DNA of 64,000 nt from Lepidurus packardi (lineage: Eukaryota; Arthropoda; Branchiopoda; Notostraca; Triopsidae): positions 5,130,375-5,194,374 of the forward strand of contig JAKZAN010000002.1 in NCBI GenBank assembly GCA_023053545.1, in the 5' to 3' direction. The notes beneath the pieces are model-generated. The model had not been told where the DNA came from and ran no database searches. It saw nothing but the letters and a program-made list of their open reading frames with translations. This document shows positions 1 to 64,000 of this stretch, piece by piece; the stretch's first letter is position 1; every line of letters begins with the position of its first letter. Position numbers and translations under genes: made by a program.

Positions 1-2067
1 CCGGCTGTCCTTTTTGGCCCAAGGTTCCATCACGTGACTCGCCCATGTCGCCTTTCAAACCAGGAAGCCCCGCCTCTCCTGCGTAACCCTAAAAGGTTAC
101 AGTTAGTATAATTACTTAGAAAGAGTAAAACTGTCGTTATTCAGTTTCCGCAAACTTAAGAGGAAATTTCTACTATAATGCTGCAGCTTCTTTCTTACCA
201 GATCGCCATGGTCACCTCTGTCCCCGCGGTATCCAATTGGCCCATCCGTGCCAGGTACACCCTATAATTACAAATAATATATATAGCATAGTTTCTTATA
301 TATAGTTTCTTAAATAATATATATAGCATAGTTTCTGCTATATATATAGCATAGTTTCTTCTTTAAGAAAAGGGAATCAAGGACCTAAATTACTTCTTAC
401 AATCACTTTTGGAAGTCGTTAGGGCTCCCGTATACCTTAGCTTGTTGATGCGAAGCACTCATAGATGGCGCTGATGTTTGTTATGGTTTCTGCACTTTTG
501 TGGTAAATGTACAGGTTTTTACAAAATTAGTTCCGAAATTCTCCGTGCTTACGCCAACCTAACGGTTTTTATTGAGCTAAGGTATACGGGAGCTTTAAGA
601 CAAAGTTCTAGAAGTGGTAATGACACAGTACTGTATATTAGAACAAAATTACTCACAACAATACCGGGTAATCCTGAGTACCCTCTTTCTCCTTTAATTC
701 CTTTGGAGTTGACGCCACCCTCACCAGGATCACCCCTTGGACCAGGGTCACCTTCGGCTCCAAAAGGTCCTCTTCCTCCTGGTAACCCGGGAATTCCTCC
801 AAATCCTGTTCTGCCATCCGTTCCGTTACACCCTGAAATTCCGCAGGTACCTTCTGACCCTTCCAATCCAGCAAAACCCTGTATTTCAAAAATGCTCATT
901 AAAAGCGTTCGCTCCTCAAAAACTCGTTGTTTTCGCTGTAACAATTTCTTTTTATCAGGTAATTTAGTAATGCAGTAATACTTTTATAATAGAGTAACGG
1001 AAAAGACCAAACTTACGGGAATTCCAGGGGCTCCGCTAAAGCCCTGAGATCCAGTTTCACCCTACAAAAAATTTCTCAGCTCAATTGCTTTATGGCTCAA
1101 AATTCTGCTATCTAATCTTTATGTTCCTACCTGATAGCCCTCCTCACCCATGCTCCCAGAGTAGCCAATGTCTCCACGCCAACCCTTAATGCCACTTCGT
1201 CCTTCGGGTCCCATGGGTCCAAGTATTCCAGGGGATCCCCTCAACCCCGTCAATCCGACTTCGCCAGGCAATCCTTTCTGGGCTTGGCATTCGCATCTCG
1301 TATTGGCGACGCATCCTTTGCATGCCTTGGAATAAATGTGCAAAATCACAATTTCAAATTCACAATTTCAAAATTGCAAATTCACAATTTCAAAATTTCA
1401 AATTCACAATTTCAAAATTTCAAATTCACAATTTCAAAATTTCAAATTCACAATTTCAAAATCCCATTATTTCATTTTCTACTTACTACATTTTACATTC
1501 TAGATAGCATGGAGTAACTCAACAAGATAACTTCTGATAGACACCGTATTAACGGTATCACACCATGGACAGTTTGGCTAGAACAATAATTTACAAGCAT
1601 ATGTCGACAAAATCGCTTGTCATGTCTACACTCAAGTCAAAGCTGCAAAGTAATCGCAGCTCATAAAGATAACAGGTTTCCAAGCTTATCTTATCAAGCT
1701 TTAACTTTTACTTTCAGGCTTTTAGCTTTTAGACTTCAAGCTTTTACTTTCAGGTATTTCAAGATATAGGAATGCTATAGGTCACTATAAGAATAAGTAT
1801 GGGGCTTAAAGAGATTGCATCCATTAGAGAGGCAGTTGAAACGAAAATCAAACCGAACGATAGGAACCGCGTACTGCAAACCGCGAACAGCAAGCGAATC
1901 AAGGGTCAGCTTGCAAAGATACATGAAAAGATGATAAAAAGCCAATAATAACCCCATTGATCACTTACGGCAGCATGTGCTGGATTTGCTAAGCTTAGCA
2001 CAACGAACAGAGTCAAGAAAGACACCCATACTACGCTACGAGAGTAGTTAACTCTTCGGATGCCCAT
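1..2067 (-). CDS. Type IV collagen alpha chain, N-terminal part (runs off the left edge)
   Basis: Basement-membrane collagen; secreted and assembled into network-forming triple helices. Six exons are seen: 1969-2067, 1131-1325, 1017-1061, 657-878, 199-261 and 1-88 (continuing beyond the window). Every intron is phase 0 with GT-AG ends. Exon 1 begins MGIRRVNYSR and encodes a 33-residue secretion signal with a hydrophobic core ending at AHAA. Exon 2 carries the cysteine-rich start of the 7S region (CKGCVANTRCECQ) followed at once by Gly-X-Y repeats. Exon 4 contains GTCGISGCNGTDG, the Cys-Asn-Gly-Thr signature near the start of type IV chains. Interruptions of the Gly-X-Y register are normal for this type. 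The large first intron holds an AT-rich minisatellite and intron 4 a MITE. Whether this is the alpha-1-like or alpha-2-like chain cannot be decided from this end. Family assignment is firm; the C-terminal NC1 domain is outside the window. Confidence 0.9.
424..593. mobile_element. MITE-like element with 19-bp terminal inverted repeats, in a collagen intron
   Basis: A 170-bp segment between collagen exons 4 and 5. GCTCCCGTATACCTTAGCT at 424-442 is exactly inverted at 575-593. It has no coding capacity. The first 75 bases or so resemble, in inverse orientation, the two units at 37451-37786, so this is a dispersed family. No convincing target duplication was found; TTA/TTAA flanks are possible. 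The superfamily is not identified. Confidence 0.7.
1342..1463. repeat. AT-rich minisatellite, about 22-bp unit
   Basis: About five head-to-tail copies of a unit close to TTCACAATTTCAAAATTTCA, in the first collagen intron, just upstream (in transcript sense) of the exon 2 acceptor at 1326-1327. Confidence 0.85.
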
Positions 2068-2883
2068 TAGTCCAAACTAATTCTCTCTCCTCAGTTCCGT
2101 TGCATCCGAGCGGAACAGATATTCGATATATGTCTTGATATAGCCACGACACGACTATACCTAGCACTTTGTCTCAGTAGACAACGACCTGACAACGAAC
2201 TATAGATTTAGTACTTGTACGTGTCCAGCGGGATGCTGGAGTACACCTCTGCTGTAGCACTTTCGTCAGTATGTGTTCTTTTGTGAGTTTTTCTTTTTAG
2301 CAGAATTCGGCCCAACCCAAAGCTCTCTTTATCAGTATGAGATAATAGTTTGATAATATTAATACCACCTCTTTTTCAAACTGTTATCTGACTTTTTTTT
2401 CGTTTTTGAACTTAATCTTATTACCTTGTGACCACAACCTGTAGATTAACGTATACTGTGCTTCCTTTTTGGCACCCTAAATAAGTGCAGCTTTTCCATT
2501 TAACTTGTATTTATCGTTTTCTTCTTTGTTTGTTTTATAGCAAACTTTCAAAGTCTCATTGACGTGGCTAATTAGTCGGTGTTCTGTATAGATGCAATAT
2601 TTAGGAATTTATTAGGTGTTGAAATACTTCGTGTAAACTTGATACACCCTGTCATTCTATATACTCCTGTGACTGTTGATTGTATAAAGTCCCACGCTCT
2701 CATTTCATTCACATATCCGTCATATGTTCAATGATGGGTAATAAATTAAACACTTAAATAGGAGCTCTTAACAAACTTCTGTATTCGTATTGTTGGATCT
2801 TATTGGTAGTTGACCGACCAAGGGTTACACTTGGGTCGTCCTTACGGGAGAATAAATATTATGTTAGCACAAACCGTTCTTAG
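2068..2883. other. Intergenic: collagen upstream region
   Basis: Upstream flank of the minus-strand collagen gene and of the unrecognised plus-strand model at 2884. It should hold the collagen promoter, but I see no clear TATA box or initiator. No exon with good splice sites was found here. Confidence 0.5.
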
Positions 2884-3686
2884 GAATTGAAGGGTGAAAG
2901 CTTAGTTAAAAAACAACTTTTAGAGGACCAAATAAAGTCTGTACGGGCTCATTTAGGTGCCTGTAAAGCCTTAGAACTGGGCGCTCAAGACAACACGTTC
3001 TCCGGATTTAGTTACCAACGTACGTAATGTATTCCGGAGTTAAAAATTTACACTAGTGTGTCACTGTCTAACAATGAATTTTTATTTTTTTCAGCTGGTG
3101 GAGTGAAAGTGCAAGTTTTAACGTTTCTCATCAACTTTCGTTTAACGTTTCTCATCAACTTTCGTTGATGAGAAATGTTAACCTAACCTAATCTAAGTTA
3201 AGCAAACCTATAACCCAACCTCTAACCTAAGCTAACCTATCCTAACCTAACCTAAACTAATTCATTTCCAATCCAACAACAATTTTCAACTCGAGTTACA
3301 CCTATTTGTCATTCTTTTTCCGGAGAACGATTTGCAACAATAATACACAGTAGTGTCAATTTTATCTCCGAGTTCCGAAACTGGAGAACCTGTTGGCTCA
3401 AGAATTCTGATTTGCAGCGACATCTTTAGATGAGTACACAAAGCTTAACACGGAGGCAGCCAGGCGGAATGCTGAAGCGGCAAGATTGAACGTTAAAACT
3501 GCTAAAACAAATTATATGACTGCAACCCTGAACCCGTTCTTGGCCAAGGAAAAAAACAAAGCTTTTCTTAACCCAAAACCCAAATGTTGCACTTCACGAA
3601 TTCTTACGCAATATGTTAAAAGAATGAACTTCTTCATACAATGTCAGTTATCATGTCTACGTCTTCTTGGAGGTTTCCAAAGTTGA
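2884..3686 (+). CDS. Unrecognised two-exon model, C-terminal part of a possible gene or gene remnant
   Basis: Not recognised. Two segments read like coding sequence and join in phase: 2884-3019 (acceptor TTCTTAG, donor GTACGTAATG, begins ELKGESLVKKQLLEDQ) and 3418-3686 (acceptor ATTTGCAG, reads TSLDEYTKLNTEAARRNAEA, ends at TGA). The conceptual product is rich in Lys, Glu and Ala, so helical or coiled-coil. The spacing of charged residues vaguely recalls the C-terminal helices of MADF or Myb/SANT-like DNA-binding proteins, but that is only an impression. The tail after about 3540 looks less protein-like. No upstream exon or start codon was found. The intron holds CCTAA repeats and a hairpin. 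It may be a live gene end, a pseudogene or part of an old transposon. Confidence 0.35.
3123..3176. repeat. Repeated motif forming a hairpin
   Basis: AACGTTTCTCATCAACTTTC occurs twice in direct order and is followed by its near-perfect inverse (GTTGATGAGAAATGTT), giving a stem of about 16 bp. It abuts the CCTAA-rich stretch. Confidence 0.7.
3177..3262. repeat. Degenerate CCTAA (TTAGG-type) interstitial repeat
   Basis: About 85 bp made largely of CCTAACCTAA and one-base variants. TTAGG is the ancestral arthropod telomere repeat. A short interstitial patch fits telomere-derived filler at an old break, but the array is too short and degenerate to prove that. Confidence 0.55.
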
Positions 3687-4012
3687 CATTAAAGACCAGA
3701 AACAAAGTATTGAGTATATAAATATAAAAAATTGGCGTCATATACAACCACGATTTGTTTCCAAGAAAAGCTGCGAGCTTTTCGTCCTTTCCGTTTTTTT
3801 CTAACGTCAAATCCAGCTCATGGCAAAGTTTAGTTCCGTGTCTGAAGCAGATGGCGCCAGCATCGAGCTGGCTTCAAACATTATCATAGAGTGTAAGTTC
3901 CCATACGAGATGCTCCTTGTGCTTGTTTTTATTTCAAAAGTGCAAAGTGTGGAGCTGTCATACATGCTTCCGATTTGTTTTAGATTTGTTCGGTAACAAA
4001 AAAATAATAATT

Positions 4013-5385
4013 ATGTTTTGCTCAAGCTCACAATTAAAGTATTGGATGTTCACTGATGAACAAAGCTTGAATACTTTACGAGTTGAAACACATACCAGGT
4101 CGTTAAAAAAACAAACGTTACCGAAGGTAAATATTATTTCACTTTGAATTTCTCAAACAAAAGTGCCTTACCTCTTTTCTTGCTTTTTCTATTGCCTATT
4201 CAAGGGAGCCACTGAGCCGTATCTACTTCCGAAGGATGAACAGTTACTTCTTCGTACGTACGAATTACAGCTCAGGGAATTTTGCAGGAAATTCCAACCT
4301 CCCATGCCACGTTTTGTCGTCGGAACGGCATTACAATATATGAAGCGTTTTTATTTGGTAAATTCTGTCATGGATTACCATCCCAAAGAAATTCTGTAAG
4401 TTCCCTACGGTACGCTTAATAGTTTGCATATTTAACAACATAACAAGCTTATTTAACAAGCCAACGTGTATCGTTTTACAGGGTCACTTGTATTTATTTA
4501 GCCTGCAAAGTGGAGGAATTCAACGTTTCCATTGATCAGTTTGTGGCGAACATCAGAGGCGACCGGGTGAGAGCTGCCAACATTATACTTGACAACGAGT
4601 TATTACTTATGCAGCAATTGGCGTATAACCTGACTGTCCATAACCCATTTCGTCCTATGGAAGGATTGTTAATCGATATAAAAGTTCGTAAAAATCAGTA
4701 AACATCTTTGAGTTTGAATGTTTCTTTTGTTTTTAGACCCGCTGTACTTCAATGAAGGATCCAGATAAGCTGCGAGCAGGCATAGACGAATTCCTCGATA
4801 AAGTTTTCCTAACCGATAGTCTATTTCTATTTTCCCCATCTCAGGTAAATTGATAAAGGACGCTCAGATGTGCTATTATAGAACGTAAAGTTTCTATCGT
4901 ATGTTCTTTGGAAAGACGGCTTTGGCTGCCATTATTCATGCAGCTAGTAAAGTGCAAGAGAATATGGATGTCTACGTCACCGAAACTTTATTCAATGGGG
5001 CAAAACAGGAACTCATGTCCAGTCTTATTGAAGCCATACGAAGTAAGTTGCTACTCGGATTTTTTAAAATAATTAGTTATATACGTCGTTTACATGTGGT
5101 TTAGAATAAGTAGTACAGATTGTCCCATAATTGGTGAAAATTACTCTAGAAATCCGATTAATGGTCCGCAATATTGAGCAACCGCAGCGCGAGGAAGTGA
5201 AAAATATTGAGCGAAAGCTCGCAGCATTAAAAAGCGACGAGCAGTCAGATGCGGCGTAAATATGATTTACTTTTTCTTTATCAACTTTAAATTCTTTATT
5301 TTTTTGTTACAGAACTAAACGAAAGATACAACAAGAGGATGAGGACGAACCTCAACCAAAACAAGCTCGCGTAGAAGGTATATAG
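4013..5385 (+). CDS. CCNH: Cyclin H, regulatory subunit of CDK7 (CAK / TFIIH)
   Basis: Partner of CDK7 and MAT1 in the CDK-activating kinase; phosphorylates cell-cycle CDKs and, within TFIIH, the RNA polymerase II tail. Seven exons: 4013-4126, 4205-4395, 4482-4683, 4737-4844, 4916-5042, 5150-5255 and 5313-5385. Phases are compatible throughout and give 306 residues (human about 323). Start MFCSSSQLKYWMFTDEQSL aligns with the vertebrate N-terminus. The first cyclin box is clear: MPRFVVGTALQYMKRFYLVN, VMDYHPKEI, then YLACKVEEFNVS and LLLMQQLAYNLTVHNPFRP. The second box includes FLTDSLFLFSPSQTALAAI. The tail is acidic/basic and ends VEGI. Exon 3 has to end at the GT of GTTCGTAA to keep frame; the better-looking GTAA donor 4 nt downstream leads to a stop. 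AATAAA follows the stop at about 5437. An in-frame TTG lies upstream, but ATG at 4013 fits the family. Confidence 0.93.
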
Positions 5386-6144
5386 CGATGAAAATGGCGG
5401 AGAAATTGTGACGTTTTATGACGCATTCGAATAAGATGTTTGTAATAAAGTAATCTTCTTTGAAAGAACCACAGAGTTTCACTACTTACTTGATTTATAG
5501 CTTTCCTACGAACATTTTGAAGAATTCTACGAAGTATTGTAAAGCGTCTCACAAAAGTGGAGGTTCCTTTTCAGTAGAAGTTTACTAATTAGATTCACGG
5601 AAATCCTCCTAGGAAATTAGATCCATTTATTCCATTTCTGCAAGACAAAGTATAACTTCCTAATGTTGTCTTCTAAGTTCAGGAATGTATGTACAAATTG
5701 CCTTGCTGGGAACACCATGGGAAGTTTAATTAAGCAAACCCTCACAGCCTAACAAACTCGCTTTTGGAGTTCAAAAATTAGTGAAAATGATTAATGTATG
5801 GAAAGTAACAAAATACCTTAAGTCTTTAACGCTCTCCTAAGATTGTTGAAAGGAACTCGCGTCTTTGGAGCTTGCAGTATACAACATTCGTGGGAGGGGA
5901 GGATCTTGCAGTATACAACATTCGTGCATCTGCAAAAACCCGACAGGCAAGTCCTACTTTTGAACTCAAACTTCCAAAAATGGCTGAATTCCGAGTTCTT
6001 GTTCAGAATTCAGCTCATTTTCCCCTACTCGCGTTTTGCAGAATGACATTCTTACCACTCCACGCGAGTAAAATCGGGGACCAATGTGGTAAGGTATGCC
6101 ATATCTGACGATGTTCAAGTTGTATTACATAACCGAACTACACA
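5386..6144. other. Convergent intergenic region between cyclin H and RpS15A 3' ends
   Basis: Holds the cyclin H polyadenylation signal and a 22-bp direct duplication (CTTGCAGTATACAACATTCG at about 5870 and again at about 5905). No gene was seen. Confidence 0.5.
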
Positions 6145-6728
<584 letters not shown>

Positions 6729-7016
6729 TCAGTCCCTTAAATATGGAGCAAACAAGATGAGCAGAGAATTAATTACGAAGGTCTCTACAATTACTTTTTA
6801 GAATGCATTCAGGTGTAGTATGAAATATTATAATAAAGAATACTAAGCTATAACAGCTTGAAGATTGCCGGAATTACAGCACCATATACTGTACTACATG
6901 TTCAACACACGTCCTGACAACACCTGGTTTTTAAGTTAGCGCTAGCATCTTAGGGATAATAATCCAACTTATGAAAGTTACTGGGTAGTTAATGTTTTAA
7001 ATAAAAAGCATATTAC

Positions 7017-7130
7017 CTTCCGATGATGGGTTTTACGTTTGATACGAGGAAATAATATCCGCACGCACAACGGCAGGATAGGTGTACACCAAAGCAACCC
7101 AGGAAAGAGGTAAAGAAACGGAGAAGGGAA
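7017..7130 (-). promoter_or_regulatory. RpS15A non-coding first exon and probable TOP promoter
   Basis: On the minus strand, pyrimidine-rich CTTTACCTCTTTCCTGGG (about 7098-7115) precedes the untranslated exon, which ends at 7017 before a GTAATA donor. Ribosomal protein mRNAs normally begin with a C followed by pyrimidines (5' TOP), so the start site is probably near 7110. The exact base is not proved. Confidence 0.4.
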
Positions 7131-7680
7131 AGACAGTCACCCGAGAGGGCTTATTATTTTAAATCCTGGCGCCATCTGTAGCGCAGACACAAGCTAAAAG
7201 TTCCAATTACTATCAATAGATGTGTAAATAGTTAGAAAATTCTCAAATTCAAGGGAAATTGTAGGAAAATTCATATATACGGAGTATTATTTAGAAGATT
7301 TACGTGCTTGCAAAATAATGCTTGATGAATCACTTCAAATACCTTGATATATAACTAAATAAATGGGGTTTGGCACCTTGTCAGTCGTACAATCAAAGGA
7401 ATATATTTAATTTTTATTGCAGCTTGATTCTTTCTGCTCCAGAATTTATGTTTATTCCCTACTGATAGACACGAATACAAACATGACAATAATTCAAAGA
7501 GAAGCTTTTTCTTTGCAAGTTTTATTTTATGAATAATACCAAGATCTTGGTAGATCTATTGGGTTTATATCGCTAAAACTTCATACTGCTTCTTTCCGAA
7601 ACTAATTTACTTAGCGATTCATACACTGTACGACAAGAATACGAAACAAAGCCACCAACTTGTTCAATATATAACTGATG
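7131..7680. other. Intergenic between RpS15A promoter and DEG/ENaC 3' end
   Basis: AT-rich sequence without an exon I can support. Confidence 0.5.
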
Positions 7681-9731
7681 TTAGAAGAAACCTTTCTCTC
7701 TGTGCGAAAGCCACAAAGGAAGGACAGGTGCCAGGGTTACCTTATGAACTGGATTAACATGCACTGGGTAACCCTTCAGCTCAAAGTACCAGCGCATCGT
7801 AATGAAATAAAAGAATTCCACACAACTCATCAAACTAAATCCTATTCCCAGACCAAGGACACCACCCATAGCAGCTAGAACAAAGGATGTCTTAGTAACA
7901 TTCATACCAACAACGAATTCTTACATACGAAGTCCTCCCAACCGTAGCGAACATCCCGCTTGTAACGGGTACTCGTCCTGTCATGAAAAAACACGTGCAA
8001 AACTGACAGGTCGGACCTAATCAGTTAATCTTCTTAACATGACAAAGTTTAGCCCGACAACAACCGTTACTTGTTCAAATTTGGCTTTTCAGCATTTAAA
8101 GCCATGCCAACAGAAGACGTGGTAAATCCGAAGCCGGGATACGGCGCATATGACGTTGATACTGAATACCAGTGGAAAGTACATCTAGGTTGACAATCCA
8201 TGCAGACTGATGTACCACTCTCTTGTAGTACTAGCTCTACACAATATACAAGAAACCCAAATAAATTCTAATTAAAACAGATATATTATTGACTTACGTC
8301 TTGCTTTGTGTAAGCAAGTATACTTCCCAATAGAACACGTCGGTACATCTGTAAGTAAAGTTACGCATATCTAAAAATGTTTACGACTTAGTAAGAACTT
8401 AGTAAGGACGCTATACTTGGATTATAAAACTTATGATAGTAAGGCAAACAATCGCATCTTGACAGCATAAGATCCAGTTGGCATTCAAGAACACAATTAT
8501 TGTGGGAGTACTTTGAAAAGTGTTTCAAAGTGCCGTCCAAAATGCAGCCCCGTTTCTCACTAGGTGTCGTTAGCACAGCTTGTGACGTGTCCATTGTTTG
8601 CAGACGTACAGAAGCAAACACTTCCGAACCATAACCAACAGGAAAACCTCTGCTTCCGACTTCGCCAAAGGTTTCTTCGTTCTGGATGAGAACTTTGAAC
8701 CCGTCGTAACCATGGGAGGAAATACCGTAGTTCATACGGTCCACGTACAATAGCATTGTAAGACCAGTTTCAATTCCGCCAGTAAACTTGTCTTTCGTCA
8801 AAGCTCTAAACCTGATACAAATATAATAATCTGATATATACATAAATATCACAATCACCAAACGAAACTTAGACTTATTTACTAAAAAGAAAAGAAAGGG
8901 GTGAACCTACTTAAAATTGAACTTCCAACAGGGGCCCTCGTCTGTAGGTACCTGCTTAAATAATCTTGAGCAATTATGAATTTTATTGTTAAAGCGGCAA
9001 TAAAGGAATTGATCTTCCAATTTAGGCTTCAACTGGGTTTACAAAAGGAAATGAAAATATAATGATGCAACAATATTACATACACTATCCAAGATGTCCA
9101 AGAGAGTTTCTGAAGCAATCTGATACCGATCCATTAGATCAGCCCAATACTGGATTTGCTCCTTGTTGGCATTGCTCGGATGTTCTACGTAACTCATCGC
9201 TACCACCATGTCTCTTACATCGGTTTCGAATTCGTCACTGGCATTCCTGAATAGCACGACAATTATAGGCAAACCAATGAATCCACACCTTTAACAAAAC
9301 CGTACGCGGCTGCTTTCAGTTGACTTAAGTAGTTTCGGAAATCTAAAGCTCTAGCTTTATTATTGTTGCAAATTAAAACAGCCGGGAAGTCCTTGTTGGA
9401 CACTGGCTCTGTAATCGAGTCCATAGAAATGGTGACGGGTGAATCATCCCATTTCTTGTACACCAAAATGCATAGGTACAACGAAAAAGAAAACCCTGAT
9501 AGAAACATGCAGCCCCAGAACAGTCTGCGAGAAAATGTACAAATTAACGAGGATTACACACTACCCAGTTACTAAAATTGACCTTTCCAATCCGTGCAAT
9601 CGGGGATCACCGACAAACTTCAGCCCATGGAGTGAAGAAGAAATGCAGAACTTCTTCAGGAATTCGGTCAACGATAGTGACTTTCTAGATCCTGGTGATC
9701 TTGGGTGGGTTTCAATAACTGCCTTCGTCAT
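7681..9731 (-). CDS. DEG/ENaC (pickpocket-like) amiloride-sensitive sodium channel subunit
   Basis: Two-pass plasma-membrane cation channel subunit, probably trimeric. Nine exons: 9583-9731, 9306-9524, 9084-9246, 8911-9032, 8417-8811, 8298-8348, 8071-8236, 7925-7977 and 7681-7874; 503 residues. The N-terminus has the His-Gly motif (SSLHGLKFVGDP) and ERLFW leading into TM1 (residues about 67-87). The extracellular Cys-rich part reads FSKYSHNNCVLEC, CDCLPYYHKFYNPNVPTC and CMDCQPRCTFHWYS. WEDFVSAMGGVLGLGIGFSL leads into TM2, and GFSLMS supplies the G/S-X-S selectivity filter. The last intron has a textbook branch site (TTACTAAG). Exon 1 ends at the weak donor GTCAAT and exon 2 at GTACGG; other choices break the frame. 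The ligand or stimulus is unknown. The start is the only ATG upstream of the His-Gly motif in this exon. Confidence 0.92.
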
Positions 9732-10381
9732 TGCTGGAATACTTTTATAAAACTGAAACTGTTTCTTAAAGTCCAGGAACTTTATACCTTGAGTAGAAAA
9801 GTCTAGAAAAAGCTCAGTTGGCAACTACTCAGTAACAGTAAGTCTTGCTTTACCTATACCCCCACCAAACAGAGCAAACAATTGGAGAAAGACACACGAA
9901 TGCCACACCCCATCATTAAAAGGCCTCCGAAAGTACTGACAACTCGGTCAAACCGTCCAACTTCCATCAACTATTCCGACGCTTGTCACTGTGCAAAAAG
10001 AAAATCGGTTTATTGACGAAGGTAATTGCTGCTAGCCTGCTTAACAACGAATTACCGGTTTGGACGAGTTCAGGTTACGTCAGTAAAGAAATAAGGGCAA
10101 GTTTTCTCCGGTTCTAGTCAACCATTGTATCATAAACATGAAAATAAATTTTCGTTCTTCATATCAGTACACAAGTATTAATATTAAGAAACATTCATTT
10201 CGATTAGCGTATTACAACATTAATAATCACAGAAAGAGACGTGTAGGCTACATATAAATAACTGTCAAGATAGCTTCAAGAGTTTCGAATTTCAATTAGT
10301 GGTATACAAAATGGGAGCAAAATACTTGTAAGAGAAAATATGATTTTCGTAACAAATACAAAATTTTCATGCGAACTCTAA
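9732..10381. other. Intergenic: DEG/ENaC upstream and fucosyltransferase 3' flank
   Basis: No exon seen. AT-rich in its right half, which would be the 3' UTR of the minus-strand fucosyltransferase. Confidence 0.5.
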
Positions 10382-11599
10382 TCAAAAATGATAGCGTTTG
10401 CACTGTATTTTAGGACTCCATTGAGCATTCAAGTCTTCATAAACTTTGGGCGGTTCTCGAGCGTGCAATTTGGCACACAAATGGCAAAAAGCTTCTTGAC
10501 TCATTGCTTCGTAACCAGTTCTGACTCGGTAGTAGTCTTTCCACCAGAAAAACTCCCCATAGAGTGCGTCATTCTCACTAAGTAAACGCAAATAGCTGGC
10601 CAAGTCCTGCGGAGTGAACTCCATGGCATTAATATAAGAATGAGGTGGTGCAACAGCAGAGTAATTGGCTCTCCCAAGTACCACAGGTACGACGTAAGAC
10701 TTTATGACTGCAAAGAATTTCTCCGTCACGTACTCTGTGCAGAGCGAGTTCTCAAACGATAAGTAGAACTTGTAGTCGCGTTCCAGCATCTCGTAGCAAC
10801 TGGGTTGTGAAACGGCTCCAGCTGAATCCCAATCACATTGCAAGGTTCCACACTTGCCGTAAACGTCAACGGGGATAAACCGTTGCAGTTCTTTGACATA
10901 TGTTTCTCGTCTGCTATCTGTTTCACAGTGACTCACGAACCATGCTACAAGTTTGCGTTTGGGGAATGTAGAGATCGATGAAACGTTCTTCCAGTGAACA
11001 TCACTAAGCAAAGGCCACGACGGTTGGTCTTGAAGACGTAAAGTCGGCGGTAGAGGTTCTATGCTACCGTAGAGATAAGGAATATCCGAGTCTGTTCTGT
11101 AGGACATGGTCCAATTAAAGTAACCTTTGTGCTTATCTAGGTTTTCGATCTCATAAACTGGAGATTCTTGGGTGAAAAAGACAAGCCTTTGATGTGTACT
11201 GCGGATGGACGGTAGTTTGCCCACCCAGAGTACTGGAATATTGACGAGGATCGCGTCAAACTCGTTAACAGGAAGGTAGGATTGGTTGCTTGTAAGGAAA
11301 CAGTCTGTAACTGGACACTTTTCGATAAAAGGCGCTTGTCCTAACCCAAAGGCGGCCATTTCAATGCGATGAGCATAATTCCACAGTAGAATGGTCTTCA
11401 GAGGTGGGGTTGGGTTAACACTGTTGAATAAACCTGAGTTGTAATCCCAATTTGGCAGGTAATCAACAAACGTCACCTGCGATAAGGATGTCCTGGGCAG
11501 AAATGGCGGCAGGTACAACCAAAGCGAGAATCCTGATAAAAGCGCGCCAATAAACAACATCTGCCGAGTGAACCTGACACTTTTCAGGAAACATGCCAT
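10382..11599 (-). CDS. Alpha-1,3-fucosyltransferase (GT10 family), single exon
   Basis: Golgi type II membrane enzyme transferring fucose from GDP-fucose to GlcNAc, in insects typically the core of N-glycans. 405 residues without introns. Layout: short cytosolic tail (MACFLKSVRFTRQ), one signal-anchor helix (residues about 14-34, LFIGALLSGFSLWLYL), stem, then the catalytic domain. The GT10 signature FYLSFENSLCTEYVTEKFF is intact, followed by VVPVVLGRANYSAVAPPHSY. Paired cysteines (PVTDC, and FCHLCAKLH near the end) match the disulfides of insect and plant FucTA-type enzymes. Four N-glycosylation sequons are present (NQS, NWT, NVS, NYS). An in-frame TTG lies upstream; ATG at 11599 puts the anchor helix at the right distance. 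The exact acceptor linkage is inferred, not seen. Confidence 0.93.
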   Translation of the reverse strand: MACFLKSVRFTRQMLFIGALLSGFSLWLYLPPFLPRTSLSQVTFVDYLPNWDYNSGLFNSVNPTPPLKTILLWNYAHRIEMAAFGLGQAPFIEKCPVTDCFLTSNQSYLPVNEFDAILVNIPVLWVGKLPSIRSTHQRLVFFTQESPVYEIENLDKHKGYFNWTMSYRTDSDIPYLYGSIEPLPPTLRLQDQPSWPLLSDVHWKNVSSISTFPKRKLVAWFVSHCETDSRRETYVKELQRFIPVDVYGKCGTLQCDWDSAGAVSQPSCYEMLERDYKFYLSFENSLCTEYVTEKFFAVIKSYVVPVVLGRANYSAVAPPHSYINAMEFTPQDLASYLRLLSENDALYGEFFWWKDYYRVRTGYEAMSQEAFCHLCAKLHAREPPKVYEDLNAQWSPKIQCKRYHF

Positions 11600-11996
11600 G
11601 ATAAGACAAACTTTTAAAAGCAACTAAACTAAGGATCACCCGACTTTAACAGCACTGCAACGAATGACAGAAGAATACAAACTAAAATTCCAACAATTTC
11701 CAACATAGGAATTTAAAATTCAGCGAAAAAATGTTTCACTTTAAAGATTTTTTGCACCCATAGGTTACATAACGGTCTAACGTTCCACCTCGGTTGCCAC
11801 GTAAAGGATAGCACGTTCATAACGGAGCAAACTACAATTTAGGCATGACTGGACACCCTACACCAACAAGGAAAGGTTTGGTTTTTCTCTCATAAAAGCT
11901 TCGAATTTAATGGCAACCGACGTTCAAGTGACGTCGTCGGTCTCCCCCCGTTAATAATGAAAGACTCTTGTCAGTTTGCCTTTATCTGCTATAGGA
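11600..11996. other. Fucosyltransferase upstream flank
   Basis: Presumed promoter side of the fucosyltransferase. No TATA box or exon could be assigned. Confidence 0.4.
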
Positions 11997-12236
11997 CAGG
12001 GCTGTCCAACTGGCGGTTTGCGGGCTGGATCCGCTCCCCGATCACTTCGACAAAAGTATTAAGAAATTTACACCGTCACATATATTAGGTCTATACTTTT
12101 ACCAAAAGTCTAGCGAAGGAATAAAATACTTCTATCAAAAGTATATGATGCATCCCCTTGTTGACGGACTTACGGCCCCCGGGTTGATTTTGGGTATTAT
12201 CGTGGCCCTCAGTGGGTCAGAAGTTGGACAGCCCTG
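11997..12236. mobile_element. Non-autonomous hAT element with 8-bp target site duplication
   Basis: 240 bp bounded by CAGGGCTGTCCAACT and its inverse AGTTGGACAGCCCTG (one mismatch inside). These are the CAGGGGTGTCCAA-type ends of hAT transposons. CTATAGGA occurs directly before (11989-11996) and directly after (12237-12244): a perfect 8-bp target duplication of the nnnTAnnn form typical of the Buster group. There is no transposase, so it was mobilised in trans. Intact ends and target duplication suggest it is fairly young. Confidence 0.88.
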
Positions 12237-12319
12237 CTATAGGACAAACAGCCGAACGAAAACCGCTGGAGATTCCCAATAATCAGATGACAAAGAAACC
12301 CCGCTGTCAAGAAATGAAC

Positions 12320-12450
12320 TATAAAGAGCCAAAGCACCGTAGACATGTCCCCCAGGACTTTTTATTTTCCTATAATAACAGCCCTCACACTATTAACTTT
12401 CGTTCCCCGTATGTGTTCATGGGTGTTAACGTTTTGCCACGCCGGCATAA
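12320..12450 (+). mobile_element. Ty3/Gypsy-like LTR retroelement fossil (integrase fragment)
   Basis: A short plus-strand stretch reads FLFSYNNSPHTINFRSPYVF and on to VLPR, the pattern near the end of the catalytic core of Gypsy-type integrases (aYN.S.H..T..SP....G...LP). Nothing else of the element was recognised nearby, and no LTRs were seen. It is a small broken remnant. The hAT element at 11997-12236 lies just upstream and may have inserted into the same old copy. Confidence 0.45.
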
Positions 12451-12641
12451 CGCAAATAGTCACGAGAACCCAGCGCTAACGCCTTGTTACCTGTCCCTTT
12501 TCAAATTTGTACCTAGACTATTTGCTGAGACCAGTCCTGTTCCCTTACCAGTAGGCCGTTAATATATAAAGGTCTTTCGTATGAGTTTTTTCAACTTTGT
12601 TTATTATCACTTATTTCATATCACCACAAATTACACCACAA

Positions 12642-14890
12642 TTATCGTAAACTGCAAGCTTCCATGCGAGCTTGCATCAACATCGGTAGAACTTCTGACT
12701 TGACCCATCGGTGGGACTCCCCATGCGTTACCTTGAGAATTCCGACTCCTTCTTCCATATACTCTAGGGCTTGGTTAGGTAAACTCAGAAGCAGATTGAT
12801 CTTCGCCAATTTCAACAGCAAAACACCCAACAACGGATGGCAGATGCCGCAATAAAGCCTTCAAAGGCGTCGAAAACAAACACATTAACATAACATGCGA
12901 CAAAAGGAAGAACGAAGAACACGTAAGAAGATCATACATACCGATAGGATGGTAGTAGTTCACACCCGTAAGTTAACGCCAAATCCCACTTTTGTAAATT
13001 GATGCAGCAATCGAGAGCCGCATCGAGCATTCGGGCTTTGGGCAAAGACAGAGAATGAAGAAGGCCCTCTTGTTTGTCCAAGCATATCTGACACACGTCT
13101 AAGACTATGCAAAAACCGTAAATGGCGTGCAAAAACAAGATGGATGCTTTCAGATACATGCATTATGGTCCAATCAAAAACGTACAGTTTTGGTCACCCA
13201 TACTTCCCAATTGCTGCTCGGAAAAGTCGACGACTTCCCAAAACCTTTGGACGCCGTGAAACTCGAAACCACATTCGCATTTGGCACTTTTTGCAGTTCG
13301 CTAAACAAAAAAAATAGTAACAAAAAATAAATAATAATTACAATAAATAATAATAATAATAATAATAATAATAAGTAAATAATAATAAATAATTTAAAAA
13401 AGTATAACAACACATTCGCATTTGGCACTTTTTGCAATTCGCTAAAAAAATAGTAACAAAAAAATAAATAATAATTACAATAAATAATAATAAGTAAATA
13501 ATAATAAATACTTTAAAAAAATTATAATAATTCAAAGAAAAAAGAAAATAAAAGGATACAAAACTAAGTCAAAAGGCGTTATAAATAAGTTAATTAACAA
13601 CCTGGACGGGAATTGGCTGGGGACAGTTTGGGCACACAGCCGAGTACTCCATGTCATTTACATGTACATCAGTACAACGTGGGCAAAGACAGTCGAAATA
13701 GTACCGCTGTTTCAACTCTTGTTGCCTTTGCGAAACTGACGTCATGAGTTCAACATAACTAATGCGAACCTTTACGAAAGTGGAAAAAATTACTGACCGC
13801 TTCTTAACTAAAATGTCCTTAATTCATTAACGTTAAAGGTTTTACTTTATCCCAGGAAAAATCAGGAATATTTTCAATCGTGCGGATATAGATGCGAAGT
13901 CCTTCGAAGGACGCGACAGCGTTCGGTTTACACGAATGATCAATGACCGAAGGGGCCAGGTAGACGCCCGTTCCCACAGTTTGCATTTCGGCGTCCAAAA
14001 TACTGAAGCTATTAATGCACATCTGCTCAGAACAGTCAGAAAACATAAATAGCCAGGATAAGCCTGGAATCTTTGGGGGATTCTAGATGTAGATTTCTTA
14101 TTATACCCGGCCGAAAATAGCCATACACTCAGCCGCGTTTGGAACCAGAGCTTCTCCCAAATACTCGTGCAAGATACGATATAGAGACTGGAACTGTTCC
14201 ATGCGTTCAGCATCAAGTTTAAGGTCACTGTAATCTGAAGATTTTATACATTTTAAAATGTGAGGGAAAATTGTATAGAAATGAGAGAGTTTACGGGACT
14301 TTAAATCCTTGAACTTTCGGCTCCATTTTTCGGTTATTTTCCCTTCTTCCAAATCTCCCTTTCTCTGAAATACAAAAAAAAGGATGAAGTCCGGTTAGAC
14401 CTCTGCAAAGTCGTGGCATTTTTACAGAAAACTATGCTATTTTGTTGAAAATTATACTTTCTACGGAAATAAATCAAATACGAAGCTTGTTAAAGTAAGA
14501 AATTTTTATACTTGGAGCTTGAAGATGATGCGTGACAGTAAGCGGACTGAATCTGGGGGTATGCGAGGCTTTACGCGACGTAAATTGGCACACTCTTGCT
14601 TGTGATCAACCCAGGTAACAGATTGGCATTCTTTGCTGCAGTAATACGAGTACGAACATCCGGAGCAACGGTGTAGCGTCCTATCAGAAGCTTTTCTAGG
14701 CGGCAAAACTGTATTAAGACGAATAACGTTGCAGTTTATACGTTTAAGATAAGTTTACTTACGAACAGAGACAGTTTTCACACACAGAGCCCTTTAAAGA
14801 AGATTTAACGACGAACGCAAATGGCAAAGCTGTCATAATGCAAGTGCCTTTAGCGACAGACGAAGAATTTGGGTTAGACTTATTTTTCAT
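12642..14890 (-). CDS. SMYD-family SET/MYND protein lysine methyltransferase
   Basis: Eight exons: 14767-14890, 14512-14708, 14107-14364, 13846-14022, 13602-13769, 13186-13300, 12942-13104 and 12642-12858; 472 residues. Order: N-terminal S-SET part, MYND zinc finger (CENC...CSGC...YYCSKECQ...DHKQEC), SET core (MCINSFSILDAEMQTVGTG, then IDHSCKPN), ISYVELMTS, post-SET cysteines (CLCPRC, CPNC, KCECGFEF) and a TPR-like C-terminal helical bundle (LDAALDCCINLQKWDLALTY; HPLLGVLLLKLAKI; VTHGESH). It best resembles SMYD3 and the arthropod SMYD relatives. Unusual points: the SAM-binding NHSC motif reads DHSC, and the glycine-rich GRGL of the S-SET is not recognisable, so activity is uncertain. Exon 1 must use a GTTCGTAAG donor to stay in frame. 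The exon 7 acceptor (13105) is one of three in-phase choices. Substrate (histone or other) is unknown. Confidence 0.88.
13270..13531. repeat. Tandem duplication covering the 5' edge of SMYD exon 6, with AAT/AATA microsatellites
   Basis: 13270-13409 and 13411-13531 are near copies: CACATTCGCATTTGGCACTT, TTGCA(G/A)TTCGCTAAA, then an AATAAT-rich tail. The first copy contains the real acceptor and first 31 bp of SMYD exon 6. The second copy lies in the upstream intron and keeps a usable-looking acceptor. Confidence 0.85.
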
Positions 14891-15296
14891 AATTAAAACT
14901 CCTTGCACCGTAAAGCGAGTAGTTTAGTCCAGTTACAACTCACTACGACATTCCGTCTTCTTTCGATGCGAGAAGACAGGTATAGAAAAAAGAATAATAA
15001 TAGATGTCGCTTGGTAGAGCTAAAGGTTCCTTTCCTAGGCACAATAATGAAAAGCGAGTTCAGGCTTTTGCGGTTCGAACCGAGACAGTCTGGCTTCAAG
15101 CTGAACCAACCCGCTGGGTGCTACCGTGTAGATCGTGCAGAGATATTAATCTACTGACTGTAATATTTTAGATAACAAGAAAGGGTCGGAGGATAAATTC
15201 TGTATATTTTTTAGAGCTTAAGCTCATCTTCTTCTTTTGCAGAACACGATTTACAAAATTGGGAAATGGTAAATGGAAATTCGGAAGATCTGCTCA
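14891..15296. other. Intergenic between SMYD start and CHMP6 3' end
   Basis: SMYD promoter side and CHMP6 3' flank. A tRNA-like box pair occurs at about 15009 (TTGGTAGAGC) and about 15067 (GGTTCGAACC), but no tRNA cloverleaf could be drawn. Confidence 0.35.
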
Positions 15297-16636
15297 CTAA
15301 TTTGCTAGAGCAGTCTCTCGACTTCGCACTTTTCTGGCGGCAGGCACGGCTGTAGGTTTTTCTTCTTCTTCTTCTGTAGGCTCTACTCTGTCTTCTGGCA
15401 TTTCCGACGAAGGAGCCTCGGGTAATTGCTCAAGCAGTAGCTCTTCTAGTTCGTTTTCTACAGCACTTTCTTCCTCTGCAGTCGTACAGTTGGATAAGAT
15501 TGCATCGATTTCCTACATTTAAATACATAATTTCCATTAAAATTTGAATTTCTGCACGATGATTCACAATTTTAGTTTCATTTCAAAATGGCTTCTCCTA
15601 GTACCACATGCAGTTCAGCAAAAACCGAACCGAAACGTCATATGCGGCCCCACTGACCTCTGATAGCAACCAAATCAAACCGAACCCAAAACCCAAAGCG
15701 TGGTTTGGGTTCGGCACCAAACCCGACATATTCGAATCACAGAGGAAAGATATATCTTTATGATTCGAAACATTCAAAGTTATTACTATACCAAACTTTT
15801 AATACCCAAATAGCAAACCCAAGATAATGAATCCAAAATTTACTAGCTATTTTTTTAAGAAAATGCTTGTTAGAAAAGAGAAAGACTTACCTGGATTTTA
15901 TCTTTGTATTCTTCAGTTTCCAACAGAATGTCCTGTACATCTTCCACTGAAAATAAGGCGGACAGTTTTTTTAGCGCTAGGTTTCCTTGTTTCAAGTTTT
16001 CAATGACTGTAATTTTGACGCTGGCAAACTCCACTTCATTGATCATGTTTTCAATGTTGTCAAGTTGCCCCGATGTTTGCTGAAAGAGGTCTTCTTGATA
16101 CCTCTTCTTCCGCAAAAGCAGCTTCGCCCGGCTATGTGAAACAATTTCAGTAACAAATTTCGCTCTAATAGAACTACTCACTCTCTTTTGTTTTGCTGCA
16201 GCAATTGGATAGCAACCTGTCTATCCTTTTCTATAACACCAATGATCTTCTTTTGATATTGCTTTAAGGCATCTCGTTGCTGTTTCAATTGCTAAAATAA
16301 TAAATGGAAAAAAAGTTTAGAAGAAGCTGTAGCACCAAAATTTCTCACATCAAATTCTAACTTTCGGAACAATCTGATATTGTGACATTTGAAAACAATC
16401 TAGTATGCTTCACTGAATTTATACATTAAACGTAAAGGTTTTAATACAAATTAAAGTCGTTCCCAAATTTCTCTTGACCAACGGCCTATACCGAGTTAAG
16501 CTAAAAAACGAATGCAAGAATGCAAACCTAAACATGAAACAAGCTTGTCATGACAAACATGATGTTACCTTACCAACAAAACATTGTCTCGCTCATTGAC
16601 GTTAACTTTCCGGCTTTTACTACTAAAGATCCCCAT
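15297..16636 (-). CDS. CHMP6: Charged multivesicular body protein 6 (ESCRT-III, Vps20)
   Basis: ESCRT-III subunit that links ESCRT-II (VPS25) to CHMP4 polymerisation on endosomes, in multivesicular body sorting and cytokinetic abscission. Four exons: 16574-16636, 16182-16291, 15891-16131 and 15297-15512; 209 residues (human 201). MGIFSSKSRK is a canonical N-myristoylation signal. The Snf7 core helices follow: QLKQQRDALKQYQKKI, RAKLLLRKKRYQEDLFQQTS, ASVKITVIENLKQGNLALKK and LFSVEDVQDILLETEEYKDK. The acidic C-terminal part has a MIM2-like segment (QLPEAPSSEMPEDRV) for VPS4 binding. A diverged copy of the start region lies 239 bp upstream of the gene. Confidence 0.93.
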
Positions 16637-16996
16637 TCCCCTTGGTCTAATTCCATGAAACTATAGGCAAAAGGGTTGCGCTTTTTCCAATCCGGAATGT
16701 AAACAACACACAGGTAGGCGCTTAGCTTAGTCTTCAGTCATTCTTGCTGGGCGTCGCGTATCTTTACACAGCTTGAACCCGCGGTTTAAACAAACCAACA
16801 TAGTTGACGGACTTAGTTGTTCTTACTCTGACGGACTTAGTAGTTCAACATAGTTGAACTACTAAAGATACCCATTCCCCTTGGTACAATTTCATTGAAG
16901 TACAGGCAAAAGGGCGATAATTTTGATTCCAGAGAATAAACAACATTCAAATAGGTGCTTAGCTTAGTTTTTAGTCGTTCTTTTCTGGGCGTGACA
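16620..16996. repeat. Dispersed duplication of the CHMP6 start region
   Basis: 16620-16757 (first codons and 5' flank of CHMP6) and 16859-16996 are similar over about 138 bp at an offset of 239 bp. The upstream copy still has ATG and would encode MGIFSS before diverging into a stop after 13 codons. Confidence 0.75.
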
Positions 16997-17684
16997 CTAC
17001 GTGACATATTAGTTCGCGTTTAGGTCTTGTATGCTTCTCTTCGGTCCGAGAGCTAGATTACCTTTTCCAATCATTGCATATGTTTTTATATCTGACAGCC
17101 ACAACCTTGCCCGGTCAACGTTAGCCGATTGTAACCCATCCAACATTCCATTCGTAATTACGATAACCTTAACCTTGGCCCGTAACAATGACTACGCGGC
17201 TTGAACCCGCAGTCTGAGCGGATTGGCCACACTGAAAAATCCTAGACTGCAAACCAAATGGTTAGCGGACATTTGGTTGGTACAAGCTTGTATATTAACA
17301 GAGTGTTATATTAGTTAAAGATATGATTATTTGCTTTATTATATTATAGAAAAATCTGGTCACAATTGAATATCGCATAAAATTAAATAATTAGTCAATG
17401 TCAGTTCTACCGCGACGGTTTCAATTTTCACAATTCGCGGGTCCAGCATGTGATCCACTGTGACGAACTACCACCTAAAACCCAAACAAACGGAATCCGC
17501 CAGAACCGGACTAGCATGTGGCTCAGTTTACGTTTGAAACAAGACTGCTGCAGCTTTCTTTCCCTTTGTTTAGTCTCCAGGATTGAGTTTCAGAGCTAAA
17601 AATTTCTCCAGTAAAACAAACAATTTTCATTCTTTTGTATATTTCTTATTTATTTTAATTTATTTTAGCCTGCTTACACTTAGG
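16637..17684. other. Divergent promoter region between CHMP6 (-) and SWT1 (+)
   Basis: Both genes start outward from here, so it must hold both promoters. It contains the CHMP6 start duplication and two minus-strand GGGTTCAAGC motifs (about 16782 and 17190) that resemble tRNA B boxes without a full tRNA. An acceptor-like TTACACTTAG ends just before the SWT1 ATG, suggesting a 5' UTR intron. Confidence 0.45.
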
Positions 17685-20649
17685 ATGTCGGAGAAAGATG
17701 ATGACCCTGAGTTCATCCCTACAAATTGGATAAAGAGGAAATCAAAATCCAGACATGGCATGTATTATTATTTCAATACACTAACAAATCAAAGTAGATG
17801 GACTCCGCCCTCTCTAACACCCGAAGGATCACCAGGACCAGCCATAGCCGTGCCGTCGCAGTCTTCTTCCGATACTGCTTCGGTTACTTCACGATCACAA
17901 GAACGATGTCGAAATGGAAATGAAGATTCACGTCTCGGAATCAAAAAGACGGAAGCTTTTAAAAGCAAAGCCAAAAACACCGAAAAGGTGTCCAAACACT
18001 ACAAAAAGATCGTTACTGCCTTAAATAACTTTGTAAGCGGCACCGAAGATCGCAAAAAGGGGCGAAAGGCCCTAAATAAGGACTCCTTTCAAAACAACCT
18101 CACCAAAGAGCAAGTTTTGGAGGCCAAGTCCAAGACAGTTCCTCCCCCAGCTTCATCAAGAGCATCAATAAGCCAGAATCCAGAAGAAAGCAATGAGGAT
18201 AATGACATGGACTGGGAGTTGACTGGTGATTTGGTTGTCACGGCGGTAAATTATTTTTAACTAATTTAAAACACTCCAGATTTCAATTTTCTCTATTTTA
18301 GCTCCAAGAACTTCGTCAGCAAGCTACAGCAGAACAGCTGGAAATGGAATGTGATGAATTTTTCAACCTGTTTTCCATGGCGAAGAATGTACACGGGGCC
18401 GAGTTGAACATTGTAATAGACACCAATGTTTTCCTCGCGAATTTGCAATTCGTTACGTATTTACTTGGTACTAAACTGCCTGGTAAGTCTAAATCTGTAT
18501 GCAAACATACAGAATATATAAAATAACGCGTTTACTGGTCGTAGAATGGGGCCAACCACGCTTAGTGATTCCTTGGGTTGTCCTGCAAGAGCTTGACTAC
18601 CTAAAAGCTAAGAAAGGCAGTAATGGACGCCTTCAACTGGCAGCCCGGATGGCTGTAGCCTTAATTCATACTTCAATGACCAACAAGCACCCGTTTTTAA
18701 CAAGTGAAATTCAAATTAAAAGAAATTTTAACGAGTTAAAATATTCATTTTGGTGGGTTAATTTGGCGAATAGTACAAACTGCATGTGAAGCTAGCGAAG
18801 CTGGTGAAGTCTTTTTGTCTGATCAAGCTGACGATAAAATATTACATTGTGCCATTAGTCTAGTGAAAAAAGGACGGTATGCCGTAAGTTCTGCAGTGAT
18901 TTCGTGATTTAATATATTATTTTTAATTTTGTAATAGGTTTTGCTGTCAAATGACTTGAATCTCTGTTCGAAGGCCTTGGCTCACGATGTTAAGGCGTAC
19001 AAGTGGGAAGCGCTTTTAGAAGGGATACAGACAATGTCATCAGCCGCACAGAAAACAACCACACAAGAAAATGCTCGAGAAAATGCGCTTAAGTTGGCAG
19101 ATCGGGAGCTCGTGGAGCAGATTGGTAGTAGCTTACGAGAATCGTTTTCGAAAGTAGGAAGATTCATTTAAGTATATAGCACTGGTATGGAAGAAAATAC
19201 GTAAAATTGCAGGTGTTGGAGTTTGAGATGAAAGCTGCGTACCAAGAGCTTTGGAAATCCATTGTTTTGGTTAAACCACCGTGGATCTTTGGTGATATCG
19301 TTCGCTGTATTAATAAGCATTGGATAGCGGTATTCGGAATGGTTTATTCGAAACATCTCCGGGATGTTGTAAATAACTTGCAACGATCTTTGCACGAGTA
19401 CAGAAGTAAGCTTTTTGCATTTATTAAGCGATTGTTCAATTAAGATTATGATTTTTATTTCTAGATTCACTGCCTTCGGTCAAGCAAGGGAAAGAGCTAT
19501 TCGATAGTGCGCTGTCCTCACTCAAAATGGTAGCTAAAGTCAGGCAAGAATTGGCCCCGTTTTTGGAAGCCCAGATTGACATTATAAAGGCAATATTCGT
19601 TATTTTAACCAATATTTTTTTGTTTATTATTTTTTTTTTTTTGTTTTATTTAGTATTAGTTTATATATTTATTTTCCATTGTTTTTTCAGGAAGATTATG
19701 GAAAATGGGAAAATTTCACGCGGGGAGATTCGGATTTCTTGGATGCGAAAAAACAGATCGCATTAAATTTCTTTCAGTTCTTGTGGCATCAGATATTCTC
19801 CACATGGTAATATCAATAGTTGATCTGAGGATATCGTTATGAAATTAGTATCGATTTCTATTAATTTATTTCGTCTATTTTGTGAAATTAGTATCGATTT
19901 TTATTAATTTATTTGGTCTATGTTGTTAGATTTATATCGATTTGTATTAGATTTTATTTAATCAGTTTCTATTAAAGTTAATTTAATGCGATTTTTAGAA
20001 TTTTTTCTTTTTTTTTTCGCGTCAAATATTCTCCACATAGTAATACCAATAAATGATTGAGGATGTCTTTATGAAATTAGTATAATTCTTTAGTTTAGTT
20101 TATCCATTTTATTTAGATCGATTTTTATTAAAACTTGCTTGATCGATTTTTATTAGAGTTCATTTAATAGATTTTTTATTAAGGGCTTTTTTCTTTTCTT
20201 TAACTTAGTGCTGAAGTGCTCTACACATTGGAGATCCCGAGCAGTTTGGAATACCATCCAACGGGATCTCTAACTCAATTTGAAGCTCAGACGTATTTGA
20301 TAAGTCTCAGACAAGCAATAATAAATCTGCACAACTCGATGGCCAAGTATGTAATTGAAATACTTAAAAAAAAGTCTTAAAAAAGATGTTTGTAATCGAA
20401 AGCCGGTGTTTTGTAATAGGTTTTTGAAGGACACTGACCAAGTAGCTGCACGCGAATTCGCACATTCATTGTTCGCATGTGTAAATGCAGAGGTTATTAT
20501 CATAAGCGAAGAAACGTTGCCTGCTCAAAACGTTCAGGAATTAACCCACGCCTTGCTGGCGTTAGCGTCAGAGGAAAGCGGCAGGTATATAAACCTTTTT
20601 TTCTTTTCCTACTTTTTTCAGTTTAAAATTGAAGTCGGAACTGGATTAG
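17685..20649 (+). CDS. SWT1: SWT1-like RNA endoribonuclease (WW and PIN domains)
   Basis: Nuclear endoribonuclease acting in quality control of transcripts at the pore. Eleven exons: 17685-18245, 18302-18482, 18545-18703, 18774-18883, 18938-19153, 19213-19405, 19465-19598, 19691-19806, 20209-20346, 20420-20584 and 20622-20649; 666 residues. WW domain near the N-terminus (NWIKRKSKSRHGMYYYFNTL, SRWTPP). PIN domain at about 213-340 with acidic residues in place: IVIDTNVFLANLQFV, WVVLQELDYLKA, LSDQADDKILHCA and LLSNDLNLCSKA. A conserved helical C-terminal region follows. Residues about 50-185 are Ser/Lys-rich linker. Human SWT1 is longer (about 900), mostly in linkers. Exon 7 ends at GTTATT, the least typical donor here. 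The intron after exon 8 holds a broken copy of that exon's end. Confidence 0.9.
19788..20082. repeat. Duplicated exon 8 / donor edge inside the SWT1 intron
   Basis: 19788-19851 (last 19 bp of exon 8, donor and intron start) resembles 20021-20082 (ATATTCTCCACAT(G/A)GTAAT, then AT-rich sequence to ATGAAATTAGTA). Between them are GATTTTTATTAATTT-type repeats. The copy has lost the last exonic G before the donor GT. Confidence 0.75.
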
Positions 20650-22238
20650 AACCATGTCATTAACGCCTTGAATGCCCAGACACTTTAAAAGGATGTGAAA
20701 GAGTCCTCAAGTTTATTTTAAACTCGTAAGTTTCTTGGCAGATGTAGCTTGCACTACACACAAAGTTTGTTGTTAATGTCAAGTTGGGTGTAGTCAGACA
20801 GTCATGTCATTTCATTTGAGAAACAAATGCTCAGGAAACTAGGTCAAAAGACGCCGGTTATTTGATCTCATTTTCAAGAACCCCGTCGTAAACCGAAATT
20901 GAAACTGCAGAATGTGTTTCGTGTGTCTTTAACTTCGAAACGGTTGACGTAGGAGGAAGTAAACGACCATCACTGTCAGACGCAAAGGCCTCACAGGATT
21001 TCTAAGCCTGAAGTCGTTCTAAGTCGTTTGTGTGCGCTTCGCAACATCGCAATGAAGTCACATTGTACGTTTGTTTGCGAAAGAAATCCCCTAGAGAAGC
21101 TCCCGCGACCTTGCCCTATATTTTAGCATGCAAATAAGGGGTAAACGAGTGACATTCAACTCGTAAAACAACGAGATTGGAACGCTTAAGGAGAAAGAGC
21201 TCTGTATTCATTTGGTTGTTTTCATTATCATCACCTACATATTGTGTTTGTTATTTGTCTCGTTAGAGCGAAGATGGAGAACGGCCTCGGGCAATTACAA
21301 GGATTCCATGATTTGCTACCGAATCTTACTTCCATCTGCTAGAAGTATTTCCCGTGTTCGCAATGCCCAAGTGCATGCCGATAATGTCCATTTTCTGACG
21401 TCGGTTATCGTTTTTGTGATTATTGTTATGCCTGTCAAGACGTGTTTAACCCAGAGGCATACTTTCAAACAAATAATAAAGAATCAAAGTATTACTTTTC
21501 TACCTAACAAAGAGAAGTTTATTATTGACTATTATTTACTTAAAAAAGAGAAATCTTATAACGCGTTTTGTATTTGTTTTATAACCGTTTATTGAGTAGG
21601 CGTCGTATTTTTTTGGTAGGATATTCTTTTTTTAGCCCACATTAGTTTAAAATTCACGAAAAATTCCCGGAGGACCAGATCACTTAACAAATCGGGCAAG
21701 AGAGGGCGTTGTAATGCGTTGGGAGTTTTTAGTTGAACGAAAAATTCGAGTTTCACCCTTTTTTGTCAATTAGGAAAGAGAAAATTCGTGGCTTTTTCTT
21801 GGGAATGTTTGTCTTGTATACATTACATCTATATATAAAACCGGTCAGTCTTGTACATAACACATGATGGAGCTGAATAAGTTTCTTGATAAGGAGATTC
21901 TTGCAATATGCAAACCGTAAACATTAGGAATTCGTGATTTTGGTGAACAATTCTCACATCCATACTAATAAATACTATATCTCGTGTATACCCAACTCTC
22001 CTTTCGCAACATAAATAGTTTAAATTAAGTCGTGGTTAAGCTACCCAGGCAACAGCAGCAAAAAGAAGCAGCAGCAACTTATTTTGACTCATTCTCCTGT
22101 GACTCGAGCATGTTTTGCTTTACAAAGATCAGATCTGCGTTTCCAAACGCTCCATTATTCTATCACAGAACATATGAGAGTTTTGAAAAACAAATGGTAT
22201 AGGCTATGGTGGAAAAAAAGCGGTCGAGAAGACTCCGT
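20650..22238. other. Convergent 3' region between SWT1 and the RGS locus
   Basis: 3' flanks of SWT1 (plus) and the RGS gene (minus). About 1.6 kb with no exon that has good splice sites. AATAAA-like signals occur on both strands, for example around 21475 (plus) and TTTATT near 21518 (minus-strand AATAAA). Confidence 0.45.
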
Positions 22239-22603
22239 TTATCTGCTAATGGAGCTGTCTTGGTAGCGCTCGGGGTGAATGAGTTCCAAGTAGAGGTCCG
22301 ATTGGAGAAACCGCGTATACGCATCGCGTTCCATCAACGCTTGTATCCGACGTTGAGCAAGGTCGAACGCATGTCGATCAATGGCTGAATTTTGCAGATG
22401 GGTCAAAGTCGCCAGTCTGGTATCAGGGTCCAGATTGACTTCTTTGGGAGCTTGCACTGCAATGAAGTCGTTGTAGATTTTCTGGCCTCGGGTCTGCAGC
22501 TTCTGGGGTCGGGACTTTTTGTATTCTTCGCAAGCTAGCCAAAAATCCACGTTCTCGTCGCTGAATTCTCTCTGTAGGAATGCACGGAATAGTGACGATC
22601 CAT
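22239..22603 (-). CDS. RGS locus last exon: RGS box
   Basis: Encodes most of the RGS domain: [79 protein letters not shown], ending SSISR and TAA. Known G-alpha contacts of RGS4 are kept (Glu-Asn of the EN pair, Asn of KEVNLD, Asp and Arg of RDAYTRFL); the Ser after that Asp is Ala. So GAP activity is likely. Closest in type to the RGS3/RGS4 (R4) subfamily. Confidence 0.95.
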
Positions 22604-25600
22604 CTAAGATAAGGAGAAAAAAAAAAGAAAAGATCCAATTAATACGAAAGACTCCGAGTTATTCATGGCAAACAATATAAAGAAGTGAAGGGCAGAAGAT
22701 CTATACTCCAGCAACAACACACTATTTTCTTTTTCTTTTAAGGGAAAGAGTTGGAATCAAATGTCCCGAAGAGCCGAGACCTTCAACTGTCACATCTCTT
22801 ATAAAAGACGGCAAAATAAGCTTTCGCAATACAAGCAAGCTAAGGCCTATTTTCCCAAGAGACCTTGAGAGTTTTAGAAAAGTTTCACAAAGGTCTTATC
22901 TATCGAACTTTTCCTATTACCCGGCAGTGCAATAGGTGGGTGTTTCTCGTACGTCGAATGTAAGAGGAGGTTGAAGCAATCTGACGTACCCTACCTCCCC
23001 CTCCAGTTGCCCATCATGTCAAGTCCGTACGCTACGATATGGAGGTAAACAAGCTATTGCGCCACTCTATACTTCACAACAAGACTCCCACTCAGATAGT
23101 AAAACGTCGTAGTGAGGGGCTTAAGCAATCCGGTTAATAGTAGATGAGGTGCAGCCCAAACTGGCAGGTACGCCTTAGCTTTTCAAACCCAACGACTCTA
23201 AAAACTTCATTACGAAATTCGAACCGAAAGACCCCTCTCATGGTCCAGTATCCAGTATCCCTTAAGCTGAGAGAAACGGTTTATCCAAACTCCATGCTCC
23301 TTGATTTACAATTCTTGTGACACTCGTGATCCCATGAAGAATCCTAAGGGCCAAAGGAGCTTGTTTGGAGCACTAATTAAGAAACAGAACGAGCACTTAA
23401 GCGACATGAAAAGGAGTTAATGCAATTCTACTCTTGGTTCGCGTTCTCGTCCACCTCGTGCTTCCGATGTACACGTACTTCTTATTCCGCTTCCCGTCAC
23501 TGTAAAGAAATTTCCAAAGAACTTGTAACCCTGCCCCTGAGATTAGGCAAGACCTTATGCACTCGTCGTACTCCAGTACATGCACCGGACCCCTTGTAAA
23601 GCTAGCGTGGGCTGTTTCTATACTACGCAACCCGTGTACTTACTATATTAAGCATGACTAGCTATTTCTAGAACTTTCTACACGACGTAGCAGCTTACAT
23701 TTAGCTGAGCCTGAAATGCGTCGTTTGACTGTCAACAACAACCTGTGAACTTGTGTGTTCCCTTTGCTAAATGCCAGGTTGTTTTCCGGTGCAACGTACT
23801 GTAGTGTACTGTGCGACTGACTTGGCGATAACCTAAACTAGATCTCGCTTTTGGGAACATCTTCTCTTACTGGTCGTCACGTTCTCTGTATTTGTTTATG
23901 GAAAAGCCCGGGCTTTTGCAGTTCACTCAGGCGACAAGGAATTGCGCCCTCGCGGTTCACAAAATCAACATTTGCATTCGCATTTCGAACCTCGAGTTAC
24001 TAAGAATAGCTCAGGGCTTTGGTATATCGACGTTAAAGATGCTATTGGCCCCGATCTGTTTTAAGCGGTATATCTTTTCGCTCTTTCGCATAACCCAACA
24101 GGGGATCAGCCAAATCGTGCACCTACTTGACGTCATGACTGACGTCAAAGGCCCTCCACTGGAGAGTTGGGTCCATCGCGGATCATAAACAAGTATTTTC
24201 TTGTCGTCTTTTACGTAAGGATCGGACCTGTATCTTTGACGCTCAATCCGGGGACCGGTTTTCTGGAAGGGCTATCTTGTTCTCTATGACCTTGCCCTTT
24301 GACGATCCCAAATGACGTTCTAAGAAGATAATCAAATGCTGTTACACACCCTTCGTACGGAAGCTCGCTATCAGAAAGCAGCAAAAGCCATTTTTTGGCC
24401 ATTTGAAGCCTTTTGAAGCGTCATAGTTTGGCAGCTGACGTCACCAAGATGCGTTATACCTTTATCTTACATTAGTTTGGTTAATACTGATTCAACCTGT
24501 TTTTTTGGCAATTCTGAATCATGTTTGGCTCCAGCGCGTGACTTAGGTCCCTTCGTTAGTTCGTTAATGGTCTGTTAATGCTGTTGTTGTGGCTTTCGTT
24601 GTCCTGTTTTCACCTATGCAGCTGCAGTCTCAATATGGGAGCACATATGGGATCGGAAGCACATGGCACTGCACGTTGCCTGCTGCTTTTGTTTCACGAA
24701 CCTTCTCTCCAAATTACCGTGCAGAGCATTTTTATTAAAAGGATCTGGGGGATGGTTGCTATAGTAATCTCATGGCTTTTCGCTTTGCTGAATGATTGAC
24801 TGACTGAGCTTCCAGGTACACCTGAATGCTTTTTGACAGCTGTTTCACCTTCCTTGCTCAAACATCATTATCACGCATGGCTTTCTGAAGCTAGTTTTCC
24901 CGGAAGCCTCATTGAGACCCTTACTACTATTTCCTTTAGAGGAGTACAGAAACAAAGTTACAACACGATAACTGCACCTCCATTACTTGAATCGGACGAT
25001 CTAAATGCAGTAATAACAGCTCAGTGTACCCTGTACTGAATCCACGGTTGCCAAACCCTCACCCTATTTGTTACCCACCCATTGTGGTACCCTATTACCT
25101 GCATAGTACTCACTCTATCCTGTACATGTGTTGTGCAACAGCGTAAGTCAATAACCTATTTCTATTTCTCACTTTCTTATGCAAGGCTCCACTTCTCTGA
25201 GTCCCGAGGATCGTAATCGGGGCCTGTTCAAGCTAAAGTGCTGGGTACATGAAAGCACGATCCTTTTTTTCCCCATTACGTAAAGAAATCGAGAATGCTT
25301 TCGAGCAGAACAGAGTAAACAAGCTAAGTAGCTATAGAAGGTAAGTCTTACATTTGGAGGCCATGAGATCCACGAATGATTGCGCCCACTTTGAGGCTTC
25401 TTGAGGCTGGGGCCTAACAGACACCGACAGGTTTTCGGTACTTCGGCGTCGTAGAAATCCCAATCGCGATTTGACTTCCGATCTGCAAAAAGAAAAAATG
25501 AAATTAATAAATGGCAATCCAACAATTATGAAAAAAATTCGGCGTTCCCCAAAACAGGTTTGACCTCAGCTCCAAAAGCTTTTTACTACGACAAAAGACT

Positions 25601-28600
25601 CGCTTCTAACGCTATTGTTAGAGGAAGAATGCTCGCGGATAAATTTGTTTAGTGTGCAGCGTTTAGCGATTAGCAAGAACTGCGGATTGCTATGCCAACG
25701 ACCTCAATTTTTGCTTCAGACTTGCCTACCAACTCCCCAAAAATTATCCGAGTCAATGGCTCAGTCCGCTGCCCTATATTCTCTCTTATTTCCCTGGAGC
25801 CTTTACTAGGTAAAAAGGTTTGTAGTTTGTCTTGCAAAGAAACAGCTTTGCGTCTACTTCGCCAAAAAATGACCCATGCCTGAAGGCGCAACATTGAATT
25901 TGACTTCCCCAAACAGAGACGTAAGAAATTCTCCAACGGTGAAATTTGGACAATGAATTTTGTTGCGTTCTTAGTAGTTCTTAGTTTCGTTTCTTTTTCT
26001 TAGTAGTTCTTAGTTTCGTTCTTAGTTGAAGGCTCAACACTGAATTTGACTTCCCCAAACAGAGACGTAAGAAATGAATTTTGAAAATGACAATGAATTG
26101 ACAATGAATTTTGTTTCGTTCTTAGTAGCCTTGACCAAAAACAGAGACGTTAGAGGCTCCAAGCACTCCAACAATGAATTCTAACAATGAATTTTGTTTT
26201 GTTTTGAGACTGACCGTTTGAAAAACTTGAGGAAGTTGTTGGACTCTGGTTTCCGATTTGCACTGTTTTTAGGTGTCGACGGAGTGGATTTGGATCCGTA
26301 ATTCTTATCCGGAACACGCAATATGATGTTCAAAGATTCCAGCACATTCTTGGTGACTTTTATGGAATCTCGACGCATCTCTGTAGGGTGAATCATGATT
26401 TCACTGTTGGATTTGTGAACTGAAGCTTGGAACTTGTCAAGCTAAAGACTTTCTAAAGCACAGACTTTCAAAGCGTTGTTAGCTATTTAAGAAGGTTAGG
26501 AACTGTGATAAGCTCTGCTTAAGATATCTATAGCTGTCGAGCTAGGTTTGCTGGCTGTGACTGAAACTCATCACTGAACGGGGTCCTGTTATAAAGGAAA
26601 CGTTCGAAACCGCGCGCAGGCGTTTGCCTCCAAGGGACTTTTCCCCGGAGCCACTAGTTGGATTGCTGTAGTCCTGGTACCTTGTTTTTATTTTCTCTTT
26701 TTTGTTCTTGGGAAGGCTTCTTCCTTAGCCAGGGGGTAGTTTGGGTGTTTTAACTTTCTTCCAGGTGAGAACGAGTTTCTACGAAACAGACGGGAAAATC
26801 GGTCCTGGAAAGTTAAAGCGATGCCACCGGATGTTGACACAGCTTTATGGTTAAAGACACTTTGTATTGGAACAGAAACTACGGTAGAGTCCAACTGGAA
26901 TCCCCGTTTGGTTCTCTAGTGACGTTTTTCATAAACCGGACCACTCTTAATTTCCTATTTTTGCAGGTAAGCTTACCTATAAGGGCTAAAGCACCTAAAT
27001 TATAGCTAAGCCAAGGTTTTGTTTCTATCGCTACAAGTTCTTATGCAAGGCACCAAGTACAAAGGTGTATACCAGTACAAAACGAGTCATATGAAATCAA
27101 TGTACACAGCAAATTTCGCTGACGTGGGCGTTTCACAGAACTTAATTTCCATGCTGCTGGTTTTTCAGAAACTAAAGATATTTCGGCTATGACGCGGGCC
27201 ACGGCTATTAAAGCTTCCCATTTGAGCCCCAACAATAACTTTGCTTTCAGAACTTAGAAGAAAACTAAAAACCCCGACCGCCACACCCCGAGATGGTCCA
27301 AGACAGTTCCAAGACACGTCCAAGATGGCTTTTCCATATGTACGCTTTGCGCAATTTACTCAGGATCGGTTCAGGATTTTCGTGACGTGCAGTGAGCACA
27401 TGGACGTACGTGTAGTGCTCATAGTAATGACTACGTATTAGAAAGGACTATTGCAGCATAATCTTGACCATTAGCCTATACTAAACTTACCTACATGTAC
27501 TACCTACATGTACTCATAGTCATTACAATGAGCACATCGACGTACGTTCGGCTACGTATTAGAAAGGATTATTGCGGCAGAACCTTGACCATTAGCCTAT
27601 ACTAAACCTACCTACATGTACTCATAATCATTACTATGAGCACATCGACGTACGTTCGATGTGCTCATAGTAATGACTACGTATTAGAAAGGACTATTGC
27701 GACATAACCTTGACCATTAGCCTAAACTAAACCTACCTACATGTACTGCGCCTTGATCCATGGATTGCCTTACGATACTTGTTTTGTGTGTCTCAGTTTA
27801 GTAAGTACAGTTTACAGCTGTTCAGTAGTCACCATTACCACGGTCAATAGGACAACTTTCCCGTATTTGCATTAGAAAAACTCGGCTAAACCATTGGCAC
27901 CTTCCGAACCTGTTCTAGTGAATTGACGTCAGCGCGGAGTATAAACAGATACTTGTAGCGGAAACTAAGATGTTTTAGGTCCCCCCGGATCACAGCTGTT
28001 TAAGTTTGTATCAACATCCACAATAGCCTACAGTACGTCACTCGGATACTCCGCACGTTAACGCAACACAGCAACAATGAACTCTTTATGGTTCCCGGAA
28101 AAAAACGCGGTTCAAAGCAAACGTATGGTAACAGTGCTACGTCAGTTTTCATTCTTGGGCAAGCTTGTACCAACGCGAGCGTAGAGGGCACACGAGTAGG
28201 CGTGCAAGATGACTTGTTATTAGAAACACAAGTAATGAAACAACGACAATGTGAAACGTGCAGCAGTGTGTTTTTAAAACTGGCCAACTCGAAAAAGCGA
28301 ATCGCCGGAAGTTTGAGTAACCACAACGTGATGTTAATACACGTGCACGAGTTAGAACTCGAAGAATGATTAGAAATTGTATAGCAATATCACGAGATTT
28401 CTTGAGAAAAGCCGTGAAGCCATAAGCTAGAAGGCCTACAATACATTGAAATTGTTCCTTTCATTGTCGACCAGCCTGGCAATGATCAATTGCTAACTAG
28501 CACGTACCCAGCACGTGAAGAAGAAGCCATTGAGTTTCGTTGAACTTTTTCAAAACTTACCCTGTTCCCTGCAGGGTAATCACGGTTCCCAACCTCATTA

Positions 28601-31600
28601 TTAGCTAAGTTAGTGGTTTATGCATCGTGTTCATCATAATTCCCCAAGCACAAATGCCAAAGAAGGACCGATGCATGTCGTTGAACGTACGCGGGCAACG
28701 GAACTCACGTGGACTGTACGTAAGTACACTGTGCATGCGGTTTAGGCGGTTTTCTGACTTAATTAATATCGAACCATAGTGATGCGTTTCGGTTTCAGGA
28801 ATCTAATCATCAAACCAATCGCGCCTGGACATGTGTTTCCGAGCCAGAACAACTTGAACGCGTCGCCACTTTTTTGGAGGTTGTTACGCAACCCTTAGAT
28901 GTTGAAATGTTCATAGCAGGTAAAGTTTGTTGGCAAACAATACAGTGGTCAGTGTTTCTTTTGCGAGAATCCCCGCGTGAGAAAAGGCTCACGTGAAGCT
29001 AAAGGTAAAAGTTTACAGTCGGGGGCAATGGTTGTTTCCATGGTAGGTTATGCTGTTTTGTACTGTCTCAACCAAGGTCCGCTTGACAACAGTTTCTGTA
29101 CCTGGTCCCCACTGACATTCACAGCACAAATCTTTTTCTTTCTTTGGTTTGCGTTAGAAAAAATGAAAGTTTTTACTTACAATCCGCGTCGCCATTTGGC
29201 TTCTTCTTCGTTCCGTTCAGAGTCCGGACATGGGATGTCGGCCGACTTGGCTTTGCTTACTTTCTGCAAAAAAAAACAAAAAAAAAAACGGAAATGGAAA
29301 ACAGGATTTAGATTTTTACCGTCCGGTTTGTTCTGTCGTTCACAGAATCGTTAATAAGGAACAAACGCCTCCTTAAATGCAAATGACAGCTGATCAGTAA
29401 TATAAAGGAAGTCATTTAAGCTTGCGTTTAAGAGACGAGATCAAGCTTTGACGTGAGCAGTCGGCTAATCCACGTGACCAATCGGGTAATTTACGTGACC
29501 AAGAGGATAATCTACGTGACCGGAAGGCATGCTTGTTGTTGCGGTTATGTCGACGTTATCTGGGCACAGAAGCTATAGAAAGCTGGTCAGTTTTTAATAG
29601 GGACTATAGGGACCCGGATATCCAAAAGAATGAGCAGCGTGTCCTGCATGTTTGGTCGGAAAACTGTTCCGAGGGACAAGAATGCCGAGGAGAAAACAAG
29701 GTCAATGTCAGGATCCTGCTCTCAACCGCCTTTTGGTTCGTGTCGTGTCGCTTGTATACTTAGGATGCTGAATGGTACTTGATGGAAATGTATGCGATGC
29801 GGATTTGGTCCAGTTTTCTCTCCTGACCCACTTGGAAGGCCCTGACTAGAGGAATGATGATGTCTTTCGATAGTTGCACGTGGATCCTTCCACAGATTGT
29901 CCAAACAAGAGGCTAGACGTGTGAAGCGAGTGTATATTTATAGAAAAAGCTTTGTCGAGCCCTTAATCTGGGAACTGATCCTGGGAATAACTCAAAGAGA
30001 TGTACGATTTGCTCCAATACATTAAAGCAGGTCACGAGACTTGGTTTGCACGTGTCTGGCGATGAATTGCCAAGCCGGTATAACTATAGTTACCGTCAAG
30101 AGGCAAATTTTCGAATGGAATTTCATAAAAGTACTTGGAACACTGAGGAAATCCGGGTACGCCACCCACTGCAGTTTTATTTTAGATTTTCGCTTTTGTG
30201 GCTCTTAACTCTTCTCTGTTTACGTGTGCAGGATATGCAAATCAAGATTCAGGGGCAGGAACCGGATGTCTTTTGAATAAGTTTATGGTAGCAAACGAAA
30301 GAAAGAAACACACTTGGGCATCAATTGGCTTTTTTTTCTTTCTTTCGTTTCATTGGGAAGGGCACGGCTCAATAAAGGACGTGTTCTAGGTTTGGTGACG
30401 CGAGTTAGCAAAACGAATCTCGTTCACAGCGAAGAAACGTGAGGCAGGATCACGAGTTTATTGTTGAGACGTGAAGTTGGATAAACGCTTTATTCTAGTT
30501 GGAATATGAAGTTTGGGGTACTTACGGGCTTTGAACGGAGAAAAAGAGCATATGGAGGGGGCTCAACGGGTTGCTCTCGAGAGCATGATGCACTATTGGT
30601 TCTCCTCAATAATCTTGTCAATCTTGAAGGTGTTACTACGGCCGCTATAGCCGAATTGGGAGGAAGGGCACTGGCCGCATGTGATCTGCCGTACAGATCT
30701 GTTGCTGAGCAAGCCAAATCTAGAGAAAAGTTATAAGAAAACAATGGAAATTAGGGTTAGGACAAGCACTTTGGTTTTTGTATAACTATAGACATAAAAG
30801 CCCGTTGGCGGCGTCACTTAACCTAAACACACTTTTGAATTCAAAGTGCGGGCTTTTAACAGTGGCACTTCGAGATATTCGATTATCGCAAAATATTGCC
30901 CATCCGCAATACTAAGCCACTTGGCGCGCAAGCCTACAGGAGACGGAATTTTGAAACGGCTGTGGTGAGGAGAACAGTGGCTTAGAACTAAACTTATTAA
31001 AACTGGCAAATAAGCCAAGTTTGTGTTATTCTGAAGTTACTATTGTGCTAAAGCTGTGTGATTCTATGTTCAGCTAAAGTTAATTTGCTTAGAAACTAAA
31101 GTGGAGATGCTAACGCTAAAACACATCATTGACAGTGCCGATTTTGGTCCAAGACAGACTGCAAATTTGGTGAGTCATCCTACATTCATAATCTGGAGAA
31201 AGGTAAGTCCTCTGATTCAATTTATCATTGCTTTCCTTCTTTCTTTTCCTTATCGATCCGGGTAAATAGTTTCGTTCGTTTTCGCTTTTGGCAAAGGTTA
31301 TTCGTAACGCGCTTGTTACAAATTGTAGAAAGGAATTGCACTCCCACGCCACCTAGTGTGAAGCGTATCCACTAGAACCAAGATAACTGATAACTATTGA
31401 CACTGAACCACATAATGTGCCCGTTAGATGGCACAGTTTTGACAAAAACAGTATACGCTGAACCCGTTCTTGTAGCTATATTTCTACATGTTTTCAAAGT
31501 TTGTGCTCAACGAAATACCCGAAAAAATCATCTTTCTTTATCAGCTTTCTTATATGGTTGAAGAAAGCTGATAAAAAGAAAATGAAATGGACCTGAAAGC

Positions 31601-34600
31601 TTAAAAATTCGAAAACCAACTGCGAAGGGGAATAGAAACTGCGCAAGCGCAGTCGACCAGGGAAGAGTTAAACGAGTGTAATTTGTTTTAGTGACGATTG
31701 GCTTACCTAGGGACTTGATTTCGTCTTTGCTTGAAGTAGCTCTTTTTCTGTTGGCCCTCGTGGTAACGAAGGGAAAACGAAACACCGTCCCACTGGATGT
31801 AGGTCTTGGCGACGGTGATGCATCTGAAGTTTCAGGAGTGGTTAGACTTCCTAGGGTATGCTATTCAAGATAAGGAATATCCTCATTAAAGAATGCTTAT
31901 TAGTAAGTTATCTTCATATCTACCCGTGGAGCAGTACGTCGTCGTTGTATATCACATCTTTGTCCAAAATCAAAGGCTAAGTCGATGTCTGACGGAGTTT
32001 CAATGCCAGCGCTAGATGGCGCGGAAGCCCAAGAAGGACTCGATTCACTGCTATCACCTAAAAATATGACGAAACTCGGTCAAAACGTTTCCAAAGCCAA
32101 ACTTCTATAGAGAAATAACTCAATTTTTACCTGTATTTCGAGGATTCTCAATCGTCATACCGTGAGCGTGTTGCCTCATGGGGAAAAACTTTGGAAAGTC
32201 TGCGAAAAATAAAGAAACACGTTTGTTATAGCGATTACATTGAAACGAACTACGAAGAAACGAAAGAAAAAAGAAAAACTGTCGACTTTTTATTTCCATC
32301 AAGCGTTACCTGGGGTGCGAGGAAATTTACGAAGCCTTTGGAAAACGGGCGGTACTTTCTTAATGGACACCCGAGTTCTTGTTGGAGCAGTAGCCACCTG
32401 AAATGAAATATAAGTAAAAAAAACTTTCATTCGTGATTTGTTCGCGTTTAAAGCGCCATAAATATGCTCGGCAAAGGTCAACTTTTTGCACAAACTCCAC
32501 TTCTTTGCCAAAAAGGAGCGTTTTAAGCTGTTATCACTCATTCTCTTTAATTTTTTGGGCTAAAAGTTGAAGCTCTGGCGTGAATAATTAAAGCTTTTAG
32601 CGTTGGACCTTTGGCAGCAATTCCGGGACATGGATGGTGATTTATGGGTTTAAATACCTCCAACACTCCCCCCAAAGAAATATTTTTTATTAAAAAAAAA
32701 AAAAGTCGCGTACGTCAGGAAGCAAGGCGGGACGAAATTGTAATACTATACTGCAACAACAGCGTAGTACCTTATATTACTTACTCTAAAGTACGTGATG
32801 CGGTATGCACTTTCAGGGGGGGGGGGGTATAGGATAGAACACGCGGTACGATGAAGCGAGCTTGTATGCAAATGAACGCGGATCAATAATGAATCCCAGC
32901 AGCGGTATTATTACTGTTTTTTTTTTTTTTGCTTTCATGCGACACCGGGACAGGTTCCATTACGTTGCTTTTTTTATTTTCTATGGGAAATGCCAAAGGT
33001 CACTGTTATTTCTTGTTTGTTTTTTCTCTCTGGAGGCAAAAATAATACCCTAGGGCAGGAAGCAATGTATTATATAAGCTATATAAGGTCCAAAGGTCAC
33101 TTCATTCTTTCTGCTAAACAAAAGTAAATTAAACAAAAAAAAATAAAAAACCTAAAAAAAATCCTAGAGCAGTAAACCATGTATTCTATTAGCTCTATGA
33201 GGTCTTTATTCTCATTTATTCTCATTAGCATTTTTTAAGAGACCTGCGAGATTTTCTCCTTTTTTATGGCACTCGTATTCATTTGGAGACACGTGGCAAT
33301 TAACCGTGACCCCCCCCCCCCCACTTTTATATTGGGCACTTTATTGAAATTCTATTACCGATTAAGGTGCAAGGTTATAGAGGTCTTTACTTCCGCAGAG
33401 ATAAGAAAAAGAGCAGAAAAGGGACGATCATCCTTTCTTTTCGGTAAAACAAGGGGGGAGGGGGTATTCTTAGTACTAGACCTGAATCTTTCTGGAATTT
33501 CTTTCTGGTTTTGGTCGAATTATCGGATGGATTTGCTTCCTATTGGTCCAGCCTTCCTTTCTCTTCCTTTTAACCCCCAAATTCGTCACCCGATATGTAA
33601 TCGATTCGTGTTTTCGAATGATCTATCTGCTGGATTCTCATTCCGGGGTTTTCAGAACATTCGGAGAAGTTTGAGGGTATTGCCCTGGCGGATTAATATT
33701 ATTGCTGCTAATGCTAATGCATTACTGTCAAATATTAATTTCCTAAGGATTGTCGTAATGGATGCTGCTGTGCAAAAAGTACTAACAGAAGCTTCTGCAC
33801 GTTTTTCGTAGACTTTAAAAAATTCCTTATTGGGAAATTCCGACATTTTCGACATTTGTCGGTTTGAGTACTTTCACAGCGCCTAGGCTATTTAAGTTTC
33901 AATTAGTAACAGGAGTAAACGTCGAGATTCTCGCTTAAACTCTCTCCAAGCACTTCATTTTTTTTCTTTATATTTTGTAATCCGGCATGCACGTGTCGTA
34001 TTCACGCGTGTGCATTTTGCGTCTCATTATTGTAGTACAGCAATTCGTGAAGGCTTTTTGTTTCCTTCGAATGTTTGAAGAACAAATGTTTTCCACTTTC
34101 CGCGCAATAGTTCCTTTTTAACACAATTCTGGGTCGAAAATCAGCCTGGAACGAATGCGAGTCCACACGTGAAATCACTTCTAGAACCTTGGATCAATGT
34201 GTGAGAACCTATTTTTTGTAACAAGTTTAGGTATGGTTAACTTCTGCAGGATTTCACCGTTTCAAAAAATTCAATAGGGCGTGAGCTGAAGACGAGCCCC
34301 CTGATAACACCCAAAGAGGTGAATTGTAACTAACAGTTATCATTTTTTTTTTTTTTTTTTAAAGAACATAGAAAGCAAACATTGTTCCAAAGTGTCTGGA
34401 GCAGAAAATTAGTGCTGCACCCTTAATAATGGTTATCTTTTCGTTTTTCTCGCAAGAATTCTTTTACAACTTCGGGACGAGAATAAACCTGGAACGAATG
34501 TGAACCGCATCTAGAATCCTGGGTAAATGTGTGGGAATTTTTTTTTTACCAAGTTTAGCTATAGTTAACATCTGCGGGAGCTCACCGTTTAAAAAAAAAG

Positions 34601-37600
34601 GATTAAAAAAAGAGCTTGAGCTGAAGACGAGCCCCCTGATATGTCTCTTTGTAACTACTTTTGTTTGCAGTTAGCAACTTTAAAAAAAGAAAAAAAAAAG
34701 AAAAACGTTGTTAAAACCCTTTTGGAGCAGAAAATTAGTGCTCTTAATGATCCTGGTCAACAACAGCAGTTTCCTTTCGCTTTGGATTCGCACATTAGAC
34801 GTTTCCCACCGTTATAAGAAGTTGATCGTGTTTCGCTGACGTCCGTGCGCCAGTTTTACGGAGGTTTAGAGGGGAGTTTTACATCTCCTTAGCAGCGACA
34901 GTAATATGCAAGAGGAAAGAGAGCGCGATACAAGGGAAAGTGGAAAGATGCGAAAGCTATTTGGGACTCAAAAGAGTCCTCGTTCTCCCAAACTCTCTTT
35001 ACTGCTCTTTCCGAGGAGAAAGAGCAGTAATGGCAGTAAATGGCTTGAGATAGGAGCACAAGAGAAGAAGACAGTTTTGCTATTTGTTGTGGATCCTCTG
35101 GCTATTTCTTCGTCTGTTCTGGTACCGTGCAGTCGGGTCAGGGAATCTCGGACTGCGAGGCTCAAAAGTCGGCTGTTTTTCAACAAGTATCGATTCCGAT
35201 TCCGGATTCCCACCCCAAGAAGATCCGCTCGACTTGCTAAATATGAACCAGCATAGAGTTTCCTTTCACTTGCAGCCTGGCAGGACTCACATGTCTAACA
35301 ACCCCCGTCCACCTTTCACGTCATCATCGGAATATGCCCTACTGTGCTTTGATTAAGTAAGGGGAGTGTTTCTATGACAGCGTTGTTAGCTGAGATGGTG
35401 ATGATTGTGATGGGGAGTTTGAGTTTCCATGTTCTTTTTTCCCCCTTTTTTTGGCTCTTTGCGGGAATCTTGGTCGACATGAACAAAGAATATGCTCTGG
35501 AGAGTGACGTGGAATCGATAAAAGGGTAACTTTGGATGGGGAGAAGGAAAAGGTGCGACTCCACCCAGCATTCACTCTTTTCTTTATCTTTCTTTTTTGC
35601 TACGGAACTTCTGTGTACGCAACACTGTCTTGTGGCTGTGAAGTGCTAAATGGAGCGTGAAAAGACGAGGAGAAAGATGGATTAAGGCTTAGTTGAGGCG
35701 CTGGGGAGTAACGCTCGATCGAGAACGGTCTTGGATCTTCTAATATACGAAAGTTTCTGTCATAGATGTTGCTATGACAAGTCGCTAAAGCCCACTAGGA
35801 CTAGTGTGGTGAACAATGAATTCCAGCAGGGATGGGCCGTCGCTAAAGCTAACTACGACCAGTGTTGTGAACAATGAATTCAGGCGGGGATGTACAGTAC
35901 AGTACTGCTCCGTTGGACGAGTGTTTCCTTTCAAAGAGCGCTCCTTGACTATGACATGATTACTGCAAGACACGTGCATGTTTTAAGAAGAAACTCATTC
36001 TAATTCAGGTGGGGTGAGTCACAGAAGTGATCAATAACAAATTTTGGGTTGTTTTATGGTTCTGTAAGTCATTGGCATTGCTTTAGTTTGGATGTCTGAA
36101 TCGCGGGACTTGCTAGGAATCACAGTGGAACAATCAATTGAGGCAGGGCTGGACCGTCGCTAAAGCCCTCTACCAGCATGTATTGTAAACAGTGACTTCA
36201 GGCAGGGATATGCACAGGATTGGCACTGTTTGGATGAGTGTTTCCTTTCAAGGAGCGCTGCTTTACTTTGACATGATTACTGCAAGACACAAACATGTTT
36301 TAAACCAGCAGAAACTCATGGCGATTCAGCTGGGATTTGCCTTTGTACGCACATACATAATGAAACGTCATCTATTGGAAACTTTGGGTCGTTTTGTGTT
36401 TCCTTAACCTATTGGCATTGCTTTAGGGCCAATTCTGATCTTCTGAAAACGATTCCGAATCGTGGGAGTAACTAGGAATCGCAGAACCAATGCCATTAGC
36501 ATTGCTTTAAACACAATGAGATTCTGAAAGACAATTCTGAAGCATGGGAAGGTCTAGGAATCGCAGAATCACACAAACTGTCTGAATCGATTCTGTTGCG
36601 AGTGCGAGACGGACAAGTTACTGGAAACTGGAACCGAAGATGATTCTGCTTCACTGGTCGTAAGAAATGCAATAAAATTGGCAACAGCCGTAAGCAATGG
36701 TCTTCAGGCGAGTCCGTACAGATATGTAAGGGTCATCAACTCGGGTCACATGACATCCAGGTAGAGCTTGAACATGAGATAACGACTCGGCTGTTCATAA
36801 GACTGGGAATGTAATTTTGGGGCGCCAGGAACTTCAGGATTCCGATGTAGTCCTCTTAAGCTTAGGTTTCCAATTTGCTCTACAATTACAAATTGTTTGA
36901 ACCCACTTTGTGTGCTTCCTTCACAGGTAGACATACACGTGTACCTTAGTACGTACTTTTACCCCCGTTGTACGTATATTAGACCACTCTTACTATTGCA
37001 CTTTATACACCACTTAAGTAGTGGGTTAAGGCTCCCATATCACTTAGCTCGGTTTAGGGAATTCCGGAACAACTTTTCGTTCAAACCAACACATTAATGA
37101 AAAAATGCTTTGATAGTTAAGCTTGAGCATACTAACAGTGCGTAGTGCACAATCAATCCATCTTTTTTCCAACGAATGATACATGAGTCAATAAGAAATA
37201 GTCAATAAAGAAGAGGCGACGAGCTATGCTCAAGCCCCTATTAAATTGAAAAAAAAGATACATGAGTAACATGCCAATGAAGTTCGCAACTATGTATAAG
37301 ACGTTGCCTTAACATACGTCTTTTCGTTGTGTGTACACTACCTGCTTAAAAATGGAAAACTTGTGTTTGAGATTGCCTTCAAATCTGACGTGACAAGCAG
37401 TCAAGTTTTCGAGAAATCTTGTTCCGAATGTTCGACGACTTGATTTGGGACACTGTGCTGCTACAGCAAACTGTGGTGAAACATTCTACTTTTCAGAAGC
37501 AAAACTAGCCGTGAATTAGCTACAAGTTTCTTATGCAAGGCGTTCGCAAAACCAAAACAAACATCAGCGCCATCTGTGGCTGTTTCGCGTCACTAAGCTA

Positions 37601-40600
37601 CGGTATACGGGCACCTTACACTGTGCTGCTACAGCAAACTGTGGTAAAAAATTGCACTTTTCAGAAGCAAAGCTAGCCGTGAATTAGCTACAAGTTTCTT
37701 ATGCAAGGCTTTCGCAAAACCTAAACAAATATCAGCGCCATCTGTGGCTGTTTCACGTCACTAAGCTACGGTATACGGGCACCTTAACGCACTATTCTAG
37801 TTAACTACTACTATTCTATTCACTACTCTACTTCACTATTCTATTTACTATTCTTATTTATTCACTATACTACTATTATATTCACTATTCTAGATTAACT
37901 ACTCTTTCTGCGTTAACGGAAGGTATGTGCCGGGTTTAAACCTGCGCAGACCTGTCTAAAGTGTTTTTCACATGTTCTCTCAAAATGCCGTGCTATCCCT
38001 TCACAAAACTCAAATTCCAGCCTAGACAAGCTAATGTTCGCGTTCAAGTGCACTTCTTATCTGTAACTGCGTCCCTTATCTCGCGCTTTAGTCTCGCTTG
38101 TAACATTTCCCCCGAGCATAAAAAATACAATATCAAAATCAAATGCCAAGATTCCCGAAGAGCAAAAAAAACATTTAGTTTACCAATTTTCCTGCGTTTT
38201 TTCTCCCGTCTAGCTGTATTATTTTGCATTTGAGGTTACAGTTACAGTTAATACACGTCAAATACCCAGAAAGCTGGTTCCCTTATCCTTTACCACAGGC
38301 CTTGATTTGGTTAGCACGTTTCACCGAAAAGCGACAGTGATTTGCTCGGTTTTCTTTTAAAAGCCCTTTATTTTCTCTCTTTTTTTTATTATATATATAT
38401 ATACTTTGCTCATAAGTGGTTTAACCTAGTGTTTATACAGTGACGTCAAAGGAAGTGCGTTGCGGCTCTTTTCATTTTTTTTTTATTTCGGGTTGGCAAA
38501 TGCGACAGAGGAAGGGAAATAAAGCGAACTGTAAATCCCATAAACTTTAGTATAGTTTTCTGAAATATTTTTCTCCGGGGAATCGAACTGAAAACTTTTT
38601 TGCTCGCCTTTGACGAAAATCCGTATTCCACTTCTTCCAAGACTCCCAAAAACAGCCAGCGCAAGAACTTAGGAACCCAGTCTGCATGCTCTGAAGTTTA
38701 TTTGCCCCAAAGTTTATTTTTCCTCTGTCTTGAACAAGTTTGAAGAGGCATTTTTTGGTGTGCTTCATGCAAGACGCATGGGCTTCTTTCTGTTTTTTTT
38801 TTGTCCTTTTTGGCAGAGTTCGGATGAAGATATTGGGCTATTTTTAGTCCGTGTCGGATGACCACAGAGCGAAAGGAAATGCGGACTCCCTGGCCCCTTT
38901 TTTTTTATCTTTTTTTTGTGTACTTTTTTTCCACATCCAACTTCCAACCCGGATCCTCTTGCGATTCCTGTGTGATTTATGTGCTAGGGAGTGAAGATAC
39001 GGTGGGAAGCTAATGTAATATTCATTACCACTTAGGGAGTTGAAAGATCATGGGAAATACTTGTTGATGTTAATTGAATTGGTCTTAAAGAGGTTTCGAC
39101 TCCACAATTCAGACAGTTGCGTTTGCTCAGTGTAAATGTTGTTTCAGCCCAAGTTTTTGTGGTGATTAGACATAAGTGATAGTTCTAGTAGGGGATTCCG
39201 TATGTGCTACTTCTTTAGAGACCATAGTGTACTGCACAAAGGCTAGAAAAAAACTTTCCGTTTCCTCAGCAACTTTTATCTCCTTTAGTAATCAGAAATT
39301 GAGCTATTCGTTTCAAATCTTCCACTATACCTCTACCTCTACCTTCTCCTACCTCTACTTCCAAAGAAGGTATACGTATGATACGTACCATATATATATA
39401 CAATTTGACGAGGTAATTTGAGAGGATTTTACCCCCAAAACTGCTAAACCCTTTTGAAAATCCTTTTGTAACATTGCAAAAATTACTCAACTTTTGAAAT
39501 CAGTTCAACTTTTAAGCAAGCTTTTAAGTTTAAGTTCCAATTCCCGGTTTTGCAATATAATGAACAGTTACTTGTTAGTTGATCCTAAATACAGCATACG
39601 TTCCCTATCTTAACTTACTATTAAAAAAAATTGAATTCAAATTAGAATTAACATTGTTTCAGATTTTTTTCTAAATTATTTTCAAAATCTCGGAGTTGAA
39701 TGTACATCCCAAAAAGGAAGTCAGTACATACTCGTAAGTTTAAGGCAAACGAATTCGGTTCAAAATGAGTTAGAAATCAATGACATCAGCACAATTGATA
39801 TAATAACTTCAACCTAATAACTTCAAGTCATTTTAACTCAGTTTTAACTCTTTGCATCTGAGGCAAAGGATCGTTTCGAAATGTTTAAATGAACGAACTC
39901 GTGAAATTCAGATTTACAACGTACATTCAAAACGTTCTACACGTACGCGTGTTTAGGTAATTCGATGCTAGATTCTGATAACTTAACGTTCAAATGAGCG
40001 TCGTTGAAGAGCTTCCAAAAAGAAGTTTTCTCCCATTATTATCCTTATTATTCCCAGTATTAAACTGAAAAGCGAACCCCTTAGGTAGGATCAGTTTTAA
40101 AACAATTATAACCAGCTTGGATTTCACCATACAGTTCTAACAAGGTCCCCAAGATTATAAAAAACTCGATTGAAAGCTACCATTGTGATTACAAGCATTA
40201 AAGGAGCCTCGTGCAATCAATATTTTTTAGGGATTTTTTTTTTAAATGAAGGTTAGTATGGTAAGAGTATGTATCGTATAGATAGTGATCGTATTTACCT
40301 GTGGATTAAAGGTAAGGCGAGAAGTAGTCGCTCCTGAGGCACTCACTGGGCAATCCACGTTGGCCGTGGTGTGAAACGGTGGCGTTTCAATGTTGGTAGC
40401 GTTGGGAACTAGATCAGCCGTGGTTTGGGACGCAACAGTTGGTCTAATTACTTCACTGGTCGCTAGAACACGGGTACACTTGGAGTGAAACTGGTGAACA
40501 GGCTCATGATCAGAACAGCACGAAGGAGAACCGGTGGATGCCGGCCGGATTCCACTACTGACGTCCGTGTTGGTTTGCGGGTCCTTTTGTGGTCTGTTGA

Positions 40601-43600
40601 GCGTCATTGACGTCGGCGTCGACGCGTTAGAAGCTGGAGTCTTTGTATCGGCGCCTTGTCGATGCTGCTGCTGGGAGCTCTGCTTCCAACGTCGACTATA
40701 AAAGCAAAGGAGTCGTGTAGAACCGTGGTCTAATTGCTATAGATCTAAAAGGGCAGCTACCAGATATGAGCTGAGATATGGGACGTTTTTTTATTCCCTG
40801 CGTCACGCGGAAAACGTGGATTCCCGAAACACATCAACGCTTTTACGATGAGCTGGTATAATTGGGTTAGGTAAGGTATGGACGAGGGGAATTCTATTAG
40901 CGTATAATGTATACGTGCTGTTAACCTTATACATATACAGAAGCGGTTCGCTTAGCTCGCTTAGCTCCCCAAAGTCCGCCTGGTACATGCTGGGAAACGT
41001 TGGGGAAGGTACAATCGCCAGTAGAACCGTCAGCAAGATCAAAAGCGTTGTTAATTCTTTAGTAAGGAGTAGTTAAAGCCTAAGGGTACTGTACTAACAG
41101 TGGTATAGCGGAAAGAGTCCAACGGCTTTCGGGGAAGTCCCTTTTCCGTCCAAAGCTTAAAAGATTCACTGTTGCTCCTCAATTGCTAATGTGCGTTCGT
41201 TGGAGGCTAAAAGTGACCCAAGCAAGACTACAAGTCCCTTCTTTGAGGTAGCTACACGGCGTTACTCAATAAATTCACTGTTGCTCCCTCAATTGCTGAT
41301 GAGCCTTTGTTACAGCTAAAAGTAACCCAAACAAGACCCAAGTAACCTCTTCAAGTCCGTCAGGCGTTACTCGGGGAGATTCATTGTTGCTCCTCAATTG
41401 GTAATTCGCTTTCAATGGAGGCTAAAAAGTAAACTGACAGTAGCCTTTTCAATTCACTTGTGTTCTCAGCTTTAGGGGATCAGCAGAGCTAGTTATTATT
41501 TACGAAGCAGTAGCAAGTAAGGCTAAGTTACAATGGAGTAGGCTGAAAGTCTGAAGGGTTCCTAACTGGCTACCTTGGTCTTAGGTCCTACGCTTCGGAG
41601 CAAAGGTTTGAGCGCTACAGAGGTTGGAAAAGTTATGACGCAGTTAAAAACGGCTAGATTTGAACGTCTTCTCACATTTTCTTGCAATATCAAGCCATTT
41701 GGGGAGAATGCGTCTGAAAATTAGTCGCGTCTCAGTCCCAAGACGGTCGTCAAGTAAAGGCAAGGCAGGGATAAGGCACTACGACGCACGTAGCGCAGGA
41801 TAAGTTCTTTGCAGCCTGAGTCTAGAAAAGATTTTTGTTCTCCTTGCTTGGGCCCAGTACAACATTGTTCTTACGAAGCGCCTTCCCTTGCGAATTCATG
41901 GCCCTTCGTTCTTTTCTTTTCTCTTTCGTGCGTCTTCCTTTTGGAGTAATCTTTAGTTCTTGGAAGGGAGACTTAACGCAAGACACATTGTTGAAGACGA
42001 AAAGCGTGTCAGAGACATCAAAGTGCTAGCGCTTCAGCATACTTTAAAATGGCTTAAAAAGGAGAGAAAAACAGTTCAACCAACATCTTAAAAAGCAATC
42101 AGAGACCTCAATGGCTAACTTACAAGGTAGAGCAGCGTAAACCGGTACTTTGTGTGACTTCTGACCTTTTGGGATCCCTTTAACCTGGGTTCAGTGGGCA
42201 TTTGAGGTAAACCTTGTTTCCTACTGGGATTGGGCAAGTTTTTTTTAGAATGTCCCGAATGGTGGTAAAGGTTTGGTGGTGACGAGTTTGTTGGTAAGGG
42301 ACGAGTGCTGGTACATAAAGAGAAAATTGAAAGATCTGGATGTTTTGGCTTGTTTTGGATCGCCTGATGTTTTGGGATTGCGTATCCTGCAAGTTAAAGA
42401 CTTGGGGGTACTTAGCGGCACTGCGAACAGTTTTTCTGCGAATGACGCATGCATGCATACGAGAGGGCCAAGGTGGCGGTTCAGAGACGTTCTGAGTAGA
42501 CTACGGTAGACTAGTCACTTCACTGTCGCAAACAAGCCGTTAATGAGTAATGGCATTCTTTATGGCGGAACTTAATCCTTTTTTGGGGGGTTTATATGAC
42601 ATAAATGATGAAGGGTTGATGTGTACATAGCTGCTGCTTGTGTGCCCATGTGCTTCTATTGACGTAAGCGTAGAGCAACAAAAGAAACGGGGCGCACAAG
42701 GGGTTCGGTCGAGTTCTATGCCAGGGTATACAACCTAATATCTTCACATTACCTTAATAACGTACGCCAGTCGAATATGGTATACGATGGCCACGAGGAC
42801 CCGAGCCGGGATCGTGTAAAGGGGCAATTTTTGGTAGACAAAAGGCGACTGAGGCAACGTCCAGACTTCGGCTTGACTTTGCGGGGTGTTGAGGCCGTGG
42901 AATCCAATTGAGGGTACGTTACAGGTGGCTATTCGACATCAAGAAAAACAACAAAAAACTTCAGTGGAAAAGTTTGGGGTTGCATCTTGAAAAGAGGCAC
43001 CAAAAGGCGTCTTAATATAAGCAGAAGAAAAAGAAAAACGTGGGTAACTGTACCGGTTGAACTACCTTGGTCGTCGGACAATTGGCCGCGGTAGAAGGAG
43101 CTGAAGGATGAAAAAGCCCAAATTGGGTGTCTGGAATAAGCTGATTAGTCTGAACGGGGCTTGGTTGTAAAAAGACTGCTTGGGGAGTCAAGGGAGCACC
43201 GGCAGGAGCCGCCTGGCGAGGGGGGAAGGGTGGGGTTCGACACCGGGACTTACTGGAATAGGGTCGCTGTGGATGTTTGCGAAAATGAGGTTTCGCTGCA
43301 CGGTCAGCAACAGCGAAATGAGGCCCCGTAATGACGACTTCCGCACAAGACGACGCTGATTGGAAAATGACAGGGTGGTTTGTTGTCAAAGGACCTTCAT
43401 TAGCGGCCAAGTCCGTCATTGGCTCCAGCGATATTCCGTCATCTTCCGAGTCGTAGTCGTTGTCGTCGAGCGATTCCCTTTCTAAGGAGGTTTCCACGGG
43501 GATTTCCGAGTCGCTTTTCCGCCGCGATATGGCGGTAATAGGGCCGATTTCCGTGGTCGAGCGGTTAGTCATACGAAAGCGTCCTACGGTGGCGATGTCC

Positions 43601-46525
43601 ACGGAAGGCGCCGGTTCGCGAGCCTGGGCAAGGGTAAGGGACGGGGTCGGGGTTTCGTAAGGAAAAGAGGAGTCGAAGCTATCCCATCTTGAATCGAGGA
43701 AATCGTCGCCGGATTGATAGTGCTGGTAGGAAAGGGAGGCCCGGGGATTAAATCCGTCGTAGTAATCTTCCTTAAGAGGCGCCGGTGAAGGTATTGGGTT
43801 GAGCTGATCCGTCGAGGAGAAAAAACGTTGCTTCAATCTGGCTCTGAGGGAATTCAGCGGCGGAACACTTTTTTGTGTCGTTACAGGGAGCCCCGTGTCT
43901 TTTTTTGCCACCGAAGTTTGGGACAAGTCACTGGGTATGACCTTGGCCAGGGTAGGATCAGCGAAGGAGGTTTCTTCCAATAATGAAGCTCTGTTATTCG
44001 GTGGGGGAAAGCACAAAAATAAAAGAAAATAAAGAAATCGATAAACTTATGCTACATTAACTTGGCCTTGAATACAACGCCTTTCCCTAGTTTTACGAGG
44101 GTCAATAGGGATCAGGTAGATGGGTTGTTTATGAACCAAGGGGAGAGGCGCTGGGTACAGTTCCCGTTAACGTTCTACGTCAAAAAACTTCCGCGATTAT
44201 GGTTAAGGCACGGCTTTCACGGAGCTGGCAAGATTCAGGAGCACTGTGGCGACTTTGTCTAGACAGAACATGGCGGCCACCGCTTGCTTCGCCAACAGTG
44301 AAAAAAGAAGCTCGTGGTGTACCCTCATGCGTAGCCGGTTTGTCGCCATGTTTTGGCTGGAGATGTTCGTTGTTGTGACGTTGTGACACTGACGAAGGGA
44401 CTCAATGGCGAAGCATGTCAAGTCAAGTCGTCATTCGCTAATCCCCGATTTATAATTCAAGTCAAAAGCTGCGTAGTATGGCTTAAAAGGGGTTCTTAAG
44501 TAATTCAAGTAAATATGAGAATAGGGGAAGCTAAACTCAAAAAGCACGGCTAATACCTAGGCTAAAGGGGACGCTAAGGTGAATTGAACGTTAATAGAGC
44601 TTCAACTAAGCCCTGAATGGGAATTGTTGACGGAATCCAGACGTCTCACTGACGGTTCATTTTAGTGAAGCTGAAACCGTTCCAATTCTTATTATTTACG
44701 GTAAAGCCGTATCTGTGAAGGTGTAGCACACCGGCAACGCGACATAAGGACGACTCGACATAAGGACTCTGTGCCGTGCACCCGACAGAAGGACGCCAGA
44801 TCCATAATCTTGTAAGGGGCCAATATAATTTCGAGTTTAAAAGTCTCTGCGTGCCAATGAGATAAAAAATACGTCGCTAGGTTAGGTTAGGCGTCCTTCT
44901 GTCGGGGTCCAGAGTCCTTGTGACGTATTCTTTTTAATACGGCTTCAGCACTTTCTAATCTCGTTTCCGCTTAAACAATGTGCCAAGAATTTTTAAACTC
45001 GAAATTCTGTTGGTCAATTACAAGATTATGGACCTTCTGTCGGGCCACGGCGTCCTTTTGTCGAGTCGTACTGGTGTCTACTTCCCTTTTCAACTGCACT
45101 GGGAGGTTTCCGAACGAACCCATTGATATTGTGTTTTTTTTTTTTACCTGAATCTAATCTTGGGACTTTGAAAGTCGGCCCAAAGCCTTTACATTGGAAG
45201 ATACCCTTACTATCCTACTGTGAAACCTAACTGTGCTTTGAACTTGACTAAAAATTTGGTATTGAAAAAAGAGAGAAAATCGAAAGAGGAACCAAAGCGT
45301 TTAAAATGAAAAATAAGGCATAAAAGGTAAGGGAAGTGATGCTAATGAAGTAAAAGATGCCAATAAAACAATAGAAGTAGACAAGTTGAGGGAAAACTTA
45401 TACATCTTGGTAGTCCACGTTTGCTTTTCGGTAAGATGAGGCGCTTTGAAGGTGACGCTTTGGATTCCCTTGTCACGCGGTTTCCATAGCAAATCGAAAG
45501 CATGTTCTACCCAAAGGAATAGAATCGTTTTTATCTCTTTTTTTTCTAAAGCGTTCTAATAGTGAAAAGGCGAGCTTTCTTTGGTTTACTCCTTCTCATT
45601 TAGTCTTTCTTACCCAAATTGGAGTTGTCCCGCAGTTGGGCCTGGTCAAGGAAGATGGGCTCCTCTTCCAGGAAGACGACTTTAGTACTACTTACCTGGA
45701 ACGCGGGGCAAACAAGAGAGAAACATAAGTAAACGCTGCAAGACGGCAAAGACTAATGTATAAGAGGGGTCTGTTGCTACCCCCCAAAAGAAAGAAAAGT
45801 TGGCAGAAATGGAGTTTACTCGCGTGAGAAGCAGCATGTCGGTAAACAGAAGAGCCCAGAAACGTCGACTCTGACGATCTTTAACCTTCCATAGCTCTCC
45901 ATGGTAAAGCCATTGGCGTCCAGGCGTTGCTAAACGAGGCCGGATCTATTGGCATTATATAACCGTGACATTTAACAGAAATGTTTGGGAGATGCGCAAG
46001 AGGGAGCCAATATCAATAGAAAGAAATCTTTTTTTTTTTGACATCTAAGATTTTTTTTTTATATAACTTGGTTAGTGTATGTCAAGGAGGAACCCAAGCC
46101 GATCCAGAAAAACAAAAAGAGATTTTCTAAACAAAAAGAGTGTTTTTTTCTTTTTTACTTTGTTAGTGAATATGCCAAGGAGGAGACGTTTTTCAAGGCT
46201 CAGAATCGGATCGGGCTGCTCGACAGGAGACGAGCCCTGCACAATTGCCTGGGACTTGTTGGTTTCGCGCTGGGACTCGAGTATGCCCTAATTGGGAGGA
46301 ATGCAAACTTGAAATTTTGGCTCTCGAACGGAAGATAATTAAGCTGTTCTGATGAGGAACCCGATCTTACGCCAAAGGCTTCCGACACGCTCCGTAATAC
46401 AGGAGTTGCCATTTGTTCCTCGAGCGAGCACAGCTTTTGCAGCATACGGGCCAGCTTGCCCAAATGCTTTTTCACGTTTCAATGTCAAGTCGTCAGATTG
46501 ACGTGAACGATTAATGGGTTATTGG

Positions 46526-46562
<37 letters not shown>

Positions 46563-49500
46563 GGATGGGTTCGTTCAGGTTCCACTCCATGCTGTCAAAA
46601 CGAGGACCGGTTGGGCTAGTAACCGGGTTCAGAACCTGGTAGCACCTATATGCTGATACCAGTTCGTTTAACTGTTTAAACAAAAAAAAAAAAAAAAAAA
46701 TGACGTTGGGAAAAGGGTGTAGGACTCGTCTTGTTTAAGGAGAATAATTAGTTATTCAATGTCACGTACTTGCTGCGAGTAGACAGTACCCAAATTCGAA
46801 CCAATTTGCTCAGGACTCATTAACTCCTTAACGATAGCCTCGCTTAGCATTGCCATCTGCAAGCAATAACGCCATTTCTCAGTATTGGGTTGACAAGTTT
46901 TCCCAAAACGCCCAACATTAAAGTCAATTAAATAATTGAAAAAAAAATAAACTCCAAAAATAAAAACAAAATTCCGAAAATAAAAGAACAGCCAAGAAAA
47001 TCAAGCAAAACAGGGAATAAAAACTTGCCAATTTCAACAAATTATGGTTAATTGGATAAATTTTGAAAACCTTGTCGAAAAGTGCAGCGAGTTCAAGGCT
47101 TAATGGGGAGTCCGAAATGATTTGGGCCAAGGTCAAAGCAAACTTTTGCTCCTCATTAATTATAGCGTGAATGAAACGCTTCCTTTCAGGTACGTCATGA
47201 ACCTAAAAGTTTCCGTCACAAACGATAGTGAGTTACGGTAATTAATACACGAAGTTAAAAATAAAAATTAAAAATAAATAATAGTTTAAAAGGCAATAGG
47301 CATCCAAAATTTGTTAAGGTTAGATGTTAATATTGTAAGTTAATACAGTCCGCTTGAAGTTTACGTTATTCTAAAAATAAAAACTATTTTTTTTTCATTT
47401 TCTAATTATTTTACTTTTTTCTAACTATTATTTCTTACACTAATTAAGCTTAGTTTAATAAATTCAGCCGCAGGTTGGATCATGACGTCAGAACGGGTAC
47501 AGGGTGTGGCCTAGCGTACTTGTTACAATAGTCTCTATTGACATTTCGTATTGAAAAGTCAACAAAGCTGACTGACTCGCCCTCTGACGTCAGAGTCACG
47601 TGTCCCTATATTTTTTTTTTTATTTTTCTTCCATAACTTAGTTATTATTCCGCGTACCATCTAAAGAAAAATATCACTAGAAATTAGATTTTCTAGCTGA
47701 TTTTCTTAAGGTAAAGCAGCTTTCTTCTGACGGTTGCCTTTAATAAATAATAATTAGAATAGATTGTTAAGAACTGCAATACACTAAAGTAAATCGTTTC
47801 GAAAAGCAAAACTTGATCCAAAAAATTCTTGCAATTAATAAGTATAACTATATAGCTAACAAGTAGTAAATATGTAGTTAATAAGTAAACAAAAATAATG
47901 ATTAAATCAGCCATAACTAAAGCATTAATCTCTAAAATCGATCATAGTATGAATCGATCATAGTATCGCGTTGAACTAAATCGATTAGGCCGGGAGTAAC
48001 TTAATAACCAAATAAGCCAGCCCAAATCTTTCTAAAGAGGCTTTTCTAAGGTGAAAATGGGCGTAAGCAGGGTAATAAAGGCGCTTCTATTTAGCTTTAC
48101 AAATTTTAGCTACAGTTGGAATGTACAAAAAGGGTCGGATAGGACAGGACAAGACAAAAGCATTTTTTTACACGAAGGTGCCGCCTCCTATGGCACTACT
48201 GAAAGCGACATGGCCGTTCAATTTACTGGGTGGGTAATGCTTATGCAAATCCTGAGGATCGGCTACAGGCAAGGTAGGGACACTTGGCGTTGGGTTGGAT
48301 TTGCTCATGGATCCTCCCCCCGGGGAACTTGGGTGCTTGGAAGGTGGTGCTACGCCCAAACCGATATCGAGGCATGACAAGGCCTTGAGTGTTTTGACGT
48401 TGGAACTCACGTCTGCAGTATCAATAGCAGTGGGATAGCTATTATGCAAACTAGCAGCAGAAGCATGGGAAAGTGCCGGCTGGAGCTGCTCGCATGACGT
48501 CGAAGTCGGTAGGAATGACGTCATTACGCTGTTCGAAATGGGACTAGGGCTCCCTGCGACAGCAGCCGGGAAGAATGGCATCGATTCAGGGCCGGAATTC
48601 CGTGCCGGAATGACGCTCTTACGGTAAACCTCCAACGTCAGCTGTTGACCCGACGCCCTGCACGCATGAAAAAAAAGAGAAAATTATTGTAACTATGCAT
48701 ACTCACTTCACCTATGACTCTTCCCTTCCCCCATTGAAATCTTTGTTTAAAAAAACTTTTGAAATTCAATGTTCTTTTTTAACTTTCTTTAACTGTTCTT
48801 TTTTAACTTTTGAAATTCACTAGAAACCAAAATAAAAAAAAATAACTTCACTGGTTAAAACTTCCATAATTTAATTTTAAATGTAAATTAAAATTCATTC
48901 TTTGAACTGAAAATTTGACTTTACATTGTAATAATTTGAAGAATTTAACCTCACTTTTGAAATTCACTGATTTAAGAAGGAAACTTTTTAAATTTAATGT
49001 TCTTTTTTAACTTTTGAAATTCACTAGAAACCAAAATAAAAAAAATAACTTCACTGGTTAAAACTTCCATAATTTAAGTTTAAATGTAAATTAAAATTCA
49101 TTCTTTGAACTGAAAATTTGACTTTACATTGTAATAATTCGAAGAATTTAACCTCACTTTTGAAATTCACTGATTTAAGAAAGAAAACTTTTGAAATTCA
49201 CTGATTTAAGAAAAAAACTTTTGAAATTCACTGATTGAAAAACAAAACTTACTGGATGAGCTGGAGAACTTGCTCTTCTTTCATCTTCACCACGTTTTGA
49301 CTTCCCACAAATATAATATAGTCTCCGACCTTCATCCCTGCGTTCTCGGCCGCCATACCGGGCTCAACGCGCTCGATTCTGAACATAAAAAGTTTTTTTT
49401 TTTTTTATTAGTATTATTTTTTTTTTATGAGGACTGGGATCTGAGGTAACGGACAAATCAATGTCAGAGCATTTCCTTTTTTTTATTGTTTTGGCATTCT

Positions 49501-52500
49501 TTTAAAGGACATTACCTGGGAGGATGAGTCCATGCGACAGAGAAGCCATACCCCTGGCTCTGCTTATCTAACGTCATGGTGATGGTGTAAGGTGTCCGGC
49601 CACTGGAGCTGGAACTGGAACGGATCGAGTCGGGGCTGAGCGACGCTTTTGTACCACCTTCCCGTACTCTATGCCCGTGGTTCTCCTCTTCCTCTGGCGA
49701 GTTCTTATGAACGGCCTCTTCGAGGGAGTCGAACGCTATGCCACGCAAGAATGAAAAAAAAGTAAAATTCTTTGTTGAGTGACTTGTAGAGCAGGGGTGG
49801 GTTTCCACTATACCTTCTGAACGGTCGGGTTCCATGCTGGAATGCTTCACTGCAAAATGTCGTTTTCGGCCCACTTTTTCGTTTAACAATCGATACCAGC
49901 CAGTTACATCCTTAAAAGAAGATTCAGAAGATTTTGTTTTACAATGGATGTAAATTTCTTGTGAAGATTCGTGTAAAGATTCAGAAAGCTTTCCCCAACA
50001 ACAAAGCTTAAAAGAGCTCTGGAGTGTTTAAAGTTTGATTTGGAACTGAAAGGACTTGGAAGTTGAGCTAAAAGAAGGAAAAATGGAGCAACGAATTTGT
50101 AAGATTTCCAAGTATAATAGGCTTAGCCAAGTTTCTGGACCGTTCCTCTTGTAAGGATTCCTCCGAGGTATATGACTTGGAAATATAAGGAGGGAAGGAT
50201 TAACTTACTTTTCGAATAACGTGACTAACGCCAAAGGACATACAGCCCAAGAATTCACTCCGACTGTAGAAAAAAGAAAAGAAACAGAAGCCAGAAATGG
50301 TTAAGTTCTAAACCGGTTGTTAGAGTGATTGATTTTTCGAGATTGGTTACTTTCGGTTCACGTCTCGGTTCCATACAGAGACTAATAGTCGTTTATGCAA
50401 ATCCGCCGTAAGAAACTCGAAAGAGAACTTTTGGTCAAACCAAGGATTGTTGTCGCCCTTAACTAGGCTGGTGCGACAAAACGTCCGTTCGTCGTTGTCC
50501 GGAATTAGGGATAACTGCAATTTGAAAAGATTATTTTTTTTAAAGAAATTTGTGAAATTTCTGTAAGAAATTTCTTTCTGCAATTTCTTTAAGATATTCC
50601 TTTTCAATTTCTTTTTATGTTTTGTATATTTCAGAATGGTCTTAGAAAGTTTAAGCTATTTTGGGAAATTTTTCCATTATTTTTCCGAGATTTTTGAATT
50701 CTTCGAAATTTCTTTAAATTTTTAGATTTTCCTCGCCATTTCTAGACATTTCTTTTACAAATTCGCGATTTCGTTCCGAAATTTTCCTCGTACTTCCTTT
50801 GAGTAGTTTCGAATTCTTCAGAATTTCTTTAAATTTCTAAATTTTTCTTGAGTTTTCTACACATTTCTTTCAGAAATTTTCCCAATTTCTTCGAGAAATT
50901 TGGAATCTCGTTTACAAATTACTGAAATTTCTAGTTTTATTTTCAGCTATTTTAGAATTCCTTAAATTTTTTCTTTAAATCTGAAGATTCTTTAAAAAAT
51001 CCAAATTTCTTTTTAAGCATCTCTTATTTCTGGAAGAAATATCTCACTACTTTAAGAAAATACAGAATTTACTCAAGGAAATTTTGCGTAATGTTTTCAA
51101 TTTTTAGAAATTAATTTAGGAAGATTTTCCAAATCTCTCTGAGAAATCTGGGCATTTTCTCGTTCTCAGAAATGTTAGAATCTAGCGTTTAATTACTTTG
51201 ACGTAAGTGTTGCAAGACGATCCTGACGCACCGCGTAATCTCCTTGCAGCCAAAACTGTTGGGGAAAACCAGACCAATTAAGTCTAATTTAATTCACGTA
51301 TTAAAGTTCTAAAATGACGCTAAGTTTCATTATACTATACCATGGATGGTAAGCAGGCCAGAGTTGAGGTACACCGACAGTTGTAGTTGCCCTTTGCCCT
51401 GCAACACTTCCGCGGCTTTCCGTCGCTTAACGGTGCGCTTGGGTAGGGAGCTGTTGTTTCCCACCGAATAGCAAGTTCGCCACGTGCAATTGGATTTCCA
51501 AGAACTGTTGAGACGCCGCGCAGCCTTACGCTGACGAAGTGTGAGTGACCGGCGACTTCTCCGGCTATCATTAGGGGCGTCCCCGCTCGTTAAATTCGAG
51601 TACGACAAACGTGCACGCGAGCGCCGTCCTGATTTGGTCGGAGTGGAGACGTGGTGTCGAGTATGTTTCCAAATGCGGCCACTGGATGGAGCTGAGGACT
51701 TCTTGGACGAGCGGGTCTTTTTGGGCGGCGTGAAACAAAGGCTGTTGTAGACTGGTTGGTTGTGGCTTGGGCCCAAGATATGATTTCGCGACAGCTTCGG
51801 TGTTCTTAGGTACTGCGCCACGTGCGAATTCCAGGTTTCGCAACCGTCGGACATGTAATCGCAGTGCGTGACGTCCATAGAAGACGAGTGTCGGACGTGG
51901 ATCGGGTGGTGGTGGTGCGTCATCGTGTCCGTTTCCGTTTGGGTTTGGGTCTCTTTCGTTTGCGAGACGGTCGCTGGGGCTGAGGGTTGAGCGGTAGCGG
52001 TGCTGTTGTACTGGGCCTGCCATTGAGCCAAGGTGTGGTTGTCGACAAAGAGGAAGGGCTGCAAAGGAATTTTGACGCAGCCACAAAGGGCATGGTGCTG
52101 ATGATGGTTCGGGTGGCTGGGATCGGTGTCACTCCCATTGACAAGAAGCGGCTCGAGTCCCAAGGACATCGGATTGGCATTGTTGTCTTCCAGACCGGCA
52201 TTGGACACCGAATCCCAGTCCCGAATGGTGTCGGATAGCATAGCTTCCATAGACCAGTCGGACATGTCGCCGTACGTATCTTCGGGCAGTTGGCTACGAT
52301 CGTCCAGCATCCGTTGCAACCTCAGTTCGCGTTCTTGCAAACTAGAAGACCTCCTGGAACTGCTGGAGGACCGGCGCAGCGAAGAATGTGCTACCGTTTC
52401 CGGTAAAACCGGGTGTCGTCTTTCAGTTCCTTCCGACTGTCCTCTTAACCTAGGTGAGGGCTTGTTACCTGGCTCCTTAGAGGCGTTAACGGCCAAAAAG

Positions 52501-55500
52501 GCGCTGCCAGAACTAGAGTTTAACGGCGCGGACTCGAAGTCACCCGAGTTCCGGCAACTCACAAACCGACGGTGGCTCATTGCACTCTGGAAACGCGACG
52601 CGAGGGCGGGAGGATCAGGCTCTGTACTGGCGAGATACACGTTCTCATACGAAGGAGATAAAACGTGAACTGCGGTTTTGCCTACAGCCGAAGGGTCGCG
52701 TTCTGCGAAGGAAGAATTGATGGAGCAGAACGCGTCTTGGCGCAACGCAGGGGTCATACTCACGTCTTCCAGGTACCAGTCAGGGTACGCGTTGTTGTCC
52801 GGCGGTTGAATCGCCTGGAATCGGCCCGAATTAGAGGACAACGAGCGGTCACGGTAATGCGACGACGTAGCCACGCTCTTTTGCGCACGAGGAAGGGTGT
52901 TGGATTGTGGTTGGCAGATGATCGCTCGCATTTCTTCATAAAGATCGGTGTCCTCGTCTTCCTCTTCTTCAGCGTTCCCTCGTGGGATCGCTGGGTGGAA
53001 GAGAGATTTCATGAGCACGGGACTGGCGCTGATTGAAGGACTGATGTTTCGACCCGGTAGAGCTAGTTCGGCTACTCCACTGTCTTGCGTGTCGCTGCTA
53101 GAAGAGTTCGCTAGGGAATTTGCGTCCCCGTGCTGGAAACGGTGGACCGACGGCCAGACCGGAGGCTGACGGTTCGGCGAATCGTAGACGGGACTGTTAG
53201 AGGCTGAACGCTTGCTAGAAAGTTCATCGTTTTGAACCGTTCGCGGTTTCCAGAAATCCATAGCTTCATCCGCCGGTCGGGAAGACGCTAATAACACGGG
53301 AGCGATCTCCGTGTCTTCTAGGTTGACGTAAGAAGGCTGCCAGTCGTGACCGTCGGGTGATTTGCGGTTTTTGTTGGGAGACGGAAGGCTCTCCTTAATC
53401 TCATGGTTACTACAACTACAACTACTACTATTACAATTAGCATTGTTGGTTATCGGCGGAAGTGGAGACGCGTGGGAATCTAGGTTAACTGCCGAAACCA
53501 CGAGAGGTTTAGGTTCACTGTCGGGTAGTTCCATGTCGAGTTCATCCAAGGCGCACAAACCGCGACGGCTACAGGGAACGTTGAGGAACATGCTGCTTTT
53601 GCTGTTGTTGTTATGGTTGATTCCAGACTCCGCCACCGGCGACGGGACGCTGGAACTAGACTTGGCGGCCATGGACACGTTGTCCTCCTGGTCCGTCTCA
53701 AAGACGACAGGCAAGCGATGGTCTGACATCACTGAACGAACGGTTTTCTTATTAGCATTGGTGGGAGGCTGCGGCGGTCGTAGGTGGAAGACACTGGAGG
53801 AGGTTTTTAAGGGCCGCGAGTCGTAATTGATGTGCACGTGTTGTCCCGTGGAGGTATGACACGTCTTCTTGACAGGTGAGGCATTGAAATGGAAGCCCAG
53901 CGGTGGTAAGGGTCGTGATTCCCCGGATCCGGAATGCAGACTAGAGAATTCGCCCCGGTGGCCCATCAAGGCAGGCACCAAGGTCTTGTTGCTGGACGCC
54001 GACGCTGGCAGGGTCGTGGTTGGATACGGGACGCTGCTGTGCTCTTGCTGCGTTGGCGGGTCGGTTTTCTCCTGGCCATTCCGAGGTTCGCACACGTCGG
54101 GAGGGAGGTGAGGTGAGGGAGGGACAGGCTCCGGGGTTTGGTTGTGCGATGAGTTGGCCGGCGAAGGGGGTTTGACTGGTAATGGTTTGTGCAAGTCCAC
54201 TGGGGGCAAATTGGTAAACGAGGCTAGCCACGAGCACTGCGACGCGGAGCGTTGATGACTCTGATGGACCTCCTCCGCATTCGGCACCTGCTGCTGTAAG
54301 CGGATTTCGCCCAGCATTTGCTGCAAATCGGCAATTTCCTCGAAATCGCCCGCGTGTTTACTGGAATAACTGTACTGGCTAATGTCCACCTCGGCTAATG
54401 TGGTCGTCTGACCGTCTTGACTATCATCGTCGGTGAATTGGCTCATTTCCTGGTGCAAATCCGCGATCATTTGCTGGTAGCCAGGTGGCAAGGCATTGTT
54501 GCTGATGTCCTGCAGCACCCTGCGGGAACGGACGGCAACAGGAATGTGTTCCAAGCGCATGTATAAGCTGCTGTTATCGCTGTCGTTGGATAGAATGTCC
54601 TGCAAGCTGTAGATGGACTTGTGGACCATGGCTGGCGGTCGTTTCTTCCGCGAATGGCGACGACTGTGACGATTGCTGTCCAAACGACTCTTGAGCTTGG
54701 TCAGGAATCCGGCGTCGTGATGGTTGAGGTCATTCGGGGCTTTAGGGGACGGCTTGGGACGTAATTCCTGTTGACTTTGACGCAAAGTGGTCATTTTGCG
54801 GACCGTAGCTTCGCGGACCACGCCTTCGCCACTGTTGAGGGACATGGACGACGAGGAGCACGAGGCGGTGATCAGTTGCCGAGGGAGCACGGGCGGCGAG
54901 GATTCAATTTCCGAGGGGACAACCGCAGACTTCTTGGGCGGGAGAGGGGGCGAGGTTGAGGCAGTCGAGGTATTGTTGCTGTGGGACGAGGACGGGGATC
55001 GACCTTTGCTCGATTTGCTGTCGCGGCGTCGTAAAAACCGGGCCGAGGCTTTCTTGAGGTCCAAAAAACTCGTACGGGACGAAGACTCCCCGGAGTTCTT
55101 AGATCCAATGGCCCATTTCAACATGGCGCTGGGCCGATCTCCTACCACGCAAGTGCAAATTGAGAATTTGTAAGCAAAATGCCAATTTGTAAGCAAAAGT
55201 GAAAACTTTATAAACATGTTTTTCAAACGCGTAGAAGTAACTATCCTGTCCAAGATAAAAAAAACGAATCTACAGTTTCGCATAAGGTCGGGCAGTAACG
55301 CAACAATGAATAATATAACAGTAACTGAACTTTACATGACTCGCCATAGTGATTTCAGCCTCTCTTTCCAGGGGAGCAAAAACGCAATAATGAAAAATAA
55401 ACAGTAAACCGACCGAATGGTGCTCCCGACCCCGGATTTGTAGCACTTCTTCGGCTTGTGTCTTATTTCTCTTGTTTCGTGAACGGGCTAGTCCAATTCC

Positions 55501-58500
55501 GTCCCTCTAAAATAATCAGCGAACAAGGTAGGTTTCAAGCCGGACTTGTGCTACGGATGCGGGCAGTACGGGAACCCATTCGGTCGCCTGCTGCTTCTTC
55601 TACCCTGTTGCGTCATTCGGCAGGCCGGAGTAACGCAACAAGTGCCCGCCTGACCTTCTGAAAAACGTCGGTATCTTTTACTGTGGACAATATAGTACAC
55701 ATCGAAAACACCAATCAGGTCCTAGCTTTATATTTCCTAATCCCCCAAGAATTATTTGATTTATTTTCTGTTTTCTGTTGCATAGCATTTATCTGCTCCG
55801 ATTTCTTTCGCACTAGTATATTGCTTCAATTTAAGTAAATAAAAAGCAGGACATTACTTCCCAGAAGTCGCATTCTAAAGAAATCAAAAACTCCACTGCG
55901 TAACTAACTATCGCACGAGAGATCGAACAAACTAAACCGGTCTAGATTAGTCTAGTCGTTGGGTGTTTTGGTGTTGAAGAAGCAAACCGCCAAAACCACA
56001 AGTGCCGAACTGGTAACGCAAAATGCGTCAAACAAAGTGAAGGGCAGCAATAAGCCCCCCCCCCAAAAAAAAAAAAAATGTTGAGAGTACATAGCGTGTT
56101 TATGGCGTGCATAAGAATGCACGAGTTTTATTTCACAGGTAGTTTTTGGGCTGCTATGTTATGCATGTTCAAGGGGGAAAATGGCATTCGCTATGGTGTT
56201 AGAGAAGCTGGCAGAACAAGATTTGCCTTTGTGTAAGTTGGCATTCGTATAGCAGCCAAAGTAGATAGAACAAGAAACCGGTTTCCCAAAAAACCAAGGG
56301 CGGCATTTGGGGATTTCGATGTTTTTTATTTATTTATTTATTTTTTTCAAATTCTGTTTTCAACCTTCTTTTTGTACTGCTGGCTAATGTTTCTTACCAT
56401 GCTTGCTCCAAAGTTCCTGTGCAAAAAAGGATTTGAAAAGCGCGTGGCTGATGAGGAAGGTTAGAACTTGGGGAATGGTTGAAAATCGTTTGCCGGAAAA
56501 AAACTAAAACCGTTTGTGTCTGGCGCGAGAAACTGTGAACTTGGGTTTCCACAAACAGATAAAAGGAGTCGGTTTTCTCGCTCGGCGAAGCGTGAACATG
56601 CTTCTTTTTGGTCACTAAAGACTCTAAAGAAGGACAAACATCTTTCCGAAGGGCTGTCAAGTGTCAAGAACGCGAGAAGGTTACGGAAAGTGCATCCACC
56701 GCGAAGCTCGGTTCGGATTTCTGCGTTAGGAACTTTAGAAACTCCACAGACCAAGACAAACCAAAAACCCCCAAAGTTTCTCTCTACAGTGTCTATAGTC
56801 GCTGAAGTATCAAGATCTGAAAACACTCCATCGAGAGCAAGAAAAAAACGTGATAGAGAGTTAATGAGGCACTTAGTTTGGGTGGGTGGGCCCGGAACAT
56901 GGGTAAAAGTGACTTGTCAACAATGCAAAACATGCAAAGCATGCAAAGCGATGCAAAGTGCCTATTAAGGGGAAGCAGTGAGTCGTGTCGTATCTGTCTC
57001 CCCTCAAAAGGTAAATTTGCATTTTACTGGCCATTGGTAACAAAGTGATAGCGATATGAGCTCAAAACCGAAAGTTAATTGAATAGGAAGTCGAAAGTCG
57101 CCAGTCTCGTTCGGGAGAACTTATTAAAACCGGAGGAATTGGGAGCCTTGGTGCGTCCATTATGAATGGTTAGCGAACGTCTATAGCGACCAGCTGTTTC
57201 GGCCGGGGCGATTCATTGTTGGAGGATGGGATAGGCTTGCACTACAACAGAGATGGGAGAGTGAGCGAGAGAGACCGGCTTTCTCTTGCTCACTGGCCAT
57301 CACACATGCTTGATTAAAGCCATACAAGGGAAAAACGTTAACGGACAACAGAAGATGCCGAACGGAGCCAAAAAGGGCCAGGTGCAATTCTGCGTAATCG
57401 GGGATAAGAAAGAGAACCTTTTTCAAATACAAAAACGGCCTAACGGTAGACACTAGAAGACACTAAATATTCCCTTGGCGTTCCGGTTTCTTAAAGATTT
57501 CGTTATGGAGCTAACACACTCCTTGCCTTAATCCGGATGCGTAAAAAATGATCCAGAAAAAAACAAAGAAAAAAACGCCTGTTAAGAATAGAGCGATCCT
57601 CGATCGCTTGTTCGTTCGGGAATGTTTGATGTTTCATTCCAAAGTGGTTGAATTTCAATCCAGCTTTGTAAAATTCGTAAAAATGTGGGAAAAATCGATC
57701 CCAATCATCGGTAATAAAGAATTAATAAACAGGCGTCAAACTACAAGCCCGATTAAAAGAAAACATCAGAATTAATATTAGTAAATAAATAAGGAGCAGA
57801 AATAATCTCAATAATAACAAAGACATAGTTAAATTTCAATAATAAAAAAGCAAGACAAATAAATGAACGTGAATTTTAACACACTAAAAATAAATAAATT
57901 AGACAAATTGATCTAAAGCATAATAAATCAAGAAGCTAAATTTAATACTCGAATTAACATGAATTTGACATAATTCCGTAAATAATATCCGTATTAAATT
58001 CACGTAACTTAATATCTATAATAATTAAAAAATGACAGTACACAAACTATTCTTGAACTTTTTTATTATTTTTTGGGGGTTTTTAGTTTCTCCCAAAAGT
58101 GATGAGCTACTTGAGAAATCTTTCAGGTTTGCAACAGGTAGGGGAGCTTAGGAGCTATTGTTGGTCTTTTCTTTATGGGATCTATATAGGGCAAGCCAAT
58201 GTGGCATAGTTCCTGGTATTATTATTAATCCTCCCCTATTTTTTGGATTTCCGTTTGATTCATCTCACCTCACACGGGTTCATCTCTTCCAAGAAGGAAC
58301 AAAAAGAAAAGAATCTTGCCAGGTCATTTTACAATGTAATGTACGCTGAACAGGAGGGGTGACTGGACGGAATTTTCCGGTGAAAAAATAAAAGTTTTGT
58401 GACGCGATTTTAGTTATTAGACTGGCTGGACAAATTGTGTTTTTATTTTACATGGAAAGCGTGCCAAATCGCCCACCATTTTGGAAAACTGTTAAAATTC

Positions 58501-61278
58501 TAATCTATGAAACTAATAAATCAATTCTAAAAATTCTAAAAATAAAAAAGAATTAATTTCAGAAAATAATGTTATTTTTTATAGAACTAAGAAATTTTAA
58601 ATTAATCAATGAATATTTTTTTTAATACACTAATCATTCATTTCTAAAAAGTAATAGGATTTTTCTATAAATTAAGAAAGGGTACAATATTTTTTTTTCT
58701 TTTTAACATTTAAAGAAAGGAGTTAGCTGCTGAGGATGTGGTAGACAGTGGAGACGACGGTTACGGTTGAACCAGGCATGGATAGTGAAAGCTGGGAGAT
58801 CAATCTCGATTTCCATATGCAAACGAGCCTTTTTTCCAGTGTATACAGTAACGATATAAATGGGTATCTGCTATATGGCAAAGGAATAGAAGCAGTCCCT
58901 GCAAACTGGCCTTGGCTTTTTTGAATCTGACTTGTGGCGAAAAACCCCGCCATTTTGTTCTTTCTTTGCTTGGATTTGATTTCCATTGCGTACTTTTGCA
59001 GATTTCTCTAGAATGTGCCCAAACAAATAAATAAAGCAAATTCTAAAAATACAAAATATTTTTTTACGATTTTTTAGTACATTTAAATAATTATTAATTA
59101 ATTTTAAAATTACATATTAATTTAAAAAATCAAAAAGGAAGAAGATATGTAGTTTTGAGGTTTAATTCTCGAACTATTTTGTCCGAGAAGCACGAGAGAA
59201 GATGCTTTCCCACGCTCTCCTAAACACCCTTCGGATTGGCAACTGTAAATACAACCCAATAGCACTCGAAACTCGAGTAAAGAAAGCTGCGCGAAACACC
59301 CACCCACCCTCTCTCCGGATGTATTGAGACACCGCACTTGACGTGATGACAGGGTAGTCTTCAGGGGGTTCAGGCCCCGCCAATGTGTAAATCCTTCGGC
59401 GACGAAATTTGACAACCAATAGTTCCCATATGTTCCTCTCTTCAAGTTTTTCCTTTTCTTGTTAAAAACTCCGTGAAAAGAGCTCTCCAGTTCAAGATCA
59501 AGCCTGTACTAATCTGAGGAATGCGTTCTTTCAATTGGATTGAAAGAATCCGTGGCGAGTGACTTGGGTAACACGTCTGACACCATCAAAGCGTCCAAAA
59601 AATCGTGCGGGAATGTCATTCACCACTGGGGAGGGATTCTCCGAGGATCGTCAGGATTATCCGAGCAATGGGAGTAAAAAACGTTCGCCTAGCACGCAAG
59701 TCCACATGGCAGTTTGTTTCAAACCTTTTACCACCCCCGAAACGTCTCAGCTTGCAGGGTAGAACTGAGTTGCGACCGATGTATGCACAAGAAAATTGAT
59801 GTTTTAAGGATCCCCGGTTATTTTTTCATTTGCGACTTCACTTAAACGACTGTATACTCGTAGGTCCATGTAATGTAGTGTGTTTGAATTGGCTTGGAGG
59901 AGTCTGCGCGCCGCACTACACTACTAAAGACTCACTTGTGCATCTTAGACCCCCGCTTTCGGCACTGAGCCACTGGAACAAGAATGCATACGCTACACTC
60001 GGGTCTCCCGGCTCTGGGTCCATGAGGTTTCAGGGGGGTGGGATGGAGCGTCTAGTAAAAGTGTATGTGTATATCTATATTCCCTTTAAGATATTCGGAA
60101 AGAAAGGTAGAGGAGACCCAGAATGCCCATCGGCAATACAACCAAGGGTGTAGAGGAGTAGAGGAATGCTTTTAGGCAGACCAACCTCCAAGCTTTGGGC
60201 CCCTCGATGGGTGAAGATGAGAGAGAAAGGAAGAGGTGGACCCCGGCAAGCCGGGAACTGACCAGAACCAACGTGAATAGCACGAGATGGCTGCTTAGAA
60301 GTCTGCTGTTTTACCTGACCAAGCGTTTTTGAAACGGGAAGGTGGAGGGCAGAAAGACAAGAGAGGAGAGAGATGAGATTGAATCTCTTCCGATTCCGAC
60401 CTCTTGACATGGACACAACCGTGAACGGCAAACGAAGCTGAAAGTTGAAGAAGACAAGGGATACGAGGTTCTAAAGCTTGGATTTGGGGTAAACAAGTTC
60501 GTTAGTCTGGAGAAGAACGTCCTTTGGGGTTGTGTGGCTCGCGCCCCGGTTTAGTCTTTGATCTCACTTCATTAACATGGAAATCGAACATGGGCGATTG
60601 GGCATGCTGGGCATTTCGAGTCAGCCAGAAGGTCAGGTACAGAACTTAGTGGGGAGACTTTCTGCTTTCTGGTCTAACTCAAGGGACAAGACGGATTACC
60701 AGCGTTAAACTTGTGTTAGAAGGGGTTGCGGGTGGAGGTTGAGGTTGCGGTGCCACGTTGGGACTACGTTGAAGCTTTGGGCCTGACCTCCAGGCGGCGT
60801 AGAAAGCGAGACGCGAGATGCAACTGTAAACGGAATGGGACTGGTTAGAACAGTAGAAAGTGAGGTCTTGTTTGCCTAACCTAAACGGCATTGGAATGCG
60901 TTAATCACTAATCAGTGGGTTCTTGTGTCGGAGCAGACTCGAGATTATAGTCTATCGATGAGACTGAAGAGAAAGGAGAAGCTACTACCAGCTATCGTGT
61001 TCTGTCGAAGCTTAGAAGAAGAGGCGGCCAGGTTTACCCGAGGGGATCAATGACGTGGATGGGTCATCCTGGGGAACGTAAAAGTTACCTTTATGTGGTC
61101 GTTTGTCCAACTGTTCTTTACCTGATGGAGCTGTCGGCTTGTCCGCGAGTAAGGTTTTATCATCTGAGCAATCCAAATCGGGGATTGAACCCGAAGGAGA
61201 CGACGACACTACACGCGGCTTGCATTGCAAGAACAAAAACTTGAATCGACTTTTCCACGTGGTAGGCATGACTCCCAT
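22239..61278 (-). CDS. Long RGS3-like protein with C2, PDZ, DH, PH and RGS domains (whole locus)
   Basis: Signalling scaffold predicted to act at the membrane: a C-terminal RGS box that speeds GTP hydrolysis by Gi/Gq-type alpha subunits, and an internal RhoGEF-like DH-PH pair. The 27-exon path (transcript order, minus) is 61122-61278, 51341-55141, 51197-51255, 50351-50514, 50209-50263, 49814-49910, 49516-49735, 49253-49378, 48174-48657, 47071-47202, 46770-46856, 46561-46671, 46371-46466, 45820-45945, 45614-45695, 45404-45506, 45148-45186, 43066-43990, 40299-40679, 32310-32397, 32131-32199, 31924-32057, 31707-31860, 30526-30719, 29181-29263, 25352-25482 and 22239-22603. All phases fit; about 2820 residues. 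The weakest joint is 43066 to 40679: an acceptor at 40696 looks better but is out of phase, so a small exon may be missing. The first exon is also tentative; translation could begin at MLKWAIG (55124). Confidence 0.8.
22604..25351. other. RGS locus intron between the two RGS-box exons
   Basis: 2.7 kb. No exon, RNA gene or complete element seen. CTTTCTTATGCAAGGC at about 25170 matches part of the repeat family at 37451-37786. Confidence 0.5.
25352..25482 (-). CDS. RGS locus exon: start of the RGS box, shared by all isoforms
   Basis: Reads [20 protein letters not shown] then [17 protein letters not shown], the lead-in helix and first helix of R4-type RGS boxes. It accepts phase-2 upstream exons, and three candidates end in that phase (29181-29263, 26755-26894, 26215-26396). 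Confidence 0.93.
26215..26396 (-). CDS. Alternative first exon for a short RGS isoform
   Basis: Begins ATG at 26396 ([20 protein letters not shown]), ends FLKFFKR at a GTCAGT donor in phase 2. It joins the shared exon at 25482 to give a 225-residue protein, the size of a simple R4 RGS. The N-terminus is basic and amphipathic, as R4 N-termini that bind membranes are. No acceptor is needed: a TATA-like element lies 200 bp upstream. Exonic status is inferred from frame, donor, phase and family logic. Confidence 0.65.
26568..26597 (-). promoter_or_regulatory. TATA-like element and initiator for the short RGS isoform
   Basis: Minus strand CCTTTATAAC (26588-26597) followed by GTTCAGTGA (about 26572-26579), an arthropod-type TCAGT initiator. 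The TATA-to-initiator spacing (about 20 bp) is shorter than the usual 30, so the true start may be a little downstream. Confidence 0.4.
26755..26894 (-). CDS. Candidate further alternative exon of the RGS locus
   Basis: Acceptor GGATTCCAG, 140 bp, donor GTTAAA; phase 0 in, phase 2 out, so it could also feed the shared exon at 25482. It reads [17 protein letters not shown] and [19 protein letters not shown], basic like the other alternative N-terminus. No ATG is present, so it needs an upstream exon that I could not find. Confidence 0.4.
27431..27760. repeat. Three tandem copies of a 121-125 bp unit with an internal palindrome
   Basis: CTACGTATTAGAAAGGA(C/T)TATTG recurs at 27431, 27552 and 27677, each followed by CTTGACCATTAGCCTA. 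Copies 2 and 3 are joined by ATGAGCACATCGACGTACG and its inverse, a palindrome of about 32 bp at 27635-27668. Confidence 0.85.
28654..28996 (+). CDS. Possible small nested gene on the opposite strand of an RGS intron
   Basis: Unrecognised. Exon 1 28654-28719 ([20 protein letters not shown], donor GTACGTAAGT region, cut before GTAAGT) joins in phase 0 to 28799 (acceptor CGGTTTCAG, branch-like CTGACTTAAT). Exon 2 reads [20 protein letters not shown] and [15 protein letters not shown]. Either it stops at TGA 28994-28996 (87 residues) or it splices again at GTAAAG (28920). The [11 protein letters not shown] helix faintly recalls a motif next to DDT/WAKZ regions of chromatin factors; I would not rely on that. 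Splice signals on this strand are good and the composition looks coding. Confidence 0.4.
29181..29263 (-). CDS. RGS locus exon (linker ahead of the RGS box)
   Basis: Acceptor TTTTTGCAG, donor GTAAGT. Reads [20 protein letters not shown] then EAKWRRG. Phase 0 in, phase 2 out, joining 30526 to 25482 without adjustment. Confidence 0.75.
29466..29528. repeat. Three 21-bp tandem units each carrying ACGTGACC
   Basis: TAATCCACGTGACCAATCGGG, with two variants, starts at 29466, 29487 and 29508, an exact 21-bp period (two DNA turns). The first unit is a full CACGTG E-box; the others read TACGTG. Confidence 0.8.
30526..30719 (-). CDS. RGS locus linker exon
   Basis: Acceptor TTTTCTCTAG, donor GTAAGT. 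Reads [20 protein letters not shown] and [19 protein letters not shown]. Low complexity and basic, no known domain. Phase 1 in, phase 0 out. Confidence 0.75.
31707..32397 (-). CDS. RGS locus linker, four short exons
   Basis: Exons 32310-32397, 32131-32199, 31924-32057 and 31707-31860, with consistent phases 0/1/1/0/1. They encode [58 protein letters not shown] and [20 protein letters not shown]: Ser/Pro-rich linker with likely phosphorylation sites and no fold I recognise. For the last exon the acceptor after TTGAATAG keeps phase; a second AG 11 bp later does not. Confidence 0.7.
34131..34641. repeat. Diverged tandem duplication, offset about 340 bp
   Basis: CTGGAACGAATG, ATCTAGAA(C/T), AAGTTTAGCTATAGTTAAC and GAGCTGAAGACGAGCCCCCT occur in the same order in about 34131-34305 and 34474-34641. 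Confidence 0.7.
35786..36345. repeat. Diverged duplication, offset about 340 bp
   Basis: Shared blocks in order include CGTCGCTAAAGC, CAGGCAGGGATATG-like, GAGTGTTTCCTTTCAA(A/G)GAGC and ACATGATTACTGCAAGACAC, with GAACAATGAATTCCAGC also doubled inside the first copy. Confidence 0.7.
37451..37786. mobile_element. Two tandem 168-bp copies of the element family also seen at 424-593
   Basis: Units 37451-37618 and 37619-37786 are over 90 percent alike by eye. Each ends AGCTACGGTATACGGGCACC and contains AACAAA(C/T)ATCAGCGCCATCTG, matching the collagen-intron MITE in inverse orientation. The other half, TAGCTACAAGTTTCTTATGC, recurs alone near 27035. They lie in an RGS intron and are non-coding. Confidence 0.75.
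40299..40679 (-). CDS. RGS locus linker exon
   Basis: Reads [20 protein letters not shown] and [19 protein letters not shown], ending NPQ at a GTAAAT donor (phase 0). Thr/Ser-rich. The better acceptor TTTTATAG would start the exon at 40695 in phase 2, which does not fit the preceding exon; AGCAG at 40680 keeps phase. One small upstream exon may be missing. Confidence 0.6.
40696..43065. other. RGS locus intron
   Basis: 2.4 kb. Holds three tandem copies (about 41164, 41272, 41381) of a 110-bp unit beginning ATTCACTGTTGCTCC(C)TCAATTG. A minus-strand reading frame at about 40926-41042 ([18 protein letters not shown]) has a possible donor but no matching acceptor, so it is not called. Confidence 0.5.
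43066..43990 (-). CDS. RGS locus linker exon (925 bp)
   Basis: Acceptor CGAATAACAG, donor GTAGTT. Encodes 308 residues such as [60 protein letters not shown] and [18 protein letters not shown]. Pro/Ser-rich with an acidic stretch; no known domain. It directly follows the PH-domain exons. Confidence 0.8.
44750..45069. mobile_element. 320-bp inverted-repeat element in an RGS intron
   Basis: Long imperfect terminal inverted repeats: left ACGACTCGACATAAGGA then CCCGACAGAAGGACGC, right the inverse (CGTCCTTTTGTCGAGTCGT). The similarity runs about 90 bp inward through CCATAATCTTGTAA and TTTCGAGTTTAAAA. It is non-coding, so a foldback or MITE-like element. No target duplication was found. Confidence 0.7.
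45148..45945 (-). CDS. RGS locus exons: PH domain
   Basis: Exons 45820-45945, 45614-45695, 45404-45506 and 45148-45186. They encode [64 protein letters not shown] and [15 protein letters not shown]. This is the strand order and final helix of a PH domain as found after DH domains (GEL...R...LFTDMLLLT). Phases 0/0/1/2/2. Confidence 0.8.
46371..47202 (-). CDS. RGS locus exons: diverged DH (RhoGEF) domain
   Basis: Exons 47071-47202, 46770-46856, 46561-46671 and 46371-46466, all phase 0. CR1-like [20 protein letters not shown], then [11 protein letters not shown]2-like [38 protein letters not shown]; and the CR3 signature [19 protein letters not shown] identity rests on the order of helices, the PIQ-x3-KL-x2-ML pattern and the PH domain directly behind. 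Conservation is weak in CR1, so exchange activity is uncertain. Confidence 0.7.
46518..46700. repeat. Homopolymer T and A tracts flanking one DH exon
   Basis: About 31 T at 46528-46558 and about 19 A at 46682-46700, on either side of the 111-bp exon 46561-46671. The T tract begins 2 bp past that exon's donor (minus-strand GTAAAA). Confidence 0.9.
48174..48657 (-). CDS. RGS locus exon between PDZ and DH
   Basis: Acceptor TGCGTGCAG. The first residues finish the PDZ domain (LTLEVYRKS). The rest is Ser/Pro linker ([36 protein letters not shown]). It ends at a GTGTAA donor in phase 0; without splicing, TAA follows one codon later, so a truncated C2-PDZ isoform ending here is also possible. Confidence 0.8.
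48794..49184. repeat. Tandem duplication in an RGS intron, unit about 205 bp
   Basis: 48794-48978 and 48999-49184 are close copies (TGTTCTTTTTTAACTTTTGA, CACTAGAAACCAAAATAA, CATTGTAATAATT(T/C)GAAG, CACTGATTTAAG). Very few differences by eye, so recent. The terminal motif CTTTTGAAATTCACTGATT is further repeated at 49187-49235. Confidence 0.85.
49253..49910 (-). CDS. RGS locus exons: end of C2 and PDZ domain
   Basis: Exons 49814-49910 ([15 protein letters not shown], the end of the C2 region), 49516-49735 and 49253-49378. [20 protein letters not shown] with GYGF as the carboxylate-binding loop, then [38 protein letters not shown]. Acceptors and donors are good and phases 1, 2 and 2 agree. The acidic stretch [13 protein letters not shown] precedes the PDZ. 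Confidence 0.92.
50209..51255 (-). CDS. RGS locus exons: C2 domain
   Basis: Exons 51197-51255, 50351-50514 and 50209-50263, preceded by the last 30 codons of the large exon ([16 protein letters not shown]). They encode [64 protein letters not shown] and [16 protein letters not shown]. This is the C2 domain of the RGS3 type (GLLTIHV, NP.F...[12 protein letters not shown]). The classical pairs of calcium-binding Asp are not all present. The intron 50515-51196 is a long run of degenerate GAAATTTCTT-like repeats. Confidence 0.93.
51341..55141 (-). CDS. RGS locus large exon: 1260-residue disordered N-terminal region
   Basis: One uninterrupted reading frame of 3.8 kb. It starts after acceptor GTGGTAG (55142) in phase 1 and ends at GTATAG (51340). 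The likely internal start is [20 protein letters not shown] at 55124. Composition is Ser-, Pro-, Asn- and His-rich with poly-Ser runs, basic patches ([13 protein letters not shown]), PXXP stretches ([20 protein letters not shown]) and acidic runs ([16 protein letters not shown]). Short conserved-looking helices occur, for example [20 protein letters not shown] and [20 protein letters not shown]. No globular domain was seen until the C2 begins at its end. It is GC-richer than the flanking introns, as long coding exons in this window are. Confidence 0.9.
55142..61121. other. First large intron / upstream region of the RGS locus
   Basis: 6 kb without a confident exon. AT-rich tracts at 57770-58060, 58490-58720 and 59040-59135; C10A14 run at 56058; TTTA microsatellite at 56325-56345. 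A 19-bp minus-strand segment at 56398-56416 has both a good acceptor and a GTAAGA donor. If MLKWAIG at 55124 is used, a promoter should lie near here, but none is obvious. Confidence 0.5.
61122..61278 (-). CDS. Candidate first coding exon of the long RGS isoform
   Basis: ATG at 61278 opens [20 protein letters not shown] and runs through [16 protein letters not shown] to KPTAPSG, with a GTAAAG donor in phase 1. That phase matches the acceptor of the large exon at 55142, which then reads [11 protein letters not shown] second donor, GTAACT after 61089, is also phase 1 and would add 11 residues. Basic-aromatic N-terminus with one Cys. Linkage over 6 kb is inferred only from phase. Confidence 0.5.
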
Positions 61279-63842
61279 AGAGCTTTCCAATCTCCCACCA
61301 ACGAAGCGGGTGAAATTGGTTCTTTCAGATTCCCATTCTCAACTTCCAAACCCCCTAAATTCGGAAGGGTTGTTACCGAGTACACGTCCAAAGGATTGTA
61401 CCTATTAGCCTGACACACCCTGGCTCCCCAAACACTTTAATTTGCGGGTTTGAATTGTTTTCTCGATGCACTACAACGTAGCAAACCACACCAGTCACTT
61501 GTGTGTCTTTCCAAAGGTATTAAAGGCGTTGGTCGGTTTCCTAAAACTGAGACCTCCGCAGTGGTGGAGGAGCTAACGTACTAAAGTTTTAACCCTCTTC
61601 GAGCACAAACGTACTCTACTGAACTGTATGGTACGCTTTTACCAACGAACACTTCCCCGCCTCTAAAACTTGCCACTATCATTATGTATTCCACAACAAC
61701 CCCTCTCCTCTACCTCCAACGATTCACAGACATTCAAAGTCCCTAACTTTAGCTCTCGGGGGTTGTGATTCTAACCTTTTTTCTAACGAACCTCCCCAAC
61801 TTCGGCCAGCTGTCGACCCCATAATGGTTCCTGCCTTATCCTGCTCATACGGCCATACGTTTTTGATTCCAACTGTCCCTTTGAGTACACACGCTTCAGT
61901 ACCGTACCGTACCAGTGGAATACAAGCAAATTGGATGTCCCATGAGCCATGAGCTTCACACGGGAAACGTCAGTGGGTCACAGTTTAGGTTACTTCAAGG
62001 AATACATACTTCTTAATGGCTGGGTTTGGGGGTAATTTGGAAGATTCGGATTTGGAACTGTTGACCTAAACTTCCTGTCCGTTGCGTTTGTTGGATTGCC
62101 GGATTGCCATCTACATTTCATTTCCCATGGCAAATGGAACCTGCCCACGGTCGTCAGGAAGTCCCCCGAAGCTATTACACTAGTAAAAACCGAGTGGGAA
62201 TTGAAATTTTACATTCGAATTGAGGAAAAACATAAAGAAAGGAAGCTTTTTTGTACTAACGAGGATGAACTTTCGGCTTTGGAATGCAGAGTTTAGATTT
62301 GGGGTTTTTAGGTGTTTTGTAGGGAAAGGGCGAAGACGTTGGGGATTTATTTGATAGACTTTGTTAAAGACGTTCATTAGGCGTTTCCAAGGTAAAAAGG
62401 AATGAAAGAAGAGTCAAAGCACCCAAAAAAAATTGCCTTTGCCGGCACCCCGGGCTTCATCTCGATCTATTGGGGCTTTTCGTCCGGGTTTTCATGGTTT
62501 ATCAAGCCAAATTGCCTCTTGTATAGCAGGGTTTATTGGAGGGCGGTAAAATGGGGTGGGGATGGGTGCAGGCCGCGCTCTATGAAAGATGCTGCATGAT
62601 CCGATCCAATGTTCGCGAAAGCCAACGGTCGTTTGCTAGATCGTCGATGTATGGTTTGGTGCCCGACATCCCCCCTCTTCCTAACGCAGGATACGCAGAA
62701 CCAGAGCGGGTGCTGAGGGAACGAGGTGGAGGCAGAGGGTGCTGCGCAACAATGAAATTTAGAGCACCAAAGGCATATGACGCTAACCGTACGCCGTTTG
62801 CCTCATGCTGGATGTAATTTGAACTGACAAGACACGCTGGGGGGATTTTGATACCCTTTGGCTCGAGCCGAGACACTTTTAACCCTCCCCCCCTTTTAGG
62901 ATTAAGGTCTGTATATGATAGTACTGTACTGTATGCATAGGGTTGTCATTTAATTTTACAAATTTCTTCAATTCAAATTTTCTAAAATTCGCAACAGTCA
63001 AGTTTCCAAAAAATAAAGAACGTTTAGTACAACAAGATACTGCAACGACATTGGACATGAATGGTAAACAGGGCAGGAGAGAGGCTGCGTGATCTATGCC
63101 GATCCGATCCGATGATGTATTCATGATCTATGCCGTTCCTTTGATCTATGGATGATCCATGCCGATGTAATGTTCCATCGATGATCCAATCCGATGTTCG
63201 CGAAAGCCAACTGTCGTTTTGGAAGATGAAATTGTTCCAAACTTGAGAATTAGAATGATTTAAGAGGTTCGTGTCGAGTAACGCCTGTGTCGAAAGTTTC
63301 TATGTTGGAAAAGGAAAGTTTGCCATTGATCACACTTCACACTGATTAGAATGAGGCGGGTACATCCTCCGTACATGTCTAGTTTATCTTATACATGTAA
63401 TATGTTTTGATTTTCCTAAAATTTTGGGTGTGATAATGGTCCTTTTGGCTTCACTTGGCCTTGTTTTCATTTTCTATCGAGCTCAGCCCAATCCTAGGAG
63501 GTCATTCGGTAAATAGAAACCACTGAGCGCCGTGTTGGTATCATCTCCTGCCGAAAGGGAAGAGATGCTTTCATTTTCCTTTGATTGCAACCTGGCCTGT
63601 GGTCATACAAGTCATCGGTATGCCATTCCTTTCACTCCCGTTAGCGAAAGGACAAGATTGGAGTGTCTTGGATCGAGATTTCGTTTGCAACACGCACACA
63701 CACACAAAAAGCGAGAGGGAGAAAGTCCGTTGTACAGTACAACATTGTACCGAAGCTGTAGTTGGGTTATGTTTATGACAGTCAAATATATTATCCAAGA
63801 AAGTTCGTTTTGCATGGCGGTATCTTAAAAAGAAAAACTTAC
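61279..63842. other. Upstream flank of the RGS locus
   Basis: No exon that I can support. GATGTTCGCGAAAGCCAAC is shared by about 62608 and 63192. GATCTATGCCG/GATCCATGCCG repeats occur at 63090-63165, and a GGATTGCC doublet at 62092. Confidence 0.4.
63690..63707. repeat. CA microsatellite
   Basis: About eight CA units (CACGCACACACACACA) on the plus strand. Confidence 0.8.
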
Positions 63843-63936
63843 CGGTACAGATACTTTTTTGGCCATTTGCAAGACGACCTTCTATGTGCGAAAAGAGATC
63901 GTACCTGGCGACCACACGCTCTTGCGGGCTCCGTAC
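63843..63936 (-). CDS. Candidate exon (94 bp), possibly an alternative 5' exon of the RGS locus
   Basis: Acceptor TAATAAGCAG, donor GTAAGT, phase 0 in and phase 1 out. Reads VRSPQERVVARYDLFSHIEG and RLANGQKSICTG. Out-phase matches the large exon at 55141. Gene membership is unproved; the next exon would lie outside the window. Confidence 0.4.
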
Positions 63937-64000
63937 CTGCTTATTAAGGGTCGTGCATATGATGGCGGCAGTGTGTTTGATTGTGCCATCCAGTCCAGGA

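Follow-up and report, generated by a model that had tools for sequence, protein, structure and literature searches.

A Candidate Gene Combining C2, PDZ, DH-like, PH, and RGS Domains and Its Probable Kinship with RGS3 and PsGEF

Introduction

Vertebrate RGS3 contains C2, PDZ, and RGS domains in that order, and to our knowledge its usual description in humans includes neither a DH nor a PH domain. In ARHGEF1, ARHGEF11, and ARHGEF12, an RGS-like domain of a type other than R4 precedes the DH and PH domains. The question addressed here is whether a locus within a 64,000-nucleotide stretch of DNA, hereafter referred to as the window, encodes both kinds of architecture in one polypeptide, and, if so, how it is related to the known families. 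The assembly from which the window is taken totals 108.6 Mb in 344 contigs. A sequence-only reading of the locus had proposed that a single protein carries C2, PDZ, DH, PH, and RGS domains, and had compared it with RGS3 and with the RGS-RhoGEFs.

That comparison stands in need of one addition: a protein with C2, PDZ, and RhoGEF domains and no RGS domain, unmentioned in the sequence-only reading, has already been published as PsGEF. PsGEF combines the three domains in one polypeptide in insects (CG14045 in Drosophila) and a limpet, and none was detected in sea anemone, deuterostomes, or nematodes; the similarity between its C2-PDZ part and RGS3 is significant (Higuchi et al. 2009, PMC2684095). 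In Daphnia (scaffold 53), the C2-PDZ gene was described as lacking RhoGEF exons and as adjacent to a predicted gene for a PH-like domain. The authors' scenario is that RhoGEF exons were gained by an RGS3-like gene in protostomes (PMC2684095).

Gene model

From the raw reading frames and splice sites, a chain of 22 exons can be assembled on the minus strand from 61278 to 22239. All of the exon phases are compatible, and the resulting chain of 2,676 residues contains a single stop, which is positioned at its end. The exons, all on the minus strand, are as follows.

E1, 61122..61278, minus: candidate first coding exon (ATG); open reading frame, GTAAAG donor, phase 1 out
E2, 51341..55141, minus: long exon of low complexity at the N terminus, with the first C2 strand at its end; open over 3801 bases
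E3, 51197..51255, minus: C2; Pfam C2 match on the spliced piece and match to the human RGS3 C2 domain (3fbk)
E4, 50351..50514, minus: C2; Pfam C2 and 3fbk matches
E5, 50209..50263, minus: C2; Pfam C2 and 3fbk matches
E6, 49814..49910, minus: end of C2; Pfam C2 and 3fbk matches
E7, 49516..49735, minus: linker and first half of PDZ (GYGF); Pfam PDZ
E8, 49253..49378, minus: PDZ; Pfam PDZ
E9, 48174..48657, minus: end of PDZ and Ser/Pro-rich linker; Pfam PDZ
E10, 47029..47202, minus: DH-like, containing the first conserved block with its Glu retained; donor GCAAGT of a GC-AG intron; profile fit, coding score negative
E11, 46770..46856, minus: DH-like; end-to-end profile fit
E12, 46561..46671, minus: DH-like up to NEPIQ; end-to-end profile fit
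E13, 46371..46466, minus: DH-like, a 12-letter protein stretch and the last helix, weak acceptor; profile fit
E14, 45820..45945, minus: first part of PH; PF22697 on the PH piece
E15, 45614..45695, minus: PH; PF22697
E16, 45404..45506, minus: PH with C-terminal helix; PF22697
E17, 45148..45209, minus: short exon after PH with uncertain boundaries; phase-compatible only
E18, 43066..43988, minus: linker exon, open for ~307 codons; coding score best of its six frames
E19, 40299..40679, minus: linker exon; phase 0 donor CAG/GTAAAT
E20, 26215..26441, minus: pre-RGS exon (NFLKFFKR); joined by phase, coding score best of its six frames
E21, 25352..25482, minus: start of RGS (a 14-letter protein stretch); RGS similarity, blastp match to RGS3
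E22, 22239..22603, minus: RGS box and stop codon; Pfam RGS on the spliced piece

The splice sites were picked by hand and eye, guided in part by the expected domains and by the boundaries of the sequence-only reading. The strand, coordinates, and domain order given in that reading are reproduced by the rebuilt model: positions 61278, 48174, 47202, 46371, 45945, 45148, 25352, and 22239 are all exon ends, that at 45148 in E17 having been adopted from it. Alternative ends were observed at 45211 for E17 and at 43253 for E18. The splices located inside the C2, PDZ, PH, and RGS domains are supported by the respective domain matches, which cross them.

Two features of the introns may be noted. The intron following E10 is of the GC-AG type (TTG/GCAAGT at 47029/47028, minus strand). 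Within the part of the gene that encodes PDZ, the E8-E9 intron contains two direct 171-base copies that are 94% alike, together with shorter repeats (48825-49198).

The C2, PDZ, PH, and RGS domains

When searched as separate pieces, four domains exceed their curated Pfam cut-offs in the order of the chain, namely C2 (1e-15), PDZ (2.4e-12), PH (PF22697, 1.2e-6), and RGS (1.3e-34). The PH domain scores 29.1 bits against PF22697 in the PH piece alone, above the cut-off of 27.7, and 26.5 bits within the longer DH-PH piece, under that cut-off; scores for PF00169 and PF16652 with the PH piece lie just at their cut-offs. The C2, PDZ, PH, and RGS domains of the sequence-only reading are confirmed, as is their order.

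The closest solved structure to the C2 domain is that of human RGS3 (3fbk, 1.1e-25), followed by that of PKC gamma (6.1e-20). In the alignment with PKC gamma, most of the aspartates at what we take to be the calcium-ligand positions are replaced, and calcium control of this domain is therefore doubtful. With few ligands kept, the C2 domain is probably calcium-independent.

The RGS box is of the R4 type by similarity, with RGS2, RGS3, and RGS8 as its best solved matches. It is the best RGS match in the genome among the matches listed (9.5e-31), and seven other RGS fragments, all partial and drawn from the ten other matches listed, score below it against RGS3. No close second copy of either the C2-PDZ part or the DH-PH part was found in the genome, where the other matches are weak and confined to single domains.

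The DH-like region

The region encoded by E10 to E13 is less readily classified. The Pfam RhoGEF family (PF00621) gave no match at E ≤ 10. Likewise, hhalign against an alignment of 11 DH sequences returned a probability of 0.36%, and 48 of 200 shuffled sequences scored as high. A phmmer search against solved structures yielded seven sequences at E ≤ 10, one of which (4dam) is unrelated; the best, intersectin at 0.016, was matched by way of the PH stretch, and the DH stretch lies in register with it at only 3.4 bits.

A different result was obtained when the segment was fitted end to end to the 11-sequence DH profile. Its score of -28.1 was reached by none of 1000 shuffles (mean -69.8, sd 8.0, maximum -33.6) and by none of 600 natural decoy windows taken from 83 six-frame E. 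coli open reading frames, the best of which scored -44.1. Read in reverse, the segment scored -66.8; among 31 windows from the same chain, the runner-up reached -65.9. Note that the hand-made choice of exons can tilt this fit somewhat in its favor. The 11 true DH domains, each left out in turn, scored from +77 to +226, all above the segment in the window, and two further DH examples gave +109.6 (L013) and, for a truncated one (L030), -23.9.

In the end-to-end alignment the segment is short by approximately 15 residues at two places, each within a single exon. The conserved DH blocks occur in order directly before the PH domain, whose family, PF22697, is named for SOS1/NGEF. The first-block glutamate and the third-block lysine align, the arginine of the PxQR motif is replaced by histidine, and the final asparagine is absent. 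In DH domains, the first-block glutamate, a basic residue in the third block, and the final asparagine are catalytic. The segment looks like a shortened, divergent DH domain, at best a degenerate one, and is perhaps inactive. That the gene joins G-alpha inactivation to Rho-type exchange, as had been suggested, is consequently unproven, given the shortened segment and these two altered positions.

It is also conceivable that the locus is one gene in which E10 to E13 encode a helical linker that merely resembles a DH domain. This we regard as unlikely. The silence of PF00621, the hhalign outcome, and the reported absence of RhoGEF exons in Daphnia (PMC2684095) all speak for such a linker, but the end-to-end fit surpasses every shuffle and every natural decoy tried, and the conserved blocks fall in sequence just ahead of a PH domain of this family. 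The DH assignment made in the sequence-only reading finds support in the end-to-end fit and none in Pfam or hhalign.

The connection between the PH and RGS domains

The link from the PH domain to the RGS box rests on E17 to E20. Codon bias was scored after training on E2, which has the highest score of all exons but is itself the training set. With a background drawn from the same gap as 12 control open reading frames, E18 and E19 scored 0.24 and 0.25 versus a maximum of 0.017 for those controls. In the E19 stretch, another frame scored 0.287, above the in-frame 0.25. The score of E17 is clearly negative (-0.49), and that of E20 is about zero. Across the chain, 12 of the 22 exons, counting the training exon, score higher in frame than in any of their five other frames.

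E19 and E20 are separated by 13.9 kb (40299-26441), and the minus strand of this interval contains the AATAAA motif 16 times. Of the 12 open reading frames of at least 100 amino acids in this gap, 10 were scanned with Pfam; none passed a cut-off, and two weak matches below the cut-offs were observed. Another gene lying between E19 and E20 was rejected as an explanation on the basis of these scans. Searches for tRNA genes (with a bacterial-code search) and for Rfam families at the gathering score gave none in the window.

Could the locus instead comprise two adjacent genes on the same strand? The first would be PsGEF-like (C2-PDZ-DH-like-PH) and end within or beyond E18 or E19, and the second would be a short RGS gene of the R4 type whose start lies in E20 or ahead of it. 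The length of the gap and its AATAAA motifs would accommodate such a boundary, as would the Met codons and near-zero coding score of E20, the better-scoring alternative frame in E19, and the reported absence of an RGS domain from PsGEF (PMC2684095). On the other hand, E18 scores as coding in frame, E18, E19, and E20 join in phase, the scanned frames in the gap passed no Pfam cut-off, and C2, PDZ, and RGS reside in one protein in vertebrate RGS3 (PMC2684095). The provisional human sequence discussed below, moreover, has a PH domain between PDZ and RGS. Taken together, these considerations make two genes quite improbable. A single polypeptide for all five modules, as originally proposed, is partly supported: the exon phases agree with it throughout, and the coding bias does so in part.

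Comparison with vertebrate RGS3 and the RGS-RhoGEFs

The human RGS3 sequence used for comparison is a provisional one, of which PDB entries confirm only the C2 and PDZ stretches; it is referred to here as the provisional RGS3. By blastp, the chain aligns colinearly with it in the C2-PDZ part (5e-32), the PH region (0.07), and the RGS part (4e-43), the last alignment starting in E20. In the RGS box, 76 of 150 aligned residues are identical. The two proteins share an RGS3-type C2 domain, for which 3fbk is the best match, a PDZ domain following it, and, if the chain is one polypeptide, an R4 RGS box. They also appear to share a PH domain: the segment of the provisional RGS3 between PDZ and RGS scores 28.8 bits against PF22697, above the 27.7 cut-off. 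The direct match between the PH domain of the window and the corresponding segment of the provisional RGS3 is weak (22.7% over 44 residues, with 2 of 1000 shuffles as high), and so the argument for a PH domain in RGS3 rests on the shared family and the shared position. No report of a PH domain in RGS3 was encountered in the open-licence literature searched, and this hit of the provisional segment, at the matching place, to the PH family of the window would appear to be new. The gene in the window differs from RGS3 in having the DH-like region before the PH domain and a long N-terminal region.

With ARHGEF1, ARHGEF11, and ARHGEF12, the gene shares an RGS fold, a PDZ domain (in ARHGEF11 and ARHGEF12), and DH-PH in one protein. 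Here, in contrast, an R4 RGS box comes after the PH domain, from which it is separated by approximately 20 kb of gene and 560 residues. Membership in the RGS-RhoGEFs is ruled out by the domain order and the RGS type.

Comparison with PsGEF

Likeness to PsGEF was judged by its published description (PMC2684095). Both have C2 and PDZ domains, identified here by Pfam, and the RhoGEF domain of PsGEF may have its counterpart in the segment picked out by the end-to-end fit, which PF00621 does not match. PsGEF is published without an RGS domain, whereas the gene in the window, if it encodes one polypeptide, has one, and its DH domain appears degenerate. The C2-PDZ-RhoGEF combination is already known (PMC2684095); what is new is the apparent occurrence of the PsGEF and RGS3 architectures in one gene. 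A C2-PDZ-DH-PH-RGS protein was not reported in the open-licence literature searched, in which excerpts of PMC3484668 and PMC2954821 contain nothing on RGS3 or on an RGS domain with PsGEF; predicted proteins of this kind may have been deposited unremarked.

The Daphnia region, compared by description, is similar in having a C2-PDZ gene, a PH-like neighbor, and no recognized RhoGEF exons; it is different in that these were published as separate genes, with an RGS domain unmentioned in the excerpts of PMC2684095. This arrangement is as would be expected if Daphnia has a gene of the type in the window with an unrecognized DH domain. Should the window come from a branchiopod crustacean, as seems likely, with a tadpole shrimp as a tentative candidate, its gene could explain the Daphnia observations.

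Origin of the architecture and possible function

We consider it probable that the gene is the arthropod form of one family spanning vertebrate RGS3 and the PsGEF of insects and mollusks, a five-module scaffold with a decaying DH domain and one close copy in this genome. Its ancestor may have had the order C2-PDZ-DH-PH-RGS, with the RGS domain subsequently lost in insects, the DH domain lost and the PH domain kept in vertebrates, and all five kept in the lineage of the window, the DH domain in decay. Between retention of an ancestral form and a gain of DH-PH, the two routes left open by the sequence-only reading, the former is favored, with one amendment: since the PDZ-to-RGS segment of the provisional RGS3 passes the PF22697 cut-off, as does the PH domain of the window, the loss in vertebrates seems to have been confined to the DH domain rather than to have taken all of DH-PH. 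We lean slightly towards the stronger statement that RGS3 and PsGEF represent a single gene, descended from a bilaterian C2-PDZ-DH-PH-RGS ancestor, and that human RGS3 is a former RhoGEF.

An alternative is a lineage-specific fusion, in which exon shuffling brought DH-PH into a gene of the RGS3 type; it is in line with the view published for PsGEF by Higuchi et al. (PMC2684095). The PF22697 match at the same place in the provisional human RGS3, if correct and not the product of two gains, means that the module predates the split between protostomes and vertebrates, and such a fusion accordingly seems very unlikely.

The encoded protein may function as a large scaffold built of C2, PDZ, DH-like, PH, and R4-type RGS modules. 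Its C2, PDZ, and PH domains would hold it at the membrane and at receptor complexes, where the RGS box would speed GTP hydrolysis on G-alpha subunits of the i/q type. The shrunken DH-like domain may lack exchange activity and might instead act as a helical companion to the PH domain or offer a docking site for Rho-family proteins.

If RGS3 and PsGEF are indeed the same gene, two families studied apart would be merged, RGS3 with its control of G-alpha and PsGEF with its control of Rac and mushroom-body wiring. The name "Protostome-specific GEF" would be a misnomer, the PH-like neighbor in Daphnia would be part of the same gene, and the published scenario of RhoGEF exon gain by PsGEF in protostomes would be overturned. 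Human RGS3 would also contain an overlooked PH domain, testable for binding to lipids or to Rho-family proteins.

Other features of the window and the genome

The next gene downstream, on the opposite strand and pointing toward the RGS gene from the side of its 3' end, contains exons for WW and PIN domains (17574-18786, plus strand) and is perhaps an SWT1-like RNase. Farther along, all on the minus strand, are a Snf7-type open reading frame (15873-16220, 3.1e-16), a family 10 fucosyltransferase in one open frame of 413 amino acids (10385-11623, 1.5e-60), two open reading frames of the amiloride-sensitive sodium channel family (8391-9553, Pfam ASC 4e-25 and 4.2e-18), and a collagen-repeat open reading frame (552-983, 1.3e-7).

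Six large contigs dominate the assembly, five of 10.7 to 14.0 Mb and C5 of at least 12.4 Mb, which suggests six chromosomes. RhoGEF matches on contigs C273, C192, and C321 lie in frames with TAG and TAA and without TGA, suggesting ciliate-like contaminants, and contigs C52, C43, and C214 look bacterial. The large nuclear contigs C1, C2, C4, C5, and C6 carry many COX1 fragments with internal TGA codons, indicating that mitochondrial inserts are abundant. One long insert (C6:692000-701999) indicates an arthropod: its genes run ND2-COX1-COX2-ATP6-COX3-ND3, the order of the arthropod ground plan, and the solved structure closest to its ND2 is 8b9z, the fruit-fly complex.
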